This document shows, one piece after another, positions 1 through 64,000 of a stretch of DNA of 64,000 nucleotides. The notes under the pieces were generated by a model. That model was not told the origin of the DNA, did no database searches, and saw only the letters and a program-made list of their open reading frames with translations. A program made the translations under genes and the position numbers. Location: the NCBI RefSeq assembly GCF_029542785.1, contig NC_083370.1, positions 1,920,001 to 1,984,000 of the forward strand. The letters run 5' to 3'. This DNA comes from Malassezia japonica (taxonomy: Eukaryota; Basidiomycota; Malasseziomycetes; Malasseziales; Malasseziaceae). The first letter of the stretch is position 1; each line of letters opens with the position of its first letter.

Positions 1-6
1 GGGATA

Positions 7-1283
7 ATGGCGCATCACGATAAAGAGACGCAGCGTGCGCCGACGTCGACGTCGCTCACCGTCCTGGACATCTTCTTTCGGTGCCTCGACCGGAATCTCC
101 AAGCAGGCATTTCGCAGGCGACGCTACGCTCTGTGATGCATGCGGACGAATCGCAAGGAGCGGTGCAGCGCTTCTTGGCGGCGTTGAATTCTTCCGGAAA
201 CGTGTCCTCCTTCCCGATGGAAATGGCACTTGCACATATAGGCTCGCCGGCCAAGGTCGTGAAGCGCATGCAGCGCTCGGCATGGTACGCCTCGCGCAAG
301 GTGGACGGCGTGCGATGCGTAACGGTCGTTTCGATAAACGCCAAATCCAAGCGTATCACCGACGTCTATACGCTCTCCCGCAGTGGGCGGCCGCTCGAGG
401 CCTTGGCGCCGTTCCGTGCGCAGCTAGCCGAGGACCTGGGCGCGTATCCCCGCCTTGCGCGCCTGGCGGGCGCCCCCGATGCGAACGGGCGTGCCCACCT
501 TGTGCTTGACGGCGAACTGTGTGCACTGCAGCCCGCCGGCGACGACGGGCGTACGACGTCCTATGTCGAGGACTTTGCGCATACTCTCTCGGTCGTCCGG
601 CGGCAGACGCCCAGCACGACGCCGATCATCTACTTTCCTTTCGATTGCATGCCCCTCGAGGCGTTTGTGTGCTGGCGCACGGCGCTGGAAAGAGGCACCG
701 CCCCCCCTTTTTCCGAGCGCTATGCATCGCTCGAAGCGCTCGTCGCATGGAGTCTCGCCGAGCGCCCCGCGACGTGCCTGCGGCGCCTGGAACAGTGGCG
801 CGTGCGCGACGCCGCGTCGCTCGATGCGCTCGTCGACCGTGCGGCGCATGCGCAGTGGGAAGGACTCATGCTGCGTGAAGACATTGGCTACGAAGGGCGG
901 CGGACGCAGTCGCTACTCAAACTGCGTCCGACGCAAGAGGCCGAGTACGTCGTCCAGGACGTCGTCCTGGCCTCGATGCGTCTCCCGATCAACGGGAAGT
1001 ATGCCGTGTACGAAGCCGTATCGCGTACGTGATTGCGCTAATGCAGACATTGTGATCGATCATGAAGGCGTCCCCGTCTCGGTCGGCTCGGGCTTTTCTG
1101 CCGAGGAGCGGCTGCGGTACGCACAGCACCCCGACGCGCTGCGCGGCAAGACTGTGACGGTTGCATGTACGTGGCCCCACTTACCCAGACTTTCAAGAGT
1201 CCGAGGCCGTGGCGCGTGGCGAGGCACGCTCTCTGCGATTCCCCGTCGTGAAAGGCGTCTACGACGCGGCGCGGACGCTCTAG
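7..1283 (+). CDS. ATP-dependent DNA ligase, short single-subunit type
   Basis: Three exons, 7-1024, 1047-1166 and 1189-1283, separated by two 22-nt introns, give a 410-residue protein. Nucleotidyltransferase motifs appear in order: motif I K-V-D-G-V-R (residue ~98, the lysine that would carry AMP), motif III VLDGEL (~168), IIIa YFPFDC, motif IV WEGLMLRED and motif V LLKLRP. The last ~60 residues, ending SLRFPVVKGVY, resemble the DNA-ligase OB-like domain of small viral and kinetoplastid ligases. It would seal nicks in duplex DNA using ATP. It is far smaller than fungal Cdc9 or Lig4 and lacks their DNA-binding and BRCT regions. The cellular compartment is unknown; mitochondria are possible. 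The ATG lies 7 bases from the window edge, so an upstream exon cannot be excluded. The stop overlaps that of the opposing gene. Confidence 0.8.
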
Positions 1284-3175
1284 CCGAGGTCGCCTCCCAT
1301 CCAGGCGAATACAAGGAAAGCGCAGCCGTACGGCGAGGCGAGCTGCGTGAGTAGAGATACGTACGCGATTCAGCAGGTAGCCGAGCGGCGCCGCGACGCG
1401 CGTCGCGCGCGGGCCATACGATCGCACCGCACGCACGAGGCGCGCGCCCAGCGAGCCCGGCTCGGGCCGCATCGCGCTCAGCAGCGACGTCGGCGGCGGC
1501 GGCAGCGCGGGAGGCGCGGCGCCCCACGGCCGCGGCGCAGACGACTTGCACAGCTCGGGGTAGACAAACGGCCGCAGGAAGTAGGTCTGAGCGAGCAGGC
1601 GCAGCCCCGTCGCGCGCGAGCCCGGCGGCGCCGTGAGGCGCGCGTACCTGAACAGCTTCTCGATCGTGCTCTGTGAGTAGCGTTTCGTGCGCGCCTTGAA
1701 TCGCGCGCGCATCGCGCGCACTTCGCGCGGCGCACGCGGCGTGGCGCGCGGCGTATGCGGTGCGGAGGCCGCGACGACGTTCTCCCGCGCGCTGTTCAGC
1801 AGGTGCGGCAGGCGCACGCGGCGGCGGAGCGGGCGCAGGCGGCGCACCGACTGGGTATGGGAGACGCGGGGCACGGGGTACATGGTGCGGACCGGGCGCA
1901 CGGTGTAGGCGACCGACGCCTGGCGGTGCGGCGGCACGCGCATCTTCGCTGGCTCGCCCATTGCCGACGCCGCGCGCGAGCGTGGGCGCTGAGGGACGTG
2001 CAGGCCGTACCACAGGACCATGCGGATGTACTCGATCGGGCGGCTGACGAGTTCGTAGAGCAGCGCGCCGATCGCGCCGCCGCACACAAGGATCAGTGCA
2101 GCGGTGAAGCGCCCGTACACTGTACGGCTTGCGTTGAACGAAAAGTCGAGGTGCACCGTGCCGTGCTCCTCGGTGTCCTTGGGCCGAGCCAAGGCTCCCG
2201 GCCCTGCGCGGCGCAGCGTGCGCACGATATTGTCTACCGCGAGCGATGCGTGGAATGCGATGCGGCGCGCACACTCGAACGACACAAAGAAGCACGAGAA
2301 GCCGGCCGAGTCACGCAGCAGCGAGAGCATCAAGCTGATGCCGTGCACGCGCCGCGACAAGAGGCGCAGGTGGTGCGGCAGGTGTCGAAAGACGGTCGAC
2401 GTCTTGGGCTCGCGCGCGACGGTGGGTGTCGTCATGCGCAAAATCAGGCGGTGGTACCAGCGTTCCGGGAGGAACGGGAGGATGGCCGCCTGGAGGATCG
2501 TGCGCCAGGTCCCGAGCGGGTGCCGGATGATGGCCGGGATCGTGGTGCCCTTGCTGACGTCGCGCACGAGCAGGCGCTGCAGCACAAGGCGCATATTGTC
2601 CAGCGGTGCCGCGATGATGCACTGCGCGGCGCCCGCCGCGGCGCCTGCAACGGCGACAATGAGCATCGGCGTAAAAGTGCCTGTCTTGACGTTTTCGTCT
2701 TCCGCGTGCCTGCGGCGTAGGAGGAGGTCCTCGGTGAGCGTGTACGTCTGAAAGAGGGTGAATCCAATCGCGACGTTTGCCACTGCATCAGTCGCTTGAC
2801 TTACAGAGCGGCGGGGCGACCAGCGACAAAAGAAGCACGGGCTTCTCGTGCCGAATCAGACGGCGCAAGTACGGCACCCCCAGCTTTTTCCCCTCGCGCC
2901 GCGCGAGCAGCTCTACCAAAGAGAAGGACGAGACTGCGTTAGCACTGCTACGTACACTGCACTGGCCGAAATAAGCGGATCGGGCGCTGGAACATGAACG
3001 AGAGCGAGCTGACCAGGGTCCGTGCAAATGCACCGGCCGCCGAGTCGATGCGGCTCACGCCAGAACGTGAGTCCTTTGGCCCATCGCGCGTGCCATAGTC
3101 CGGCTCTACCGAGTCGTCCGCGACGGCGAGCGACAGGTGCCGCCGCGCCGTCTCCGCCCCCGCTTCGTCGGCCAT
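1280..3175 (-). CDS. Mitochondrial-carrier-like membrane protein
   Basis: Four exons (2956-3175, 2805-2933, 1365-2782, 1280-1342) joined over three 22-nt introns encode 609 residues. The region around residues 140-165 carries a carrier-type P-L-D-x-x-R signature (APLDNMR), and a second P-x-E-x-x-R element occurs in a later hydrophobic segment (SRPIEYIR). Hydrophobic stretches and basic residues suggest a multi-pass, probably mitochondrial, membrane protein of the SLC25 superfamily or a diverged relative. The long Arg/Pro/Ala-rich stretch between the second motif and the C-terminus is not carrier-like. I cannot assign a substrate. The final exon was chosen because splicing removes a frame-shifted, low-quality tail and gives a hydrophobic C-terminus that stops exactly at the converging ligase gene. 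Confidence 0.65.
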
Positions 3176-3249
3176 CCACGAAGGATCGACGCAGTGTAGG
3201 TGGAGGATAGGCGATCGGGCGCCCGATGATTCACAATCCCACTTTCCAT

Positions 3250-4744
3250 CTATCGCCAGCTAGTGGACACGAGACGCGCGAGCGTCTGTAGCGCATAGTG
3301 CTTTACCTGCGAGTCGTCGTGGTCGACAAGGCCCATGATCGCATCCTTGCCGCCGAGCGCGACGACGCGGCGCCGGCCGCCATCGTAAAAGTGCACAAAC
3401 TTGCCGAGGTCCGAGCACGCGACGGCGAGCGTCGTCGCGTCCGAATGTGCCTCGGGCTTGACGAGCGCGACGAGCTCCTTGAGCTCCTTGCCGTCGTGCT
3501 CGACCAGCTTCTCTGCGTTCTCTTTCCAAAAGTCCTCGAGCGTGTGCACCGGGTTGTCAAAGGTGAGGTGCTTGCTGTGAAGCTCGGAAATGTACTCTTC
3601 GTACGAGTTCATCTCGTCCAGGCGCTTGCTGAGCGCGGACGACACATACTTCAGGTCGTCCGTCAGCTCCTGGTCGGAGTAGTTGCGCTCCTCGAGCGTC
3701 TGGCACAGCGGCAGCACCTTGGCGCCGAGCAGGCGCGACGCGTTCTCGTCGTCGGCAGCGAGCATGTTGCGCCAAATACCCACAATCAGGCGCACGATCT
3801 TGTGCTTGAGCGCGGCCTGCGCGGCGCTGGCAAGCGCAGAGGCAAGGCCAAAGTGCGCGTCGATGCCCGACGCGGCCTGCTTATCAAACGTGAGGATCCA
3901 GAGCGCAAAGAGCGCCTGGTACTGCAGCTGGGGCTTGCCGCCGGCTTCGCGCGGCGTCGACGAGCCGCTGCCCGGCGCGCCCGATGTGGTCTGGACCAGA
4001 TTCACAAGCGTCGCGACGAGCGACAGGTTGCCGTCCTTCGCCTCGGAAGCCTGCGCCCAGACCGTGGCGCGGAAAGGCGCCTGGCGCAGGATCTCGCCGA
4101 GGATCGCGAGGGAAATCGGCGCGGCGTTGCCCTCGGAGCCGTCGTCACCGCTGCCGTTCGCAACGGCCTTGAGCTGCTTGTCGATAAACTCGAGCAGCTT
4201 TAGGAGCGCGTCCTTTGGCGGCGCGTCGTAATCGCGCGACGCCTGCTGCGTCGTGAGAAAGACGGCGAGGAGCTGCGCCGCCTTGAGCGAGACGAATGCG
4301 TCCTGCACATCGAAAAGTCTGCGTTAGCACAGCAACGTACTTGAACAGCGACTGGTAGAGCTGCGGCGCATCGTTCTGGTCCAGCGAGAGGAACCAGTCG
4401 AGGTGATCGGGCGCCGCCTGCACGAGGTCGTCGGCAAGCAGCACGACCTGCTGAATGGTATCCGCGCGGCTGAGCTTGCCCAGGAGCTTGGTGTAGAGAG
4501 CAGCGTACTCTGCGCCCTTCTCGATGACAATCTCCATCTTATCCTCGCGCTCGGCGTGCTCCGCGTCGCGGAGCATCTGGAGCTCCTCGGCGCTAATCAA
4601 CTCGGCGCGGTGGTATCCCTCCCACGCCGTCTGCCGGGCCTGCAACTTCTCCGCCGTATCTTCCATCCAGGTGTTCTCGAGAGGCAGCAACGGCGACGTA
4701 GCGACCGCGCGCTCGCCGCGCTTCTCCTGCTTCGCTTCCGGCAT
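3250..4744 (-). CDS. VMA13: V-type ATPase V1 subunit H
   Basis: Two exons, 4341-4744 and 3250-4318, with a 22-nt intron (4319-4340), encode 490 residues, close to the 478 of yeast Vma13. The C-terminal half contains the family block HTLEDFWKENAEKL and the ending ALQTLARLV, with HEAT/armadillo-like helices throughout. Subunit H bridges V1 and V0 of the vacuolar proton pump and is needed for activity and for silencing ATP hydrolysis in free V1. The start MPEAKQEK is the first ATG after the divergent promoter shared with the mL46 gene. The 3' end lies 74 bp from the start of the carrier-like gene on the same strand. Confidence 0.93.
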
Positions 4745-4826
4745 GATGGCGCTGCGGAGCGACCCGACCCGCCCGTGCAGGTACCAACCCACGTGGCTCC
4801 ACGTGACAGAGAAGAAGCCTTCTACC
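4745..4826. promoter_or_regulatory. Bidirectional promoter with two CACGTG boxes
   Basis: This 82-bp gap separates the divergent starts of VMA13 and the mL46 gene. It contains CACGTG at 4790-4795 and again at 4800-4805. CACGTG is the core site of Cbf1-type bHLH proteins; the binding protein here is inferred. Confidence 0.5.
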
Positions 4827-5615
4827 ATGCTCCGAGGCGTGCGTGCGCAAGCGCAGGCTGCCGCGGCGAGCGCGAAGCGCGCGGCGAGTACCGATGTCAA
4901 GGCGGGTGCAGCACCTCTGAGCTCGGCCTTGCTGGTGACGCGCGCGCCCGTGCTCCAGCGCGAGCTGACGTCGTTTGAGCGCGAGTACTACCGCTTCAAC
5001 ACGGCCCTGTCGCACACGCTCATGCAGCCGTTCCCGCGCGACATGTACTTCAAGAAGGGATCGGCGGCAGAGTCGCGGTTTGACGAGTACTATACGCAGC
5101 TGCAAAAGACGTGGGAGGTGGAGACAGAGACGCGCGGCGCGCACGAGTCGCGGAAAAACGCACAGAACGACTCGGACGCGGAGCTCTACGCGACGCTTCC
5201 GCGCACGACCGACGCCGATGCACAAAAGAATGTGCGCAGCTTGGAGCGCGCACTCGACCGGACACTCTACCTGTTTGTCTCGGACAAGAAGGACGAGTGG
5301 CGCCTGCCTGCCAAGGCGCTGCCGACCGAGCGCACACTCGACGACACACTGCACGGCACGGCGACCGAGGCCGTGACGGAGAAACTGGGAGATACCATGG
5401 ACCTGTGGCTCGTGAGCAAGCTGCCGATTGCCGTCGTGCAGGGCGCACCCAAGACCTACATCCTCCGCGCGCACGTGCTTGCAGGCGAGCCGCTCGCCAA
5501 GAAGGGCGTCGAGTTTGCGTGGCTCACCAAGGAGGAGGCCGCCGAGCGCTTTGAAAAGGGCAGCAGCGACGCCAAGGCGTACTGGAACAAGGTCCAAGGA
5601 CTGCTGGACGAGTAG
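4827..5615 (+). CDS. MRPL17: Mitochondrial ribosomal protein mL46
   Basis: A single exon encodes 262 residues. The N-terminus MLRGVRAQAQ is basic, Ala-rich and free of acidic residues, as expected of a mitochondrial presequence. The block VLQRELTSFEREYYRF followed by PFPRDMYFKKGS is typical of the L46/Mrpl17 family, and the C-terminal part (LPIAVVQGAPKTYILRAH) matches its Nudix-like fold, which lacks catalytic residues in this family. It is a component of the mitochondrial large ribosomal subunit. In-frame codons exist upstream, but they lie inside the divergent promoter and antisense VMA13, so the ATG at 4827 is preferred. Confidence 0.9.
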   Translation: MLRGVRAQAQAAAASAKRAASTDVKAGAAPLSSALLVTRAPVLQRELTSFEREYYRFNTALSHTLMQPFPRDMYFKKGSAAESRFDEYYTQLQKTWEVETETRGAHESRKNAQNDSDAELYATLPRTTDADAQKNVRSLERALDRTLYLFVSDKKDEWRLPAKALPTERTLDDTLHGTATEAVTEKLGDTMDLWLVSKLPIAVVQGAPKTYILRAHVLAGEPLAKKGVEFAWLTKEEAAERFEKGSSDAKAYWNKVQGLLDE

Positions 5616-5710
5616 CATGTAGCACACTATGAGATATGCCGATGCACTATGATCGATGCGAGCGGTTGAAAGGTGCACGCGCTGGCCGCGCTGGCCGCGC
5701 AGCCAGCGTG

Positions 5711-5743
5711 CCTCCTCCGCCGCCCCCGCCGCCCCCGCCGGCG
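5711..5743. repeat. CCGCCC simple repeat
   Basis: An imperfect CCGCCC/CCGCCG tract lies in the 216-bp gap upstream of SNF4. CACGTG follows at 5783-5788, about 45 bp before the SNF4 ATG. Confidence 0.7.
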
Positions 5744-5831
5744 CTTTTGCGTGGTGATCGCCGTGGCGCCCCTCCACTTACCCACGTGGCCAAGGCGCGA
5801 TCGACGGGTCGCCTCTCTCCCTTGCGACGCG

Positions 5832-7292
5832 ATGGCCACGTTGTCGCCCGGGTCCCCCGCGCCGGGCGCGCGTGCAGAGAGCGATGCAGAATTAAGCATC
5901 GTGTCCGAAACTACTACGCATACGGCGTCTGCACGCCGTTTCGACAAGCGCCTTGCGCAAATGAAAGATCATCACCTCCATGCACTCCACGCGATCCGGC
6001 ACTTTTTGCGCACGCGCAGCAGCTACGACGTGCTGCCTGTCTCGTTCCGGCTGGTCGTACTGGATACGAAGCTGACGATCAAGTCGGCGCTCGATGTCAT
6101 GTGCCAGGCCGGCGTCGTGTCCGCCCCCCTTTGGCGCTCAACGCTGTCGGACGACGAAGGGGCGCCGGCGCGCCGCCCCTCGAACGAGAATTACAGCAGC
6201 CGTGCGGATGGCCGCCCCGGATTCTCTGGCATGATCACTGTGAACGATATCATCCATCTCATCCAATACTACTACCACACCGCGACCAACTATGACTCGG
6301 CGAGCCTCGACGTGGAGACGCTGCGTCTCGAGCGCCTGCGCGAGATCGAGCAGACGCTCAATGTCCCGCCGCCGCCGCTGCTGTGGATTGGTCCCCTGCG
6401 CTCGCTCGCCGAGGCGGGCGAGGTGCTCGTCCGGACACACGCCCGCCGTATCCCGTTGCTGGACTACGACGAGGACCTCGGCGTGGAGACGGTGGTGAGC
6501 GTTCTTACGCAGTACCGCCTGCTCAAGTTCATCGCGATGAACTGCCGCGAGACGGCGGGTTTGCGTGCGAGCATTGGGTCGCTGGGCATTGGCACCTACA
6601 CCCACAACCATCTCCAGCAGCGCCGGAAACGCACGCCGCTCGCGCGCTTGAAAATGGGCAAGGAGCCCCCCGCGGATGCCGGCCCCTACTGGCCGCTGCA
6701 GACCGCGACACTGGACACGCCCGTGTCGGATATCGTGCACATCTTTTCGCAAAAAGGGATCAGTGCGGTGCCGATTCTCGACGAGGCCGGCGACGTGGTC
6801 GATCTGTACGAGTCGGTGGACGTCATCACGCTCGTGCGCACCGGCGCGTACTACCAGCTCGACCTGACCATCAAGCAGGCGCTCGAGCGGCGACCGGCGG
6901 ACTACCTCGGCGTCGCGTGCTGCACGTCGGACGACTCGCTGGCCGATATCTTTGCAATGCTCAAGAAGCGCCGCGTGCACCGCATGCTGGTGCTGGACCC
7001 CGAGGCAGAGCCGGCGGCGCTCGCCACGCCGCTCGAAGACCCCGCGGACCGCCGCGACTCGGACACGACCGACTTTGGCGAGCCGCCCACGCGCCCGAAA
7101 GGGCGCCTCGTCGGCCTCTTGTGTCTGTCGGATATCCTGCGCTACATCATTGGAAACCCCACCGCGACGCAGGGGCCGCTGCCGCTGCCGACGCCGCTCA
7201 CGTCGCAGGCGACGTCGCCGACGTCGGCCTCTTCGTCGATCCTCACATCGCCGAAACTCGGGCGTGACACGCTTTCTGTACCCCCTAGCTAA
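5832..7292 (+). CDS. SNF4: AMPK/SNF1 complex gamma subunit
   Basis: One exon encodes 486 residues, longer than the ~322 of yeast Snf4 because of N-terminal, linker and Ser/Thr-rich C-terminal additions. Four CBS repeats can be traced: around residues 50-150 (ending SGMITVNDIIHLI), 180-240 (ARRIPLLDYDED), 290-345 (KGISAVPILDEAGDVVDLYESVDVI when read across) and 360-445 (KKRRVHRMLVLD ... LVGLLCLSDILRYI). The subunit binds adenine nucleotides and controls the Snf1 kinase, which governs glucose derepression and energy stress. The ATG at 5832 is the first in this frame. Its TAA stop overlaps the stop codon of the opposing CBP3 gene. Confidence 0.93.
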   Translation: MATLSPGSPAPGARAESDAELSIVSETTTHTASARRFDKRLAQMKDHHLHALHAIRHFLRTRSSYDVLPVSFRLVVLDTKLTIKSALDVMCQAGVVSAPLWRSTLSDDEGAPARRPSNENYSSRADGRPGFSGMITVNDIIHLIQYYYHTATNYDSASLDVETLRLERLREIEQTLNVPPPPLLWIGPLRSLAEAGEVLVRTHARRIPLLDYDEDLGVETVVSVLTQYRLLKFIAMNCRETAGLRASIGSLGIGTYTHNHLQQRRKRTPLARLKMGKEPPADAGPYWPLQTATLDTPVSDIVHIFSQKGISAVPILDEAGDVVDLYESVDVITLVRTGAYYQLDLTIKQALERRPADYLGVACCTSDDSLADIFAMLKKRRVHRMLVLDPEAEPAALATPLEDPADRRDSDTTDFGEPPTRPKGRLVGLLCLSDILRYIIGNPTATQGPLPLPTPLTSQATSPTSASSSILTSPKLGRDTLSVPPS

Positions 7293-8314
7293 ATACGCGT
7301 ATAGGCCGAGACGACCGGCGACTCCTGGCCCGCCGCCGCGCCCTGCGCCGCCTCGGCGTCGGCGGGCGTCGACATGGTCGGCATGTCGGGCACCGGCACG
7401 GTGCGCAGCGCGTGCACGTCGCCGTCGAGCACCACGTCGTCCGGCAGGTGGCCGAGGCGGTAGAGCTCGCGGCGCAGCCAGCGCGTCACGCGCTCGAGGT
7501 GCTGCGGAAAGAGGATCTCGGCGCGCGCCGCGCGGTCCTCGTCGACCTCAGCGGGCTCCTCGAGCGTGCCGGTCTCTTTGTCGAATGCAAGTACCGGCGT
7601 GCCCTCTGGGCTCGGGTCCTCGCCCTTCTTGGTCTTGTCGAGGGGCGTCTTGCGCTTCACGCCGCCAATGACGCCCCAGCCGCCGCCCCAAACGTTTCGC
7701 CAGATCGCGCCCGAGAGGCGCACGTCGTCTGTCGCGAGGCCCTCGTCGTAGGCGATCATTGAGCCGCGGTGCTGCAGGTGCAAGTCCTTCATGTAGCCCT
7801 TGACCAGGCGCGAGGTCTGCACGCCAAAGCGCTCGCGCATGCGCGACTCGGTGTCGATGAAAAAGTGGTTGATGAGCTCCTGCGAGTACTCACGCGCCTC
7901 CTCCTTCTCCAGCGCACGGAAGCGGCTCAGCAGGAGAAAGATGTGCAGGTTTGTCAGCTGGAACCAGGTCTGGAACGAGGGAGGGAGCGCGCACTCTTTG
8001 TACCAAAAGTGCGCCTCGGCCTGCGCACGCTGCGCGGCGCGGTCGTACAGGTCACCAGTGACCTTGATGGCCTTGCTGCGCACAAAGTTGTAGCCAAGCA
8101 GCTTGCCGGTGCCCTTCACCAGCGCGACCGTCAGCGGCGAGTAGGCCTTTTCGGACGGCGGCGGCGTCGGCGGCGAGAGCGGCGCAAGGTTGCGGCGCAG
8201 CAGCGATGCACGGCTGCGGCGCTTCTCTGGCACGCTCGAGTTCGCACGCACGCCTAGCGCACCACGCGCCGCCGCAGCGCTCGCGCGGGGGCGCACCACG
8301 AGAAGGGACGCCAT
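7289..8314 (-). CDS. CBP3: Ubiquinol-cytochrome c reductase assembly factor CBP3/UQCC1
   Basis: A single exon encodes 341 residues. The N-terminus MASLLVVRPRAS...RANSS is a good mitochondrial presequence. The central region (AEAHFWYKECALPPSFQTWFQLTNLHIFLLLSR, seen in pieces, then QELINHFF and GSMIAYDEG) is the ubiquinol-cytochrome c chaperone domain. Cbp3 works with Cbp6 at the mitoribosome exit to support cytochrome b translation and bc1 assembly. A 60-residue insertion containing GGGWGVIGGVKRK and an acidic segment precedes the last conserved helix, and the C-terminus is low in complexity. It is divergent from HIS6 with only 27 bp between start codons, and its stop overlaps that of SNF4. 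Confidence 0.9.
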   Translation of the reverse strand: MASLLVVRPRASAAAARGALGVRANSSVPEKRRSRASLLRRNLAPLSPPTPPPSEKAYSPLTVALVKGTGKLLGYNFVRSKAIKVTGDLYDRAAQRAQAEAHFWYKECALPPSFQTWFQLTNLHIFLLLSRFRALEKEEAREYSQELINHFFIDTESRMRERFGVQTSRLVKGYMKDLHLQHRGSMIAYDEGLATDDVRLSGAIWRNVWGGGWGVIGGVKRKTPLDKTKKGEDPSPEGTPVLAFDKETGTLEEPAEVDEDRAARAEILFPQHLERVTRWLRRELYRLGHLPDDVVLDGDVHALRTVPVPDMPTMSTPADAEAAQGAAAGQESPVVSAYTRI

Positions 8315-8341
8315 CGTTGTCGAAGCCACGTGACGCTCGCC
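8315..8341. promoter_or_regulatory. 27-bp divergent intergenic region with central CACGTG
   Basis: The whole space between the CBP3 and HIS6 ATGs is 27 bp, with CACGTG at 8327-8332. Transcription starts must lie within this gap or inside the neighbouring coding sequences. Confidence 0.55.
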
Positions 8342-9211
8342 ATGACGACCGTGCCCTCGCGGAGCGTCTTTAGGCCGTGCATTGACCTGCATGGCGGCGA
8401 GGTGAAGCAGATTGTCGGCGGCACGCTACGCAATGCGGCCAAGGGCACCGGGGACGACGAGGCGGCGCTCAAGACCAACTTTGTGGCGAAGCACCCCCCG
8501 TCGTACTATGCCGATCTCTACCGCACGCACCAGCTGCAGGGCGGCCATGTGATCAAGCTTGGCCCCGGGAATGACGCCGCGGCCGAGGAGGCGCTCAAGG
8601 CGTGGCCAAATGGCCTGCACCTCGGCGGCGGCATCACGCTCGAAAATGCCGCTGCGTGGATCGAAAAAGGCGCCGAAAAGGTGATTGTCACGTCCTATCT
8701 CTTCCCCGACTGCCGCTTTGCGCTTGACCGCCTCGAGGCGCTCGAGCAGGCGGTCGGCAAGGAGCGACTCGTTGTCGACATCTCGTGCCGCCGCCGCGGC
8801 GATGAGTGGGTGGTCGCGATGAACCGCTGGCAGGACCTCACCGACATGGTCCTCTCCAAAGCGTCGCTCGACCTGGTCTCGGCGCACTGCAGGTATGTAT
8901 CCAGGCTAACCAAGCGAACTACTGATCCATGCGGCAGATGTCGAGGGGCTGTGCCAAGGCATCGACGAGGAGCTCGTCCAACGTACGTCGTCGCGCAACT
9001 CATCCAGGCCTCGGCGAATGGGTGTCGATCCCTACGACCTATGCGGGCGGCGCACGCCGTACGTATCTCTACTCACACAGACCTCGAGGACCTCCAGCTG
9101 GTCGACCGCCTGTCCCGCGGACGCGTCGACCTCACCTTTGGCAGCGCCCTGGACATTTTCGGCGGCCAGGGCGTGACGCTCGCGGCGCTCTGCGCGTGGA
9201 ACGGTTCATAG
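8342..9211 (+). CDS. HIS6: ProFAR isomerase of histidine biosynthesis
   Basis: Four exons (8342-8892, 8915-8982, 9008-9058, 9081-9211) encode 266 residues, near the 261 of yeast His6. It isomerises ProFAR to PRFAR, step four of histidine synthesis. Conserved TIM-barrel elements are RPCIDLHGG (first catalytic Asp), LHLGGGI, LVVDISCR, LIHAADVEGLCQGID (second catalytic Asp region) and VDLTFGSALDIFGG. Introns are 22, 25 and 22 nt. The first ends in AAG rather than CAG; only that acceptor restores SELLIHAADVEG. A GTG lies 12 bases upstream in frame, but the ATG at 8342 is taken as the start. Confidence 0.95.
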   Translation: MTTVPSRSVFRPCIDLHGGEVKQIVGGTLRNAAKGTGDDEAALKTNFVAKHPPSYYADLYRTHQLQGGHVIKLGPGNDAAAEEALKAWPNGLHLGGGITLENAAAWIEKGAEKVIVTSYLFPDCRFALDRLEALEQAVGKERLVVDISCRRRGDEWVVAMNRWQDLTDMVLSKASLDLVSAHCRYVSRLTKRTTDPCGRCRGAVPRHRRGARPTYVVAQLIQASANGCRSLRPMRAAHAVRISTHTDLEDLQLVDRLSRGRVDLTFGSALDIFGGQGVTLAALCAWNGS

Positions 9212-9246
9212 TCACGTGTTTAACCCGCGTCTCTTGTCTCTTGAGC
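9212..9246 (+). promoter_or_regulatory. 35-bp tandem gap with CACGTG
   Basis: Only 35 bp separates the HIS6 stop from the NIC96 ATG on the same strand. CACGTG at 9213-9218 begins two bases after the HIS6 stop. Confidence 0.45.
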
Positions 9247-12007
9247 ATGGACGGTTTTGTGGGCCAGACGGGTGCGGCAGGCCATGCGGGCCTGTCGCTC
9301 TCCGACATTCTGCAGCAGTCGCGCAAGCTCACGAACCAGCTCGGCCGCGACTCGGACCTGCCGTCGATCCAGCTCGGAATCGACCAGATCGAAAGCCAGA
9401 GCCGGAAGCTGGCGAGCAAGAGCGTGCGCAACGGCAACCCCGCGGCGGACGCGCGCGCGTACGTACCTGTGCTAACGCAGTCATTACCTGCTTGCGAGTG
9501 GTGGCATCGATGCCGCCCAGCTCTCCAATGCGATCCAGCACACAAACATTGCGAATACCTTTGAGCCGCTCCAGCCGGTGTACGACACAGACATGGAGGG
9601 CTTTATCCAGCACGAGCACGAGCAGGTAATCCTGAGCATGATCGAAGAGAGCCGCCGGCAGACGCTCGACGACTTCCAGCACAAGCTCGGCGACGGGCTG
9701 CACCAGGACTGGCAGAACCAGAAGCGACGCATCCTCGAGGAGCTCGGCCAGCACAAGCTCGACGAGGGCGACACCGTGTCCGGCGTGCCGGGCGGCCTCT
9801 CGTTCCGCCGCTCGACGACCAGCATGCCGAGTGTGCCGCAGTCGGCCGCGGACGAGGCGTTGAACGCGTCGGTGCTGCACTCGCGCATCATTCGCTACGA
9901 TACCGTGATTGCGCGCCTGAACAAGGCGCGCGTCGATCACGAGCCCATCCCGCTCATCCACGCTTTGATGGAGATCGTCGAGGGGATCGTGCAGGAGCCG
10001 GCTCGCAAGCGCGGCCTGCTCGACGCATGGACCGTGCTCAAATACATGGTCCACGAACAGGGCGCGCTGCCCAAGCCGGTGCAGGAGCGCGAGTACGCCG
10101 CGGCGTACATGGACCTCGACGCGTTCCACAGCGCGCCCGGCCTCGCCCTCCGCAAAAAGTGGGTCGGCGGCGCGCGCGCCTACCTCGAGGCGCAGTTCGC
10201 CGAGTACATGGAGCAGGTCATTGCCGCCTCTCCGTTGCAGGCGCAGCGGGGCGGCGTGCCGACCGTGCGTGCGACCGTCGCGGCATTCCTCCGCGCACAG
10301 CTGCGCACGCCGCAGAACGCGTGGGTCGCGGGCATCGCACGCGAGATGGACCAGTCGACCGACACGCCGCTCTGGGCGAACCTCTTTTACCTGATCCGCT
10401 CGGGCCACGCGAGCGACGCGCTGCGCTGTGCGCACGAAAACGAGGCGAGCCTGCAGCGCGCCGACCCCTCGTTCCTGGCCTACTTCAAGGCGTGGATCGA
10501 CGCAGAGGACCGCCAGCTGCCCAAGAGCATGAGGGAGCATCTCATGGCCGAGTACGTGACGCGCTTCCGCTCGGTCGCGCTCGACGCGCAGGACCCCTAC
10601 CACTACACTCTCTACCGCCTCATGGGACGCTTTGACACTGCGAAAAAGTTTCCGCAGCCGCTCGTGTCCAGCACGGAAAACTGGCTCTGGCTCCAGCTGT
10701 GCATGGTCACGGAATCCGCCGAGGGCGACGCGCAGGACCCCACGCTGCGCACGCACACGCTCCACGACCTCGCGCAGAAGCTCGAAAAGTACGGCGAGGC
10801 TCACTTTGACCCCAAGGGCACGCGCCCGCTGCACTACTTCCAGCTCCTCTTGCTCGTCGGCGAGTTTGAAAAGGCGATTGCTTTTCTGCACGCGCGCGCA
10901 GCCTACCAGGTAGACGTGGTGCACTTTGCCATCGCCCTGACCTACTACGGCCTCTTGCGCGTCCCGGCGGCGTCCGAGACGTCGCAGTTTGATTACCTCA
11001 CCGTCGTCCAGCGCGCCAAGGGGCCCGTGGCGCTGATCGACTTTGCCAAGCTTATCCAGCGCTACACGCGCCTCTTTGCGCAGTCGTCGCCGCGCGACGC
11101 GATCGCCTATATTAGCCTCTTGTGCCTGAATGCCAAGTGCCCGGCGCCAGTGGGCGGCGAACAGGTGCAGCGGTGCCACGAGCTGGTGCGCAGCCTGATC
11201 CTCGAGGCTCCGTCGTCGTCCTTTGTCGAGCTGCTCGGCGACGTGCGCGCCGACGGCACGCCGGTGCCGGGTCTCATTGAGCAGCACCTCGACGCGCTGC
11301 ACCTCGGCGACAAGCGCGAATTTGTGCGCAAGATTGTCGAGTCCGCCGCGAAGCAGTGCGAGCGCGAGCAGCGCACCACCGACGCGATCCTCCTCTACAA
11401 CCACATCGGCGAGCACGACACGGTGATCTCGGTGCTGAACCGCGAGCTGGGCGCGACGCTCATGGAGCCGGTCAGCCTGAGCGAGTGGCAGACGAACGTC
11501 GACGCGGGCTCCGCCGCGACGCTCTCGGCCGTCTCGAGCTTGGTGACGCTCGCGCGCGGCATTCTCGCGAGCTACGAGCAGCACTACAACTATCGGGGCG
11601 CGCCGGGCCTCGTGTGCCAGACGCTCCTGGGCCTCAAAAAGGCCGTGTCACTGTACAATGACAACCAGCTGCTCCCGGCCCTGCAGACGCTCGAGGCGCT
11701 GCACCTGCTCCCGCTCGACGCCGAGGCGCGCAAGGACGTGGTATCCATCACGCGCAAGGCGGAGGAGTTCAAGACCTACGACGAAAACATCACCAAGAAC
11801 TTTTCCGATATCGTCCTGATGGCCATGACGCTCCTCTACAAGCTGCACCAAGAGCTCAAGAACTCGATCACGCGCTCCAACTCGGGCGCGCTGTACGAGT
11901 ACCGCAGCCAGGCGCGCGCGTTGATGATGTGGGCGGGCATGCTCCGCTTCCGCATGAGCAACGAGACGTATAGCCAGCTGACGCGTCTCGATGTCTATAT
12001 CCACTAG
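9247..12007 (+). CDS. NIC96: Nucleoporin Nic96/Nup93
   Basis: Two exons, 9247-9458 and 9481-12007, with a 22-nt intron encode 912 residues, close to the 839 of yeast Nic96. The N-terminus is coiled-coil-like (LSDILQQSRKLTNQL, QIESQSRKLASKS), matching the region that binds the Nsp1 complex. The rest is an alpha-helical solenoid with family blocks such as RKKWVGGARAYLE and DTPLWANLFYLIRSGHASDAL. Nic96 is a scaffold of the inner ring of the nuclear pore. The intron sits early, just before HYLLASGGIDAAQL, which is the conserved continuation. Confidence 0.93.
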
Positions 12008-12036
12008 CGTAGACACCAACCGGTTGTATGCGAGAA

Positions 12037-14640
<2,604 letters not shown>

Positions 14641-15418
14641 ATGGCGGAGCGCGCTGTTGGGCGGGGGGCGCTGTGTGCGCGCCAAGCCTTGCTCGTCCAA
14701 TCGTACGTAACGCGACTGACACAGCGCCCGGCTCTGCGACACTGGGGCATGTCCGGACGGTGTATACGCCACGCCAGACACGGACGACTTTCTGCGTAGG
14801 TTTTTCTTTCTGATGCAGGATGGAATGGTGTCGTGTTTATTCGCAAGGGCGCCTATGCACCGGGCGTGTTTCGGTTTAGCATCCAGTTTGATATAAAGGG
14901 CGAAGAGCTCACGGTGCCTACGGTGTTTTTCCCGCCTATCTTGCTGCACCCACTGGTCGAGGTAAGTTTTTCTGGTCTTATCCAGCCCGCCAATGGCCGC
15001 CTCAACATGCTCCCTTTTTTGGCGTTTGCTCAAGAGAGGGCGTGGCCGGTCGATCCGGCCGACCCTGCGTTCCTCTCGTGCTTGATGCACTTTGTTGCCG
15101 AGATCTTTGACGATAACATGCTTCAAGGCCTCCTCGGGCAATGGGTCTTGAACGAACGAATGTATACGTACGTCGCCCATCTCACCCAGTCTATTCAAGA
15201 GCGACCGGCCACTCTTTGACCGGCTTGCGTCGCAGTCTGCAAGCCTCTCTACGTCCGAGCCCAGCCTGTACGATACGCACTCTGGCAGCGGCGTGCCGGG
15301 CGACCGGGATGTGTCGCTTGCACAGCCCTATGCCACATCATCTTCGCATGGCGCCCTCCCCTTTGCACCCGTGGGTGATGAGGAAGTGACACGGACCCGC
15401 GACCAACTCTTGACGTGA
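14641..15418 (+). CDS. AKTIP/FTS-like UEV (inactive E2 variant) protein
   Basis: Five exons (14641-14702, 14725-14795, 14819-14961, 14986-15167, 15190-15418) with introns of 22, 23, 24 and 22 nt encode 228 residues. The E2-like core reads GVYATPDTDDFLRWNGVVFIRK, split here at the second intron, then GAYAPGVFRF and LLHPLVEPANGRL. The catalytic cysteine region of true E2s is absent, as in animal AKTIP (Fused Toes), which joins Hook proteins and FHIP on endosomes linked to dynein. The motif MYTLFKSDRPLFDRL matches the C-terminal helix of that family. The third intron is a multiple of three, so reading through it would add eight residues. The tail is Ser/Asp-rich. Confidence 0.8.
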
Positions 15419-15508
15419 GGCGCACGCGCGCACGGGCGTTGGTCGCGAGGGCAATTTTTGTAATTAGTAAAAGTAACGAGGCCGCACAGGGCCGTCTGCA
15501 CCACCAAG

Positions 15509-16205
15509 ATGGCATCGTCCGCGCCTCCCCGGCGCCCAAAGCGCAAGCGCGTGCGCAAGTCGCGCACAGCTGTGGTGAGCTCTTCAGATAGCTCTTCGGA
15601 GGACGAGAAGGCGGCTCCTGAGGTGCCACAGCGCGTGTCGCCCAAGGCACACTCCCACGCACCTTCCCAGCAAGAACAAGAAAAAAAGGGTGGCTATGCC
15701 TCGGACTCGGGCAGCGAGTTTGACCAGGAGGCTGCTGATACGGAAGAGAACGACGCAGACTTCTCTGACCTCCGCGATGCTTTGTCGCCCCCTACCCTTC
15801 GCCTGCACGCCGAAAGCAATGACGAAGAAGGCGACGTGACTCTGCCCAAGACCCGGGTAGGCGGCCGCCTTGCCAACCTCTCCGCACAATCCATCTCGCA
15901 AGAGCTGGAAGAAAAGCAGCATGCTTCGTTCCGATCTCTCTGGATGCAGGCTCTTACGGAAGAGTTTGGCAACGAGCTGGACCAGATGCGACAGGTATGT
16001 CTTTTTCCTACTCACGCAGAATGACGCTCGTCTGAGCAGTGAATCAGCAGGGGCGAGCAGTGCTACTGCACGTCTTCCGTTGCTGATCGATGCACTGTCG
16101 TTCGGCAGCGAGGTGTTCTCGGGTCCTCGTCGGCCCGAGTCGGGTGCCGAGATGGAGGACGAGCCCGTGGACGAGATGAGCATGGCGTTGCCTGCCCAGA
16201 CCTAG
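15509..16205 (+). CDS. RSA3: Ribosome assembly protein 3
   Basis: Exons 15509-15994 and 16020-16205, with a 25-nt intron, encode 223 residues. The N-terminus is strongly basic (RRPKRKRVRKSR) and followed by a Ser/Asp/Glu-rich stretch, as in nucleolar proteins. The conserved C-terminal domain reads HASFRSLWMQALTEEFGNEL then DQMRQ-NDARL and LPLLIDALSFGSEVF, which is the Rsa3 pattern. Rsa3 helps early maturation of 60S pre-ribosomes with Dbp6 and partners. The exon junction falls between the two halves of this domain, and both halves are needed for the family signature. The gap to the upstream UEV gene is 90 bp with no clear motif. Confidence 0.82.
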
Positions 16206-16246
16206 CCACTATGTATTACTAGAGCCGATTATATATGTATCAAACC

Positions 16247-17074
16247 CTACAAGTTGAACTTGGCGCGAGGGAACTGCGTCGTCTTCGACGCTGCGTCGTC
16301 GGTGAAGAACAAGACATCACCAGGGGTAAACGGACGAACGCGGCTCGCAGGCAGACCCAGCTGGGGCTGATCGAGTACCTTGGACAACATCTCCTGCTTG
16401 CCTGCGCCAGCGAGAACGAACGCCACATGGTGGGCGTGGTTCAGCACAGGGTATGTAAAGGTGATGCGGCGAGCCGGCGGCTTCGGCGAGTCCTCGATCG
16501 GCGACACCCAGCGGTCCTGCTCGCCCAGCAGCTCGTGGTCAGGGAAAAGACTGCACGTGTGGCCGTCCGGACCCATGCCCAGCAGAATCAGGTCAAAGAC
16601 GGGGTTGCGCACCGACTCCTTGCCCGCGAACGCCTGGACCAGCTGCTTTTCGTACTCGTCCGCCAGCTCCACCGAGTCGTTCAAGAGGCTCTCGTCGATC
16701 GTGTGGATCTGGCTACGCTGGAGTTCGGGCACCTTGGAGAAGAACTCCTTGTTGCACAGATCGTAGTTCGACTCGGGATCGTTCAGGGGAACAATGCGCT
16801 CGTCGGCAAAGAAGACCTGCCACTTCTCCCAGCGGACCGCATTGTCCGTGCGGCCCACGAGGTACTTGGCCAGGAACTTGGGCAGCGAACCACCGGAGGT
16901 GGCAATCGTGAACATGTTGCGGCGCTCGATCGCCTCGTTTTGCGCCTGGGGTCAGCACGAAAAACCTACCTTGATCACAAAGTCGGCCAAGCCCTTGCTC
17001 AGATCATCATCCGTAGGGAAAGAGTACAGCACGGGATCCGTGTGCGTGTGCTTCGGCACCTGAGTACCCACCAT
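16247..17074 (-). CDS. SOL3: 6-phosphogluconolactonase
   Basis: Exons 16970-17074 and 16247-16945 with a 24-nt intron encode 267 residues, the usual size. Family blocks include [47 protein letters not shown] and [18 protein letters not shown]. It hydrolyses 6-phosphogluconolactone in the oxidative pentose phosphate pathway and so supports NADPH supply. The start [19 protein letters not shown] is the first ATG and gives a normal N-terminus. It is divergent from the threonyl-tRNA synthetase gene. Confidence 0.94.
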
Positions 17075-17176
17075 CTTGCGTCGTGTGGAGAGAGATGCCC
17101 ACGGACCCCGCATACGTCCCGCTACTGCCACGTGGTCCAAACGATCGGCGGAATCGGGCGACGTCTTCCAGGAACC
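17075..17176. promoter_or_regulatory. Divergent SOL3 / ThrRS promoter with CACGTG
   Basis: A 102-bp gap with CACGTG at 17129-17134, near its middle. Confidence 0.45.
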
Positions 17177-19675
17177 ATGCCGATTCGCGCTTGGGGCGTG
17201 CGGGCGTGGGCACGCGGCGTGCCGCGGCGTGCGCCAGGTGTGCGAGCACTGACACTGTCGCATGCAGTATGGGCCGAGCCGCGAACAGTGGCGGTTCCCG
17301 GCGGCCGGACACGCGTCGCACAGATTTTGAACGACGCGTGCTCGAACGAGGCCGGCTCCTACTTTGTGGCGCGTGCTAGCAATGGTCAGCCGATCTCACT
17401 CCAGGACGAGGTCGGGGGGGAGGATGCGCCGGAATCACTCACCTTTCTTCCTTTTGATACAGACGACAAGCTTGCCCAGCGCTCGTTCTGGCTCTCGGCA
17501 GCGTACATGCTGAGCGCAGCGCTTGAGAATTTGTATGGCGAGACACTGCTCACCACGTCGCCAAGCGTGACATCGAGCGCCGGAAAAGAGGCGGACGGAT
17601 CGTCAGGATTCATCTACGAAGTGTTGCGCAGCCGTGCGCCGCAGCCGGTCGCCTACGGCGACCGCCTCGCCGAGGCCGAACAGAACGTGGCCGGTGCGCT
17701 CACAGAACTCTTTTCCGCACCGGAAGCGCCGAAGCTCTCGAACGAGGAGCTCGCGGCGATTGACAAGGAAATGAAACGCCTGAGTTCGGCCGGCCACGAC
17801 TTTGTGGTGGAGAGCGTGCCTTGGGACGAGGCGTGGGCGCTCTTTGAACGCAACCCGCTCAAGCTCTACTCGATGCTGCAGTACGCCCGCACAAAGGGTG
17901 AAGAGCGCCCTTCCGTGCCGATTGTGCGCCTCAGCAAGACCTCGTTTACGGATCTGGGCCCATGGCAATGTGACGAAGCGGTGCTGCTGCGCCGCACCAA
18001 GCCGATCAAGGCGTGCAAGCTTCTCGGCTGGTCCACTGCCTCGCTGCCGGCGCACTGGGCGAATGCCGCGGCCGAGGCGCAGCAGCCCCTGCTGCGCGTC
18101 CGCGGCATTGCCTTTCCGTCCGCCGCCGATCTCCAAGCGTATTCTTCGCGGATTTCCGAGTCGGAAAAGTCGGATCACCGCCTGCTGGGCCTTGCCCAAG
18201 GCCTCTTTTTCTCGCACGACTCGTCGCCCGGCAGTCCGTTTGTTATGACGCATGGAATGCGCCTTATCCGCCGTGTCGAGCGAGTGATCCGCGACCTGTA
18301 CGACACGTTTGGGTACGAAGAGGTACAGACGCCGCAGCTCTACCGCAGCTCGCTCTGGAAGCAAAGCGGCCACTGGGACAAATACCGCGAGGACATGTTT
18401 AGCGCACAAGGATTTACCGAGCAGGAGGCCGCGCGCTCGTGCTGCAATGCACACGATGCGCAGTCGCACCTCTTTGGTCTCAAGCCGATGAACTGCCCAG
18501 GCCACTGTGTCATGTTTGCTCACCAGCCACGCTCGTACCGTGAGCTGCCGCTGCGCCTTGCCGAGTTTAGTCCTCTGCACCGCAACGAGGCATCCGGCGC
18601 GCTGTCGGGCCTGACGCGGGTCCGCCGCTTCCACCAGGACGACGCGCACGTCTTTTGCACGCCCGCCCAGGTCTCGGGCGAGATCAAGTCAATGCTGCGC
18701 ATGCTTGCAATGGCCTACGGTGTGTTTGGCTTTGGCAACCGCTTTGAGCTGGTCCTCTCTACGCGCCCCGATAGCTTCCTGGGCGAGGTGGCGCAGTGGG
18801 ACGCTGCCGAGGCGAGTCTCAAAGAGGCGCTCAATGCCAGCGGCCGCCCGTGGTCCTTGAATGAGGGCGACGGCGCGTTCTATGGCCCCAAGATTGATAT
18901 CCGGCTCGTGGACGCAATGGGGCGCAAGCACCAGACCGCCACGATCCAGCTCGACTTCCAGCTTCCGGAACGGTTCCAGTTGGAGTACGCACTGCCCGAC
19001 CCCAACGAGAGCACACCGGGCATGCGCCCGGGCCATGCGCGCCCGGTCATGATCCACCGTGCGATTCTCGGCAGCTTTGAGCGCTTCCTCGCGATCCTCC
19101 TCGAGCAGTGCCGGGGCTGGTGGCCGTTCTGGCTGAGCCCCCGCCAGGCGGTCGTCATCCCGACGTACAGCTCGAACGACCCTGCGGTGCACGAGGAGCT
19201 CCACGCGTACGCGCAGCATGTACGCCGCGTGCTGAGCAGCGGCACGTCGTCGGCAGACAAGAGCCCGTTCCTGTCCCCGACGATGGCGCACCATGCGCTC
19301 GAAGTCCCCTCGCGCTCGCGCTTCTTTGTCGAGCTCCCGCCGCACTTTCTCACGCCCGGCGAGACGCTCGGCAAAAAGGTGCGCCAGGCGCAGCTTGCGC
19401 GCTACAACTTCTTGCTCGTTGTCGGCCAGAACGAGATGGAGAGCAAGACCGTGAGCCTGCGCATTCGTGACGAGCGCGCCGGGCCGGCGTGGCACACGTC
19501 GCTTGGCGACACGCCCGACCGCGGCCAGGCCAAGGTGAGCGAAATGGTCCTGGGCGCGATCCGCGCCACGTTCCCCGACAAGGTTGCGGAGGGCAAGCAG
19601 GACGTGGACCTTGGCCAGTGGCGCCTCGATGAAGTGCGGCGCCTTTTCTGTGTGCTCGACGCACTGCACGTGTAA
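17177..19675 (+). CDS. Threonyl-tRNA synthetase, probably mitochondrial, with degenerate editing domain
   Basis: A single exon encodes 832 residues. The N-terminus MPIRAWGVRAWARGVPRRA is Arg-rich, like a mitochondrial presequence. A TGS-like segment (~35-75) and an SAD-like editing domain (~95-330) precede the class II core: a motif 1 region ending KQSGHWDKYREDMF, motif 2 LHRNEASGALSGLTRVRRF, the zinc-ligand Cys in MNCPGHCVMF, the His of QDDAHVFC, and motif 3 MIHRAILGSFERF. An anticodon-binding domain ends the protein. The HxxxH editing motif is replaced by L-S-A-A-Y and the CxxxH motif (normally CRGPH) by GPWQC, so post-transfer editing of Ser-tRNAThr is probably lost. The frame stays open upstream of the start, but that stretch is antisense to SOL3. 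Confidence 0.9.
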   Translation: MPIRAWGVRAWARGVPRRAPGVRALTLSHAVWAEPRTVAVPGGRTRVAQILNDACSNEAGSYFVARASNGQPISLQDEVGGEDAPESLTFLPFDTDDKLAQRSFWLSAAYMLSAALENLYGETLLTTSPSVTSSAGKEADGSSGFIYEVLRSRAPQPVAYGDRLAEAEQNVAGALTELFSAPEAPKLSNEELAAIDKEMKRLSSAGHDFVVESVPWDEAWALFERNPLKLYSMLQYARTKGEERPSVPIVRLSKTSFTDLGPWQCDEAVLLRRTKPIKACKLLGWSTASLPAHWANAAAEAQQPLLRVRGIAFPSAADLQAYSSRISESEKSDHRLLGLAQGLFFSHDSSPGSPFVMTHGMRLIRRVERVIRDLYDTFGYEEVQTPQLYRSSLWKQSGHWDKYREDMFSAQGFTEQEAARSCCNAHDAQSHLFGLKPMNCPGHCVMFAHQPRSYRELPLRLAEFSPLHRNEASGALSGLTRVRRFHQDDAHVFCTPAQVSGEIKSMLRMLAMAYGVFGFGNRFELVLSTRPDSFLGEVAQWDAAEASLKEALNASGRPWSLNEGDGAFYGPKIDIRLVDAMGRKHQTATIQLDFQLPERFQLEYALPDPNESTPGMRPGHARPVMIHRAILGSFERFLAILLEQCRGWWPFWLSPRQAVVIPTYSSNDPAVHEELHAYAQHVRRVLSSGTSSADKSPFLSPTMAHHALEVPSRSRFFVELPPHFLTPGETLGKKVRQAQLARYNFLLVVGQNEMESKTVSLRIRDERAGPAWHTSLGDTPDRGQAKVSEMVLGAIRATFPDKVAEGKQDVDLGQWRLDEVRRLFCVLDALHV

Positions 19676-19685
19676 TTGCACGTCG

Positions 19686-20713
19686 TTACCCATACCACGC
19701 CGTAGCACTCGTCGGTGCCTGCGCCTCTTCGCGTGTCGGAATCATGGGCTGTGTGACGCCATAGAGCGCACACAGCTCGCGCCACGTCGCCATGTCGAGT
19801 TCCAAGACAATTTGACGGCGCGTGAGGCCCGCGTTGCGGTCCTCTTCTGTCGGCTCGTAGGTGCTCATCAAGCGGGGATCGCCTTGGTCGTCCTCGAGAA
19901 TCGCCGCTTTTCCGTCGCGGATCAGAAAGCTGATGTAGAACAAATTTTCCACCGAATTGCTAAAGCTCTCTGGGTTGAGCGCAAAGCGAAAGAGACACAC
20001 GCCGTCGTCTCCGGAAGCCGCCTCGAGGCGCTTGGCAATCTCGAGCACAAGGCGCGACGTCTCGTTTTCGGACTGCGTAATGTCGTCGGCGGCCAGCTGC
20101 TGCGGCGCGACATGCTCGGCGCCCGCATCGAGACGCGACGTGCGCGTCGTCCTGCGGCTCTTTGGCACGACTTGCAGCGGTCCAAGGAGGAATTCAGGGA
20201 TAGGGGCACGGCGCGAATGCTGCGCGGCGACCGACCCCAGCTTGTCCCAGTCCCAGAGCTCGGTATCGCCGGAAACAAACTCGGCTTCGCTCGCGGTCTG
20301 CCGTGTGCGGCCGCTGACGACGTGTCCTCCGATAAACTGCGCGACTCGGTGCATGTAGTCGTCCATGTCGAACGCGTCGGCGCCGACGCGCCGCGTGCGC
20401 GTCATTTCCGCGCCCATATCCGACATGCTCAGCAGGAAGCGCGAGTCGAGCAGGCTATCAGTAGGTGCCTTGACTGCGTCAGAATGTCGACGCACCTTTC
20501 GAGTACAGTTCGTCGCCCATGCGCACCATGTCGCCGACATCGGCGATGGAGCTCTCTGGGAGATGGCGGCGCGTGGCTGTGTCAGCCGTGCTACGTACTC
20601 TGTGCCGACGCCAAGAGTGCGCGGTACTCTTTCCTTAGCTCACGCTGTTCGAGCATATTGGGCCGTGGCTCGTACTCGAACGTGTCGCGCCCTTCGCCTC
20701 CCTCGCCGCTCAT
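19686..20713 (-). CDS. NSE4: SMC5/6 complex kleisin subunit Nse4
   Basis: Exons 20599-20713, 20496-20576 and 19686-20473 encode 327 residues over two 22-nt introns; the second has a GTGCGT donor. The N-terminal block RELRKEYRALLA, then VKAPTDSLLDSRFLL and MGAEM, are characteristic, and the C-terminal winged-helix domain reads NPESFSNSVENLFYISFLIRDG. Nse4 is the kleisin that bridges the Smc5 and Smc6 heads with Nse1 and Nse3, acting in recombinational repair and replication stress. An ACGCGT box lies 9 bp upstream of the ATG. Its stop is 10 bp from that of the ThrRS gene. Confidence 0.9.
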
Positions 20714-20777
20714 CGTGGAAGACGCGTCGCAACACTCGCTTACCTAATCGATCCATCACGTTCAGATCGCACGAGCC
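20714..20777. promoter_or_regulatory. Divergent promoter with MluI cell-cycle box
   Basis: This 64-bp gap between NSE4 and a small orphan gene contains ACGCGT at 20722-20727, the core recognised by fungal MBF-type G1/S factors. Control by MBF is inferred. Confidence 0.4.
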
Positions 20778-21164
20778 ATGTCGGTGTCGCGCGGAAAGGC
20801 GCAGGCGGCGGCGCGCCGCCGGCTCTGTGAGCCGTTCCGGTCGCCAGTACGCACCGAGTCAGTCGAAAGCAAGGCCTATGCGAGCCAGCGGCGCGCGGTG
20901 CTCCAGAAAAAAGAGGCGCAAACGCTCGTCGAGCTCGGCGCCGAGGACGACTATGGCCTCGAAGGTCCGCTGCCCCGCGACACGCTCTACCTCCCCACGA
21001 AGCCGACCTATGTCGATGAAAGCAGGATCAAGACGTTTGACGAAGCACTTCCTCCTGCCCCCCCGTCCCCCCCGTGTGGAAAATGGCTTGGGTATTGTGG
21101 CAAGCTACCTGCAATGTACACTTCACCGGCGGATCAGCCGCGTGACCATCTCACGCTCCCGTAG
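20778..21164 (+). CDS. Small uncharacterised basic protein
   Basis: A single open frame of 128 residues begins at a good ATG 64 bp from the divergent NSE4 start. I do not recognise the family. The N-terminal 60 residues are basic and contain a PFRSP element (CEPFRSPVR) that faintly recalls the KPFRSP motifs of Mei5/Sfr1 recombination factors, then a helix-like QRRAVLQKKEAQTLVELG. After about residue 92 the sequence becomes Pro/Gly-rich and overlaps the 3' end of SEC15 by 42 bp in antisense, so the true C-terminus may be earlier or spliced. A shared ACGCGT promoter with NSE4 would suit a DNA-repair role, but that is only suggestive. Confidence 0.5.
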   Translation: MSVSRGKAQAAARRRLCEPFRSPVRTESVESKAYASQRRAVLQKKEAQTLVELGAEDDYGLEGPLPRDTLYLPTKPTYVDESRIKTFDEALPPAPPSPPCGKWLGYCGKLPAMYTSPADQPRDHLTLP

Positions 21165-23480
21165 ACGCTTCAGCGCCGCGTCGGACTGCCCAGGCTGCGC
21201 CGAGTAGAACTGGACGAGTTTCTCGAGGATGTTGGCGACCTTGGTCGGCTGCGCCTGAGGAAACTTTTGGTTGCGGGCCAGCGGCGAGAGCGCGTACTCC
21301 GAGACGGACTCGGACAGAATCACGGCGAGCGTCTGCCGGATCTGTCCAAAGACGCCGTCCATACCCTCAACTTGGAGCGACTTCGCATAGTGGTACAGGT
21401 AGGTCACGTCCATTTCGACATTGATCAACGCGTTGATGTTGATCATACGCACGTCGCGGTCGAGCAGCACCGAGTTGAGGAGCCGGTTGGTAATGTGCAT
21501 GAAGCACGCCGTAAAAGTCATAGCCTTGGCGTCCGGCGGCAGCAGCACGAGCGCCGACTCCATCATGGTCGAGAGCCAGTCGAGCAGATCCACCAGGTAG
21601 GCTGACGCTTGGGCCTGGCCGCTCTGACGGGGCTGTGCCGGTACCCAGTCGTACTCGAGCAGATCCAGAAATTGGTCGAGCTTGACAAAAAGTGCCGTGT
21701 CGATGCGCTTCTGCGCAATCTCGAGCGTCGTCGCAAGATGCTGCGACGCGTCCAGATCCAAGCGGCCGCCACCCTTGGGATTGCGCGAGTTGGCGAGCCA
21801 CACTTCAAGCTCCGCACAGGCGAGCTGGAAGTGCTCGACGTTGACGATGATCTGCGCGATCTGGCTGAGGTTGTGCGACTGCTCGACCGTCGCGCGGATA
21901 TGTATACTGATCTGCTCGACGAGCAGCTCGTCGAGCGACTGCTTGAGGATCGAGTCGATCTCGCGGTGGTACTGCGTGAAGCCGTTCGAGAAGTTGTAGT
22001 ACTGCTCGACGAGGTTCCGGATGTCCATGCAGCACAGCGGATAGGTCTGCGAGAAAGGAAGAGACAGCGGAAACGGCTGGTTCTGCAGTGCCTCGACCTC
22101 GCCGGGCTTGAGCCAGCACACGCTCAGAACCTTGGCGAGCTCGTCGGCGTCGTTGACAATCATCGGCTGGTGCTGCGCCTCGCGGATCGCCTGCTGGAAA
22201 TCGGTTGCAAAACGCTCGCGCAGCAGCTCGGCAAAGCGCCGGAAAAGCGTAAGGAGCAGCGCATTGAGCCGACCCACGCCAAACTCGAGCGACTCGAGCG
22301 TGCGGATAAAGGTCTGGACGGCCGACTTGGCCTCGACGTACGCTTTGGTATCTTTGCAGTCGCGCAGGCCGAGATTCACCATGTCGACCACGCGCTCGCA
22401 CATGGTTTCCCACACGTCCTCGACCTCTGCGGCGGGCCGGAAACCCGGCGGAGAGGTGTGCATCACATGGTTCTCGACGACAAAGTAGCCGACGACCTCT
22501 TCGAGAAGCCCCATGAGCTCTTTTCCTCCTTTGTGGATGGTGAGGTGCTGCGAAAGGAGCAGGCTGGCCTGCGCCTTGCGGTCCTCCTGGTAGTTTGCCT
22601 GGAGCTTCTCGCGTTGGTCGAGCACCTCGTAGATATGAATACACTGGTACAGCGGCTTGAAGTCGATCTGCACGCGCTCATTGTCGAGAAAGTTGACGTC
22701 GATCTTCTCGTTCACCACCTGCTCGATGGGCGAGTTGATCGACGAGAGGCGGAGCATCGGGTCTTTTTGGCTGCGGTGGCGCCAGCGCTGTTGGCGTGCC
22801 TCCATCGTCTCGAGCGCGACGCGGCCGACGGCGCCGCTCTTTTCGCGCACGTCGTACATCCACCCCTTCATCTGCTTCGTGACTTCGAGGCGGATGCGCT
22901 CGCGGATATCGGGAATACTGTCGCGCAGCATTCGCGCAAACTCGTGGTGCATCAGCGGCTTGAGGTGGATGTTACCGAGCTCGTCGAGGCGCCGGAGTGC
23001 GGAATAGTACTTTTGCTGCGCAATGAGATCTTCGACCAGCACGCTCATCTCCAGCACGAGCATGCACTCTTGGAGCGCCTCGAGCGCCTCGTCGATGTTT
23101 TGAGTGGTCTTTTGCTTGTCGATCAGGTCGCGCTTCTTGGTGCTGAGCGCGTGGCCGCTCGACTGGATCTCTTGGTCGAGCTCGTTGATGCGGTGCTTGA
23201 GCGACACCGTGCCGCTCCGCACAATCAGCAGCTCGTCGACCGACGAAACAAACTCCTGGTGATTCTCATTGCACACCATCTCGATCTCCTCGTCTTTCTG
23301 GCGCACAAACTTGCGCAGGTGCCGAAGAAAGTCGTCCTGCTGGTGCGCCTCATCGAGACTTTTAATGATCGGGCCAAGCTGCTCGACATTCTCGGGGTTC
23401 GAGTCAATGTCACTGAGCAGCGTCAGCTGCTGCAGCTGCGCCTCGAGCGAAACGTGCGGTGCACGCGCCTTGCGGCCCAT
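21123..23480 (-). CDS. SEC15: Exocyst complex subunit Sec15
   Basis: A single exon encodes 785 residues. An N-terminal coiled-coil region with RINELDQEIQSSG and KYYSALRRLDELGNIHL is followed by the long helical-rod architecture of exocyst subunits and a conserved C-terminal half (DVTYLYHYAKSLQVEGM, seen in parts). Sec15 receives vesicles from the Rab GTPase Sec4 and links them to Sec10 and the rest of the exocyst at sites of polarised secretion. A GTG codon lies just before the chosen ATG. Its promoter is shared with the DDX41-like gene. Confidence 0.92.
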   Translation of the reverse strand: MGRKARAPHVSLEAQLQQLTLLSDIDSNPENVEQLGPIIKSLDEAHQQDDFLRHLRKFVRQKDEEIEMVCNENHQEFVSSVDELLIVRSGTVSLKHRINELDQEIQSSGHALSTKKRDLIDKQKTTQNIDEALEALQECMLVLEMSVLVEDLIAQQKYYSALRRLDELGNIHLKPLMHHEFARMLRDSIPDIRERIRLEVTKQMKGWMYDVREKSGAVGRVALETMEARQQRWRHRSQKDPMLRLSSINSPIEQVVNEKIDVNFLDNERVQIDFKPLYQCIHIYEVLDQREKLQANYQEDRKAQASLLLSQHLTIHKGGKELMGLLEEVVGYFVVENHVMHTSPPGFRPAAEVEDVWETMCERVVDMVNLGLRDCKDTKAYVEAKSAVQTFIRTLESLEFGVGRLNALLLTLFRRFAELLRERFATDFQQAIREAQHQPMIVNDADELAKVLSVCWLKPGEVEALQNQPFPLSLPFSQTYPLCCMDIRNLVEQYYNFSNGFTQYHREIDSILKQSLDELLVEQISIHIRATVEQSHNLSQIAQIIVNVEHFQLACAELEVWLANSRNPKGGGRLDLDASQHLATTLEIAQKRIDTALFVKLDQFLDLLEYDWVPAQPRQSGQAQASAYLVDLLDWLSTMMESALVLLPPDAKAMTFTACFMHITNRLLNSVLLDRDVRMININALINVEMDVTYLYHYAKSLQVEGMDGVFGQIRQTLAVILSESVSEYALSPLARNQKFPQAQPTKVANILEKLVQFYSAQPGQSDAALKRLREREMVTRLIRR

Positions 23481-23531
23481 CACGACACGGACCGTTGCGG
23501 GGAACGACGAGGATCACGTGAAGCTTGTCTT
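23481..23531. promoter_or_regulatory. Divergent SEC15 / DDX41 promoter with CACGTG
   Basis: The gap is 51 bp and contains CACGTG at 23515-23520, 12 bp before the helicase ATG. Confidence 0.45.
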
Positions 23532-25313
23532 ATGGCAGAACGGCCCAAGCGCCGGCGAGCGGTCGAGGAGGAGTTTGTGTACTCGTACGATGACGACGAG
23601 CCGTACGAACCGTATATACCCGTGAAAGAGCGCAAACGCCTCGTGCAGGAACGGCTGCACAGGCACGCGCAAAAAGGGCCGGTCGAAGAGGCGCCAGAGG
23701 AAGCAGCGCGCCCTGTGCCGCTCCTCCACGAGGCGCAGGCGCTCCGTGCGCGCCAGCAGGCGCAAGGCGCCGAGCTTACTCCGGAGCAGAAAGAGGCAGA
23801 AGAGGAGCGGCGTATCCTCGAGGCGCACGCGTCGCGCAAAAAGCTCGCGAGCCATGCTGAGCTCGCGCGTGGCATCCAGTATACCGAGCCTGTGCGCCGC
23901 AGCTGGGCGCCGCCGCGCTTTGTCCAGGAGCGGCGCGAAGGGAAGAACGAGGCGCTGCGGCAGCAGTACCATGTGCTTGCAGAAGGCGAGCGCATCCCCC
24001 CGATTATCGCCAACTTTCGCGACATGAAGATCCCCGAGTGTGTCATTGCGCACCTGGCCAAGAAAGGCATCCAGACCCCGTCCCCGATCCAGATGCAAGG
24101 CCTGCCCACCGCGTTTTCCGGGCGCGACATGATCGGTATTGCGTTTACCGGGAGCGGCAAGACGCTCACGTTTAGCCTGCCGTTGATCCTCTTTGCCGTC
24201 GAGGCGGAGCGGCGCCTTGCATTTGACGCGAGCGACGGGCCTCTTGGGCTGATTATCTGCCCCTCGCGCGAGCTGGCACGGCAGACGTACGAGTCGATCA
24301 AGGCGCTGGCCGAGGCGCTCGAGCACGGCGGCTATGCACGCATTTCTGCGCTGCTGTGTATCGGCGGTATCAACATGGCCGAGCAGAGTCATGTGCTGCG
24401 GACTGGCTTCCACATTGTCGTCGCGACGCCCGGGCGCCTGCAGGACATGCTCGAGCAGCGCAAGTTTACGCTCGCGTCGTGCAACTACCTGTGCCTCGAC
24501 GAGGCGGACCGCATGATTGACGGCAACTTTGAGGAGAATGTGCGCAACATTATGAACTACTTTGAGCGCCAGCGCCAGACGCTCCTCTTTTCTGCGACCA
24601 TGCCGCGCAAGATCCTCGACTTTGCCGAACAGTCGCTCCTCCAGCCGGTCGTCGTGAACGTGGGCCGAGCTGGCGCCGCGAGTCTCGACGTGATCCAAGA
24701 GGTGGAGCATGTGCCGCACGAGACCAAGATGGCCTACCTGCTCGAGGCGCTGCAGAAGACCGCGCCGCCTGTCATCATCTTTTCCGACAACAAGACCGAG
24801 GTGGACGATATCCACGAGTACTTGCTGCTCAAAGGCGTCGAAGCCGTCGCCATCCACGGGTCCAAGACACAAGAAGAGCGCGAGTACGCCATCACCTCCT
24901 TCAAGCAAGGGCGCAAAGACGTGATGGTCGCGAGCGGCGTCGCGAGCAAAGGCCTCGACTTTAACGAAATCCAACACGTCATCAACTATACCATGCCGAA
25001 AGAAATTGAGGACTACGTGCACCAGATCGGGCGAACCGGGCGCAGCGGCAAGACGGGCATTGCGACGACCTTTGTGAACAAGAGCATCCCCGAGCCCACG
25101 CTCCTCGACCTCAAGTACTTGCTGCGCGAGGCCAAGCAGCGTATCCCCCCGTTCCTCGCCGAGATCGACGATCCCCGCGCATCGCTCAGCACGCATTCGG
25201 GCTGCGCATACTGCGGCGGACTGGGCCATTCCATTCAAGATTGTCCTAAGCTCGAAGAACACCAGCGCAGGGCCACGTCGCAGTATGCGCGCGGCGACTC
25301 GGGCGGATATTAA
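23532..25313 (+). CDS. DDX41: DEAD-box RNA helicase, DDX41 family
   Basis: One exon encodes 593 residues. Helicase motifs are in order: Q motif (TPSPIQMQ), motif I FTGSGKT (~204), Ia PSRELARQ, DEAD (~328) in CLDEADRM, SAT, and HQIGRTGRSG near residue 500. The C-terminus carries a single CCHC zinc knuckle, CAYCGGLGHSIQDC, the hallmark that separates DDX41/Abstrakt from other DEAD-box proteins. The acidic N-terminus (YSYDDDEPYEPYIPVKER) also matches. DDX41 acts at the spliceosome in metazoans. The family is absent from S. cerevisiae, so its retention in this streamlined genome with tiny introns is notable. Confidence 0.93.
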   Translation: MAERPKRRRAVEEEFVYSYDDDEPYEPYIPVKERKRLVQERLHRHAQKGPVEEAPEEAARPVPLLHEAQALRARQQAQGAELTPEQKEAEEERRILEAHASRKKLASHAELARGIQYTEPVRRSWAPPRFVQERREGKNEALRQQYHVLAEGERIPPIIANFRDMKIPECVIAHLAKKGIQTPSPIQMQGLPTAFSGRDMIGIAFTGSGKTLTFSLPLILFAVEAERRLAFDASDGPLGLIICPSRELARQTYESIKALAEALEHGGYARISALLCIGGINMAEQSHVLRTGFHIVVATPGRLQDMLEQRKFTLASCNYLCLDEADRMIDGNFEENVRNIMNYFERQRQTLLFSATMPRKILDFAEQSLLQPVVVNVGRAGAASLDVIQEVEHVPHETKMAYLLEALQKTAPPVIIFSDNKTEVDDIHEYLLLKGVEAVAIHGSKTQEEREYAITSFKQGRKDVMVASGVASKGLDFNEIQHVINYTMPKEIEDYVHQIGRTGRSGKTGIATTFVNKSIPEPTLLDLKYLLREAKQRIPPFLAEIDDPRASLSTHSGCAYCGGLGHSIQDCPKLEEHQRRATSQYARGDSGGY

Positions 25314-25319
25314 CATAGT

Positions 25320-25912
25320 CTACCTAGTGGGTTCGTGGATCGCCTGGCTCAGCCATGTGAGACCCTCAAACAGCCCTTCGCCGCTCGTCGCGCACGTCGG
25401 CTGTACGAACCACGTCCGGTCCACCAGCGCGTTCAGACCGAGCTTGTCGGTGAGTTCGCTCGGCGAGATCGCACCCGCGACGTCCTGCTTGTTGGCAAAG
25501 ATCAGCAGGACACAGTGGCGCATCTCGCGGTCGCTCAGGATCCGGTGCAGCTCCTGGCGCGCCTCGTCGAGCCGCGCGCGGTCGCGACTGTCCACGACAA
25601 AGACCAGGCCCTGGGTTCCGGTATAATAGTGCCGCCATAAGGGGCGGATCTTGTCTTGACCACCAACATCCTGCATCAGACAAAGCACATACCCAGATAT
25701 TAAACTTGATGTTCTTGTACGACACCGTCTCGACATTGAAACCAACCGTAGGAATGGTCTTGACACTCTGCTTCAGCTTGAGCTTGTACAAAATTGCTGC
25801 GTCAGAAGAATGGCGTACTAGTCTTGCCAGAATTATCCAGTCCAAGCATCAATATCCGCAGCTCGCGGCTGCCAAACAGCTTGCCGCTCAGGCGCGAGAA
25901 CAGCGCGCCCAT
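25320..25912 (-). CDS. ARF6: Arf6-type small GTPase
   Basis: Three exons (25819-25912, 25693-25796, 25320-25670) over two 22-nt introns encode 182 residues. G1 reads GLDNSGKT, switch [14 protein letters not shown]3 [13 protein letters not shown]4 NKQD and G5 CATSG. Gly2 after the initiator Met fits N-myristoylation. Features such as [27 protein letters not shown] and the ending GLTWLSQAI favour the Arf6 group over Arf1. Arf6 controls plasma-membrane traffic and actin in fungi. The first intron splits the second Thr of the P-loop; both splices are needed to restore the canonical protein. Confidence 0.92.
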
Positions 25913-25973
25913 CGTCGCAGGCAGCGAGCACGTCGCGTCGCGCCGCAACACTTGTCACGTGAGTCTCGCCACG
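25913..25973. promoter_or_regulatory. Divergent ARF6 / p150 promoter with CACGTG
   Basis: A 61-bp gap with CACGTG at 25956-25961, 12 bp before the p150 ATG. Confidence 0.45.
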
Positions 25974-28900
25974 ATGGCCCCAGCGCCGGTGACGCTCCAT
26001 GCGCGCTGCGCGGTCGCGAAGCTGGGCGCGGGCGAGGTGCTGTTTGTCGGCCAGACGTCTTTTGCGCCGGGACTATGGGTTGGCGTCCAGCTGGACGCAC
26101 CCAACGGAAAGAACGACGGGAGCGTGCAGGGAAAGCGCTACTTTCATACCCAGGACCGATACGGCGTGTTTGTACGCCCGTCGCAGCTCGAGATGGCGCC
26201 AGACGCGGCACCGGCGAGTGCGCCGCGCACACAGCCGCGGACGGCACGCGTGGCGGATGCGCCCGAGGCGCGCGCACGTACCGTTGCGGCGGGGCGCACA
26301 GGAATCAGCGCGCCGTCGGAAAGCCCAACCGCGGCGCGCAGTGCGCGGATTGGGGCACTGCGCAAGCCGGCCGGCGCGTCGCCGAGTGTACTGCAGCGTG
26401 CACAGCGCATCGATCCGGCAAGAGACGCGCAGCAGGGCGCGACGCCGACGCGGACGGCACGGCCTACCGCCGTGACGCCGTCGCGGCTGCAGACGCCAGG
26501 GCGGCTCGCGCTAGGCACGCCACGCACGGCGCGCGGCGCGGCCGTGGGGCCAGCGCGTGCAACAGGCACGCCGGGATCGGCGGCTCGCGTAGGCGCGACG
26601 CCGGGATCGATGGCGGCCAAGGCTGCGCCTTTGAGTGGTACGCCGTCCGCTCGGGCTCCGTCGGCGACGCCGTCGGCTGCTCCGTCGGCCCCTGCGGTGC
26701 CAGAGCACCGCAGTCCTACGCGCGATGCATCCCCCCTTTCTCCGGTGCGCACCGATACCAGCCGCCTGCGCGCCGAGCTCGCTGCGCTGCAGACCCAGCT
26801 TGAGCAAGCGATCTCGCGCGCTTCTGCGGCAGATGCGCGCGCGGATGCCGCCGAGGCACGCGCGGAAAAGTCGGCGACGGACCGCAGCGCACACGACGTA
26901 CTCGCTGCCGAGCTTGCCGAAGCGCGCACGGCGCTTGCCAAGCTCACGGACGAGCACGAATCTGCACAGACGCGTCTCGAAGAGCTCACCGAAGGCCTCG
27001 AGATGGCGACTCTTGACCGCGAGATGGCCGAAGAAAAGGCCGAGAACCTCGAGCACGAGCTACAAACCGCCAAGGATGCTGCAGAAGAGCTTCAGCTCGA
27101 GCTCCAGCTGCACCAGGAGCGCGCCTCGCAGGAAGCAGCCGATGCTCACGACGCACTGCCTGTCGAGCAAGCGCAGCTCGTGCAGCAGAATGCGCGCCTC
27201 AAAGAGGCGCTTGTGCGCCTGCGCGATACCACGCGCGAGAACGACAGCGTGCAAAAGAAGGAAATTGCGTCGCTGCGTGCCGAAGCCGAGGCGACGCACG
27301 AGCTACAGTCGGCCTATACCACCGCGCAGTCTGAGCTGGCAGCCGCGCGCCAGCTCGTGGACGATCTGCGTGCCCAAGCCGAGCTCGCGCAGAATGCAGA
27401 AGAGATGCTCGAGGAGCTCACCGAGCGCAATGGCGCGCTCGACGCACAGGTCGAGCAGCTCACGGCCGATATCCACGAGCTCGAGACGCTGCGTGCGGTG
27501 AGCGACGAGCTGGAAGAGACGCACCTCGACACCGAGGCGCAGCTGCAGGCCGAGCTGTCGCGTGCCGAAGACGAGGCGGCGGCGCTGCGGGCCGAGGTAC
27601 AGAGCCACGCCACGCAGCTCGCCGACTGCGACGCAACCTTGCACCAGTTCCGCGAGCTGGTGCGCGAGCAGTTCCGCGAGCTCGAGGAGCTACGTGGTCG
27701 CCCGAGCCACCAAGATACCCAGCGGCGCGTGGCCGTGCTGGATTCGGCGCCCTCCAAGGCGCACCTGCGCGCAATTGCTACGTCGCTCGAGCAGCTGGTC
27801 GCTGCGCAGAGCCTGCGCCACCTCGACGTGATTAAGGTCTACCTCCCGCCCGACTTTTGGGCAGCGGACGAGCCGGCAGTCGCGACGCTGCTGGTGCTCG
27901 AGCGCATCGCGCGCCTGAGTGCTCTGACGAAGCACACGCTCGAGGCGTCTGCCGACGTCCAGGACCGCTACCTCGCGCACACGCTCGACGAGCCGCTCCT
28001 CACGGGGTGCAAGCTGCGGCACGCACTCGCGCACCTCGCGGCGCTTGCCGAGCACGTCGCCGCGGCGCTGTCTACCGCGCCGCCCGACGTATTCATCGCG
28101 CATGCCCGCCACGCCCCCGCGCTCGCGCCGGCCGAGCAGCAGCTGCGGCACACCATCGAGACGCTGCAGCACGACACGTTCGACGAGCAGGCGTGCGCGG
28201 CGATGTGCGATGCGCTCGTCCCGCAGCTCGAGAGCGTGTCGATGGGCCTGCAAGCGCATGCATCGGTCGCCGACCTCGCCGCAAAAGAGGCGGGAAGCGC
28301 GACACTCGCGTCGCACGACGTCGACACGCTCCTCGCCGGCACGGGGCTTGTACAGCAGACGCTCGCTGCGTGGGCCTCGCCGCCGCTCGACCTCGCGCCG
28401 GTACTCGAGCAGCTTTCGGGCCTGGTCGGCCTCGCGCGCCGCGCCCGTGTGCCGGCCCGCAACCTGGTACGCTGCCTCGCGGCGCTCCGCACGCAGGGCC
28501 GCGCGCTGGCGATGGAGAGCGTGCCTGCGCTCCCCGGCCTCGGGCAGCTTTCCTCGACGCTCGCCGCACGCGCATCGCGCATGGCCCAAGCGCTCGTCGC
28601 CCACGCGCACGCCGTCGAGGTGCACACGTCCCAAGACACGGCCGAAGCCTTGGAGGCCGTCCTGCCGCACGGCCTTTACGAGATGGCGCACGACGCCGAG
28701 GAGCTGGCTACGACGCTCGACACGCTCCACCAGTCCGCGGCGGACCCCGAGAATGCGATCGAGAGTACGTTACGCTACTTACGCAGTCGACGACCCCCTC
28801 CCGTGGCACGCACGCGCCGCGACGCTGCACGCCGCGATGCAAGAGAACAGCGACGCGGAGCGCCGCGCCGCCGCACTCTCTGCCACCGTCGAAGAGCTGC

Positions 28901-29379
28901 AGACGGCGCTGCGTACGCGCGACGACGCAGTCGATGCGGCGGCCGTCAAGGTCGAGCGCCTCAAGTTCCAGCTCGACAAGACGCGCGCGCTCGCGACGAG
29001 TGCGTCGGACCTGCGTGCGCACGTCGAGTCGCTCGAGGCGCAGCTCGCGGCCGCCGCGCAGACGCCGGTGGCCGCGCCCGACGCGGCGCCGCACGACCTC
29101 GGCGACGTGCGCCGCGCGCTGCGCACGGTACGCACCGAGAACCAGTATCTGCGTGCCGAGGCGCACCTCGCGGCGCTGGCGCGCCTGCCCCCCCTCGCGG
29201 CGGCGCCTCCTTCTGTTCTGCCGTCCGACCGGCTCGCGGCGCTGCGCAAAGAGGCCGTGGCGCTCGTCACGTCGCCGCACGTTGTCGACGTCACGCGCCC
29301 CGCGTGCCGTGCGTCGCTGCAGTATGCAGCACAGGTGCGCAAGCGCGACGGTCTTGCGCAGCGTCTGTACGAACTTTAG
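25974..29379 (+). CDS. NIP100: Dynactin p150-Glued homologue
   Basis: Exons 25974-28764 and 28787-29379, with a 22-nt intron, encode 1127 residues. The N-terminal CAP-Gly domain (~5-65) contains GKNDGSVQGKRYF, the microtubule and EB1-tail binding motif. A ~200-residue basic Ala/Thr/Pro/Ser-rich linker follows, typical of p150. Residues ~260-560 form a long coiled coil rich in Glu, Leu and Ala heptads, and another helical region and coiled coil follow to the end. p150 links dynein to microtubules and cargo. Its stop is 7 bp from that of the opposing Lon gene. Confidence 0.87.
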
Positions 29380-29386
29380 ATACCCA

Positions 29387-30653
29387 TTACAAACGGCTAT
29401 GCCATTCGAGCTCCTGGAGCCGGCGTGCACCCTCGCGGTCGCCATAGAGTGTATTGATCTGCGCTTCGAGGCTCATGCCAAACACGGCCACGAGCGCCTC
29501 TTGGATCGTCGTGACGAACCGCACGTCGAGGTCCTCGCGCACGGCCTTGGGCAGGTCCTGCTCAAAGTCCTTGCGGTTGCGTGCGGGAAGAATGACTTTG
29601 CGGATGCCCGCGCGGTGCGCGCCGAGCACCTTTTCCTTGATACCACCGACCGGCGTGACGTGGCCGCGGAGCGTAATCTCGCCCGTCATGGCGAGGTGCG
29701 GGTCGAGCGGCACGCGCAGGTAGAGCGAGACGAGCGCACAGGTCATGGCGATGCCTGCGCTCGGGCCGTCCTTTGGCGTGGCGCCCGAGGGAATGTGTAG
29801 GTGCACGTCGTTCTTGGGAAACTCGGACGCACGCGTCTCGGTGATGCCGAGCGCAAAAGCGTGCGCTTTGACCCACGAAAAGGCGAGCTCGGCAGACTCG
29901 CGGATCACGTCGCCAAGCGAGCCGGTAAGCCGCAGCTGGCTCGTGCCAGGCGGCATAAAGGCCGACTCAATGTGCAGGATCCCACCGTTGCCCGAGCCCT
30001 GGTAGGCAAGGCCGGTCGCGACGCCCGGCACGCCTTCCGCGTCGGCGACTTCCGGCTCATACGTCTCGATGCCAAGGATGTGCTCGAGGTCGCTCAGGCG
30101 CACCACCGGGTCGTACGGCTTGCTCGACGAGACGCCGCCGAGCGAGCGGTGCTCGGCGTACTCGACGGCCTTGGCACGCACCACATCGCCGATACGGCGC
30201 TCCATCGAGCGCACGCCGGCCTCGCGTGTGTACGACGTGGCGATCTTGAGCAGGACATCGTCGCCGATCTCGACTTGGTTGGGCTGCAGACCCTGTGCCT
30301 TGATCTGCTTCGGGAGGATGTGGCGGCGGGCGATCGCTACCTTTTCGTCGTGCGTGTAGCCAGGCACAGACACGACGTCGGTGCGGTCGAGCAGGGGATC
30401 AGAAATCGTGTCGAGGGTGTTGGCCGTCGCGATAAAGAGCACGCGGCTCAGATCGATCGGCACATTGATGTAGTGGTCCTTGAACGTGTGGTTCTGCTCG
30501 GGATCCAGGACCTCTAGCAAGGCCGCGGTAGGGTCGCCGTGCACGCCGTTGCCGCTTGAGAGCTTGTCGACCTCGTCGAGGAGCATCACGCAGTCGCTCA
30601 CCTTGGCACGGCGCAGCGCCGTGACGATCGAGCCGGGCAGCGCGCCGACGTAC

Positions 30654-30685
<32 letters not shown>

Positions 30686-32458
30686 ACGTACGCCACCGAG
30701 CGAGAGGCGCGTAAATGGACGCTGCAACGCGGCCGCGAGCGAGCGCGCAATCGACGTCTTGCCGGTGCCGGGCGGGCCAACGAGCAGCAGGATGGGGCCT
30801 TTGTACTGCACCGAGATCGGGCCGATCTGGAGCGGCTCCTCGCCTTGGTCCTTGGCCTGCTCGGCAGCCGAGTCGGCGGCCGACTCGCGCGCCTGCACCT
30901 GCCTCAGGTCGAGCACGGCAAGGTACTCGAGGATGCGCTTCTTGATCTTGTCCAGGCCGTAGTGGTCGGCCTCGAGCACTTTGCGTGCGCGCGGAATCAG
31001 CGGCTCGTCCTGCAGGTCGCCTGCAAGCGACGTGGGAATCAGCGACTTGAGCTCCGCAGGGTCCATCTCGGCCGTCGTGCGCTCCCACGGCAGATCGACC
31101 ATGGTCTCGAGGTAGTTGATCAGGATGCCACGCTCCATGCTCTGTGTCGGCATGCGCTTGAGGCGGCGCAGCTCCTGTTTACACACTTTGCGCGCCTCGG
31201 GCGAGAGGCGTGCGTCAGCGATACGCTTGGAGAGCTGCGCAACCTCGTCTTCGCCGTCATCCTCGTCGTCGCTATCCGCGTCCTCGGGCGGGCGGCGAGG
31301 GTCGTTGCCCACGGCGCGGCGCACCACCGCCGGCGGGCGCTCGTCGTTCTTGACCTGTGGGCGGCGGATCACGGTGCGCTCATCGCTCTTTTCGTTCGTG
31401 TCGCCAATGACACGCAGCGACGCAGAGATCGATGGGTTGATGCTTGCGAGCTGTGCGATAATCACCTCGAGCTGCGCACGCGCAAGCGCCGTACGCTGCT
31501 GATCGTGCAGCGCGTACGGCACATTCATCAGCAGCTCGCGCATGACACGCACGCGCTCCAGCCCACGCTCAAACATCTCGACGGTAAACTCGAGGCGCTT
31601 GGGCGGGTCGACGAGCGTGAGGTGCGTCAGGCGGTCCTCCCATACACAGGCGCCACCGAGCCAGCCAACGAGCAGGTCGGAGAGCACACCGGCGTTGATC
31701 TGGTCCTTGGTGCGCAGCAGTACCTGCACGCGCTTTTCGAGGACCGGTGGCAAGAGCGGGACGCGCGACACCATCGAGTTGACCAGCGTGCCGTCCGCAA
31801 CACGGATCCTGCCGAGGGTCTCGGTGATAGTGCGCGCAATGCGGCGCATGTCGGCGGCCGCCGGCGTCTCGTGCTGGCCCGGCTTGGCGACGAGGTCCTT
31901 GGAGTGCACCTTGACGTCCGCCACCGATCCGGCAGGGACCGTGTCGGTTGACAGCACCTGGCGCACGACTTGCACGCGTGCAATTCCCGACACCATCAGA
32001 CGGCACTCTTCCGACACGGGTGAGTTGACGAGGCGTAGCACGCGCGCGACACAGCCCCACTCAAAGAGGCCCTCGAGCGTATCATTGACCAGTGGCACCG
32101 TCTCGCTCGGCGACAGGCGGGGGAGGCACAGAATCATGACGGGGCGCTGCGACTGTGCCTTGCTCAGCTCGCCGTGCGACTCGTCAGAGTGCGCAGCGGC
32201 CTTGTGCTCGTCGCTATCGTGCGCCTTGCGTTCTTGAAGGGCCGTGCGCAGGAGACCCAGGCACTGGGCCTGAGGCATCGGAATCGAGAGAACAAGTCCG
32301 GGGTGTAATACCATGGGGTACGGCAACCCCAGGACAGGAAGCCGCCCGGGGATCGGCGCATTACTGGGCCACGGATCCATCGCTGTAGGAGGTGGTGGCA
32401 ACGCTCGGATCGATTGCGGGGTGACGCGTTCTTCGGCCGAGCTGCCTCCACTGGTCAT
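29387..32458 (-). CDS. Peroxisomal Lon protease
   Basis: A single exon encodes 1023 residues ending in Ser-Arg-Leu, a peroxisomal targeting signal type 1. There is no mitochondrial presequence. An N-terminal Lon substrate-binding domain opens with LPVLGLPYPMVLHPG, the AAA+ module has Walker A GPPGTGKTSIARS and Walker B VMLLDEVDKL, and the proteolytic domain has the catalytic Ser in PKDGPSAGIAMT and Lys in GGIKEKVLGAHRAG. It would remove damaged matrix proteins in peroxisomes. The first ATG (32458) overlaps the start codon of the divergent GluRS gene. A second in-frame ATG at 32380 (MDPWPSNAP) is an alternative start that also keeps the whole domain. Confidence 0.93.
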
Positions 32459-34030
32459 GCTGCCTTCGTTGCGGCGGAGCGTGCAGGCGGCCGTGCGGCC
32501 GGCGCGCGTGCGGTTTGCGCCGTCGCCGACGGGGTACTTGCACGTTGGTGGTCTGCGCACGGCACTGTTTAATTACCTGCTTGCGCGGAGCACGGGGGGC
32601 GTGTTTGTCTTGCGCATCGAAGACACCGACCAGACGCGCCTCGTGCCTGGCGCCGCCGACGCGCTGCAGCGCGCGCTCGACTGGACGGGCCTGTACTGCG
32701 ATGAAGGGCCGAGTCAGGGCGGCGCGTACGGGCCGTACGTGCAGTCGGAGCGCCTCGCCATCTACCGCAGCTACGCCGAGCGCCTGGTGCGCACGGAAAA
32801 AGCCTACCGCGACTTTCGGCCGCCAGCCGCGCGCGACGTTGCGGCGCGCACGTCGGCGCTGCTGCGTGAGGCGTACCTGCCTCCAGGCGAGGACGAGGCG
32901 CAGGAGCGTATGGCCAACGGCGAGTCGCACGTCGTCCGCCTCAGAATGGACCCTTCGCGCACCTTTTCGTATACAGACGGCGTCTATGGCCCTATGTCCT
33001 TCCGCCCCGATGCAATGGGCGGCGTGAGCGACGATCCGATCATTATGAAGAGCGACGGGTGGCCCACGTACCACCTCGCGAGCGTTGTCGACGATACCGA
33101 GATGGCCATCACGCACGTCCTCCGCGGCGAGGAGTGGCTGCCGTCCATGCCCAAGCACCTCGCGCTGTACGAGGCGATCGAGGCGCCGCCGCCGACGTTT
33201 GTGCACCTGCCGCTGCTCATCAATGCGGACGGCAGCAAGCTCTCGAAGCGTTCGGGCGACGTGCGTGTCGAGGACTACGAAAAGCGCGGCTTTGAGCCAG
33301 AAGCGCTTGTGAACCTCGTCGCGCTCACCGGGTACAACCACCAAGGCGAGTCAGAGGAGTCGGACGTGATGGGCCTCGCGCAGCTCGTGCGCCAGTTTGA
33401 CCTTGGGCGCATCTCGCACTCGCGCGCGACGCTGCCGACGGACAAGCTGCCGTTTCTGAACCGTCGGCACCTCGCCGCCAAGATGCAGGAGCCTGCGCGG
33501 CACGACGAGAACCTCGCGCGCCTGCGCCCCCTCTTTGCCGAGATCGGCGCAGGAGAGGCGAGTGCCGATGCACTGCTGCAGGCTGCGCTGCTGGGCTGCC
33601 AGCGCGTGGACACGATCGACGAGCTCCCCCAGAGCGTCGCTTACCTCTTTCGCGAGCCGCAGTGGGCCGACGAAGGCTGCCGGGCGTTCCGTGCGTCGGT
33701 GCCGACTGCATCGTTTGGTACGTTTCGAATCTCACACAGACGCCGTGCTGCATGGCGCCCAGGCGCTTTTTTCGGGTATCAGTGTATGGGACAAAACCAC
33801 GCTGCATGCCGCGCTGCAGCGCTGGATGAAGGAGCAGGTCGCGGCCAAGCTTGGTGGCGGCCGTGCCGCCGTCCAGAAAAGCCTGCGCATTGCGCTCAGT
33901 GGCCAAAAGGTACGTTGCCGTGCTCACGCAGGCCGGCCCGCCCGTCGCGGATATCGCGCACCTGCTCGGCAAAGAGCGTACGCTTGCGCGTCTCGTGGCT
34001 GCTGCCGCATGGGACGCAGCGCACCGCTGA
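32457..34030 (+). CDS. MSE1: Mitochondrial glutamyl-tRNA synthetase
   Basis: Exons 32457-33717, 33740-33909 and 33932-34030 (two 22-nt introns) encode 509 residues. The short N-terminus MLPSLRRSVQAAVRPARVRF is basic and presequence-like, then the class I signature FAPSPTGYLHVGGLRTALF and the second signature GSKLSKRSGD appear. It charges mitochondrial tRNAGlu, and in fungi often also tRNAGln before amidation. The last two exons restore a normal helical C-terminal domain (SLRIALSGQK then AGPPVADIAHLLGKER). No later Met can serve as start without cutting into the catalytic domain, so the overlap with the Lon start region is hard to avoid. Confidence 0.93.
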
Positions 34031-34033
34031 GGC

Positions 34034-34705
34034 TTAGGACCTCTGGCTGCTCTGCAGCGTATCGACCATCTCGCGGAACTGTGCAATGACCTCGGCCTCT
34101 TTCTTTGCGCGCTCTTCCGCCTGCTGCCGTAGATGACTGCGCTTGTCTTCTGCAGAGTATACCTGGCTCTCTTTGCGCTGGCGCACGGCGTCCATCGTGT
34201 CGTGTCGTGCTCCACTCATGACGTAGCCCGCTTTTTCGAGCGAGGCAATCTTGTCGCCCTCGTATCCAACCTCGCCGCGCCGCGGAATGCGCTTTCCGTC
34301 GCGGACGTACGCGGCCATCGCGGCGCCTTCGCCGGGCAAGAGACGATCGCCGTACAAAGGCGCGTCGTCCGGCATGGCCAGCGGCTGCGGGCCGATCTCT
34401 TCGTCGTGCGCTGTGTCTGGCGAGTGCGTGCGCCGGCGTGGCGACGCCTCCTTGCTCTGCGACCGTGAGCGGTGCCGGTGCCGGTGGTGCCGGTGGTGGC
34501 GGTGGTGTTTGTGACGGTGGTGCCGAGCACGGTCCTCGTCCTGCGCACGGTGCTCGTGTTTCTCGTCCTCGCTGTCCGACAGCGAGCGGGGCGGCGACGG
34601 GGGCCACACTACATAACTCCCTTGCTCTCGCAGGCGTATCCTCTCCTCGACACGCTCCTTCGCGCGTTCGTCGCCCGCCGCCTGGGCGCCGGTCGTGCTC
34701 GCCAT
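34034..34705 (-). CDS. NKAP-family nuclear protein
   Basis: One exon encodes 223 residues. The C-terminal half is the NKAP/SynMuv domain: [47 protein letters not shown] and [17 protein letters not shown]. The N-terminal half contains a His/Arg tract (34461-34530) followed by [14 protein letters not shown], an RS-like segment common in splicing-associated nuclear proteins. In metazoans NKAP acts in transcription repression and splicing. The ATG at 34705 is preferred; an in-frame ATG at 34828 would add 41 residues without family similarity. Its stop lies 3 bp from that of the GluRS gene. Confidence 0.85.
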
Positions 34706-34902
34706 ACGCTGCGGCCAAGCGTTGCACGTGACTGTACGAAGTTGCGTCGGCGTCGGCGTGTCGTAACGCTTGGACAACCGTTGCGTGCTGTGCTGAACCG
34801 AGATCTGCGCAGCTGTTTGATGATACATTCCCGAACCATTCTAGCTTTACTATCGACGCCTTCGCCGATTACCCGACGTACCAAGCCCCCCTTTTAAACA
34901 TT
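34706..34902. promoter_or_regulatory. Divergent NKAP / eIF5 promoter
   Basis: CACGTG is present at 34725-34730, 20 bp upstream of the NKAP ATG. The eIF5 side ends in a proposed 5'-UTR intron. Confidence 0.4.
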
Positions 34903-34924
34903 GTACGTGGCGGGACTAACGCAG
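34903..34924 (+). other. Putative 22-nt intron in the 5' UTR of TIF5
   Basis: The 22 bases start GTACGT and end CTAACGCAG, identical in layout to the coding introns. The acceptor is 4 bp before the TIF5 ATG. A TAA in the frame just upstream means it cannot extend the coding sequence, so it would be a leader intron. Confidence 0.6.
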
Positions 34925-34928
34925 CACG

Positions 34929-36267
34929 ATGACGATTGTGAACATCCGCCGTGACGTAGACGACAAGTTCTACCGCTACCGCATGCCTCTGCTGGAGATC
35001 AAGATCGAGGGAAGGGGTAATGGTATCAAGACGGTGGTGCCCAACATGTCCGACATCGCCCGCGCTTTGAGCCGCCCCCCGTCGTGTACGTCGTGTGACT
35101 GACTCAGACCCCACCAAGTACTTTGGCTGCGAGCTCGGCGCGCAGACCGTGATTGATGAAAAGGGCGACCGTTACATTGTGAATGGTGCTCACGATGCGA
35201 ACCGCCTGCGCGAGCTCCTCGATGGCTTCATCGACAAGTTTGTCCTGTGCGGCGAATGCAAGAACCCCGAGACGGATCTCAAGATCCGCGACGGCGACAT
35301 TCTGCGCGACTGCAAGGCGTGCGGTAAGCGCACCTATGTCGACATGCGCCACAAGCTGACGACCTTTATCAGCAAGAACCCTCCGCCGAAGCGCGCCAAG
35401 GGCACCAAGGGCGCCGGCGCCGCCTCGGGCCAGACGGTCGGTGCCGGAGACGAGGGCGAGGACGGCGGGAGCGACGACGAGCTCACGCGCCGCATTGCCG
35501 CCGAGGCGCAGAACATCCCGACTGCCGAGCAGCGCGCCGCCGACAAAAACGTCGACGAGGACTGGTCGGTGGACACCTCGGAGGCGGCCGTCGCTGCGCG
35601 TGTCAAGGCGCTCGAGGGCTCGATGAGCAATGTCCTGTCGATCGATGACGAGGAGGAAGACGATGAGTCTTCGCCCTACTCGCAGCTCGGTACGTGGATC
35701 CTCGAGACGCGCGAGGCGGGCAATGCGCTCGGCGCCGCCGAGGTCTACCGCAAGGCGCAGGAGCTCGGCATCGAGAAGAAGCACAAGACGCTCCAGGTAC
35801 TCTTCCAGGCGCTCTTTGACGACAAGGCGCCGCAGCAGGTCGACCAGTACGCGCCGATGCTCGTCAAGATGGTCACCTCGGAGAAGCACCAAAAGGCCAT
35901 GCTCGGCGGTATCGAGCGCCTTGCGGGTCTTCAGCATCCCTCGCTTGTTCCGAACGGTGTCCCGAAGCTGCTCATGGGTCTGTACCAGATCGATGTGCTT
36001 GACGAGGAAATCGCGCGCCAGTGGGGCACGCACGTCTCGAAGAAGTACGTCGACAAAGAGACCTCGAAGCGCGTGCGCAAGGCCGCTGCTCCTTTCCTCG
36101 AGTGGCTTGACCAGGCCGACAGCGACGATGAGGACGACGGCGAGGACGACGACGAGGACGACGGCGAGGATGACGGCGACGAGGATGGCGACGAGGACGA
36201 GGACGCGGCCGGCGACGCGGCCGGCGACGCCTACCAAAAAGGCGACAGCGACCTCGACGACTTGTAG
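34929..36267 (+). CDS. TIF5: Translation initiation factor eIF5
   Basis: Exons 34929-35085 and 35108-36267 (22-nt intron) encode 438 residues. The N-terminal GAP domain shows [20 protein letters not shown], with the catalytic Arg near residue 15 of the known family, and [24 protein letters not shown] and a CGEC...CKACG zinc ribbon (~105-130). A W2/HEAT domain occupies ~200-390. The tail after residue ~398 is almost pure Asp/Glu/Gly. eIF5 stimulates GTP hydrolysis by eIF2 at start-codon recognition and scaffolds the 43S complex. The intron joins NRPPS-like text to YPTKYFG, exactly as in the family. Confidence 0.96.
36121..36230 (+). repeat. GAC/GAG trinucleotide-rich tract in TIF5
   Basis: A nearly uninterrupted run of GAC, GAG and GGC codons encodes the acidic eIF5 tail. 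It ends with two copies of the nonamer GCGGCCGGCGAC-type unit encoding A-A-G-D. Such tracts are prone to length change. Confidence 0.75.
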
Positions 36268-36296
36268 GTCTTTTTAGTCATCACCACGCCTGGACC

Positions 36297-37057
36297 ATGG
36301 CCGGGGCTTGGCCGCAGGGAACGGCGCCGTGGGCGTCGTCGTATACGCTCGGCGCGCCGCGCCAGGCACATAGCACGGGCACCTATGCACTCCCTGCGTC
36401 TGTCGAGGACGTGCGGCCTGCCACAATTCCCGATATCCTCGAGCGGCCGCGCGACAAGACACGCGCCAGCGAAGTGAGCACCAGCGCGCTCCAGTTCCTC
36501 TTTGCCGAGATGGTCGCCTACGCACAGCTGCACGTCTCGGGAATCGCCGAGTTTGAGCGGCTGCTGAGCACGATGGGCATGCGGGTGGGCCAGCGCGCGC
36601 TGATCCTCCTCGCGCACCGCCGCGAGACGAGCACGAACCCCAAAAAGCCGCGGCGCGAGACGCGCCTCTTGCCCACGCTACTCTGGGTGCACTCGACGCT
36701 GTGGAAGGCGGTTTTTGGCATGCAGGCTGATAACCTTGAGCGCAGCACGGAAGAGGGGCGCAGCGACGAATGTAGGTCGTTCTACTGACGCAGACATGAT
36801 CTCGACCAACGACCCCCTCTTTTCGCGCGGCATCTCGATTCCCAAAGAGATGACGCAGCTGAGTGTCGAGGCGTTTGCGGCCGGCATTGTCGAGGGCGCC
36901 CTCGAAGGGCTTGGATTCGTACGTCGCCTACCTCACACAGCCCGCACGCGTCACGGCGCACGGCGTGCCGACGCCCCAGCATCCACACCGTACAACGATC
37001 CTCATCAAGCTCGAAAAGAGCGTGATGGAGCGCGAGGCGACGATGGGTGGACCGTAG
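36297..37057 (+). CDS. TRS31: TRAPP complex subunit Trs31/TRAPPC5
   Basis: Exons 36297-36771, 36794-36918 and 36941-37057 encode 238 residues over two 22-nt introns. Family blocks are ILERPRDKT, EVSTSALQFLFAEMVAYAQ, GMRVGQRALILLAHRRE, LWKAVFGMQADNLE, then EYMISTNDPL (restored by the first splice) and FAAGIVEGALEGLGFPARVTAH (restored by the second). Trs31 belongs to the TRAPP core that activates Ypt1 and tethers ER-to-Golgi vesicles. A 40-residue low-complexity N-terminus precedes the domain. Confidence 0.92.
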
Positions 37058-37070
37058 GTGGTATATAGAG

Positions 37071-40000
37071 CTATGGCTCATCGTGCTGATAGTAGCTGTG
37101 GAACATGGGCTCGCTGCGGAGCATCGGGAGCTGGTCCATCACCTGGTATACATGCAAGAATAGCTGGGGGAAACGGCGCGCAAAGAACTGCAAAAAACCT
37201 TCCGGCATAGGGCTCAGCTGCTTCTTCAGCTGAGGCTGCATATCTTGGAAGTGGTGTTTCTTGTTGCGTATGACACGCAGTAGGTCCTGGACGCTCGCCG
37301 CGTCGTACTTGCGGAAGCGGCCGACGTCGTCCAGGAACGCACGGTCGAAACGCTTGCGCCAGTCGGCACCGATCACTGCCGCCGCGTCCTTCTCGAGGAG
37401 GAGGAGCGCGGCGGCAGGCGGCTCGCGCTCGAGCGTCTCGAAGCGGTCGCTCACATCTTGCAAAAAGCTCAGGCGGCGCTGTGCATTCCAAAAGAAGGGG
37501 TGCTGCGCGACACGCTCGGCGGACGGCCGCTGCGCGGCATCGCGCGCAATCATGTTTTGGATGAGCGCTTGGGCCTCGATCGTGTCGTCGCACGTCGCCT
37601 CCAGCGCGGAAAGGTCAAAGTGCTGCTGCAAGATATGCATCTCGCGCTCGTACTGCGTCCCGAACGGATGTGCGCCACCCGTGAGCATGTAGAATGCGAC
37701 ACAGCCCAGCGAAAAGATGTCGACGGCGCGCGTCAGTCGCGCGCTCTCGTCCGACTCGGCCGCAAGCGCGGCGCGGTGGCCTTGGAGGACCTCGGGCGCG
37801 CGCCAACCCACCGTGCCGCCGGGCTGGTTGACCGACTGCGAAAAGCTGCTCTGCGCCACGCCGTCCATGCGCTTCGAAAGACCAAAGTCGGACAGGAGCA
37901 TCCGGAGCTTGTTCTGCCCGGTGAGCGTCACGAGGATATTTTGCGGTTTAATGTCGCGGTGCACAATCGAAAGAGAATGCAGATGCTGCAGGCCAGCTGT
38001 GATCTGCTTAAACGCATTGCGCGGCTCCAGCAGCGGCGCGTGCGCGGAAAACTCGAGGGGGCGCTCGACGAGGTCCGCAAGGCTCGCAGGGCACTGCTCG
38101 AGAGCAATGTACAGAAAGTTGGGTGTCAGCTCCTGGCAAAAGTAGCGGATCACGTTGGGGTGGTTGTCCGCCGACTGCAGGAGCGACACTTCTTTCGACG
38201 CCATCTGCACAAAATCGCGCAGGAGACGCTTGACAGCCACGGCGCGGCCCTGGAACGTGCCGCGGAAGACTACCGTACCGCTCGAGCCGTAGCCAAGGAC
38301 ATCGTCCGAGATCTGGAGCGACGAAGGAGGAATCTCGGCGCCACCCGGCGTCGTGAGCGGACCGGGGTGCGGCTCCTGGCTGCTCGAGTCGGGGCGGCGG
38401 GGGCCGGGCGACTGCCGCGCAAGCACCGCCGCACCGGCGCGCTTGCCGCGGCGGCGCCGGCGGCGCTTGGGGTCGTCGTCCGACGGCGCAGGCTGCGCCT
38501 CGTCGTCCGACTCGGCCTCGGGCGACGGCTCGTCGGCCTTGGCACTCGTCTCGCCCGCCGCCTCGGCGCCGGGCTGGGGAGGCACGGGCTCTTTCGCCGT
38601 TGTGTCGCCTGCCTCTGCGCCGTCCTGTGCCTGCTTCGCAGCGAGCTCTTTTTCGTCGCGCTCTTTTTCCTTGGCCCTTTCCTCGCGCTCCTTCTTTGCC
38701 TTGGCTTTTTCCTCCTCGTCAAAGCGCAGTGTGTCCGTGTTGAGGATCAAAGGCGTGCGGTCCTTGCGGATCTCGATGATGCCCCGCACAATGACAAAGA
38801 GAAGCAGCGCCGCGCCGAGCACGCGCATCAGCAGCAGCCCCGGCGCATCGAGCCAGCCCTTGTCGGCCTCGGCAGGCGGCGCGCCGAGCAGCGGCACGTA
38901 CTCTCGGAAACCAGGGTCCAGCAGCGGTACGCGGTTCGGGTCAGGGAGGTTCGGCACCTCGTAGCCGCCGACCCACGGCTGGAGCTTGGTATCGGCACCA
39001 CGTAGCGTGCCTTTGGTGACGGCCGCGGGCGTGGTGAGCTCGACCAGAGGATAGCGTGTGCGCCCCAGGGCATACAGGCTGCCGTCCGGCGACACGCCGA
39101 CGTACGCCGACGGGGCGAGTGCCGCAACGTCCGGCCGCTGCTGTTCGACGATCTGTGCGAGGATCCCCGGCGGATGCGGCACAATCACGGGCTGCAGGAG
39201 CGGCGTGTCGAGCGCCGCTGTCGGCGGCACAAAGATCACGTCAAAGATGTCGACGACCGTCGCATTCAGCGTGCGCTTCCATAGGACTGGGGGCATGGGA
39301 GGCACAGCGTGACGGCCCGGCTTTTTCACGTCACGCAGGTCAAAACACACCAGCGAGTTGTCCTCGGGCGCAGCGAGCATGCCCCGCTTGTCGAGCTGTC
39401 CCGCGTGTTGTGCCCAGAGCTCGGCCATGTCTTTGTCGGCAGAGTTGGGAGCGTAGACCGAGTAGTGCAAGGTCTGGAGCGCATCCGGCACATTGCGTAC
39501 GTGCACCGCGAGCGTGTAGTCCGTTCGCCCGATGTACACCCACGGCGACTCGATCGCGTCAAACTCGGCGCTGCGCTCGCCCTGGCGCGCGTGTGCAAAC
39601 GCGAGCGGCCCCGGGCGGTCGTAGGCGTGTGCGTCCTTTGCGTCAAACACGGTTCCGATCGTGCCGGTAAATACGTTGAGCTCGACAAGGCGTGTGTGCT
39701 TTTCTGCGACAAATATGCGCGTGTCGTCGCTGCTCAGCGAGAATGGGCTCATGGCGACGAGCTCAGGGAGAGAAAACGGCATTTTTTCGAGCTGCGGCCG
39801 CATTTCGCCGTGCTCAGAGCGCATGCGCAAGACATACAAATCGCCACCCGACGAGGGCTCAACGATATAAATGCCGCTGCCCTGCAGCGCGTGCAGCGCC
39901 GCGGGGTCGTCGCCGGCCAGCGCTTCGGCCGCGAGGTCTTCGAGGGACCGCTGCCGCGCGCCGTACGACGACGCAACGAGCGGGTGCAGCAGGTCACTCG

Positions 40001-40256
40001 TATTTGCCTGCAGGTTCCACAGCGCGGCGCCCGTCGTGCGGTCGATGCCGCTGAGCCCGCCGTCGACAGACGTAGCGAGCACGACATTTGACAGCTCGAG
40101 ATCCAAGAGGTGTGACGGGTCCGCCGGTAAGCGAGTGTATGGAATACGTAGGTCCTGGTGTGCGAGGTCATGCGCGCTATGCGCGCGCGCGCCGAGCGCT
40201 ACCACGCTCGCGGCCAGCGCGACAGCGCGCCATGCCCACCGCAGCCGCACGCGCAT
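37071..40256 (-). CDS. IRE1: ER stress sensor kinase/endoribonuclease IRE1
   Basis: One exon encodes 1061 residues. A signal peptide ([20 protein letters not shown]) leads into a beta-propeller-like lumenal domain (~35-440) with PQQ-type repeats such as [19 protein letters not shown] transmembrane helix lies near 471-495. After a Lys/Glu-rich and RRRRRRGKR linker comes the kinase, with [15 protein letters not shown] (Lys ~674), [11 protein letters not shown] and SDFGLSK. The KEN RNase domain (~920-1061) retains [23 protein letters not shown], including the Tyr, Arg, Asn and His positions used for catalysis. Misfolded proteins would trigger non-conventional splicing of a HAC1/XBP1-type mRNA. 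The ATG at 40256 is the first that yields a signal peptide. Confidence 0.95.
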
Positions 40257-40307
40257 CGTCGCCCATGCACAGGGGTTCCACGTGTCTGCCACGTGTCTCG
40301 TACAACC
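40257..40307. promoter_or_regulatory. Divergent IRE1 / GET3 promoter with two CACGTG boxes
   Basis: This 51-bp gap holds CACGTG at 40279-40284 and 40290-40295. It joins two genes of ER homeostasis. Confidence 0.45.
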
Positions 40308-41319
40308 ATGGCGGCGGTCATTGAGGATGCGCAGCCCGCGACGCTGCAGAGCATTGTGGACCAGAAGACGCTAAAGTGGGTCTTTTGTGGTGGTAAGGGT
40401 GGTGTCGGCAAGACCACGACGTCGTGCGCGCTTGCGATCCAGCTCGCCAAGGTGCGCGAGAGCGTGCTGCTGATTTCCACCGACCCCGCGCACAACCTGT
40501 CCGATGCCTTTGGCCAGAAGTTTGGCCGCGAGGCGGCCAAGGTGAACGGCTTTGACAACCTGAGTGCGATGGAGATCGATCCGACGAGCAGCATGCAGGA
40601 GATGATCGAGCAGTGTACGTCACACGACTAACGCAGCCGAGCAACAGGGCGGTGCGATGGCGCCCTTTATGCAGGATCTCGCCTTTGCGATCCCGGGTGT
40701 AGACGAGGCGATGGGATTTGCCGAGATCATGAAGCTCGTCAAGTCGATGGAGTACAGTGTGGTGGTGTTTGACACGGCGCCGACCGGCCACACGCTGCGC
40801 TTCCTGTCCTTCCCGTCGGTGCTCGAGAAGGCGCTGGCCAAGTTTAGCTCGTTTGGCAAGAGCCTCGGCCCGATGTTCTCGCAGCTGTCTGGCATGATGG
40901 GCGGCGGCGCTGGCTCGCAGGAGGACATGTTTGCGAAGCTCGAGTCAATGCGGCAGGTCATCACCGAGGTCAACACGCAGTTCAAAGACGCGTCCAAGAC
41001 GACCTTTGTGTGTGTGTGCATTGCCGAGTTCCTTTCGCTCTACGAGACGGAGCGCCTGATCCAGGAGCTGACGCAGTACGACATCGACACCCACGCGATT
41101 GTCTGCAACCAGCTGCTCTACCCTCCCCCGGGTTCGAGCTGCGAACATTGCCGTGTGCGCAAGGCGATGCAGGAGAAGTACGTCCACGAGATGATGGATC
41201 TGTACGCGGAGGACTTTAATGTCGTCAAGGTGCCCCTCCTTACCGAGGAGGTGCGTGGCCCGGCCAAGCTCGAGGCGCTCTCGCAGTATCTCATGACGCC
41301 GTACGAGCCGCCTAAGTAG
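40308..41319 (+). CDS. GET3: Guided-entry ATPase Get3 (TRC40/ArsA family)
   Basis: Exons 40308-40614 and 40637-41319 (22-nt intron) encode 329 residues. The deviant P-loop reads [12 protein letters not shown], switch [11 protein letters not shown], switch [12 protein letters not shown], and the dimer-bridging zinc motif CxxC appears as SSCEHC. The Met-rich segment [13 protein letters not shown] belongs to the client-binding groove. Get3 delivers tail-anchored proteins to the ER receptor Get1/Get2. Splicing restores [19 protein letters not shown]. The stop lies 1 bp from the stop of the opposing NAT3 gene. Confidence 0.96.
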
Positions 41320-41320
41320 T

Positions 41321-41964
41321 CTATACGCCAGGATGTACGTAGGGTGGGAAGATGGTCGCCCTGTGTTAGCACACGTACGTACTCGGGCCGCACGACGACA
41401 TTGCGCCCATTCTTGCGCACCGTCTGCCCCTTGGCGTCGCGGGGAAGCGGCTTGCGCATGTCTGTGTGAGCAGAACGACGTACCGAATCCGTCTTCCATC
41501 GCCCCGGGCGCGCTCCCGCGGTAGTATGCATGGACTTTGCGGTAGACAGAGTAGCCCCGCTTCTCGTACATGCCCACCGCCTTTTCGTTCGAGGGACGCA
41601 CGAACAAATCGACAAAGTACGCGTGGTATACGTGCTCCGAGACCACCTCGAAAAAGTCCATCAGCATCTGTGCGACGCCCAGGCGGCGGTACTCGGGCGC
41701 GACGGTGACCGCCGTGACGTGCCCGTGGAGCGTCATCTCCTCCGCAGACGCACGCCCTTTCGCAGGGACACGCCCTTCGGTCTTGCCGAGCACGTAGCCC
41801 ATCATCCGGTCCGAGTGCGCGGCCACCGCAGAGAGCGCCATGTCCGGCCATTGTGCCAGGTAGTTTAGGTAGAATCCATTGCTATACGTCTCCGTCCAGT
41901 TGTCCATATTCACATTGTTGAACGCAAAGAGGTCAGCCGCCGCAAACGGCCGCACGGTCGTCAT
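41321..41964 (-). CDS. NAT3: NatB N-terminal acetyltransferase catalytic subunit
   Basis: Exons 41484-41964, 41383-41461 and 41321-41360 encode 199 residues over two 22-nt introns. The GNAT core shows NNVNMDNWTETY, the acetyl-CoA loop VAPEYRRLGVAQMLM, VDLFVRPSNEKAVGMYEKRGY and VYRKVHAYY, as in Naa20. The second exon reads DMRKPLPRD, the conserved C-terminal element. NatB acetylates N-termini starting Met-Asp, Met-Glu, Met-Asn or Met-Gln. The second intron begins GTACGTACGT, giving two overlapping donors; only the first (22-nt) keeps a short tail that stops before GET3. Confidence 0.9.
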
Positions 41965-42008
41965 GCTGGAAAGGGGCCAAATTCGCCCAACCGACTCCTC
42001 CACATACC
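41965..42008. promoter_or_regulatory. 44-bp divergent promoter NAT3 / UVRAG-like
   Basis: The two ATGs are 44 bp apart. No CACGTG or ACGCGT is visible. Confidence 0.35.
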
Positions 42009-43509
42009 ATGGCAGCCGCTCACCGCCGCCTGGCGAACGTCGCGGCGGTGCATGTGCGCAACCTGGAGGTGGACGAGGAGGTGGATGCAGCATCGATCCA
42101 CGGGGCGCGGCGTGCCTCGACGTCTTTCTCGGCGTACACACCGTCGGTGCGCAGCGCGCATATGATGCAGGAGCACGACAGCGTCGTCTCGTGCTTTGTC
42201 TCGCTCCGGCGACCGGGCGGCGTGCCGTTCTATGTCACGCCGCCCTCGGCCGCCGGGCGCCACGCCTCCTGGGGCGAATATACCAGCCCGCCTATCCGGC
42301 CGGCAGACGACTTTGCGGCGTGGGCGTGGCCCGCGGACGAGCCGACGCTGCTCGTGGGCCTCTACGCACGCAACCACGGCTCGCGGCCCGAGCCGTGGCA
42401 GTGTCTGTGGGAGACCGAGGTCGACCTGCACACGCTCCCGTCGCGCGGGGGGCAGCTCGGCGCGATCGGCGACGCGCGCGACAACGTCGTGTACCTCGGC
42501 CTGCACTCGACCGACGACGACGGCCAGCTCGAATACGTCGCCGTGGACGGGCTCGCGACACACGAGCCAGACGTCGAAGAGGCAGGCCGCCGCGCCATGC
42601 TCCTGTCGATGGTCGAGACGCAGATGAAGCGCAGCTATACCCTGCCGCAGGCGTGCTCTTTGGTGCACATCCAAGGCGACCTCGCTTCTCTTCAGCAAAC
42701 GCAGCACGCGCTTGCTGCGCGGTGCGGCGGCGCGCTATCGGACGACACGGCGCTCTGCCGCAAGCGGCGGCAGCTCGAGACTCGGCACGCCGCCAAGGAC
42801 CTGCGCCGCACGCTGCAGCGCCGCAAGGACGAGCTGAGCGAAGCGCACACCACGCTCGTCCAGACGCGGCTCGCGCTCCAGCAGCGGCGCGAACACCTTG
42901 CACACGGGAGCACGCTGCTGCGCGAGACGCAGGCGCGGCGCACAGCCGCCGCATCGTCGGCCGCCGAGCAACGGTACGTACATCATCTAATCCAGGGACC
43001 GCCTCGCGGATCTGCAGCGTATGATCCAGCAACACCGCACGCGCCTCATGCGCGAGCTCGAGTTTATCTATCCTATCCAGCTCGAGGATGCGCGCGCGCT
43101 GCTCTATTCCATTGCGGGCCTCGCGCTGCCGAACGGCGTGGCGACGACGCACCCCAAATCCGGCGCGCTCGTGCACAAGACGCACCTCGAGGACACGGCG
43201 TCGGCGCTCGCGCTTGTTGCGCAGATCGTTCTCCTCGCGAGTACCTACCTGCACACCAGCCTGCACTATTCTCTGCGCGCGATCGGCAGCCGCGCCGTGG
43301 TGCAGGATGGGATCAGTGTCATGTCGGGCCCCCGCACCTTTGCGCTGTACGGAAAAGGCACCGAGCCGTACCGCTACGAGTACGGTGTCTTTTTACTCAA
43401 CAAGGACATTGAGCAGCTGATGATGGCGCACGGCGTGCCGGTGCTGGACCTGCGCAACACGCTGCCGAACGTGAAGAATTTGCTGGTGACGCTCGCCGCC
43501 GCCCCATGA
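42009..43509 (+). CDS. VPS38: UVRAG/Vps38-like PI3-kinase complex subunit
   Basis: Exons 42009-42973 and 42996-43509 (22-nt intron) encode 492 residues. A C2-like N-terminal region (~60-190) is followed by a coiled coil at ~230-345 (RRQLETRHAAKDLRRTLQ...). The C-terminal BARA-like domain has LEFIYPIQLEDARALLYSIAGLALP and the hallmark ending VFLLNKDIEQLM then LRNTLPNVKNLLVTL. This matches the UVRAG/Atg14 superfamily. The C2-like N-terminus argues for UVRAG/Vps38, the endosomal subunit of the Vps34 complex, rather than Atg14, which has an N-terminal Cys-rich zinc motif that is missing here. Confidence 0.82.
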
Positions 43510-43560
43510 TACACACCTCCATACCCTCCATAGCCGTGACGCGTCTTGACGCGCTTCTTT
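43510..43560 (+). promoter_or_regulatory. CDC45 upstream gap with MluI cell-cycle box
   Basis: This 51-bp tandem gap contains ACGCGT at 43539-43544, with a near-copy (GACGCGC) starting at 43548, directly before the CDC45 ATG. ACGCGT is the MBF site found upstream of fungal G1/S genes. Confidence 0.5.
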
Positions 43561-45772
43561 ATGGTGCTGGTCTGCCGCCCGCGCGAGACGGGCGACGCGC
43601 ATGTGCGCGCTGCAGGCACACTCGAGTTCGCGGATGCGTACAGACATATATCGCGCGTCTCGCGGCAGCGCGTGCTCGGCGATCCCGGGACGGCGGCGCC
43701 GGGCGGCGCGACCGTCTTGATCCTCACCACGCCGCTGGTCGACTCGCTGGCGGCCGCGCGCATCTTTACGCGCCTGCTGGCGGACGACGAGATTGCGTTC
43801 CGTGTGGCTCCGGTCAATGGCTACCGTGCGCTGCAGCAGATCCTCGCAGAGGACGTCGAAGGGCACTTGGAGGTAGGTCGCCTTGCTCACCCAGTTGCAC
43901 ACGCTCGTGTTTCTGAATCTAGGCTCGCTGATGCCGCTACCGACGTCGGTGCCACTGCCGCCAAACTGCACGCTGCATGTGCTCGACTCGCACCGTCCGT
44001 GGAATTTGAGCAACTTGTTCGCAACCTCGCAGATCAACGACCACATTTATATCTGGGACGACGGCGAGGTCGAGGAAAGGCTCGGGCGCGAGCGCGAGGC
44101 CTACGAGATGCTCGAGTTCGACGTCGACTCGGACTCGGAGGAGGAGGATAGCGAGAGCGAAGGCGAGGCGAGTGATGATGCCCAATCGGATACCCCGGCC
44201 ACCGACCGGCCTGCGAAGCGCGCACGCACCCCGGGCGGCGAGTCGCACACCAAGCGCCGCCTCGACGGCGAGCAACGCAATGTCTACCGTGCAGTCCTGG
44301 CCAAGTACTACTCGCGGGGGAGCTGGACAGGGATGAGCGCTGCGCAGATGATGTACCTCCTCGCCGTCTCGCTCGGCCGCGGCGACCGCGACTGCCTCTG
44401 GTACGCGGTGCTGGGCCTCACCTCGCAATACATCTCGAATGCGATCCACGCGGGGACCTACGAAGGCTACGCATCCGCACTCGCTTCCGACGTCGTGGCG
44501 ATGTCCGCGGACGACCCGCGCCCGGCAGAGATCCGAGGCCTGCGCGACGTCAACATGCACGGCGCCGACGACTCCGCCGTGCGCGTCGTGCCAGACGAGC
44601 TCCGCTTCACGCTCTATCGCCACTGGAGTCTGGAGACGAGCATGTACCATACCAGCTATGTCGCCGCTAAGCTCGGCATCTGGCGCGAAAAGGGAATCAG
44701 CAAGCTGCGTGGCCTGCTCGCCAAGATGGGCCTGTCGCTCGCCAACTGCCGGCAGACGTACGAGCACATGGACCTCGACCTGCGCAACTCGCTCGTGAGC
44801 CGCATGGAATCGATTGCGCCAGAGTACGGCTTGACCGACCTCGTCTTTCAGTCCTTTACGCGCTCGTACGGCTTCCGCTCCATGCCGCTCAGCGCGTCAG
44901 ACGCGGTAGAAGGCATCTCGGCGCTCCTCCAGGCGGCGCACGGCGTGCGCGTCGAGGTGGAAGGCGTGCAGATCGTGCGCACGGACTCGGTCGCGAGTAC
45001 GCGGTCCGTGGACAATGCGGCGGACCGCGGCGCATCTTCGTACGGCGGGCGCACGCTCTGGAGCCTCAGCGACACCGGCGTGCACGTCGGCGCGCGGGGC
45101 ATTGACGAGGCGGACAACGACCCCGCCGACGACCGCGACAGCGCAGACTGGGAAAACACCGCGTCGGCTACCTGGGTGCAAAACTTCTTCGAGGCATACC
45201 GCGCGATGGACGTGCAGAAAGCGTCGAGTATCCACCTGTTGCAAAAGTCGCTTACGTTGGCCAAAGCGCTCCACCAAGCGATTGTTGCGCAAGGCGTGAC
45301 GATTATTGTGAAGCAGTCCATCAAGACGCTGCGCTCCTTCCGTCTATCCGTGCTACAAGACGGTCCCCAACTGAACCTATTTGTGCACCCCGACACCCTG
45401 ACACGCCTCGGCTTTTGGCTGATCGACGCGTTGCGCGACATTGTCAGCGAGCAGGCCGAGCGGCGCGCGGCCGCCAAGCGAAGCAAACGGCGCAGCAAGG
45501 ACGATGCCGGACAGTCCGAGCAGCACACGCTGCAGTCGCTCCCGTTCGTCCTCGCGGCGCTGGACAAGGCACGCGACGTGTACATCGTCGTCGGCATCGT
45601 CGGCGCGCCCGACTACGGCGACGTGGGCCGCAACCGCTTCGGCCTCGCGTTCCAGGAAGCTGCTGCGAGTAGCGGTGCACGCATGCGCAATGACCGCTTC
45701 GACTCGAGCGTCCTGGAGGTGAAGCGCGATGATCTATTGGCGTTTGTTGAGGCGCTGCACCTGCAGGCTTAA
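43561..45772 (+). CDS. CDC45: DNA replication initiation factor Cdc45
   Basis: Exons 43561-43872 and 43895-45772 (22-nt intron) encode 729 residues. N-terminal DHH-like elements include TTPLVDSLAAARIFTRLL and APVNGY. Splicing gives ELHTLVFLNLGSL, then HVLDSHRPWNLSNLF and INDHIYIWDD. An acidic stretch (DVDSDSEEEDSESEGEASDD) and a nuclear-type basic segment PAKRARTPGG follow, as in other Cdc45 proteins. The C-terminal half has ETSMYHTSYVAAKLGIWREKG and VVGIVGAPDYGDVGRNRFG. Cdc45 joins Mcm2-7 and GINS to form the CMG replicative helicase. The upstream codons are non-ATG; 43561 is the first ATG. Confidence 0.95.
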
Positions 45773-46170
45773 TGCGTAGAAGGAGTCCTGTGCATGCAGG
45801 CACGTGGCATAAAATCGTGGTGGTGAACATCATCACGTGAGTAGCTTTTGCACCTTGTGATTGGTGTATTGTTCCGGCCGGGCGGGCCGCGGCTGAGATC
45901 AGCGCTGGGTAGTCGGGCCGACTCAACCACGCCCCCTGTTTGCACGCAAGTCGGACATTACGCGCCGAGAGCCAACGCGAGCGCGGCTGAATTCATAGCT
46001 GCAAGTTTCGACGCGTCGCGAGACGGTGAGAGCAACACTTGTGGCCTGTCCCGCCCGTATCTATAGGTAACGGACCATCCCGTCCCTCTGCCCTCCCTCC
46101 CCCTTCCCATCCAAGCCCCTTTGGCCCTGCCCGTGGAAGCGTACACGCGGCGAATCGCGTATACGTGTAA
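45773..46170 (+). promoter_or_regulatory. STH1/SNF2 upstream region
   Basis: This 398-bp intergenic region follows CDC45 on the same strand. It holds CACGTG at 45801-45806 and 45834-45839 and a pyrimidine-rich tract at about 46077-46115, 55-95 bp before the start codon; such CT tracts are common in fungal promoters. I see no RNA gene. Confidence 0.5.
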
Positions 46171-49100
46171 ATGGAGGCAGGTTCTTCCAGTACGGGGAGC
46201 ACCCCAGCCCCGAAGGGCCCTGAGCGGCCTACGAATCCTTCATCCTTGCCCCAGGGCACGCCAGGTGGCGATGCCCCTTCCTCGGGGCCGACGAGCCTCT
46301 TGAGCCAGTTGCCGATTCAGGCGCAACGCCAGCTGGCCGGTATGACCAAGGAGCGCCTGCAGCAGATTGTTTCTGTACGTATCCCGCCTAACACCAGCGC
46401 ATGCAGCAACTCAAAGCTAGCGGTCAGACCGAGCAATCCAACCAGGAATACGCGTCGCTCGTCCAGACCCTCAAGGCGTTCCAATACTTGCAACAGCTGC
46501 GTATGCAGCAGCTCGCGTCACAGCAACCGACCCCACCTGCGGACGCCGCGGCATCGTCCAACGCACCAGGCACCCCTTCGGCAGACGCGGCGCCCAACGC
46601 CGCCAACGTGTCGTTTCCGGGCGGCAGCGGCCCAGCGCTTTCGAACGAGCAGCTCTCTACGCTCCGCAACCAGGTTGGCGCGTTTAAGCAGCTCGCACGG
46701 AACCAACCGATGCAGGGTCAGCTCCAAAGCACGCTCACTGACGCGCCGAAGCCGGACGCCGAGGCCAAGACCACGCCGCCGACCAGCACCACCGTCACGG
46801 CCAAGCTCGCGGACGCGGCCGCCGACTCGCACGCCGCGCTCCTCGCTGCGAACGGCACCGAGGCGCTCAAGTCGTCCGAAACAACGACACCGAAGCCGGC
46901 GTCGTCCGACGAGTCGTCCGCCGACGCGCCTCGTGCCGCGACGCCCCAGGACGATCCGTCGAGCTCGGTTTATCCCTATAACGCGTACTTGCATCCCTTT
47001 ACGCTCCTGGCCAAGCCCAGCACCAAGGGCGGCGACGACCTCGCATCGATGCAGCAGCGACTATTGATTCCGAGTCTGCTGCCGGCTGGCATCGACGCTC
47101 GCCTCCTGCTGGAGGAGCGCGACCGCTTTGTGCGTGGGCGCATCCAGCAGCGCATCCGCGAGCTGGAGTCTTTCCCGTCGACCATGGCCCAGGTGCCGAC
47201 GGCCGACGCGGCTGCGCAGTACAACCAGACTTCGCTGCAGGACCAGCTGAGCGGTGCCGCAGGCCGCGGTCACAACGCCAAGGTCAAGGCGCTGATCGAG
47301 CTCAAGTCGCTGCACCTCCTCGAGCGCCAGCAGCAGCTGCGCGAGAAGGTCGTGGCCAGCATGCAGCTTGCCACGACCCTCGGCCTCGACCGCTCTGCAT
47401 TCCGGCGTGTTCGCAAGCAGGCGCTGCGTGACGCTCGTGTCACAGAGCAGCTCGAGCGCAAGCAGCGCACGGAGCGCGAGCGCAAGGCGAAGCAGCGCCA
47501 CACGGACTATCTGTCCATGATCTGTGCGCACGGAAAGGACCTCTTGGCTGCTCAGAACAAGGCGTCCGACCAGGCGCGGCGTATCGGCCGCCTGGTGCTC
47601 AAGTTCCATGTGGATACAGAGCGCGAGGAGCAAAAGCGTGTGGAGCGCATCGCCAAAGAGCGTCTGAATGCGCTCAAGGCCGACGACGAAGAGGCCTACT
47701 TGAAGCTCATTGATACCGCAAAAGATACGCGTATTACGCACCTTCTGCAACAGACCGACGCTTACCTGGACAACCTCGCCCAGGCCGTGCAGGCGCAGCA
47801 GAACGACGATGCCCACGCCGACTTTACCGTGGACAAGCGCATGACGGCTGACGACGGACAAGGCGTGGACGAGACGACGTTTGGCGCCGCCCGCCAGGAC
47901 GACCCCGGCGAAGACACTGGTCGTGTAGACTACTACTCTGTGGCGCATCGCTACTCGGAGAAGATCACGGAGCAGCCCTCAATTCTTGTGGGTGGCAAGC
48001 TGAAGGAGTACCAGATGAAGGGTCTGCAGTGGATGGTGTCTTTGTACAACAACCGACTGAACGGTATTCTTGCTGATGAAATGGGTCTCGGCAAGACCAT
48101 CCAGACCATCTCTCTGATTACCTTCTTGATCGAGTCCAAGAAACAGAACGGACCGTACCTGGTGATTGTGCCGCTCTCCACGTTGACCAACTGGGTGAAC
48201 GAGTTCAACAAGTGGGCGCCGTCTGTTTCGACGCTCGTGTACAAGGGTACGCCGAGCGTGCGTAAGCAGCTGGCCGCGCAGCTCAAGATGGGCACTTTCC
48301 AAGTACTCTTGACCACCTATGAGTATATTATCAAGGAAAAGAACCTCTTGGGCAAGATCAAGTGGACCCACATGATTATTGACGAGGGTCACCGCATGAA
48401 GAATACCCAGAGCAAACTCACTGTGACGCTGACGCAATCCTACTCGAGCCGGTACCGTCTCTTGCTGACGGGTACGCCGCTGCAAAACAATCTGCCCGAA
48501 TTGTGGGCGCTGCTCAACTTTGTGTTGCCCAAGATCTTTAACTCGATCAAGAGCTTCGATGAGTGGTTCAATACACCCTTTGTCAACACCGGCACTGGTG
48601 AGAGCAACATGCAGCTCAACGAAGAAGAGGCACTACTCATCATCAAGCGTCTGCACAAGGTCCTGCGTCCCTTTTTGCTGCGCCGTCTTAAGAAGGACGT
48701 CGAGAGCGAGCTGCCCGACAAGGTGGAAAAGGTTATCAAGTGCCGCATGAGTGCGCTGCAGGCCAAGCTCTACCAGCAGATGAAGAAGCACAAGATGATT
48801 GTGAGCGACATCGGTGGGCCGGGCAAGGGTGCAAAGCCGACAGGTATCCGTGGTCTGCAAAACGCCATCATGCAGCTGCGCAAGATCTGTAACCATCCCT
48901 ACGCGTTTGAGCAGGTCGAAGCGGCGATCAATCCTACGAAAGAGAACGGCCCCGACCTCTTCCGCGTCGCCGGCAAGTTTGAGCTGCTCGACCGCATCCT
49001 TCCGAAGCTCTTTGCTACGGGCCATCGCGTTTTGATTTTCTTCCAGATGACGGCGATCATGGATATTATGGAAGACTTTATGCGTTTCCGTGGCATCAAA

Positions 49101-50642
49101 TATCTCCGTCTCGACGGTTCAACCAAGCCCGATGACCGCTCCGTCCTCCTGCGCGAGTTTAACCAGCCCGACTCGGAGTACGACGTGTTTATTCTCTCTA
49201 CGCGTGCAGGTGGTCTCGGTCTCAACTTGCAATCTGCAGACACGGTCATTATCTACGACTCGGACTGGAATCCGCACCAGGATCTCCAGGCCCAAGACCG
49301 TGCGCACCGTATCGGCCAAAAGGTCGAAGTGCGCATTCTGCGTCTTGTTACGGAGAAATCAGTCGAAGAGACGATTCTGTCGCGTGCTCAGTCCAAGCTT
49401 GAAATCAACGGCAAGGTCATCCAGGCCGGCAAGTTCGACAACCAGGCCACGGCGGACGAGCGCGAGCTGCTGCTGCGTGCCATGCTGGAAGCGGACAATG
49501 AGGACGAGGACGAGGAGGAGCACGGGGAGCTCAACGACGACGAGCTTAACGAACTCCTGGCGCGTACCAACGACGAAGTCGCGCGCTTCCAGGAAGTCGA
49601 CCGCGAGCGCCACGCCGACGAAGAAGCCGAGTGGCATGCGCTTGGCAACACGGGCCCCGTGCCCGAGCGCCTGATGCAAGAGAACGAGCTGCCGGAAATG
49701 TACCGCCGCGACTTTGACGCGGAGGCGATTGACGGCAGCCAGGAAGAGCAGCCGCTGTCGCGCCGCCGCAACGTGGTGCACTACGACGACGGTCTCACTG
49801 AAGATCAGTTCCTCCGTGCTCTCGAGGGCGACCAGGACCTGGGCGACGTCGTGGAGCGCAAGCGCGAGCGTGCCGAGAAGCGCCGCTTGAAGCAGAGTGG
49901 CCTCTTGGAGACGGACGTTGACACGTCGGGCGCCGACACGCCCAAGCTTGGCCGCAAGCGCGCCAAGGACGGAAGCAGTGCTACGGACACGCCCGACCCT
50001 TCGTCGCCGGGCGAGCTGGCCTCGGGCGAGAAGAAGCGGAAGCTCGGCGGCGCACTCGACGCGATGGCGTCCCCCGCCGAACTTTCGGATGCGCTGAACA
50101 AACGCCGCAAGGTGGACGAGAAGAGCGATGCGCTCAAGGCTGCCCTCCAGCAGTGCTACCGCGCGGTGGAGCAATGCGAGGAGGAAGAAACCGGCCGCCA
50201 GCGCTGTGTGCTCTTTATCGATATCCCGAAGAAGAGCGAGTACCCCGACTACCATGTGCTTATTCCGCAGCCGATCGCCTTGCGGCAGATCCGCAAGCGT
50301 ATTGAATCCAAGGCGTACAAATCGCTGGAAGCGTGCAAGAGCGATTTCCATTTGATGTTTAACAATGCTCGGACCTATAATCAAGAGGGTTCGTTGGTTT
50401 GGAACGATGCCGAAGAGCTGCAGAAAGTCTTTGACGAGACCTATGAGCAGGTCCAGCAGCAGCTCGAGGCACAAGAGAGCGAGAGCGAGGCACACGACGC
50501 TGATTATTCCCAAGGGGAAGTACCTGTATCACTAGAAAGCCCTATGGACGCGGATGAAGGAGAGCCCCAACAGCGTGCGCCGGGCAAGGTGGGCATGAAA
50601 ATCAAGCTTTCCATGGCCGGCCGCAAGAAGCGCACTCCATAG
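46171..50642 (+). CDS. STH1: SWI/SNF or RSC chromatin-remodelling ATPase
   Basis: Exons 46171-46374 and 46398-50642 (23-nt intron) encode 1482 residues. In order: a QLQ-like motif (~148-175, NEQLSTLRNQVGAFKQLAR), an HSA domain (~395-470, basic helix binding actin-related proteins), the Snf2 ATPase with DEMGLGKTIQT (~629) and IIDEGHRMKN (~729), helicase C ending AQDRAHRIGQK (~975), an acidic SnAC region, and a C-terminal bromodomain (~1313-1425) with YPDYHVLIPQPI and NNARTYNQEGS. It slides or ejects nucleosomes. Snf2 and Sth1 are hard to separate by eye, and many compact basidiomycetes have one such protein, so the symbol is tentative. Confidence 0.93.
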
Positions 50643-50897
50643 TCGCGCCATAGCGCAGATTGTATACCAATTGGCCTCGATAGCGTCAGGCACCAATGAC
50701 GTTTGCGTGCATACTGACTAAGCAAATCACGACGCTGGTTGGGGTTGCCGCAGTGGCAGCGAAATTGCTGGCAAACTCGACTTGACCCGCCCCTCCCCTT
50801 TTAGGCGGCGTGCATAGGACCACGTGGTGGACCCTACCGTTGGAGTACGGCAACACGCTTGTGCGCGTTCTGCCTTCTCTTCACACTATCGCGCGTG
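50643..50897 (+). promoter_or_regulatory. Universal-stress-protein promoter with STRE-like and CACGTG elements
   Basis: Two abutting CCCCT elements lie at 50790-50794 and 50795-50799, matching the core of the yeast stress response element. CACGTG is at 50821-50826. The ATG follows 72 bp later. Confidence 0.45.
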
Positions 50898-51634
50898 ATG
50901 TCTAGCAACACGGAACAGCAGGGTTTCTTCGGTGTGAACCACGAAACCTCGGGTAGCGGTGACGTTACTCCCGGTGGCCAGTACGTATGCGATCAGAGAC
51001 TGACCATTCCACAGGGTCCACCAGATTGCCCAGACCCCCGTCCTGGAGTCGGGCAACCCCTTCGACAAGGCTTCGATCCCCGCCGAGGCTCGTCAGCAGC
51101 AGATCGTCGGTGTCCCCGGTGAGAAGCTCCCTGAGGACAAGAGCAAGGTTCTGCTTGCTCTCGATGGTACCGAGGCTGGTGACAAGGCCTTTGCCTACCT
51201 GCTCGAGAACAAGACCATCGCGCCTGGTAGCCACATCTTCTTGACCACCGTCCTGCCGGCCAACGTGCTGGGTGGCCCTTGGGTGTCGGGTCCCCTCTCG
51301 ATCGACACCAAGAAACAGAACGAGCTTCTCCGCCAGCTGCGTCAGCAGGCTGTTGAGCGCATGGCCCCTTACAAGGCCAAGCTCAAGGAGAAGGGCTACA
51401 ACGTTACCATGCACGTTCTGCACGGCGACGCCCGCGCCTCGCTGCTCAAGGTCATCAGCTACCACAAGGTCGACCTTGTCCTTATGTACGTATCACGATC
51501 CCGTTGCATAAACATGTATACTAACACACCACAGTGGCAAGCGCAACCGCGGCTGGAAGAAGGGTCTTACCAGCGGTACCGTCTCGTCGTACCTGGTCAG
51601 CCACTCGCCCGTCCCCGTTCTTGTCATCAAGTAA
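50898..51634 (+). CDS. Universal stress protein (UspA fold)
   Basis: Exons 50898-50980, 51015-51485 and 51535-51634, with introns of 34 and 49 nt, encode 217 residues. The core begins KVLLALDGTEAGDKAFAYLLEN, with the family Asp near the N-terminus, and ends with the nucleotide-loop pattern IGKRNRGWKKGLTSGTVSSYLV followed by SHSPVPVLVIK, fitting G-x2-G-x9-G-(S/T). It likely binds ATP and acts in stress tolerance. Codon use is strongly biased to C/T-ending favoured codons, as in RPL3, which suggests high expression. Both introns are longer than the window norm. Confidence 0.88.
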
Positions 51635-52138
51635 TTATCTTGAACCGTGGACTAGGCTGGGTGTCCTCCGCTCGTGTACTATTCGTTTCTCGCATAGACA
51701 CACGGGCATTGTTTTTGTGTAGGACTAATTCATCCACCATCTCTATTTGTCGGTCCTATCATCTGCACGATGAAGATTTTGACTAGACTCGCTCGGACCA
51801 TGGCTTGACACCCCTTGGTGTGCCCCGGGATCGCATCTTGCCCCGATTTCAAGGGTCATCCCAAACACCGATGTCCCTCAGGGTGACCACCGGATATATT
51901 CGGACGAACCAATGAAATCATGCGCCCACGAACCCTACGTTTTTGCCGCCCATTTTCCTTCACGAAAATGGAGGGATGAAATTTGGCAAAGAAAAGCGTC
52001 AGAGCAATGTTGCATTTTGTAGATGTATGCACAGGATGCATACACTATAGCCTAGGAACGAGAAGAGCATAAAGCGTCCAAGGGCGGACATCTAATAGGT
52101 ATAGACAGCATGCCGCTTGACGCAGAGTATGCTTCCGC
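51635..52138. other. Convergent 3' intergenic region, USP and RPL3
   Basis: About 500 bp lies between two convergent, probably highly expressed genes, with lower GC than its surroundings. A perfect 8-bp inverted repeat with a 6-nt loop is at 51950-51971 and could form an RNA hairpin. I find no tRNA and no convincing small ORF. Confidence 0.45.
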
Positions 52139-53370
52139 TTAGTAGTACACCACGGGAGCCTTCTTGGGGCCCTCGAACGCCTCACGCTCAGCGGCAGTCT
52201 GGTAGTTGCCGTGGCCGAACTTGGACGAGGTGTCAATGAACTTGAGCGAAACCTTCTCGAGGTCACGGCGCGAGGTGTGGATCTGGTGCGACTTGCGGAT
52301 AGTCAGAACACGCTTCTTCACACCAGGGCAGCAGCCCTTGATCATGATGAAGTCGTTCTTCACCACACCGTAGTGGGGGAAGCCACCCATGGGGGTAATG
52401 GGCTTCTGGGTGGTGTCGAACTCGGTGGTGGCCGAGGCCTTGTCAGCACCGTTACCGATACGGTAGATCTTCTTGTTGAGCTCAGTGCGGTGGTGGTAAC
52501 CGTCCTGACCAGAGCGGGCAACGGTGAACATAACGTTGGCCGGGTGCCAGGCACCGATACAGGCGACCTTGCGGAGACCCTTGTGGGTCTTGCGAGGAAG
52601 CTTCTTGGTACCCCAACGGGCAGTCACACCCTCGTAACCCTTACCCTTGGTAACACCGATAACATCAACGTTCTCGTCCTGGGTGAAGAGGCTGCCGACG
52701 TCAACAGTCTTCTCGAAGAGACCCTGGGCGAACTCAACCTTGTCGGCGACCGAGCCACCGTTGACCTGGATCTCCATGAGGTGAGCCTTCTTCTGCTTCA
52801 GGCTGGTGTTGCGCAGCTGGGTGTGCGCGAGCACACGGACAACAGTGCAGTACTTGCGGATACGCTCGAGCTCACGGGCGATCGACTGACCGTTGTTCTC
52901 CGAGTGCTTCTTGGCGTACTTGGTGAAGGCCTTCTTCTTGCTGCGGTACCAGTTCTTGTAGAAGCGGCGCTTGACCTCGTCAGAGAGGTGCTCAGCCCAG
53001 ACAGTGGTGAGCGAGCGGAGACCACGGGGGGTCTCGATGTAGCCAACGACACCAACCACGACCATGGGGGGAGTCTCGATGACCGTAGTGGCCTCGACGA
53101 CCTCACGCTTGTGCATCTTCGAACCGGGGCGGTCGAGGTCGCGAACAATGTGAGTCATACCGGCCTTGTAGCCCATGAAGGCCGTCAGGTGAACGGGCTT
53201 CTTGGGGTCATCCTTGGGGAACGACTTGCACTTGCCGCGGTGGCTCGCGGCGCGCTTGCGAGGAAGGAAACCAAGCGAGCCGTGACGGGGGTGCTCGAAC
53301 TGATCGCATGTGTTAGTACTCCTGTTCAACGCAATGACGCTTGTATTGTACACACCTTGCAGTGAGACAT
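52139..53370 (-). CDS. RPL3: 60S ribosomal protein uL3
   Basis: Exons 53356-53370 (15 nt) and 52139-53299 encode 391 residues, the standard length. The first exon codes only MSHCK, and a 56-nt intron with an ACTAAC branch motif leads to [17 protein letters not shown]. Other landmarks are [19 protein letters not shown], the peptidyl-transferase-proximal loop with [27 protein letters not shown] (read in parts) and the ending KKAPVVYY. Position 4 is Cys where most fungi have Arg or Lys. Codon use is highly biased. The intron after the fifth codon is typical of ribosomal protein genes and is the second longest coding intron here. Confidence 0.97.
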
Positions 53371-53517
53371 GGCTGTTGCCGTCGAGGTAACGAGTCGAAG
53401 AAAAGCGGCCGCACTCCCTGGCATACGGTGCGCGGCCGCTTAGCGCACTCACGTGAGAAGTATAGTTATATCACGTGAACAGCTCTATTGTTGTACGTGG
53501 AGGTGGAGGTGGAGGTG
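53371..53517 (-). promoter_or_regulatory. RPL3 promoter with paired CACGTG boxes
   Basis: CACGTG occurs at 53450-53455 and 53472-53477, 80-107 bp upstream of the ATG. A GC-rich inverted repeat lies closer to the start. The region also contains the 3' flank of the Snt2 gene. Confidence 0.5.
53403..53441. repeat. 10-bp perfect inverted repeat of NotI-type palindromes
   Basis: AAGCGGCCGC at 53403-53412 faces GCGGCCGCTT at 53432-53441 across 19 bp, 33-71 bp before the RPL3 ATG. Each arm contains the 8-bp palindrome GCGGCCGC. Confidence 0.75.
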
Positions 53518-56500
53518 CTAGGCCTCCGCCTCCCCCGCACCCAGAAGCGCGGGGCGGCACAGTGTGCAGCACACATGCGCCGAGCCGGGAAGCGGCCACC
53601 ACAGCGGCGAGAAGTCCGAGTGGCACTTTGTGCAGGTAGTTTGGGAAATAGGAGACGAAGTCTCGACTGTGTCCATTTTCACATCTTCAGCTCCGTCGGC
53701 AGTCATCGTCAGCAGGGAACTTTCGCGGAGCAAGGCGCCGGCGCCTCCGCAGTTTTGCAGCACGGCGTCGAACCGCTTGGCACGACGAAGCAGTGCATGA
53801 GAGGACTCGATAATTGCCGAGTTCCTGTGTGAAGTACTGGTGACTTGCTTGTGGGTCTGGGCATAGGCTTGCATGGCCGTCATGCCGAGCTTGTTGTCAC
53901 TTTCGAAAAAGTCGTACGTCGTCTTGGACTTGGCCACGTTGCGATGTTCCTTGCACCAGATCTGCGCACACATATGGCCGGTCTCCGACTTGAAAGATAG
54001 CGTGTGAACCGATTCACGGCGTGAAGTCTTTACAGGGAAGATCTCAAAGGCGAGCGTACACGACGGCTGGGCTTGGAAGGCACACGACACGTGGAAACGC
54101 GTACGACACGAAGGCTCTGCACACACGACCACTGCACCCCTGGTCTCATTACAGAGGGAGCAGGGCGAATCATACCGCCACAGGGGAAGTGTCCCGGCTC
54201 CTTCGACGGGGCGCATCGTCGACACATCACCGTACAACACTTCGGGCATCCAGGTCGCACAGACCAGATGCACCCAGTTGTTGCACTCTGTGGGTTTGTA
54301 CACATCGAGCGCCGTAAGCGGGCTGGGCTGCCCAGCGGACTTGGCATCCTCGGTCAAGCGCTGTGAACGTGCCGAAGCTTGCGCACGGTCCGTGGCGGCT
54401 TCGTCACACAACACACAATGCGGAAGCAGGGCTGAGTCGGGGTCTTGGTCATTGCGGCACAGGTCACAGAACCATTCGGACGCCTCCAAGTCTGCATTGG
54501 TAAATCCGACACAGCCTTGGTGCGCAACCATTCCACACTGGCCACAGACCTTCAAACGACGTTTGGGATCCGCGCGCCGGCACATGACACACTTGCCCAA
54601 GTCGGGCGCCGCAGGAGGTGTAGGCGACACGGTAGCGGGCCGTGTGGGGGCGCTATAATCATTCGGAACGTACTTGACGTGGACAGGCAACAGTACGCCC
54701 AGGCCGCGCTCTTCAGATCCTTGCTCTTGTGCGTGCTTGCGCTTCGCGTCGGTGATAAACATACTGGCAGTTTCTGCTGCATATTTGCGCCAATACTGAC
54801 CGCAATATACGCAAAGCGCGCGCCCAGCCCAGTTGATAAAGCCACGGTACCAGAACGGACTGGCAGGTGTACCACAAAAGGCGCAATTAAGCTTGGCAGA
54901 GGGCGTCTGCTCTTGGATCTCGCTGACTTCTTCCGGCGAGAGGACAGAGCGTGTGGGCGACACCTCTCGTTCTTCCTGCTTTGGCTGTTCAGCGATACCA
55001 CCAGATCCTTTCGCTTCGCTACCCGCTGCGCTCGACCGCCAAATTTCGCCGAGATGACTCCTAGGGTTAGCTGGGTGACAAGGTCAACGTACGTTTGCCA
55101 ATAATAGATGCTCTTTACAATCTCTCCCGGCGTACGATCAGGCAGGGCACGCTTGAGCAGGCTCATCTCTGCCGAGTGATCGCGCAAGGTCTTTTCCAAA
55201 TTCTCCAGCTCCTTCGGCGAAAGCTTGAAGTAGCCAAAGTCGGCATTGTTGCTTTGTGCAAATTGCTTGGTCGCCACGTCGACCTGGTAGTCATTAGCAC
55301 ACAACAGCTGCAGTCCTCGGTCCATAAATGCGACAAACACGCGGGGAATTGTGGCCCGTGGTGCCGAAAGACTTTCAAGGTACTCATCCACAGCCGGTGC
55401 AGAGAGCTTCGGCGAGGGCACATAGATCGGTGTGACTGTTTCGTCACCGCCTCGCTCATAAACGGTGTCCGACACCGGGGAAACTTGATCCTCCTCGTCC
55501 ACGTCCATGACCTGTACCGTCTCCGAGGAAGTGTCTGCCGCCCGGCGGCCTTTGCGGCCACTTTTCCGTTTACGACCTCCCGCCTTTTGCGGACTAGGTG
55601 TCTCTTGCTCCTGCTGCACTTCTGGTTGCGGTTCGGCAACCTCCTGCGCTACCAGTGGACCCATGGCATTCCTCTCTTGCTGCTCCTCCCAACTCGGCAC
55701 GGTCATTTGGTATTTGGTACCACACCGCGTGACAGCGCGGGGGTAAATCGAATCATGGGAGTCCAGTACATCCAAAGCAGACGTGTATTCACCAAAGTAG
55801 CGATAGGGCCACCCCTGGAAGCAACGCAGCCCCTCGCGGTCCATAGCAGTGTGCAACACTGTTTCATTCACGTGTGCGGGAACATCGCCAAAGAGGTGCG
55901 AACGGTTTGTGCGGCGGCTTGTTGATGCCTGTGTACGGGGTCCACGAGTAGAAGGTGCCGTTTCCGAGTTGAGGCCACCACCGCCCACACCGTGCTCCTC
56001 GACATGTGCGTCGTGCTTTTTTGTACACGGGGCGCACGACCAACTGTATCCTTTGGCCGGCTTAGACTGTAGCGGGGGGTTGACGCAGCGCATATGAAAG
56101 TACTTGTGGCACGTATCACACCGCACAGATTCGGCACTCGGCGCCCACTCCTTACAGACTGCACATCCACGTAGAGCGTCGCAGAGATCAGAAGAAATGC
56201 CCACTTCAGCAACAATGAACGAATACTTTTCTCGTAGCGTTTCCAAAACAGCATCCGGTGCATTTTTCACTTTCCATGAGGGGATAACGTCGTAGAATCG
56301 ATGAATGTACCGATCGTACAGCTGGTGGTAGTAGAAATGGTCATCGCGACGCTTCCAAGCAGCAAGCTCTGGTGTAGACCCGTTGCAAATCAAGTCGCGG
56401 TGCTTGACGCGACACTTTCCACGGATAGCAGAAACAGGGTATAAGTCTGCGTGCATGGTCGCCACCAACAGGCGCGAATCGTTGTTGGCACGGTGAGTCA

Positions 56501-56749
56501 AATCGCGCATGCGCAAAAAAACGTTGGCCCGCACGTTGAGCTGAGGGTTACTCCCTGTCTTTCCAGGAACAAAATCCATTATGCGTGCCACGACATAGGG
56601 CTCGCCGATGCCAATAGCCCAAGGGAGAGCGATGTAGACGAAATCTGCGTTAGTCGCGTGCGGAGGGTCGACCTACCATTCACTCCTACTGTCATCCCGC
56701 TGCGCAGTGATATTTGGCTCGGTGGCCCACCATCATGAGAAGAAACCAT
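53518..56749 (-). CDS. SNT2: Snt2-like BAH/PHD chromatin reader
   Basis: Exons 56677-56749, 55093-56644 and 53518-55060, over two 32-nt introns, encode 1055 residues. A BAH domain (~13-170) begins ISLRSGMTVGVNDFVYIAL; a PHD finger follows (~183-230, CAVCKEWAP...CDTCHKYFHMRC), then a SANT-like helix (PDRTPGEIVKSIYYWQT, ~530), a GATA-like finger (CAFCGTPASPFWYRG...CVYCGQYWRKYA) and an extended PHD (CVMCRRAD...WVHLVCATWMPEV...CRTRFHVSC). Snt2 is part of Lid2- or Rpd3-type histone-modifying complexes that respond to oxidative stress. A 22-nt splice inside the second intron would give an immediate stop, so the 32-nt form is used here. Confidence 0.87.
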
Positions 56750-57193
56750 CGCGGGATGCGGTTTTTGCTAACAATGTTGCTCGTCTCCGATCTCCACAGC
56801 GCTGCTTCCGTCCACCGTGCGGCTCCGGCCTGGACCTGGCGTCGCAAGGGTGCGTAGATGCCACGTGGACGTCGCGGCGATTGCAACCACGTCTATGTGG
56901 AGGCCAGGCACCACCTGTAAGCGTATGCAGGTAGTCGCAGAGTTTGCTGTTCTATGCATGACCAATATAGCTCCGTTGCTTGACACTCAGCTTCACGGAC
57001 GTAGAACCACGTACACATACAAATCCCTCAAATTCCCTAAGGAAAAAACTTATCGCGACAGATTATGCTTCAAGTCGTACATGGTGTCCCAAATCGGAAA
57101 TTGGATAGAGATAGGAATGCTAGTTTACATGGAATATTTACAGCGACTGCGTCCCAACAGTGTACAAATTGAAAACAAGGAAAAAACACCCAG
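56750..57193. other. Intergenic region between cyclin and Snt2 genes
   Basis: A 444-bp stretch on the 3' side of the cyclin and 5' side of Snt2. It contains CACGTG at 56862-56867. The half nearest the cyclin is AT-rich. I see no RNA gene. Confidence 0.4.
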
Positions 57194-59185
57194 TTAGTTC
57201 TCTTGCTCCTGATGAAAAGAGCAACGCAGCGGCGATGGCGCGGCCATCTTTCCAGAAGACCGCGCATGGGGCTCCAAATAGTAGTTATACATTGTAGGGT
57301 GCGCAGCACCCAAATTCACATTCGAGACCAGGGCTTCACCCATCGTCCCAACCGGCGATGTGGAGCTGTCCACGAAAGGCAGGGTTGGGTTTGAAGAGCT
57401 TTCCATTGCGCCGGACCAGTTGGGAACCACAGAGTGAGAGTTAATTGCGCCACTGCAGCTGTGCGTAGGCGACGGCACAATATAGTCCGGGGTAGCTTGA
57501 GGAATAGGAGCTGAATTGGGAGTGTTGGCGTAGTGGGCATTTGTATATCTGCCAGAAAAGCGTTCCAGCGTATTCACCATGGCGTTGGCATGGTGGCCGT
57601 TGGGGTCCATGGATCGAAATGCGGGAATACCATGCGAGTATCCTGCTGCCAATCGGTAATAGCCAAATACCATTGGCGAAGATGAGTGTGTTGCCACTTG
57701 CGGCGTAACGTACGGTGAATAGGGCTTGACAGGTAAAAAGAGTTCGGGGTTAGAACGTCCCAGAAGAGTGGCATGGCTGTTGCCATTCCACCCACTCGGC
57801 CGGTCATTGGTTGAGTACGATCCTGTAGCATCGTCTTTCCAGGTGGCATCGAAACCTGAGCCTTCACTTGCAATACCTCTTTTTCCGAACGAGTTGACAT
57901 TGCTCGAATCGATAGCCATGTTGGACCACATAGGTTGGGCCACAACGCCGGGGACGTGCAAGGTGGAGGAGACACCCCTGTCCGGTGCGTCGCTGATGCG
58001 CGCCAAACCTGATGCTGGATCACGCAACACTTGCTTAGGTTTGCTGAGTTCGTTCGACTCACTTGAACGTCGTCGTTTCGCGGTCCACAACTCCGATTGA
58101 GAGTTCATGCTCATGCTAGGATGAAACGATGGTGAGAGTCTCGTTTCGACCATCGAACCAATGTGCGGCGAAATAGGCAATGTGGCACTTACAGGTGATG
58201 ACCCAGTGCGCCTAGGATTTTCTGGGGTAATGGTAGAAGCCATCTCCGACCAAGTGAGCCATCTCAGATCCATGCTGCGCTGTTCATAGAGTCTCTCTAA
58301 AGTCGTTTGCCACCAGCGGTACTCTGATGGACTCACACTTGCATTGGTGTCAATTCCGCCCCAAAGCTGCATTTCCATTTTGGTGATCTCTTGAAGCGGA
58401 ATATGAGAGACATCGGACCAGGTTTTGTTTGTGTAGGTATGGTCGTCCAAAAACTTATTCGCAAGCACCAATGAGGTAAGAAAAAGACGGAACTCGCTGC
58501 CCATCTGGCCTTGCAGCGATTCGTGAGAGACTTTCAGTCGGTAAATGTAGAGTAGCGAAATCGCCATCACCGACCGTGATACCTGCGTCATGCGTAAAAT
58601 GTTCTTGACAAAGCGAAGGAAACGTTCTGTAGGGAAAAGCTGGCTGCGTGACGGAGCCGAGACACCATCGTGACCCGCCTGTGTCGAGACAGAAGTAGAT
58701 GCAGAAGGCCGGTGGACGCTTTGCCGCATGCTCGGTGACACGAGTCGCTCATTTACATCATGGTCCATAGCTGGTCGTTTCCGACCAGCGACACTGGGCC
58801 CAGACCCAGGCTTTGGCAAAGACGAAGATTTGGAATACCAAAGGTAGCAGACCATTTGGGCGCACCATTCAGACGATTCAGCTGCGTCCCAAGCAATCTT
58901 CTCGTCCTCACGTGTGGGGTTACTGGATGGCTGGGGATCCTTGTTTTGAGCAACTTCTGCAGGTGGCGGTTGGTTCATTGCGCTTCCTGTCGTAATAATC
59001 TTGGGCAGTGTAGGTGCAGGCTTGTCCTCAGGTACAGGCTCAGCTGGCTTGTCGGCCAGATGTTCCCTTGCGCGCCAAGCGTAGTAGTTAGGGATTATCT
59101 GGTTGAGCTGTTCAATGTTAGGTAAAGACATCGTTGTCCAATCAGGTATATTGATATGCTGGTTCGCCTGAATGCCAACAGCCAT
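57194..59185 (-). CDS. Pho85-type (PCL/Pho80-like) cyclin
   Basis: One exon encodes 663 residues. The cyclin box spans about 190-310: FLRFVKNILRMTQVSRSVMA, SLLYIYRLK, EFRLFLTSLVLANKFLDDHTY, NKTWSDVSHI and EITKMEMQLWGGI. The loop from TYTNKTW to the EMQLW helix is typical of PCL cyclins, which partner Pho85/Cdk5-like kinases in phosphate, glycogen and polarity control. A shorter family resemblance to Clg1 is possible. The C-terminal 350 residues are Ser/Pro/Asn-rich and disordered. Base composition is clearly less GC-rich than in the genes to the left. Confidence 0.82.
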   Translation of the reverse strand: MAVGIQANQHINIPDWTTMSLPNIEQLNQIIPNYYAWRAREHLADKPAEPVPEDKPAPTLPKIITTGSAMNQPPPAEVAQNKDPQPSSNPTREDEKIAWDAAESSEWCAQMVCYLWYSKSSSLPKPGSGPSVAGRKRPAMDHDVNERLVSPSMRQSVHRPSASTSVSTQAGHDGVSAPSRSQLFPTERFLRFVKNILRMTQVSRSVMAISLLYIYRLKVSHESLQGQMGSEFRLFLTSLVLANKFLDDHTYTNKTWSDVSHIPLQEITKMEMQLWGGIDTNASVSPSEYRWWQTTLERLYEQRSMDLRWLTWSEMASTITPENPRRTGSSPVSATLPISPHIGSMVETRLSPSFHPSMSMNSQSELWTAKRRRSSESNELSKPKQVLRDPASGLARISDAPDRGVSSTLHVPGVVAQPMWSNMAIDSSNVNSFGKRGIASEGSGFDATWKDDATGSYSTNDRPSGWNGNSHATLLGRSNPELFLPVKPYSPYVTPQVATHSSSPMVFGYYRLAAGYSHGIPAFRSMDPNGHHANAMVNTLERFSGRYTNAHYANTPNSAPIPQATPDYIVPSPTHSCSGAINSHSVVPNWSGAMESSSNPTLPFVDSSTSPVGTMGEALVSNVNLGAAHPTMYNYYLEPHARSSGKMAAPSPLRCSFHQEQEN

Positions 59186-60203
59186 GTTGGAGATGCGGTC
59201 CTTCAGATTCAGTTCATCAGGTGGTTACAGGAATGGCAAACCCAAACCGGGCGCTCGTATAAGTAACTTAGGAGGACCAGAGATTGTCTACCTCCTTGGT
59301 AAATAAACTAAGCGATGCAAACACTCTGGCTCGATATGGTAGCTTTTGAAGGCCAGAAAAAGCAGTGTGGCAATCTCTTCGGCTATTTGCAAAGCATCGC
59401 ACAGACATAGCCAAATTATATCAGGGGTGACCCACGCCATTCTGAATGGGCCGCTTCTCCAAATTTTGTCCGTGCACGTACGCCTACATTCCACGTACAC
59501 CTGCATTCTGTACATTGACAACGAGAAATGGGTGACCAGCCAATCCCCTCACGGATTTTAGTTTCCCTAGCGCCTTTCCTGCCATGCAGGTTCCCGGGCG
59601 GTTTTCTGTCCAATTTCTCCCACATCCGCGGAGAAATCATTCCATTCAAACCGGAGCGAAGTTGGACTTGCAGCGAACTGGATCCATATTTTCAGCCAAT
59701 CAGGTAATGCATTGAATTTTTGGGAATTGGCAACGCGGGGTGCGTTATGGATGAGAGGCAGCGAAATTGGGGCGCAGGAATTAGGTACGCCCTGACTGTG
59801 CACTGGGCCGTTCTTTTTTTAGTAGTTCCCAAATGGGCTACAAGCGCTATCCTCTGCTTATCTGCACTCAGAGCTATTTTTACCTGTCGGCGCATGCATG
59901 TCCACGTCGATCTTATGCGGGCGTGCGCCAGAGTAAGGGCTTGGCGTGTAATGCTCTACCAAGAATATAGCTATTGAAGCGAGAAGCACGTTATTCATCT
60001 GCACGATCTGATGACCCGCATATGTTTGTACCTATAACGGATTGCTTCGCTTGTATCGGCAATTTGCCCGGAATTCAAGTCCAGGAACAGTCGCTTGCCG
60101 TCTACTGTCGGACAGGAGCTGAATTTGCTCGCACTAGGCACCGTCCATATTTGGATAGGTTTATCTTGTGACTTCCGCTAGCTCGTACAACTGAGCTTAC
60201 AAC
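59186..60203. other. Long divergent regulatory region, cyclin / zinc-finger gene
   Basis: At 1018 bp this is the longest non-coding stretch in the window. It is comparatively AT-rich. A perfect 8-bp inverted repeat is present near 59616-59640 (ATTTCTCC facing GGAGAAAT). The two genes are divergent regulators, so the length fits complex control. I see no tRNA, snoRNA or conserved ORF. Confidence 0.45.
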
Positions 60204-62116
60204 ATGCAGCCCGTCTCCCCTAAATCGGTGGGAAGTGCCGAGGCGGCTGCACCCATGGAAGAAAATGCCTCACGGGCTGTCAAACAGCCACGTTGGAATG
60301 AGAAGAAAGGCGGTACTGCGAATCCAGGCAATAATACAGGAAACAGCAGTAGTGGAACTGGGAGTAACGCTACTGTGTTTCAATGCTCTGGATTCGGCGA
60401 CTGTCACATGGTGTTCACGCGTAGTGAACATCTCGCCAGACATGTCAGGTAGGTTGTCACGGGCTATACTCGGTTTGTCCTCGAAACAGATACTAACATG
60501 ACTCTACAGAAAGCACACGGGTGAACGTCCGTTTCAGTGCCACTGTCTTAAGGCATTTTCCCGTTTGGACAACCTTCGACAACATTGCCAAACGGTGCAT
60601 TCAGACACTCCGGAACGCAATGAAGAAATTCTCCGAAAACTTACCGTGCTCCATTCAAACTTGGCTGCATCGGCAGCAAAGAGCCAAAGATCCTATGCCA
60701 AGGTCGTTTCAGCCGATGCTGCCAAAACAGATGACGAGTCCAAGGCTAAAGAGAAATCTAGCGCTCCTCGTGCTTTAGAGAAAAAATCTTCCGCTTCTCC
60801 CAAGGGAAGTGTGGCTGTGAGCTCTCTGCTGAGTATCCCGGAACCTTCCGAGTACCACCTTGAGGATGGTCGTCGCCAAAGTCAAGGCACTCCTTCGGCA
60901 ATCCCAATGAGTCTCAACATGCCTGTTTTGCCACCTTTGCGGTCGAAGTCAGTGCCGCGGATGTTCCACTCTACCACGCATCCCGCGCACCACCCTTCGG
61001 GCAGGTTATCTCCTCCATCATCTGCCTACCATCGCAGTGGGGTTTACCTGACGAGTCCGACCGGTTCGACTCTTCCGCTCCCTGTCTCACCGCCTAGCTT
61101 TTATTCTTCCAGGGGGTCCACGAACGCACCTTTCACAGCAGAGCCTAAGTCTACTTCCGCTTTGCCGCCTTTGTCTGAACTTTCTACGAAACTAGGCACT
61201 CCGAGCGTCCCTAATGATTCGCGTCCTTATTCGTCTAGGACATGTCCTGCGCCTCAAGTTGAGCGCTCTCCTTCAGCGCTCAATGACCGCCGCGCTACAC
61301 TGCCTATTGGGAATGGCTCCTATGGCTATACGACTTCGGGTGAAAGCAACGGTTCATCGTACTTTTCTGGGTCCTCTCACTCTTCTTTCCGGCCATACTT
61401 TGGCACCAACAAGTTCGCACCGTACGTGCAATCCGACGCACGTTCGCCACCTCCCTGGAATGGCCCTAACGCTAAGCGTCCTTCCTCTGGTCCTCATTTC
61501 CCTAATGCTTCACCAGGTACGCAAAGGAGGTCTTCCGTTGTTGGTCACCCGTCCTTTTTGCAAGATAAAACTTCGGATTCTATAACGGGTCATGAAGGCG
61601 CATATACAGTACGTTTTCTTTCGCATGATATACTAACAAACTCAGTCTTCGGGTGCCTTGGAACCTTCGCCAAGGTCATTGCCACCAACCAATCTTGACC
61701 GGGGCGATGGATACGCGCGGCCAATAAAAAAGAGTCGATCGAGCTACTTCACGGGCTATAGCGGCAGCTCGCCTCAAACGTACAACTACCGTCATGCTGA
61801 CCTGACTCCTGATGGTGTCGGTCTTTCGCCGCGCACCAGCGCCGTCCCACGCTACTCACAGCTTCGTTGTCGGGAGGCTGTGGGCAACCCTTCGCTTGGT
61901 TACCCAACCCACCCTGACGACAGCGACCCGTCGAGATTTTACCCCGGTCGGCGTTGGAGTAACGCAGAGCTGGTCTCTGCAGACTATAAGGATGGAGTGT
62001 CCTTTTCGAAGCGTTCTATGGACTGCTACGCTTCTCAGTTCCCCCCCACTGGATTGTCTGACATGGAGTACCGAGACCTATCTCGCAAGCGGCATCTAGG
62101 CGATGTGCCGCCCTGA
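60204..62116 (+). CDS. C2H2 zinc-finger transcription factor (Rsv1/Usv1-like)
   Basis: Exons 60204-60448, 60510-61608 and 61646-62116, with introns of 61 and 37 nt, encode 604 residues. Two adjacent fingers (~60-113) read [22 protein letters not shown] and [12 protein letters not shown], then [18 protein letters not shown]. The first intron splits the linker between the fingers. Finger 1 has five residues between its cysteines; finger 2 has only one, a form I also recall in basidiomycete relatives. The RSEHLARH and RLDNLRQH helices suggest a GGGG-type (STRE-like) target. The rest is Ser/Pro-rich and includes a basic [10 protein letters not shown] segment. Confidence 0.85.
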
Positions 62117-62394
62117 ATTCTAATAGCTTCTCCACTCGATTGGTCTTACTGGACAGCTGCCACGTGTTGTACCTATCCTATATTTAGCGTGCAGCGTGCA
62201 GGGTTCATTTGCAAATAATCATACTCGCGCTTAACACCGCCGTACACCGCCCTTTGGCGTTCCTATGCAGATCGCTTAAAAGATGGGTGCTTGCGACTCC
62301 GTGTACCGATAAAATCATTCCGAGCGGTGCTAAGCATAACTTTCTTCCGAATGCATACGCTATAATGGGAAGAAGAATTATAGTACTAGTCTAT
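62117..62394. other. Convergent intergenic region
   Basis: This 278-bp gap joins the 3' ends of the zinc-finger and transporter genes. It has CACGTG at 62161-62166 and is AT-rich. I see no gene. Confidence 0.35.
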
Positions 62395-64000
62395 CTAGAA
62401 ATCTTTGTCGCCCACGCGCAGATCACTAGCCTTGTTTTGCATATCCGGGTCTGGAAGGCCGGCAACACCGCCCACCTCCTGAACACGCGTCTCCACATCC
62501 TGCTTGACACCGAGACGAGTGTCGTATCCTTCCGGAACCCACTTTGTCGAAGTCCATGCCTTGACGTTAGGGTCCAGGTACATGTCATTGGCAGCCTCGA
62601 GAGTAAGGTTGTTGGTCTCGTAGAGGAAGAAGTATACAATGAGGAAGTTGGCCACATTACATCCAACAAAGATGTAGCCGTAGTAGAAATTGATGTCGCC
62701 GGTGATAGGCGGGGTGAAGAACCCAATGCAGAAGTTCCAGACCCAGTTGCTCATCGTGGCCAAGGCGTATTGCTTGGTACGCGTCTGAGGAGCACAAAAC
62801 TCGGCAATGGCCGACCACACACCGGGGCCCCAGGTACTAGCAAATGCGAGAATGTAGAAGCAAGCAGAACAAATCATCAGTGTGCCGATCGACTTGTTGT
62901 ACCCGTCCGAGTGGGCGGGGTTCGGCGGTTCACCCGAGAGGTGGAATGCAATGGGCTTACCCACAACACCGGCCGTTGCGAAAATGATGAGCCACATCAC
63001 CATCCAGGCAGCACCAACAAGCAGACACATACGACGACCGAAACGGTCCAGAGCGTACAAGCCCCAGAAGGTAGTACCAGTGTTCACAGCACCAAGAATA
63101 ATCTGGGTAATGTACGAGTCGCTGATGCCGACCGACTGGAAAATGGTAGCACCATAGTAGAAGAAGTAGTTGGCACCGGTAAGCTGTTGTCCGGATTGAA
63201 GGAGCATACCAAGAACAGTGCGGTACAGCGTCTTGTCTTCCCAGCGGAAGCAGTCGAGCCAGCCCTTTTGCTCCACCTTCGAGTCTTCCAGCACTTCCTG
63301 CTTAATGTCGTAAAATTCAGTCAAAACATAAGGATCGTTATCTTCCACGCCACGGACCATGGCCAAAACGTGCAGCATCTCATCGTAGCGGCCACGCGAC
63401 CCGAGCCAACGCGGGCTCTCCGGGCAGAACAAGATACCCACACCCAAAATCAGCGCCCAGGCAAAGCCAAGACCAATCGGAACGCGCCATTGGGCCGACG
63501 ATGGGTTAAGACCGAGTGAAGTGGGCTGCTTTTGCCATTGAGGGTATTGAAGAGAGCCGCCGGAACTGTAGTACCGCGTACCATAGCAAGTGACATAAGA
63601 CAAAAGAATGCCAAGCGTAACAAACAGTTGGTAGGTGCCGACGAGTGCACCACGCACCTGGCGGGGCACCGTTTCGGACTGGTAAAGAGGGACAGCCGCA
63701 CTAAGCCAGCCAATTGCAATACCGACGATCAGACGGCCAATGGCAATTTGCTGCCAGGCGCTCACGGAGGACACCTGGATAATAAGACCCACGAGACAGA
63801 TTACACAACCAGTGGTAATACCAATCTTGCGGCCAAAGCGGTCGGCGACGGGCGAGCCGCACAGCGCTCCCACAATAGCACCAATGCTAAGAAGACCCAC
63901 AATGAGACCTTGGTACCAAGAATTCCATTTGAAAGGGAACGCAGCTGGGTTCGTAGGGTCAGGGTGGTATTCCGCAAAGCGGATCATAAAGTCTTCCATG
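62395..64000 (-). CDS. Sugar transporter of the major facilitator superfamily (5' end outside window)
   Basis: At least 535 residues are encoded here; the gene continues beyond the right edge, since the first transmembrane helix is missing. Sugar-porter motifs visible are VADRFGRKIG, GRLIVGIAIGWLSAAVPLYQSE, PESPRWLGSRGRYDE, QQLTGANYFFYYG, DRFGRRMCLL and the final PESPR/ETNNLTLE-type ending (FLYETNNLTLE). It resembles fungal hexose transporters of the HXT/RGT2 kind. The Met near 63999 is internal, not a start. The extended C-terminal tail after the last helix is ~70 residues. Codon use looks biased towards favoured codons, suggesting good expression. Confidence 0.9.
   Translation of the reverse strand, partial: MEDFMIRFAEYHPDPTNPAAFPFKWNSWYQGLIVGLLSIGAIVGALCGSPVADRFGRKIGITTGCVICLVGLIIQVSSVSAWQQIAIGRLIVGIAIGWLSAAVPLYQSETVPRQVRGALVGTYQLFVTLGILLSYVTCYGTRYYSSGGSLQYPQWQKQPTSLGLNPSSAQWRVPIGLGFAWALILGVGILFCPESPRWLGSRGRYDEMLHVLAMVRGVEDNDPYVLTEFYDIKQEVLEDSKVEQKGWLDCFRWEDKTLYRTVLGMLLQSGQQLTGANYFFYYGATIFQSVGISDSYITQIILGAVNTGTTFWGLYALDRFGRRMCLLVGAAWMVMWLIIFATAGVVGKPIAFHLSGEPPNPAHSDGYNKSIGTLMICSACFYILAFASTWGPGVWSAIAEFCAPQTRTKQYALATMSNWVWNFCIGFFTPPITGDINFYYGYIFVGCNVANFLIVYFFLYETNNLTLEAANDMYLDPNVKAWTSTKWVPEGYDTRLGVKQDVETRVQEVGGVAGLPDPDMQNKASDLRVGDKDF

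What the first reader, a model, noticed from the sequence alone, without database searches (positions are those of the whole stretch)
1025..46397. A dominant class of exactly 22-nt spliceosomal introns
Twenty-six of 40 inferred coding introns are exactly 22 nt (for example 1025-1046, 1167-1188, 4319-4340, 9459-9480, 20577-20598, 33718-33739, 43873-43894). Each was placed only because removing it restores a conserved protein and the summed exons divide by three. They share a GTACGT-like donor and a CTNAY branch-like motif merged with the terminal YAG, leaving about five bases after the putative branch adenosine. That leaves little room for separate U1, U2/SF1 and U2AF contacts. Such a sharply fixed length suggests a molecular-ruler constraint. 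Fungal introns this short are near the lower limit known for eukaryotes outside ciliates and nucleomorphs.
Basis: partly seen in the sequence, partly recalled or inferred. Interest (0 to 1): 0.85.

Follow-up and report, generated by a model that had tools for sequence, protein, structure and literature searches.

The report
Skin-yeast introns pinned at 22 bases
In the skin yeast Malassezia japonica by far the commonest intron length is exactly 22 bases, apparently because the splice start and the branch point almost never lie closer than a fixed minimum, so introns pile up at the smallest size the splicing machine seems to accept.

Summary
The window is from Malassezia japonica (8.43 Mb, 9 contigs). 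GTACGT-N7-CTNAC-N-CAG, exactly 22 nt, occurs 1784 times (reversed-pattern control 0). The same signals at lengths 15-21 give 5 hits (control 3), at 23-45 give 446 (control 13): 79.8% of strict-motif hits are exactly 22, with a wall below. Ten junctions lie in regions conserved in homologues.

The 'ruler' is one-sided and measures splice start to branch: the branch A is at position 17 or later in both well-populated classes, 5 or 6 nt before the end. Twenty-two is 17+5. Best model: a steric minimum with introns shrunk onto it. No pyrimidine tract follows the branch, and U2AF65 of the Malassezia clade has lost aromatic RNA-binding residues of RRM1 (0 of 17 keep all three; other hits 79 of 83); SF1, Slu7, U2 and U6 are present, U1 was not found. 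Shorter introns are known in ciliates, nucleomorphs and mikrocytids; I found no report of this fungal class in a limited library. No RNA evidence was available.

The parts
1025..1046 (+). 22-nt intron
   Evidence: motif, gene finder, frame shift 1
1167..1188 (+). 22-nt intron
   Evidence: motif, gene finder, frame shift 1
1343..1364 (-). 22-nt intron, mitochondrial-carrier-like gene
   Evidence: homologues align across the junction; frame score alone did not show the shift
2783..2804 (-). 22-nt intron, same gene
   Evidence: homologues align across the junction
2934..2955 (-). 22-nt intron, same gene
   Evidence: homologues align across the junction
4319..4340 (-). 22-nt intron, V-ATPase subunit H gene
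   Evidence: alignment to PDB 9bra_U runs without gap across the junction at codon 163
9059..9080 (+). 22-nt intron
   Evidence: motif and frame shift 1; the length-neutral gene finder preferred a 59-nt choice with the same 3' end
9459..9480 (+). 22-nt intron, gene read by eye as Nic96-like
   Evidence: motif, gene finder, frame shift
14703..14724 (+). 22-nt intron
15168..15189 (+). 22-nt intron
20474..20495 (-). 22-nt intron, Nse4-like gene
   Evidence: splicing opens the frame; not called by the gene finder; Pfam Nse4 domain lies after the junction
20577..20598 (-). 22-nt intron, Nse4-like gene
   Evidence: not called by the gene finder
25671..25692 (-). 22-nt intron, Arf-family GTPase
   Evidence: spliced protein matches Pfam Arf at 212.6 bits over 8-145; retained form stops after 36 aa; not called by the gene finder
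25797..25818 (-). 22-nt intron, Arf-family GTPase
   Evidence: as above
28765..28786 (+). 22-nt motif, probable intron
   Evidence: motif and frame shift; the gene finder placed a minus-strand gene here, so less certain
33718..33739 (+). 22-nt intron, glutamyl-tRNA synthetase-like gene
   Evidence: Pfam Anticodon_2 stretch 359-501 spans the junction at codon 420
33910..33931 (+). 22-nt intron, same gene
   Evidence: same Pfam stretch spans codon 477
34903..34924 (+). 22-nt intron just 5' of the eIF5 start codon
   Evidence: motif only; downstream ATG at 34929 starts eIF5
35086..35107 (+). 22-nt intron, eIF5
   Evidence: alignment to yeast eIF5 6fyx runs without gap across codon 52
36772..36793 (+). 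22-nt intron
36919..36940 (+). 22-nt intron
40615..40636 (+). 22-nt intron, GET3
   Evidence: 329-aa spliced protein aligns over 6-329 with PDB 3ibg_A; no gap at codon 102, a small gap six residues later
41361..41382 (-). 22-nt intron, acetyltransferase gene
   Evidence: motif; reading frame judged by eye; frame score gave no shift; not called by the gene finder
41462..41483 (-). 22-nt intron, acetyltransferase gene
   Evidence: GNAT domain lies before it; not called by the gene finder
42974..42995 (+). 22-nt intron
43873..43894 (+). 22-nt intron, Cdc45 gene
   Evidence: Cdc45 by PDB match, junction not in the alignment shown
46375..46397 (+). 23-nt intron with 6 nt after the branch A (A still at position 17)
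14796..14818 (+). 23-nt intron
15995..16019 (+). 25-nt intron

Best explanation
These are ordinary U2-type spliceosomal introns reduced to the smallest form that this fungus's spliceosome appears to accept. Shown by sequence: GTACGT (1-6), a 7-nt spacer, CTNAC with the branch A at 17, one base, CAG (20-22); almost no exonic signal; no pyrimidine tract between branch and AG; a wall below branch position 17 that holds for two branch-to-3' distances. Inferred: the wall is the shortest RNA that lets the 5' splice site (paired with U1, then the U6 ACAGAGA box) and the branch helix (paired with the U2 GUAGUA box) be held at once, leaving only about 5-7 nt of linker. Introns shrank by deletion until they met it, so they pile up at the minimum. 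With the AG only 5 nt behind the branch there is no room for U2AF65 to read a pyrimidine tract there, and its RNA-binding RRMs, the first above all, have eroded across the Malassezia clade; branch binding by SF1/U2 and the fixed 5-nt step to the first AG are left to define the 3' end.
For: Genome-wide counts with reversed-pattern controls. Branch position floor in 325 kb with GTRNGT donors: 5 nt after A: 121 at A17 and 0 at A14-16 (4 scattered at A10-13); 6 nt: 8 at A17 and 0 at A10-16; the 7- and 9-nt classes agree but have only 1 and 2 at A17. Genome-wide 6-nt class: 146 hits (control 1), first 100 listed: 65 at A17, 17 at A18, 17 at A19, 1 at A13, none at A16. Length-neutral gene finder allowing 15-120 nt on 254 kb: 131 introns, 56 of 22, 12 of 23, none under 22. 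Consensus from those 56. Homology at ten window junctions. U2 with normal GUAGUA, U6 with ACAGAGA, SF1, U2AF65 (224.4 bits, below the NCBIfam cut-off of 310.3), Slu7. U2AF65: all three RRM1 aromatic (Y, F, W) contacts in 0 of 17 scorable Malassezia-clade proteins against 79 of 83 other hits; RRM2 4 of 18 against 90 of 93; the 18 form one clade with support 1.0.
Against: No transcript data: splicing and branch use are inferred. The spacing counts require branch-like motifs, so introns with unusual branch sites are unseen; the gene finder, which also rewards such motifs, put 51 of 131 introns at 28-120 nt (no length more than 3 times), which I take for artefacts mostly but did not disprove. Sparse classes do not show the floor: with 4 nt after the A there are single hits at A15, A16, A17 and A21, and with 11 nt two at A14 and one at A15. 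The fall from 22 to 23 (1784 to roughly 205, scaled from 100 listed of 446) is steep for drift against a floor alone, so direct selection for the minimum may add to it. Spacer positions 9-11, before the branch, are 61-83% C or T, so a short C-rich stretch upstream of the branch is not excluded as a signal. U2AF65 erosion is a correlation in one clade; four other hits (P0089, P0100, P0110, P0112) also lack part of the set, with intron lengths not examined, 6 of 18 clade members have histidine at the RNP2 site, and M. restricta, presumably of the same clade, is annotated with a median intron of 30 nt (PMC9241646). U1 snRNA was not found.
Confidence: 0.75

Rival explanations
1. A two-sided molecular ruler: the machinery prefers exactly 22 nt in total and disfavours both shorter and longer introns.
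For: 79.8% of strict-motif hits at exactly 22, and a roughly nine-fold drop to 23.
Against: Total length is not what is held fixed: when 6 nt follow the branch the minimum becomes 23, with 65 of 100 listed at A17 and none at A16. A tail runs to about 35, while shorter lengths are at control level.
Confidence: 0.15
2. Recent mass gain of a 22-nt introner-like element: uniform because copied, not because shrunk.
For: Uniform length and strong shared consensus; weak extra preference at spacer positions 8, 9 and 11.
Against: The 7-nt spacer carries little information (0.06-0.55 bits per position). At one junction the annotated M. yamatoensis orthologue reads on from the same place into residues compatible with a GT-initial intron, so at least that position looks shared. 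A length tail joined to the class (23-26) is expected from shrinkage. Only this one position was looked at across species.
Confidence: 0.07
3. Not spliced: frame-breaking insertions, pseudogenes or assembly errors.
For: No RNA evidence available here.
Against: 1784 exact motif copies against 0 for the reversed pattern; frame shift of 1 in 70 of 80; conserved housekeeping proteins restored across junctions.
Confidence: 0.02

Closest known systems
Ultra-short introns of heterotrich ciliates (Stentor, 15-16 nt)
   Same: Narrow length class with the branch A at a near-fixed position (10th base, 8005 introns, 90.90%; PMC9505925 passages).
   Different: Here 22 nt, branch at 17, strong donor and branch consensus in a GC-rich fungal genome.
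Mikrocytid introns (16-17 nt) and chlorarachniophyte nucleomorph introns (18-21 nt)
   Same: Narrow size range; the authors propose deletion bias against a functional minimum (PMC10245619 section 7).
   Different: Those are reduced intracellular genomes; Mikrocytos has 224 predicted introns, here at least 1784 strict-motif hits of one exact length in an 8.4 Mb yeast genome with SF1, U2AF65 and Slu7 present.
Fused branch/3' splice site introns of Yarrowia, Trichomonas and Giardia
   Same: No 3' pyrimidine tract and a fixed branch-to-AG distance (PMC2483917 passages).
   Different: Yarrowia introns are much longer (204 and 268.75 in its table row, column headers not seen); Trichomonas vaginalis type B introns are 23-25 nt but only 24 in number (PMC12316389 passages). 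Here the motif is CTNAC-N-CAG and the donor side is pinned as well.
Annotated introns of other Malassezia
   Same: Short: M. restricta mean 37.2, median 30 nt, 2,150 introns (PMC9241646 table passage), predicted with minimum lengths of 20 and 15 (PMC6473144 passages).
   Different: No 22-nt mode or spacing floor is stated in the passages I saw; M. globosa is annotated at an average of 79 nt (PMC4634964 passages).

Membership tests
U2-type spliceosomal introns | GT donor, YAG acceptor, CTNAY branch | tested here: met
U2-type spliceosomal introns | U2 snRNA with branch-pairing box and U6 with ACAGAGA box in the genome | tested here: met
U2-type spliceosomal introns | U1 snRNA | tested here: inconclusive
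   RF00003 no match even at E 10 (41 of 132 candidates scored); one recalled pattern gave no hit
U2-type spliceosomal introns | Removed from RNA through a lariat | not testable with these tools
   no transcript data
Ultra-short intron class (ciliate, nucleomorph, mikrocytid) | Narrow length distribution with a hard lower limit | tested here: met
   strict-motif counts; the length-neutral gene finder agrees on the lower limit but adds 51 of 131 scattered at 28-120 nt
Ultra-short intron class (ciliate, nucleomorph, mikrocytid) | Length of 15-21 nt | tested here: not met
   5 hits at 15-21 against 3 in the control; mode 22
Fused branch/3' splice site introns (Yarrowia, Trichomonas type) | Fixed short branch-to-AG distance and no pyrimidine tract after the branch | tested here: met
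   5 nt after A in most; no tract after the branch
Fused branch/3' splice site introns (Yarrowia, Trichomonas type) | AC or ACAC linker between branch and AG | tested here: not met
   after the A: C or T, any base, then CAG

The most novel reading that the evidence does not exclude
A whole fungal genus has rebuilt its major spliceosome around a fixed geometry: the branch A essentially never lies before the 17th intron base, the 3' end is read by a fixed 5-nt step, and U2AF65 has given up reading a pyrimidine tract while keeping its protein-bridging parts. The 22-nt intron would then be a natural minimal substrate that reads out the closest approach of the 5' splice site and branch helices in a near-complete spliceosome.
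Probability: 0.4. Interest if true: 0.82.

Novelty: new variant of a known kind. Interest (0 to 1): 0.72.

Why it matters
It would add a yeast to the few lineages known to carry ultra-short introns, and would turn 'how short can a spliceosomal intron be, and why' into a testable spacing rule (branch at 17 or more). A 2025 paper still nt 'among the shortest known', comparable only with Stentor and Bigelowiella (PMC12316389 passages). It also has a practical side: one annotated protein of a sister species (M. yamatoensis) appears to read into such an intron, so tiny introns may corrupt gene models in a genus of skin fungi that matters medically. The U2AF65 correlation offers a natural experiment on what a splicing factor keeps when its RNA ligand disappears.

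Tried and rejected
Chance: rejected by Markov simulation, by other lengths and by reversed-pattern controls. Loss of SF1, U2AF65 or Slu7 as the explanation: all are present; Slu7 loss was my own prediction for a 5-nt branch-to-3' distance and failed. A compensating U1 5' end matching GTACGT could not be tested, since U1 was not found. Other Malassezia DNA for comparison: none for 4.2 kb of the window in plasmids, for eIF5 in genome contigs (55 pattern stretches, none confirmed) or for GET3 in viral contigs (1 stretch, not confirmed); other collections and genes were not tried. The 51 of 131 gene-finder introns at 28-120 nt look mostly like frame or gene-merge artefacts; I did not build on them and did not disprove them. 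Human U2AF65 residue roles (RNP aromatics contacting the pyrimidine tract) are recalled, not from a call. Key M. sympodialis and Malassezia genus papers were not held, so 'not reported' rests only on the listings.
Full report
WHAT WAS CHECKED. The window lies on contig C1 of an 8,433,779-base genome in 9 contigs. The genome's U2AF65 protein, on contig C9, is identical to MJAP1_004289 of Malassezia japonica, listed with a longest contig of 535,366 bases, the length of C9, so I take the organism to be M. japonica. By one fixed rule (donor at least 4 of 6 like GTACGT; CT.A with 5 nt after the A; YAG end) the window has 27 candidates at 22 nt, and at most 6 at any other length from 16 to 45; the 6 are at length 18 and all lie inside listed 22-mers. 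One of the 27 falls in a coding exon of an Arf-like gene, leaving 26. Ten Markov-1 simulations gave a mean of 0.9 per strand at length 22 under a slightly different rule, against 16 and 10 observed.

GENOME-WIDE. With one strict motif pair, GTACGT and CTNAC-N-CAG, the whole genome has 1784 hits at 22 nt (control 0), 5 at 15-21 together (control 3; one of the 5 is nested in a window 22-mer) and 446 at 23-45 together (control 13). Of the first 100 listed of those 446, 46 are 23, 16 are 24, 15 are 25, and the rest thin out to 34. In the 254 kb sample (window plus 19 scattered stretches; a twentieth came back masked and was dropped) the looser motif gives 80 at 22 nt; by simple scaling that is about 2,650 in the genome. 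Anchoring on the 3' motif CTNACNCAG alone (99 places in both strands), 64 have a GTRNGN donor exactly 22 back, against about 1 per length at 60-120; anchoring on GTACGT alone (234 places), 58 end with the branch and YAG motif at 22, 8 at 23, 6 at 25, 1 at 21 and 1 at 18 (its stated total of 264 kb included the masked stretch).

THEY BEHAVE AS INTRONS. A coding-frame score shifts by 1, which is 22 mod 3, across 70 of 80 candidates (46 of 49 confident), while control donors without the 3' motif keep frame in 1512 of 1592 confident cases. A gene finder with no length preference between 15 and 120 nt (it does reward donor and branch-like motifs) chose 131 introns in 113 genes: 56 of 22 nt, 12 of 23, 1 of 24, 7 of 25, 4 of 26, none under 22, and 51 scattered over 28-120 nt with no length more than 3 times. 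I take most of those 51 for artefacts of frame or gene merging, without proof. It recovered 17 of the 26 window introns; the other nine rest on motif, frame score, reading by eye or, for two, Pfam. Ten window junctions sit inside regions conserved in homologues: three in a mitochondrial-carrier-like gene, two in an Arf-family GTPase whose retained form stops after 36 residues, two in a glutamyl-tRNA synthetase, and one each in eIF5, V-ATPase subunit H and GET3.

WHERE THE RULER IS. Splitting candidates by the number of bases after the branch A shows that the constant is the donor-to-branch distance. In 325 kb with GTRNGT donors, the two well-filled classes are 5 nt (121 at A17, 13 at A18, 9 at A20; none at A14-A16, 4 scattered at A10-A13) and 6 nt (8 at A17, none at A10-A16). 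The 7- and 9-nt classes have 1 and 2 at A17 and none at A14-A16. The sparse 4-nt class has single hits at A15, A16, A17 and A21, the 11-nt class two at A14 and one at A15, so these say nothing for the floor. This set includes loci fetched because they carry the strict 22-nt pattern, which inflates the 121 but not the other classes. Genome-wide, the 6-base class has 146 hits for A10 to A19 (control 1); of the first 100 listed, 65 are at A17, 17 at A18, 17 at A19, 1 at A13 and none at A16. A fixed total of 22 would have put the peak at A16. So the rule is 'branch A at 17 or later', and 22 is 17 plus the commonest 5-nt step.

ANATOMY AND MACHINERY. From the 56 length-neutral 22-nt introns: positions 1-6 GTACGT (C at +4 in 86%), 14-15 CT, 17 A, 18 C or T, 20-22 CAG; the spacer carries 0.06-0.55 bits per position and exon bases next to the intron at most 0.28 bits. 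There is no pyrimidine tract after the branch; before it, positions 9-11 are 61-83% C or T, mostly C, and some longer introns carry T runs between donor and branch. U2 has an intact GUAGUA box and U6 an intact ACAGAGA box. SF1 has its helix-hairpin, KH and zinc knuckles, Slu7 is present, and U2AF65 is present in one open frame, though at 224.4 bits it falls below the NCBIfam cut-off of 310.3. U1 was not found by its Rfam model (41 of 132 candidates scored), which may mean a divergent U1.

U2AF65. Of 112 homologues, 18 form one clade with support 1.0 in a tree of the 99 that are longer than 380 residues; six of the 18 bear Malassezia names. None of 17 scorable members keeps all three aromatic residues (Y, F or W) at the RRM1 RNP positions, against 79 of 83 other hits; for RRM2 it is 4 of 18 against 90 of 93. 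Taken one by one the RRM1 sites are aromatic in 4, 9 and 8 of 18, and 6 have histidine at the first. The four other hits without the full set are P0089, P0100, P0110 and P0112. RRM1 is also the least conserved of the three domains inside the clade (mean identity 0.49, against 0.62 for RRM2 and 0.64 for the UHM); that comparison is weakened because RRM1 is also less conserved than RRM2 outside the clade (0.67 against 0.80, UHM 0.67). Pfam sees two RRM_1 stretches in 2 of 6 named Malassezia proteins and in 4 of 4 other basidiomycetes tested; which domains those stretches are is not shown. That these residues bind the pyrimidine tract is recalled knowledge.

MECHANISM. I favour a steric floor with pile-up, the model proposed for mikrocytids (PMC10245619 section 7): deletion bias shortens introns until the 5' splice site helix and the branch helix cannot come closer. 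The step from 22 to 23 is steep, so selection for the minimum may contribute. What is shown is the spacing wall in motif-defined introns, the motif anatomy and the presence of the factors; what is inferred is splicing itself, the cause of the wall, the direction of evolution, and the link with U2AF65.

KNOWN OR NEW. Shorter introns are known: 15-16 nt in heterotrichs, 16-17 in mikrocytids, 18-21 in nucleomorphs. Fused branch/3' ends are known in Yarrowia, Trichomonas and Giardia. Other Malassezia are annotated with short introns (M. restricta median 30). I found no statement of a 22-nt class or of a spacing floor in the listings of ten searches or in the passages read, but the library holds open-licence papers only and three Malassezia papers I tried were not held. 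I therefore call it a new variant of a known kind.

Noticed in passing
whole genome G000: No U1 snRNA found with RF00003, even at E 10 (41 of 132 candidates scored), although U2 and U6 are found at once; U1 may be strongly divergent.
   Followed up: partly
L006, about 150-190, minus strand: The SF1 gene's helix-hairpin domain is split between two frames at a C homopolymer; either an assembly error or a real frame break.
   Followed up: partly
P0115 (M. yamatoensis protein) against window 1343-1364: The annotated protein of the sister species ends five residues after the junction with residues compatible with reading into a GT-initial intron, suggesting that public gene models can miss tiny introns.
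   Followed up: no
window 34903-34924: A perfect 22-nt motif ends four bases before the eIF5 start codon, so it would be a 5' UTR intron.
   Followed up: no
spacer positions 7-11 of 22-nt introns: Weak preference for C, G, C, any, C after GTACGT, with no known partner.
   Followed up: no
23-35 nt introns: Several longer introns carry T runs between donor and branch rather than after the branch.
   Followed up: no
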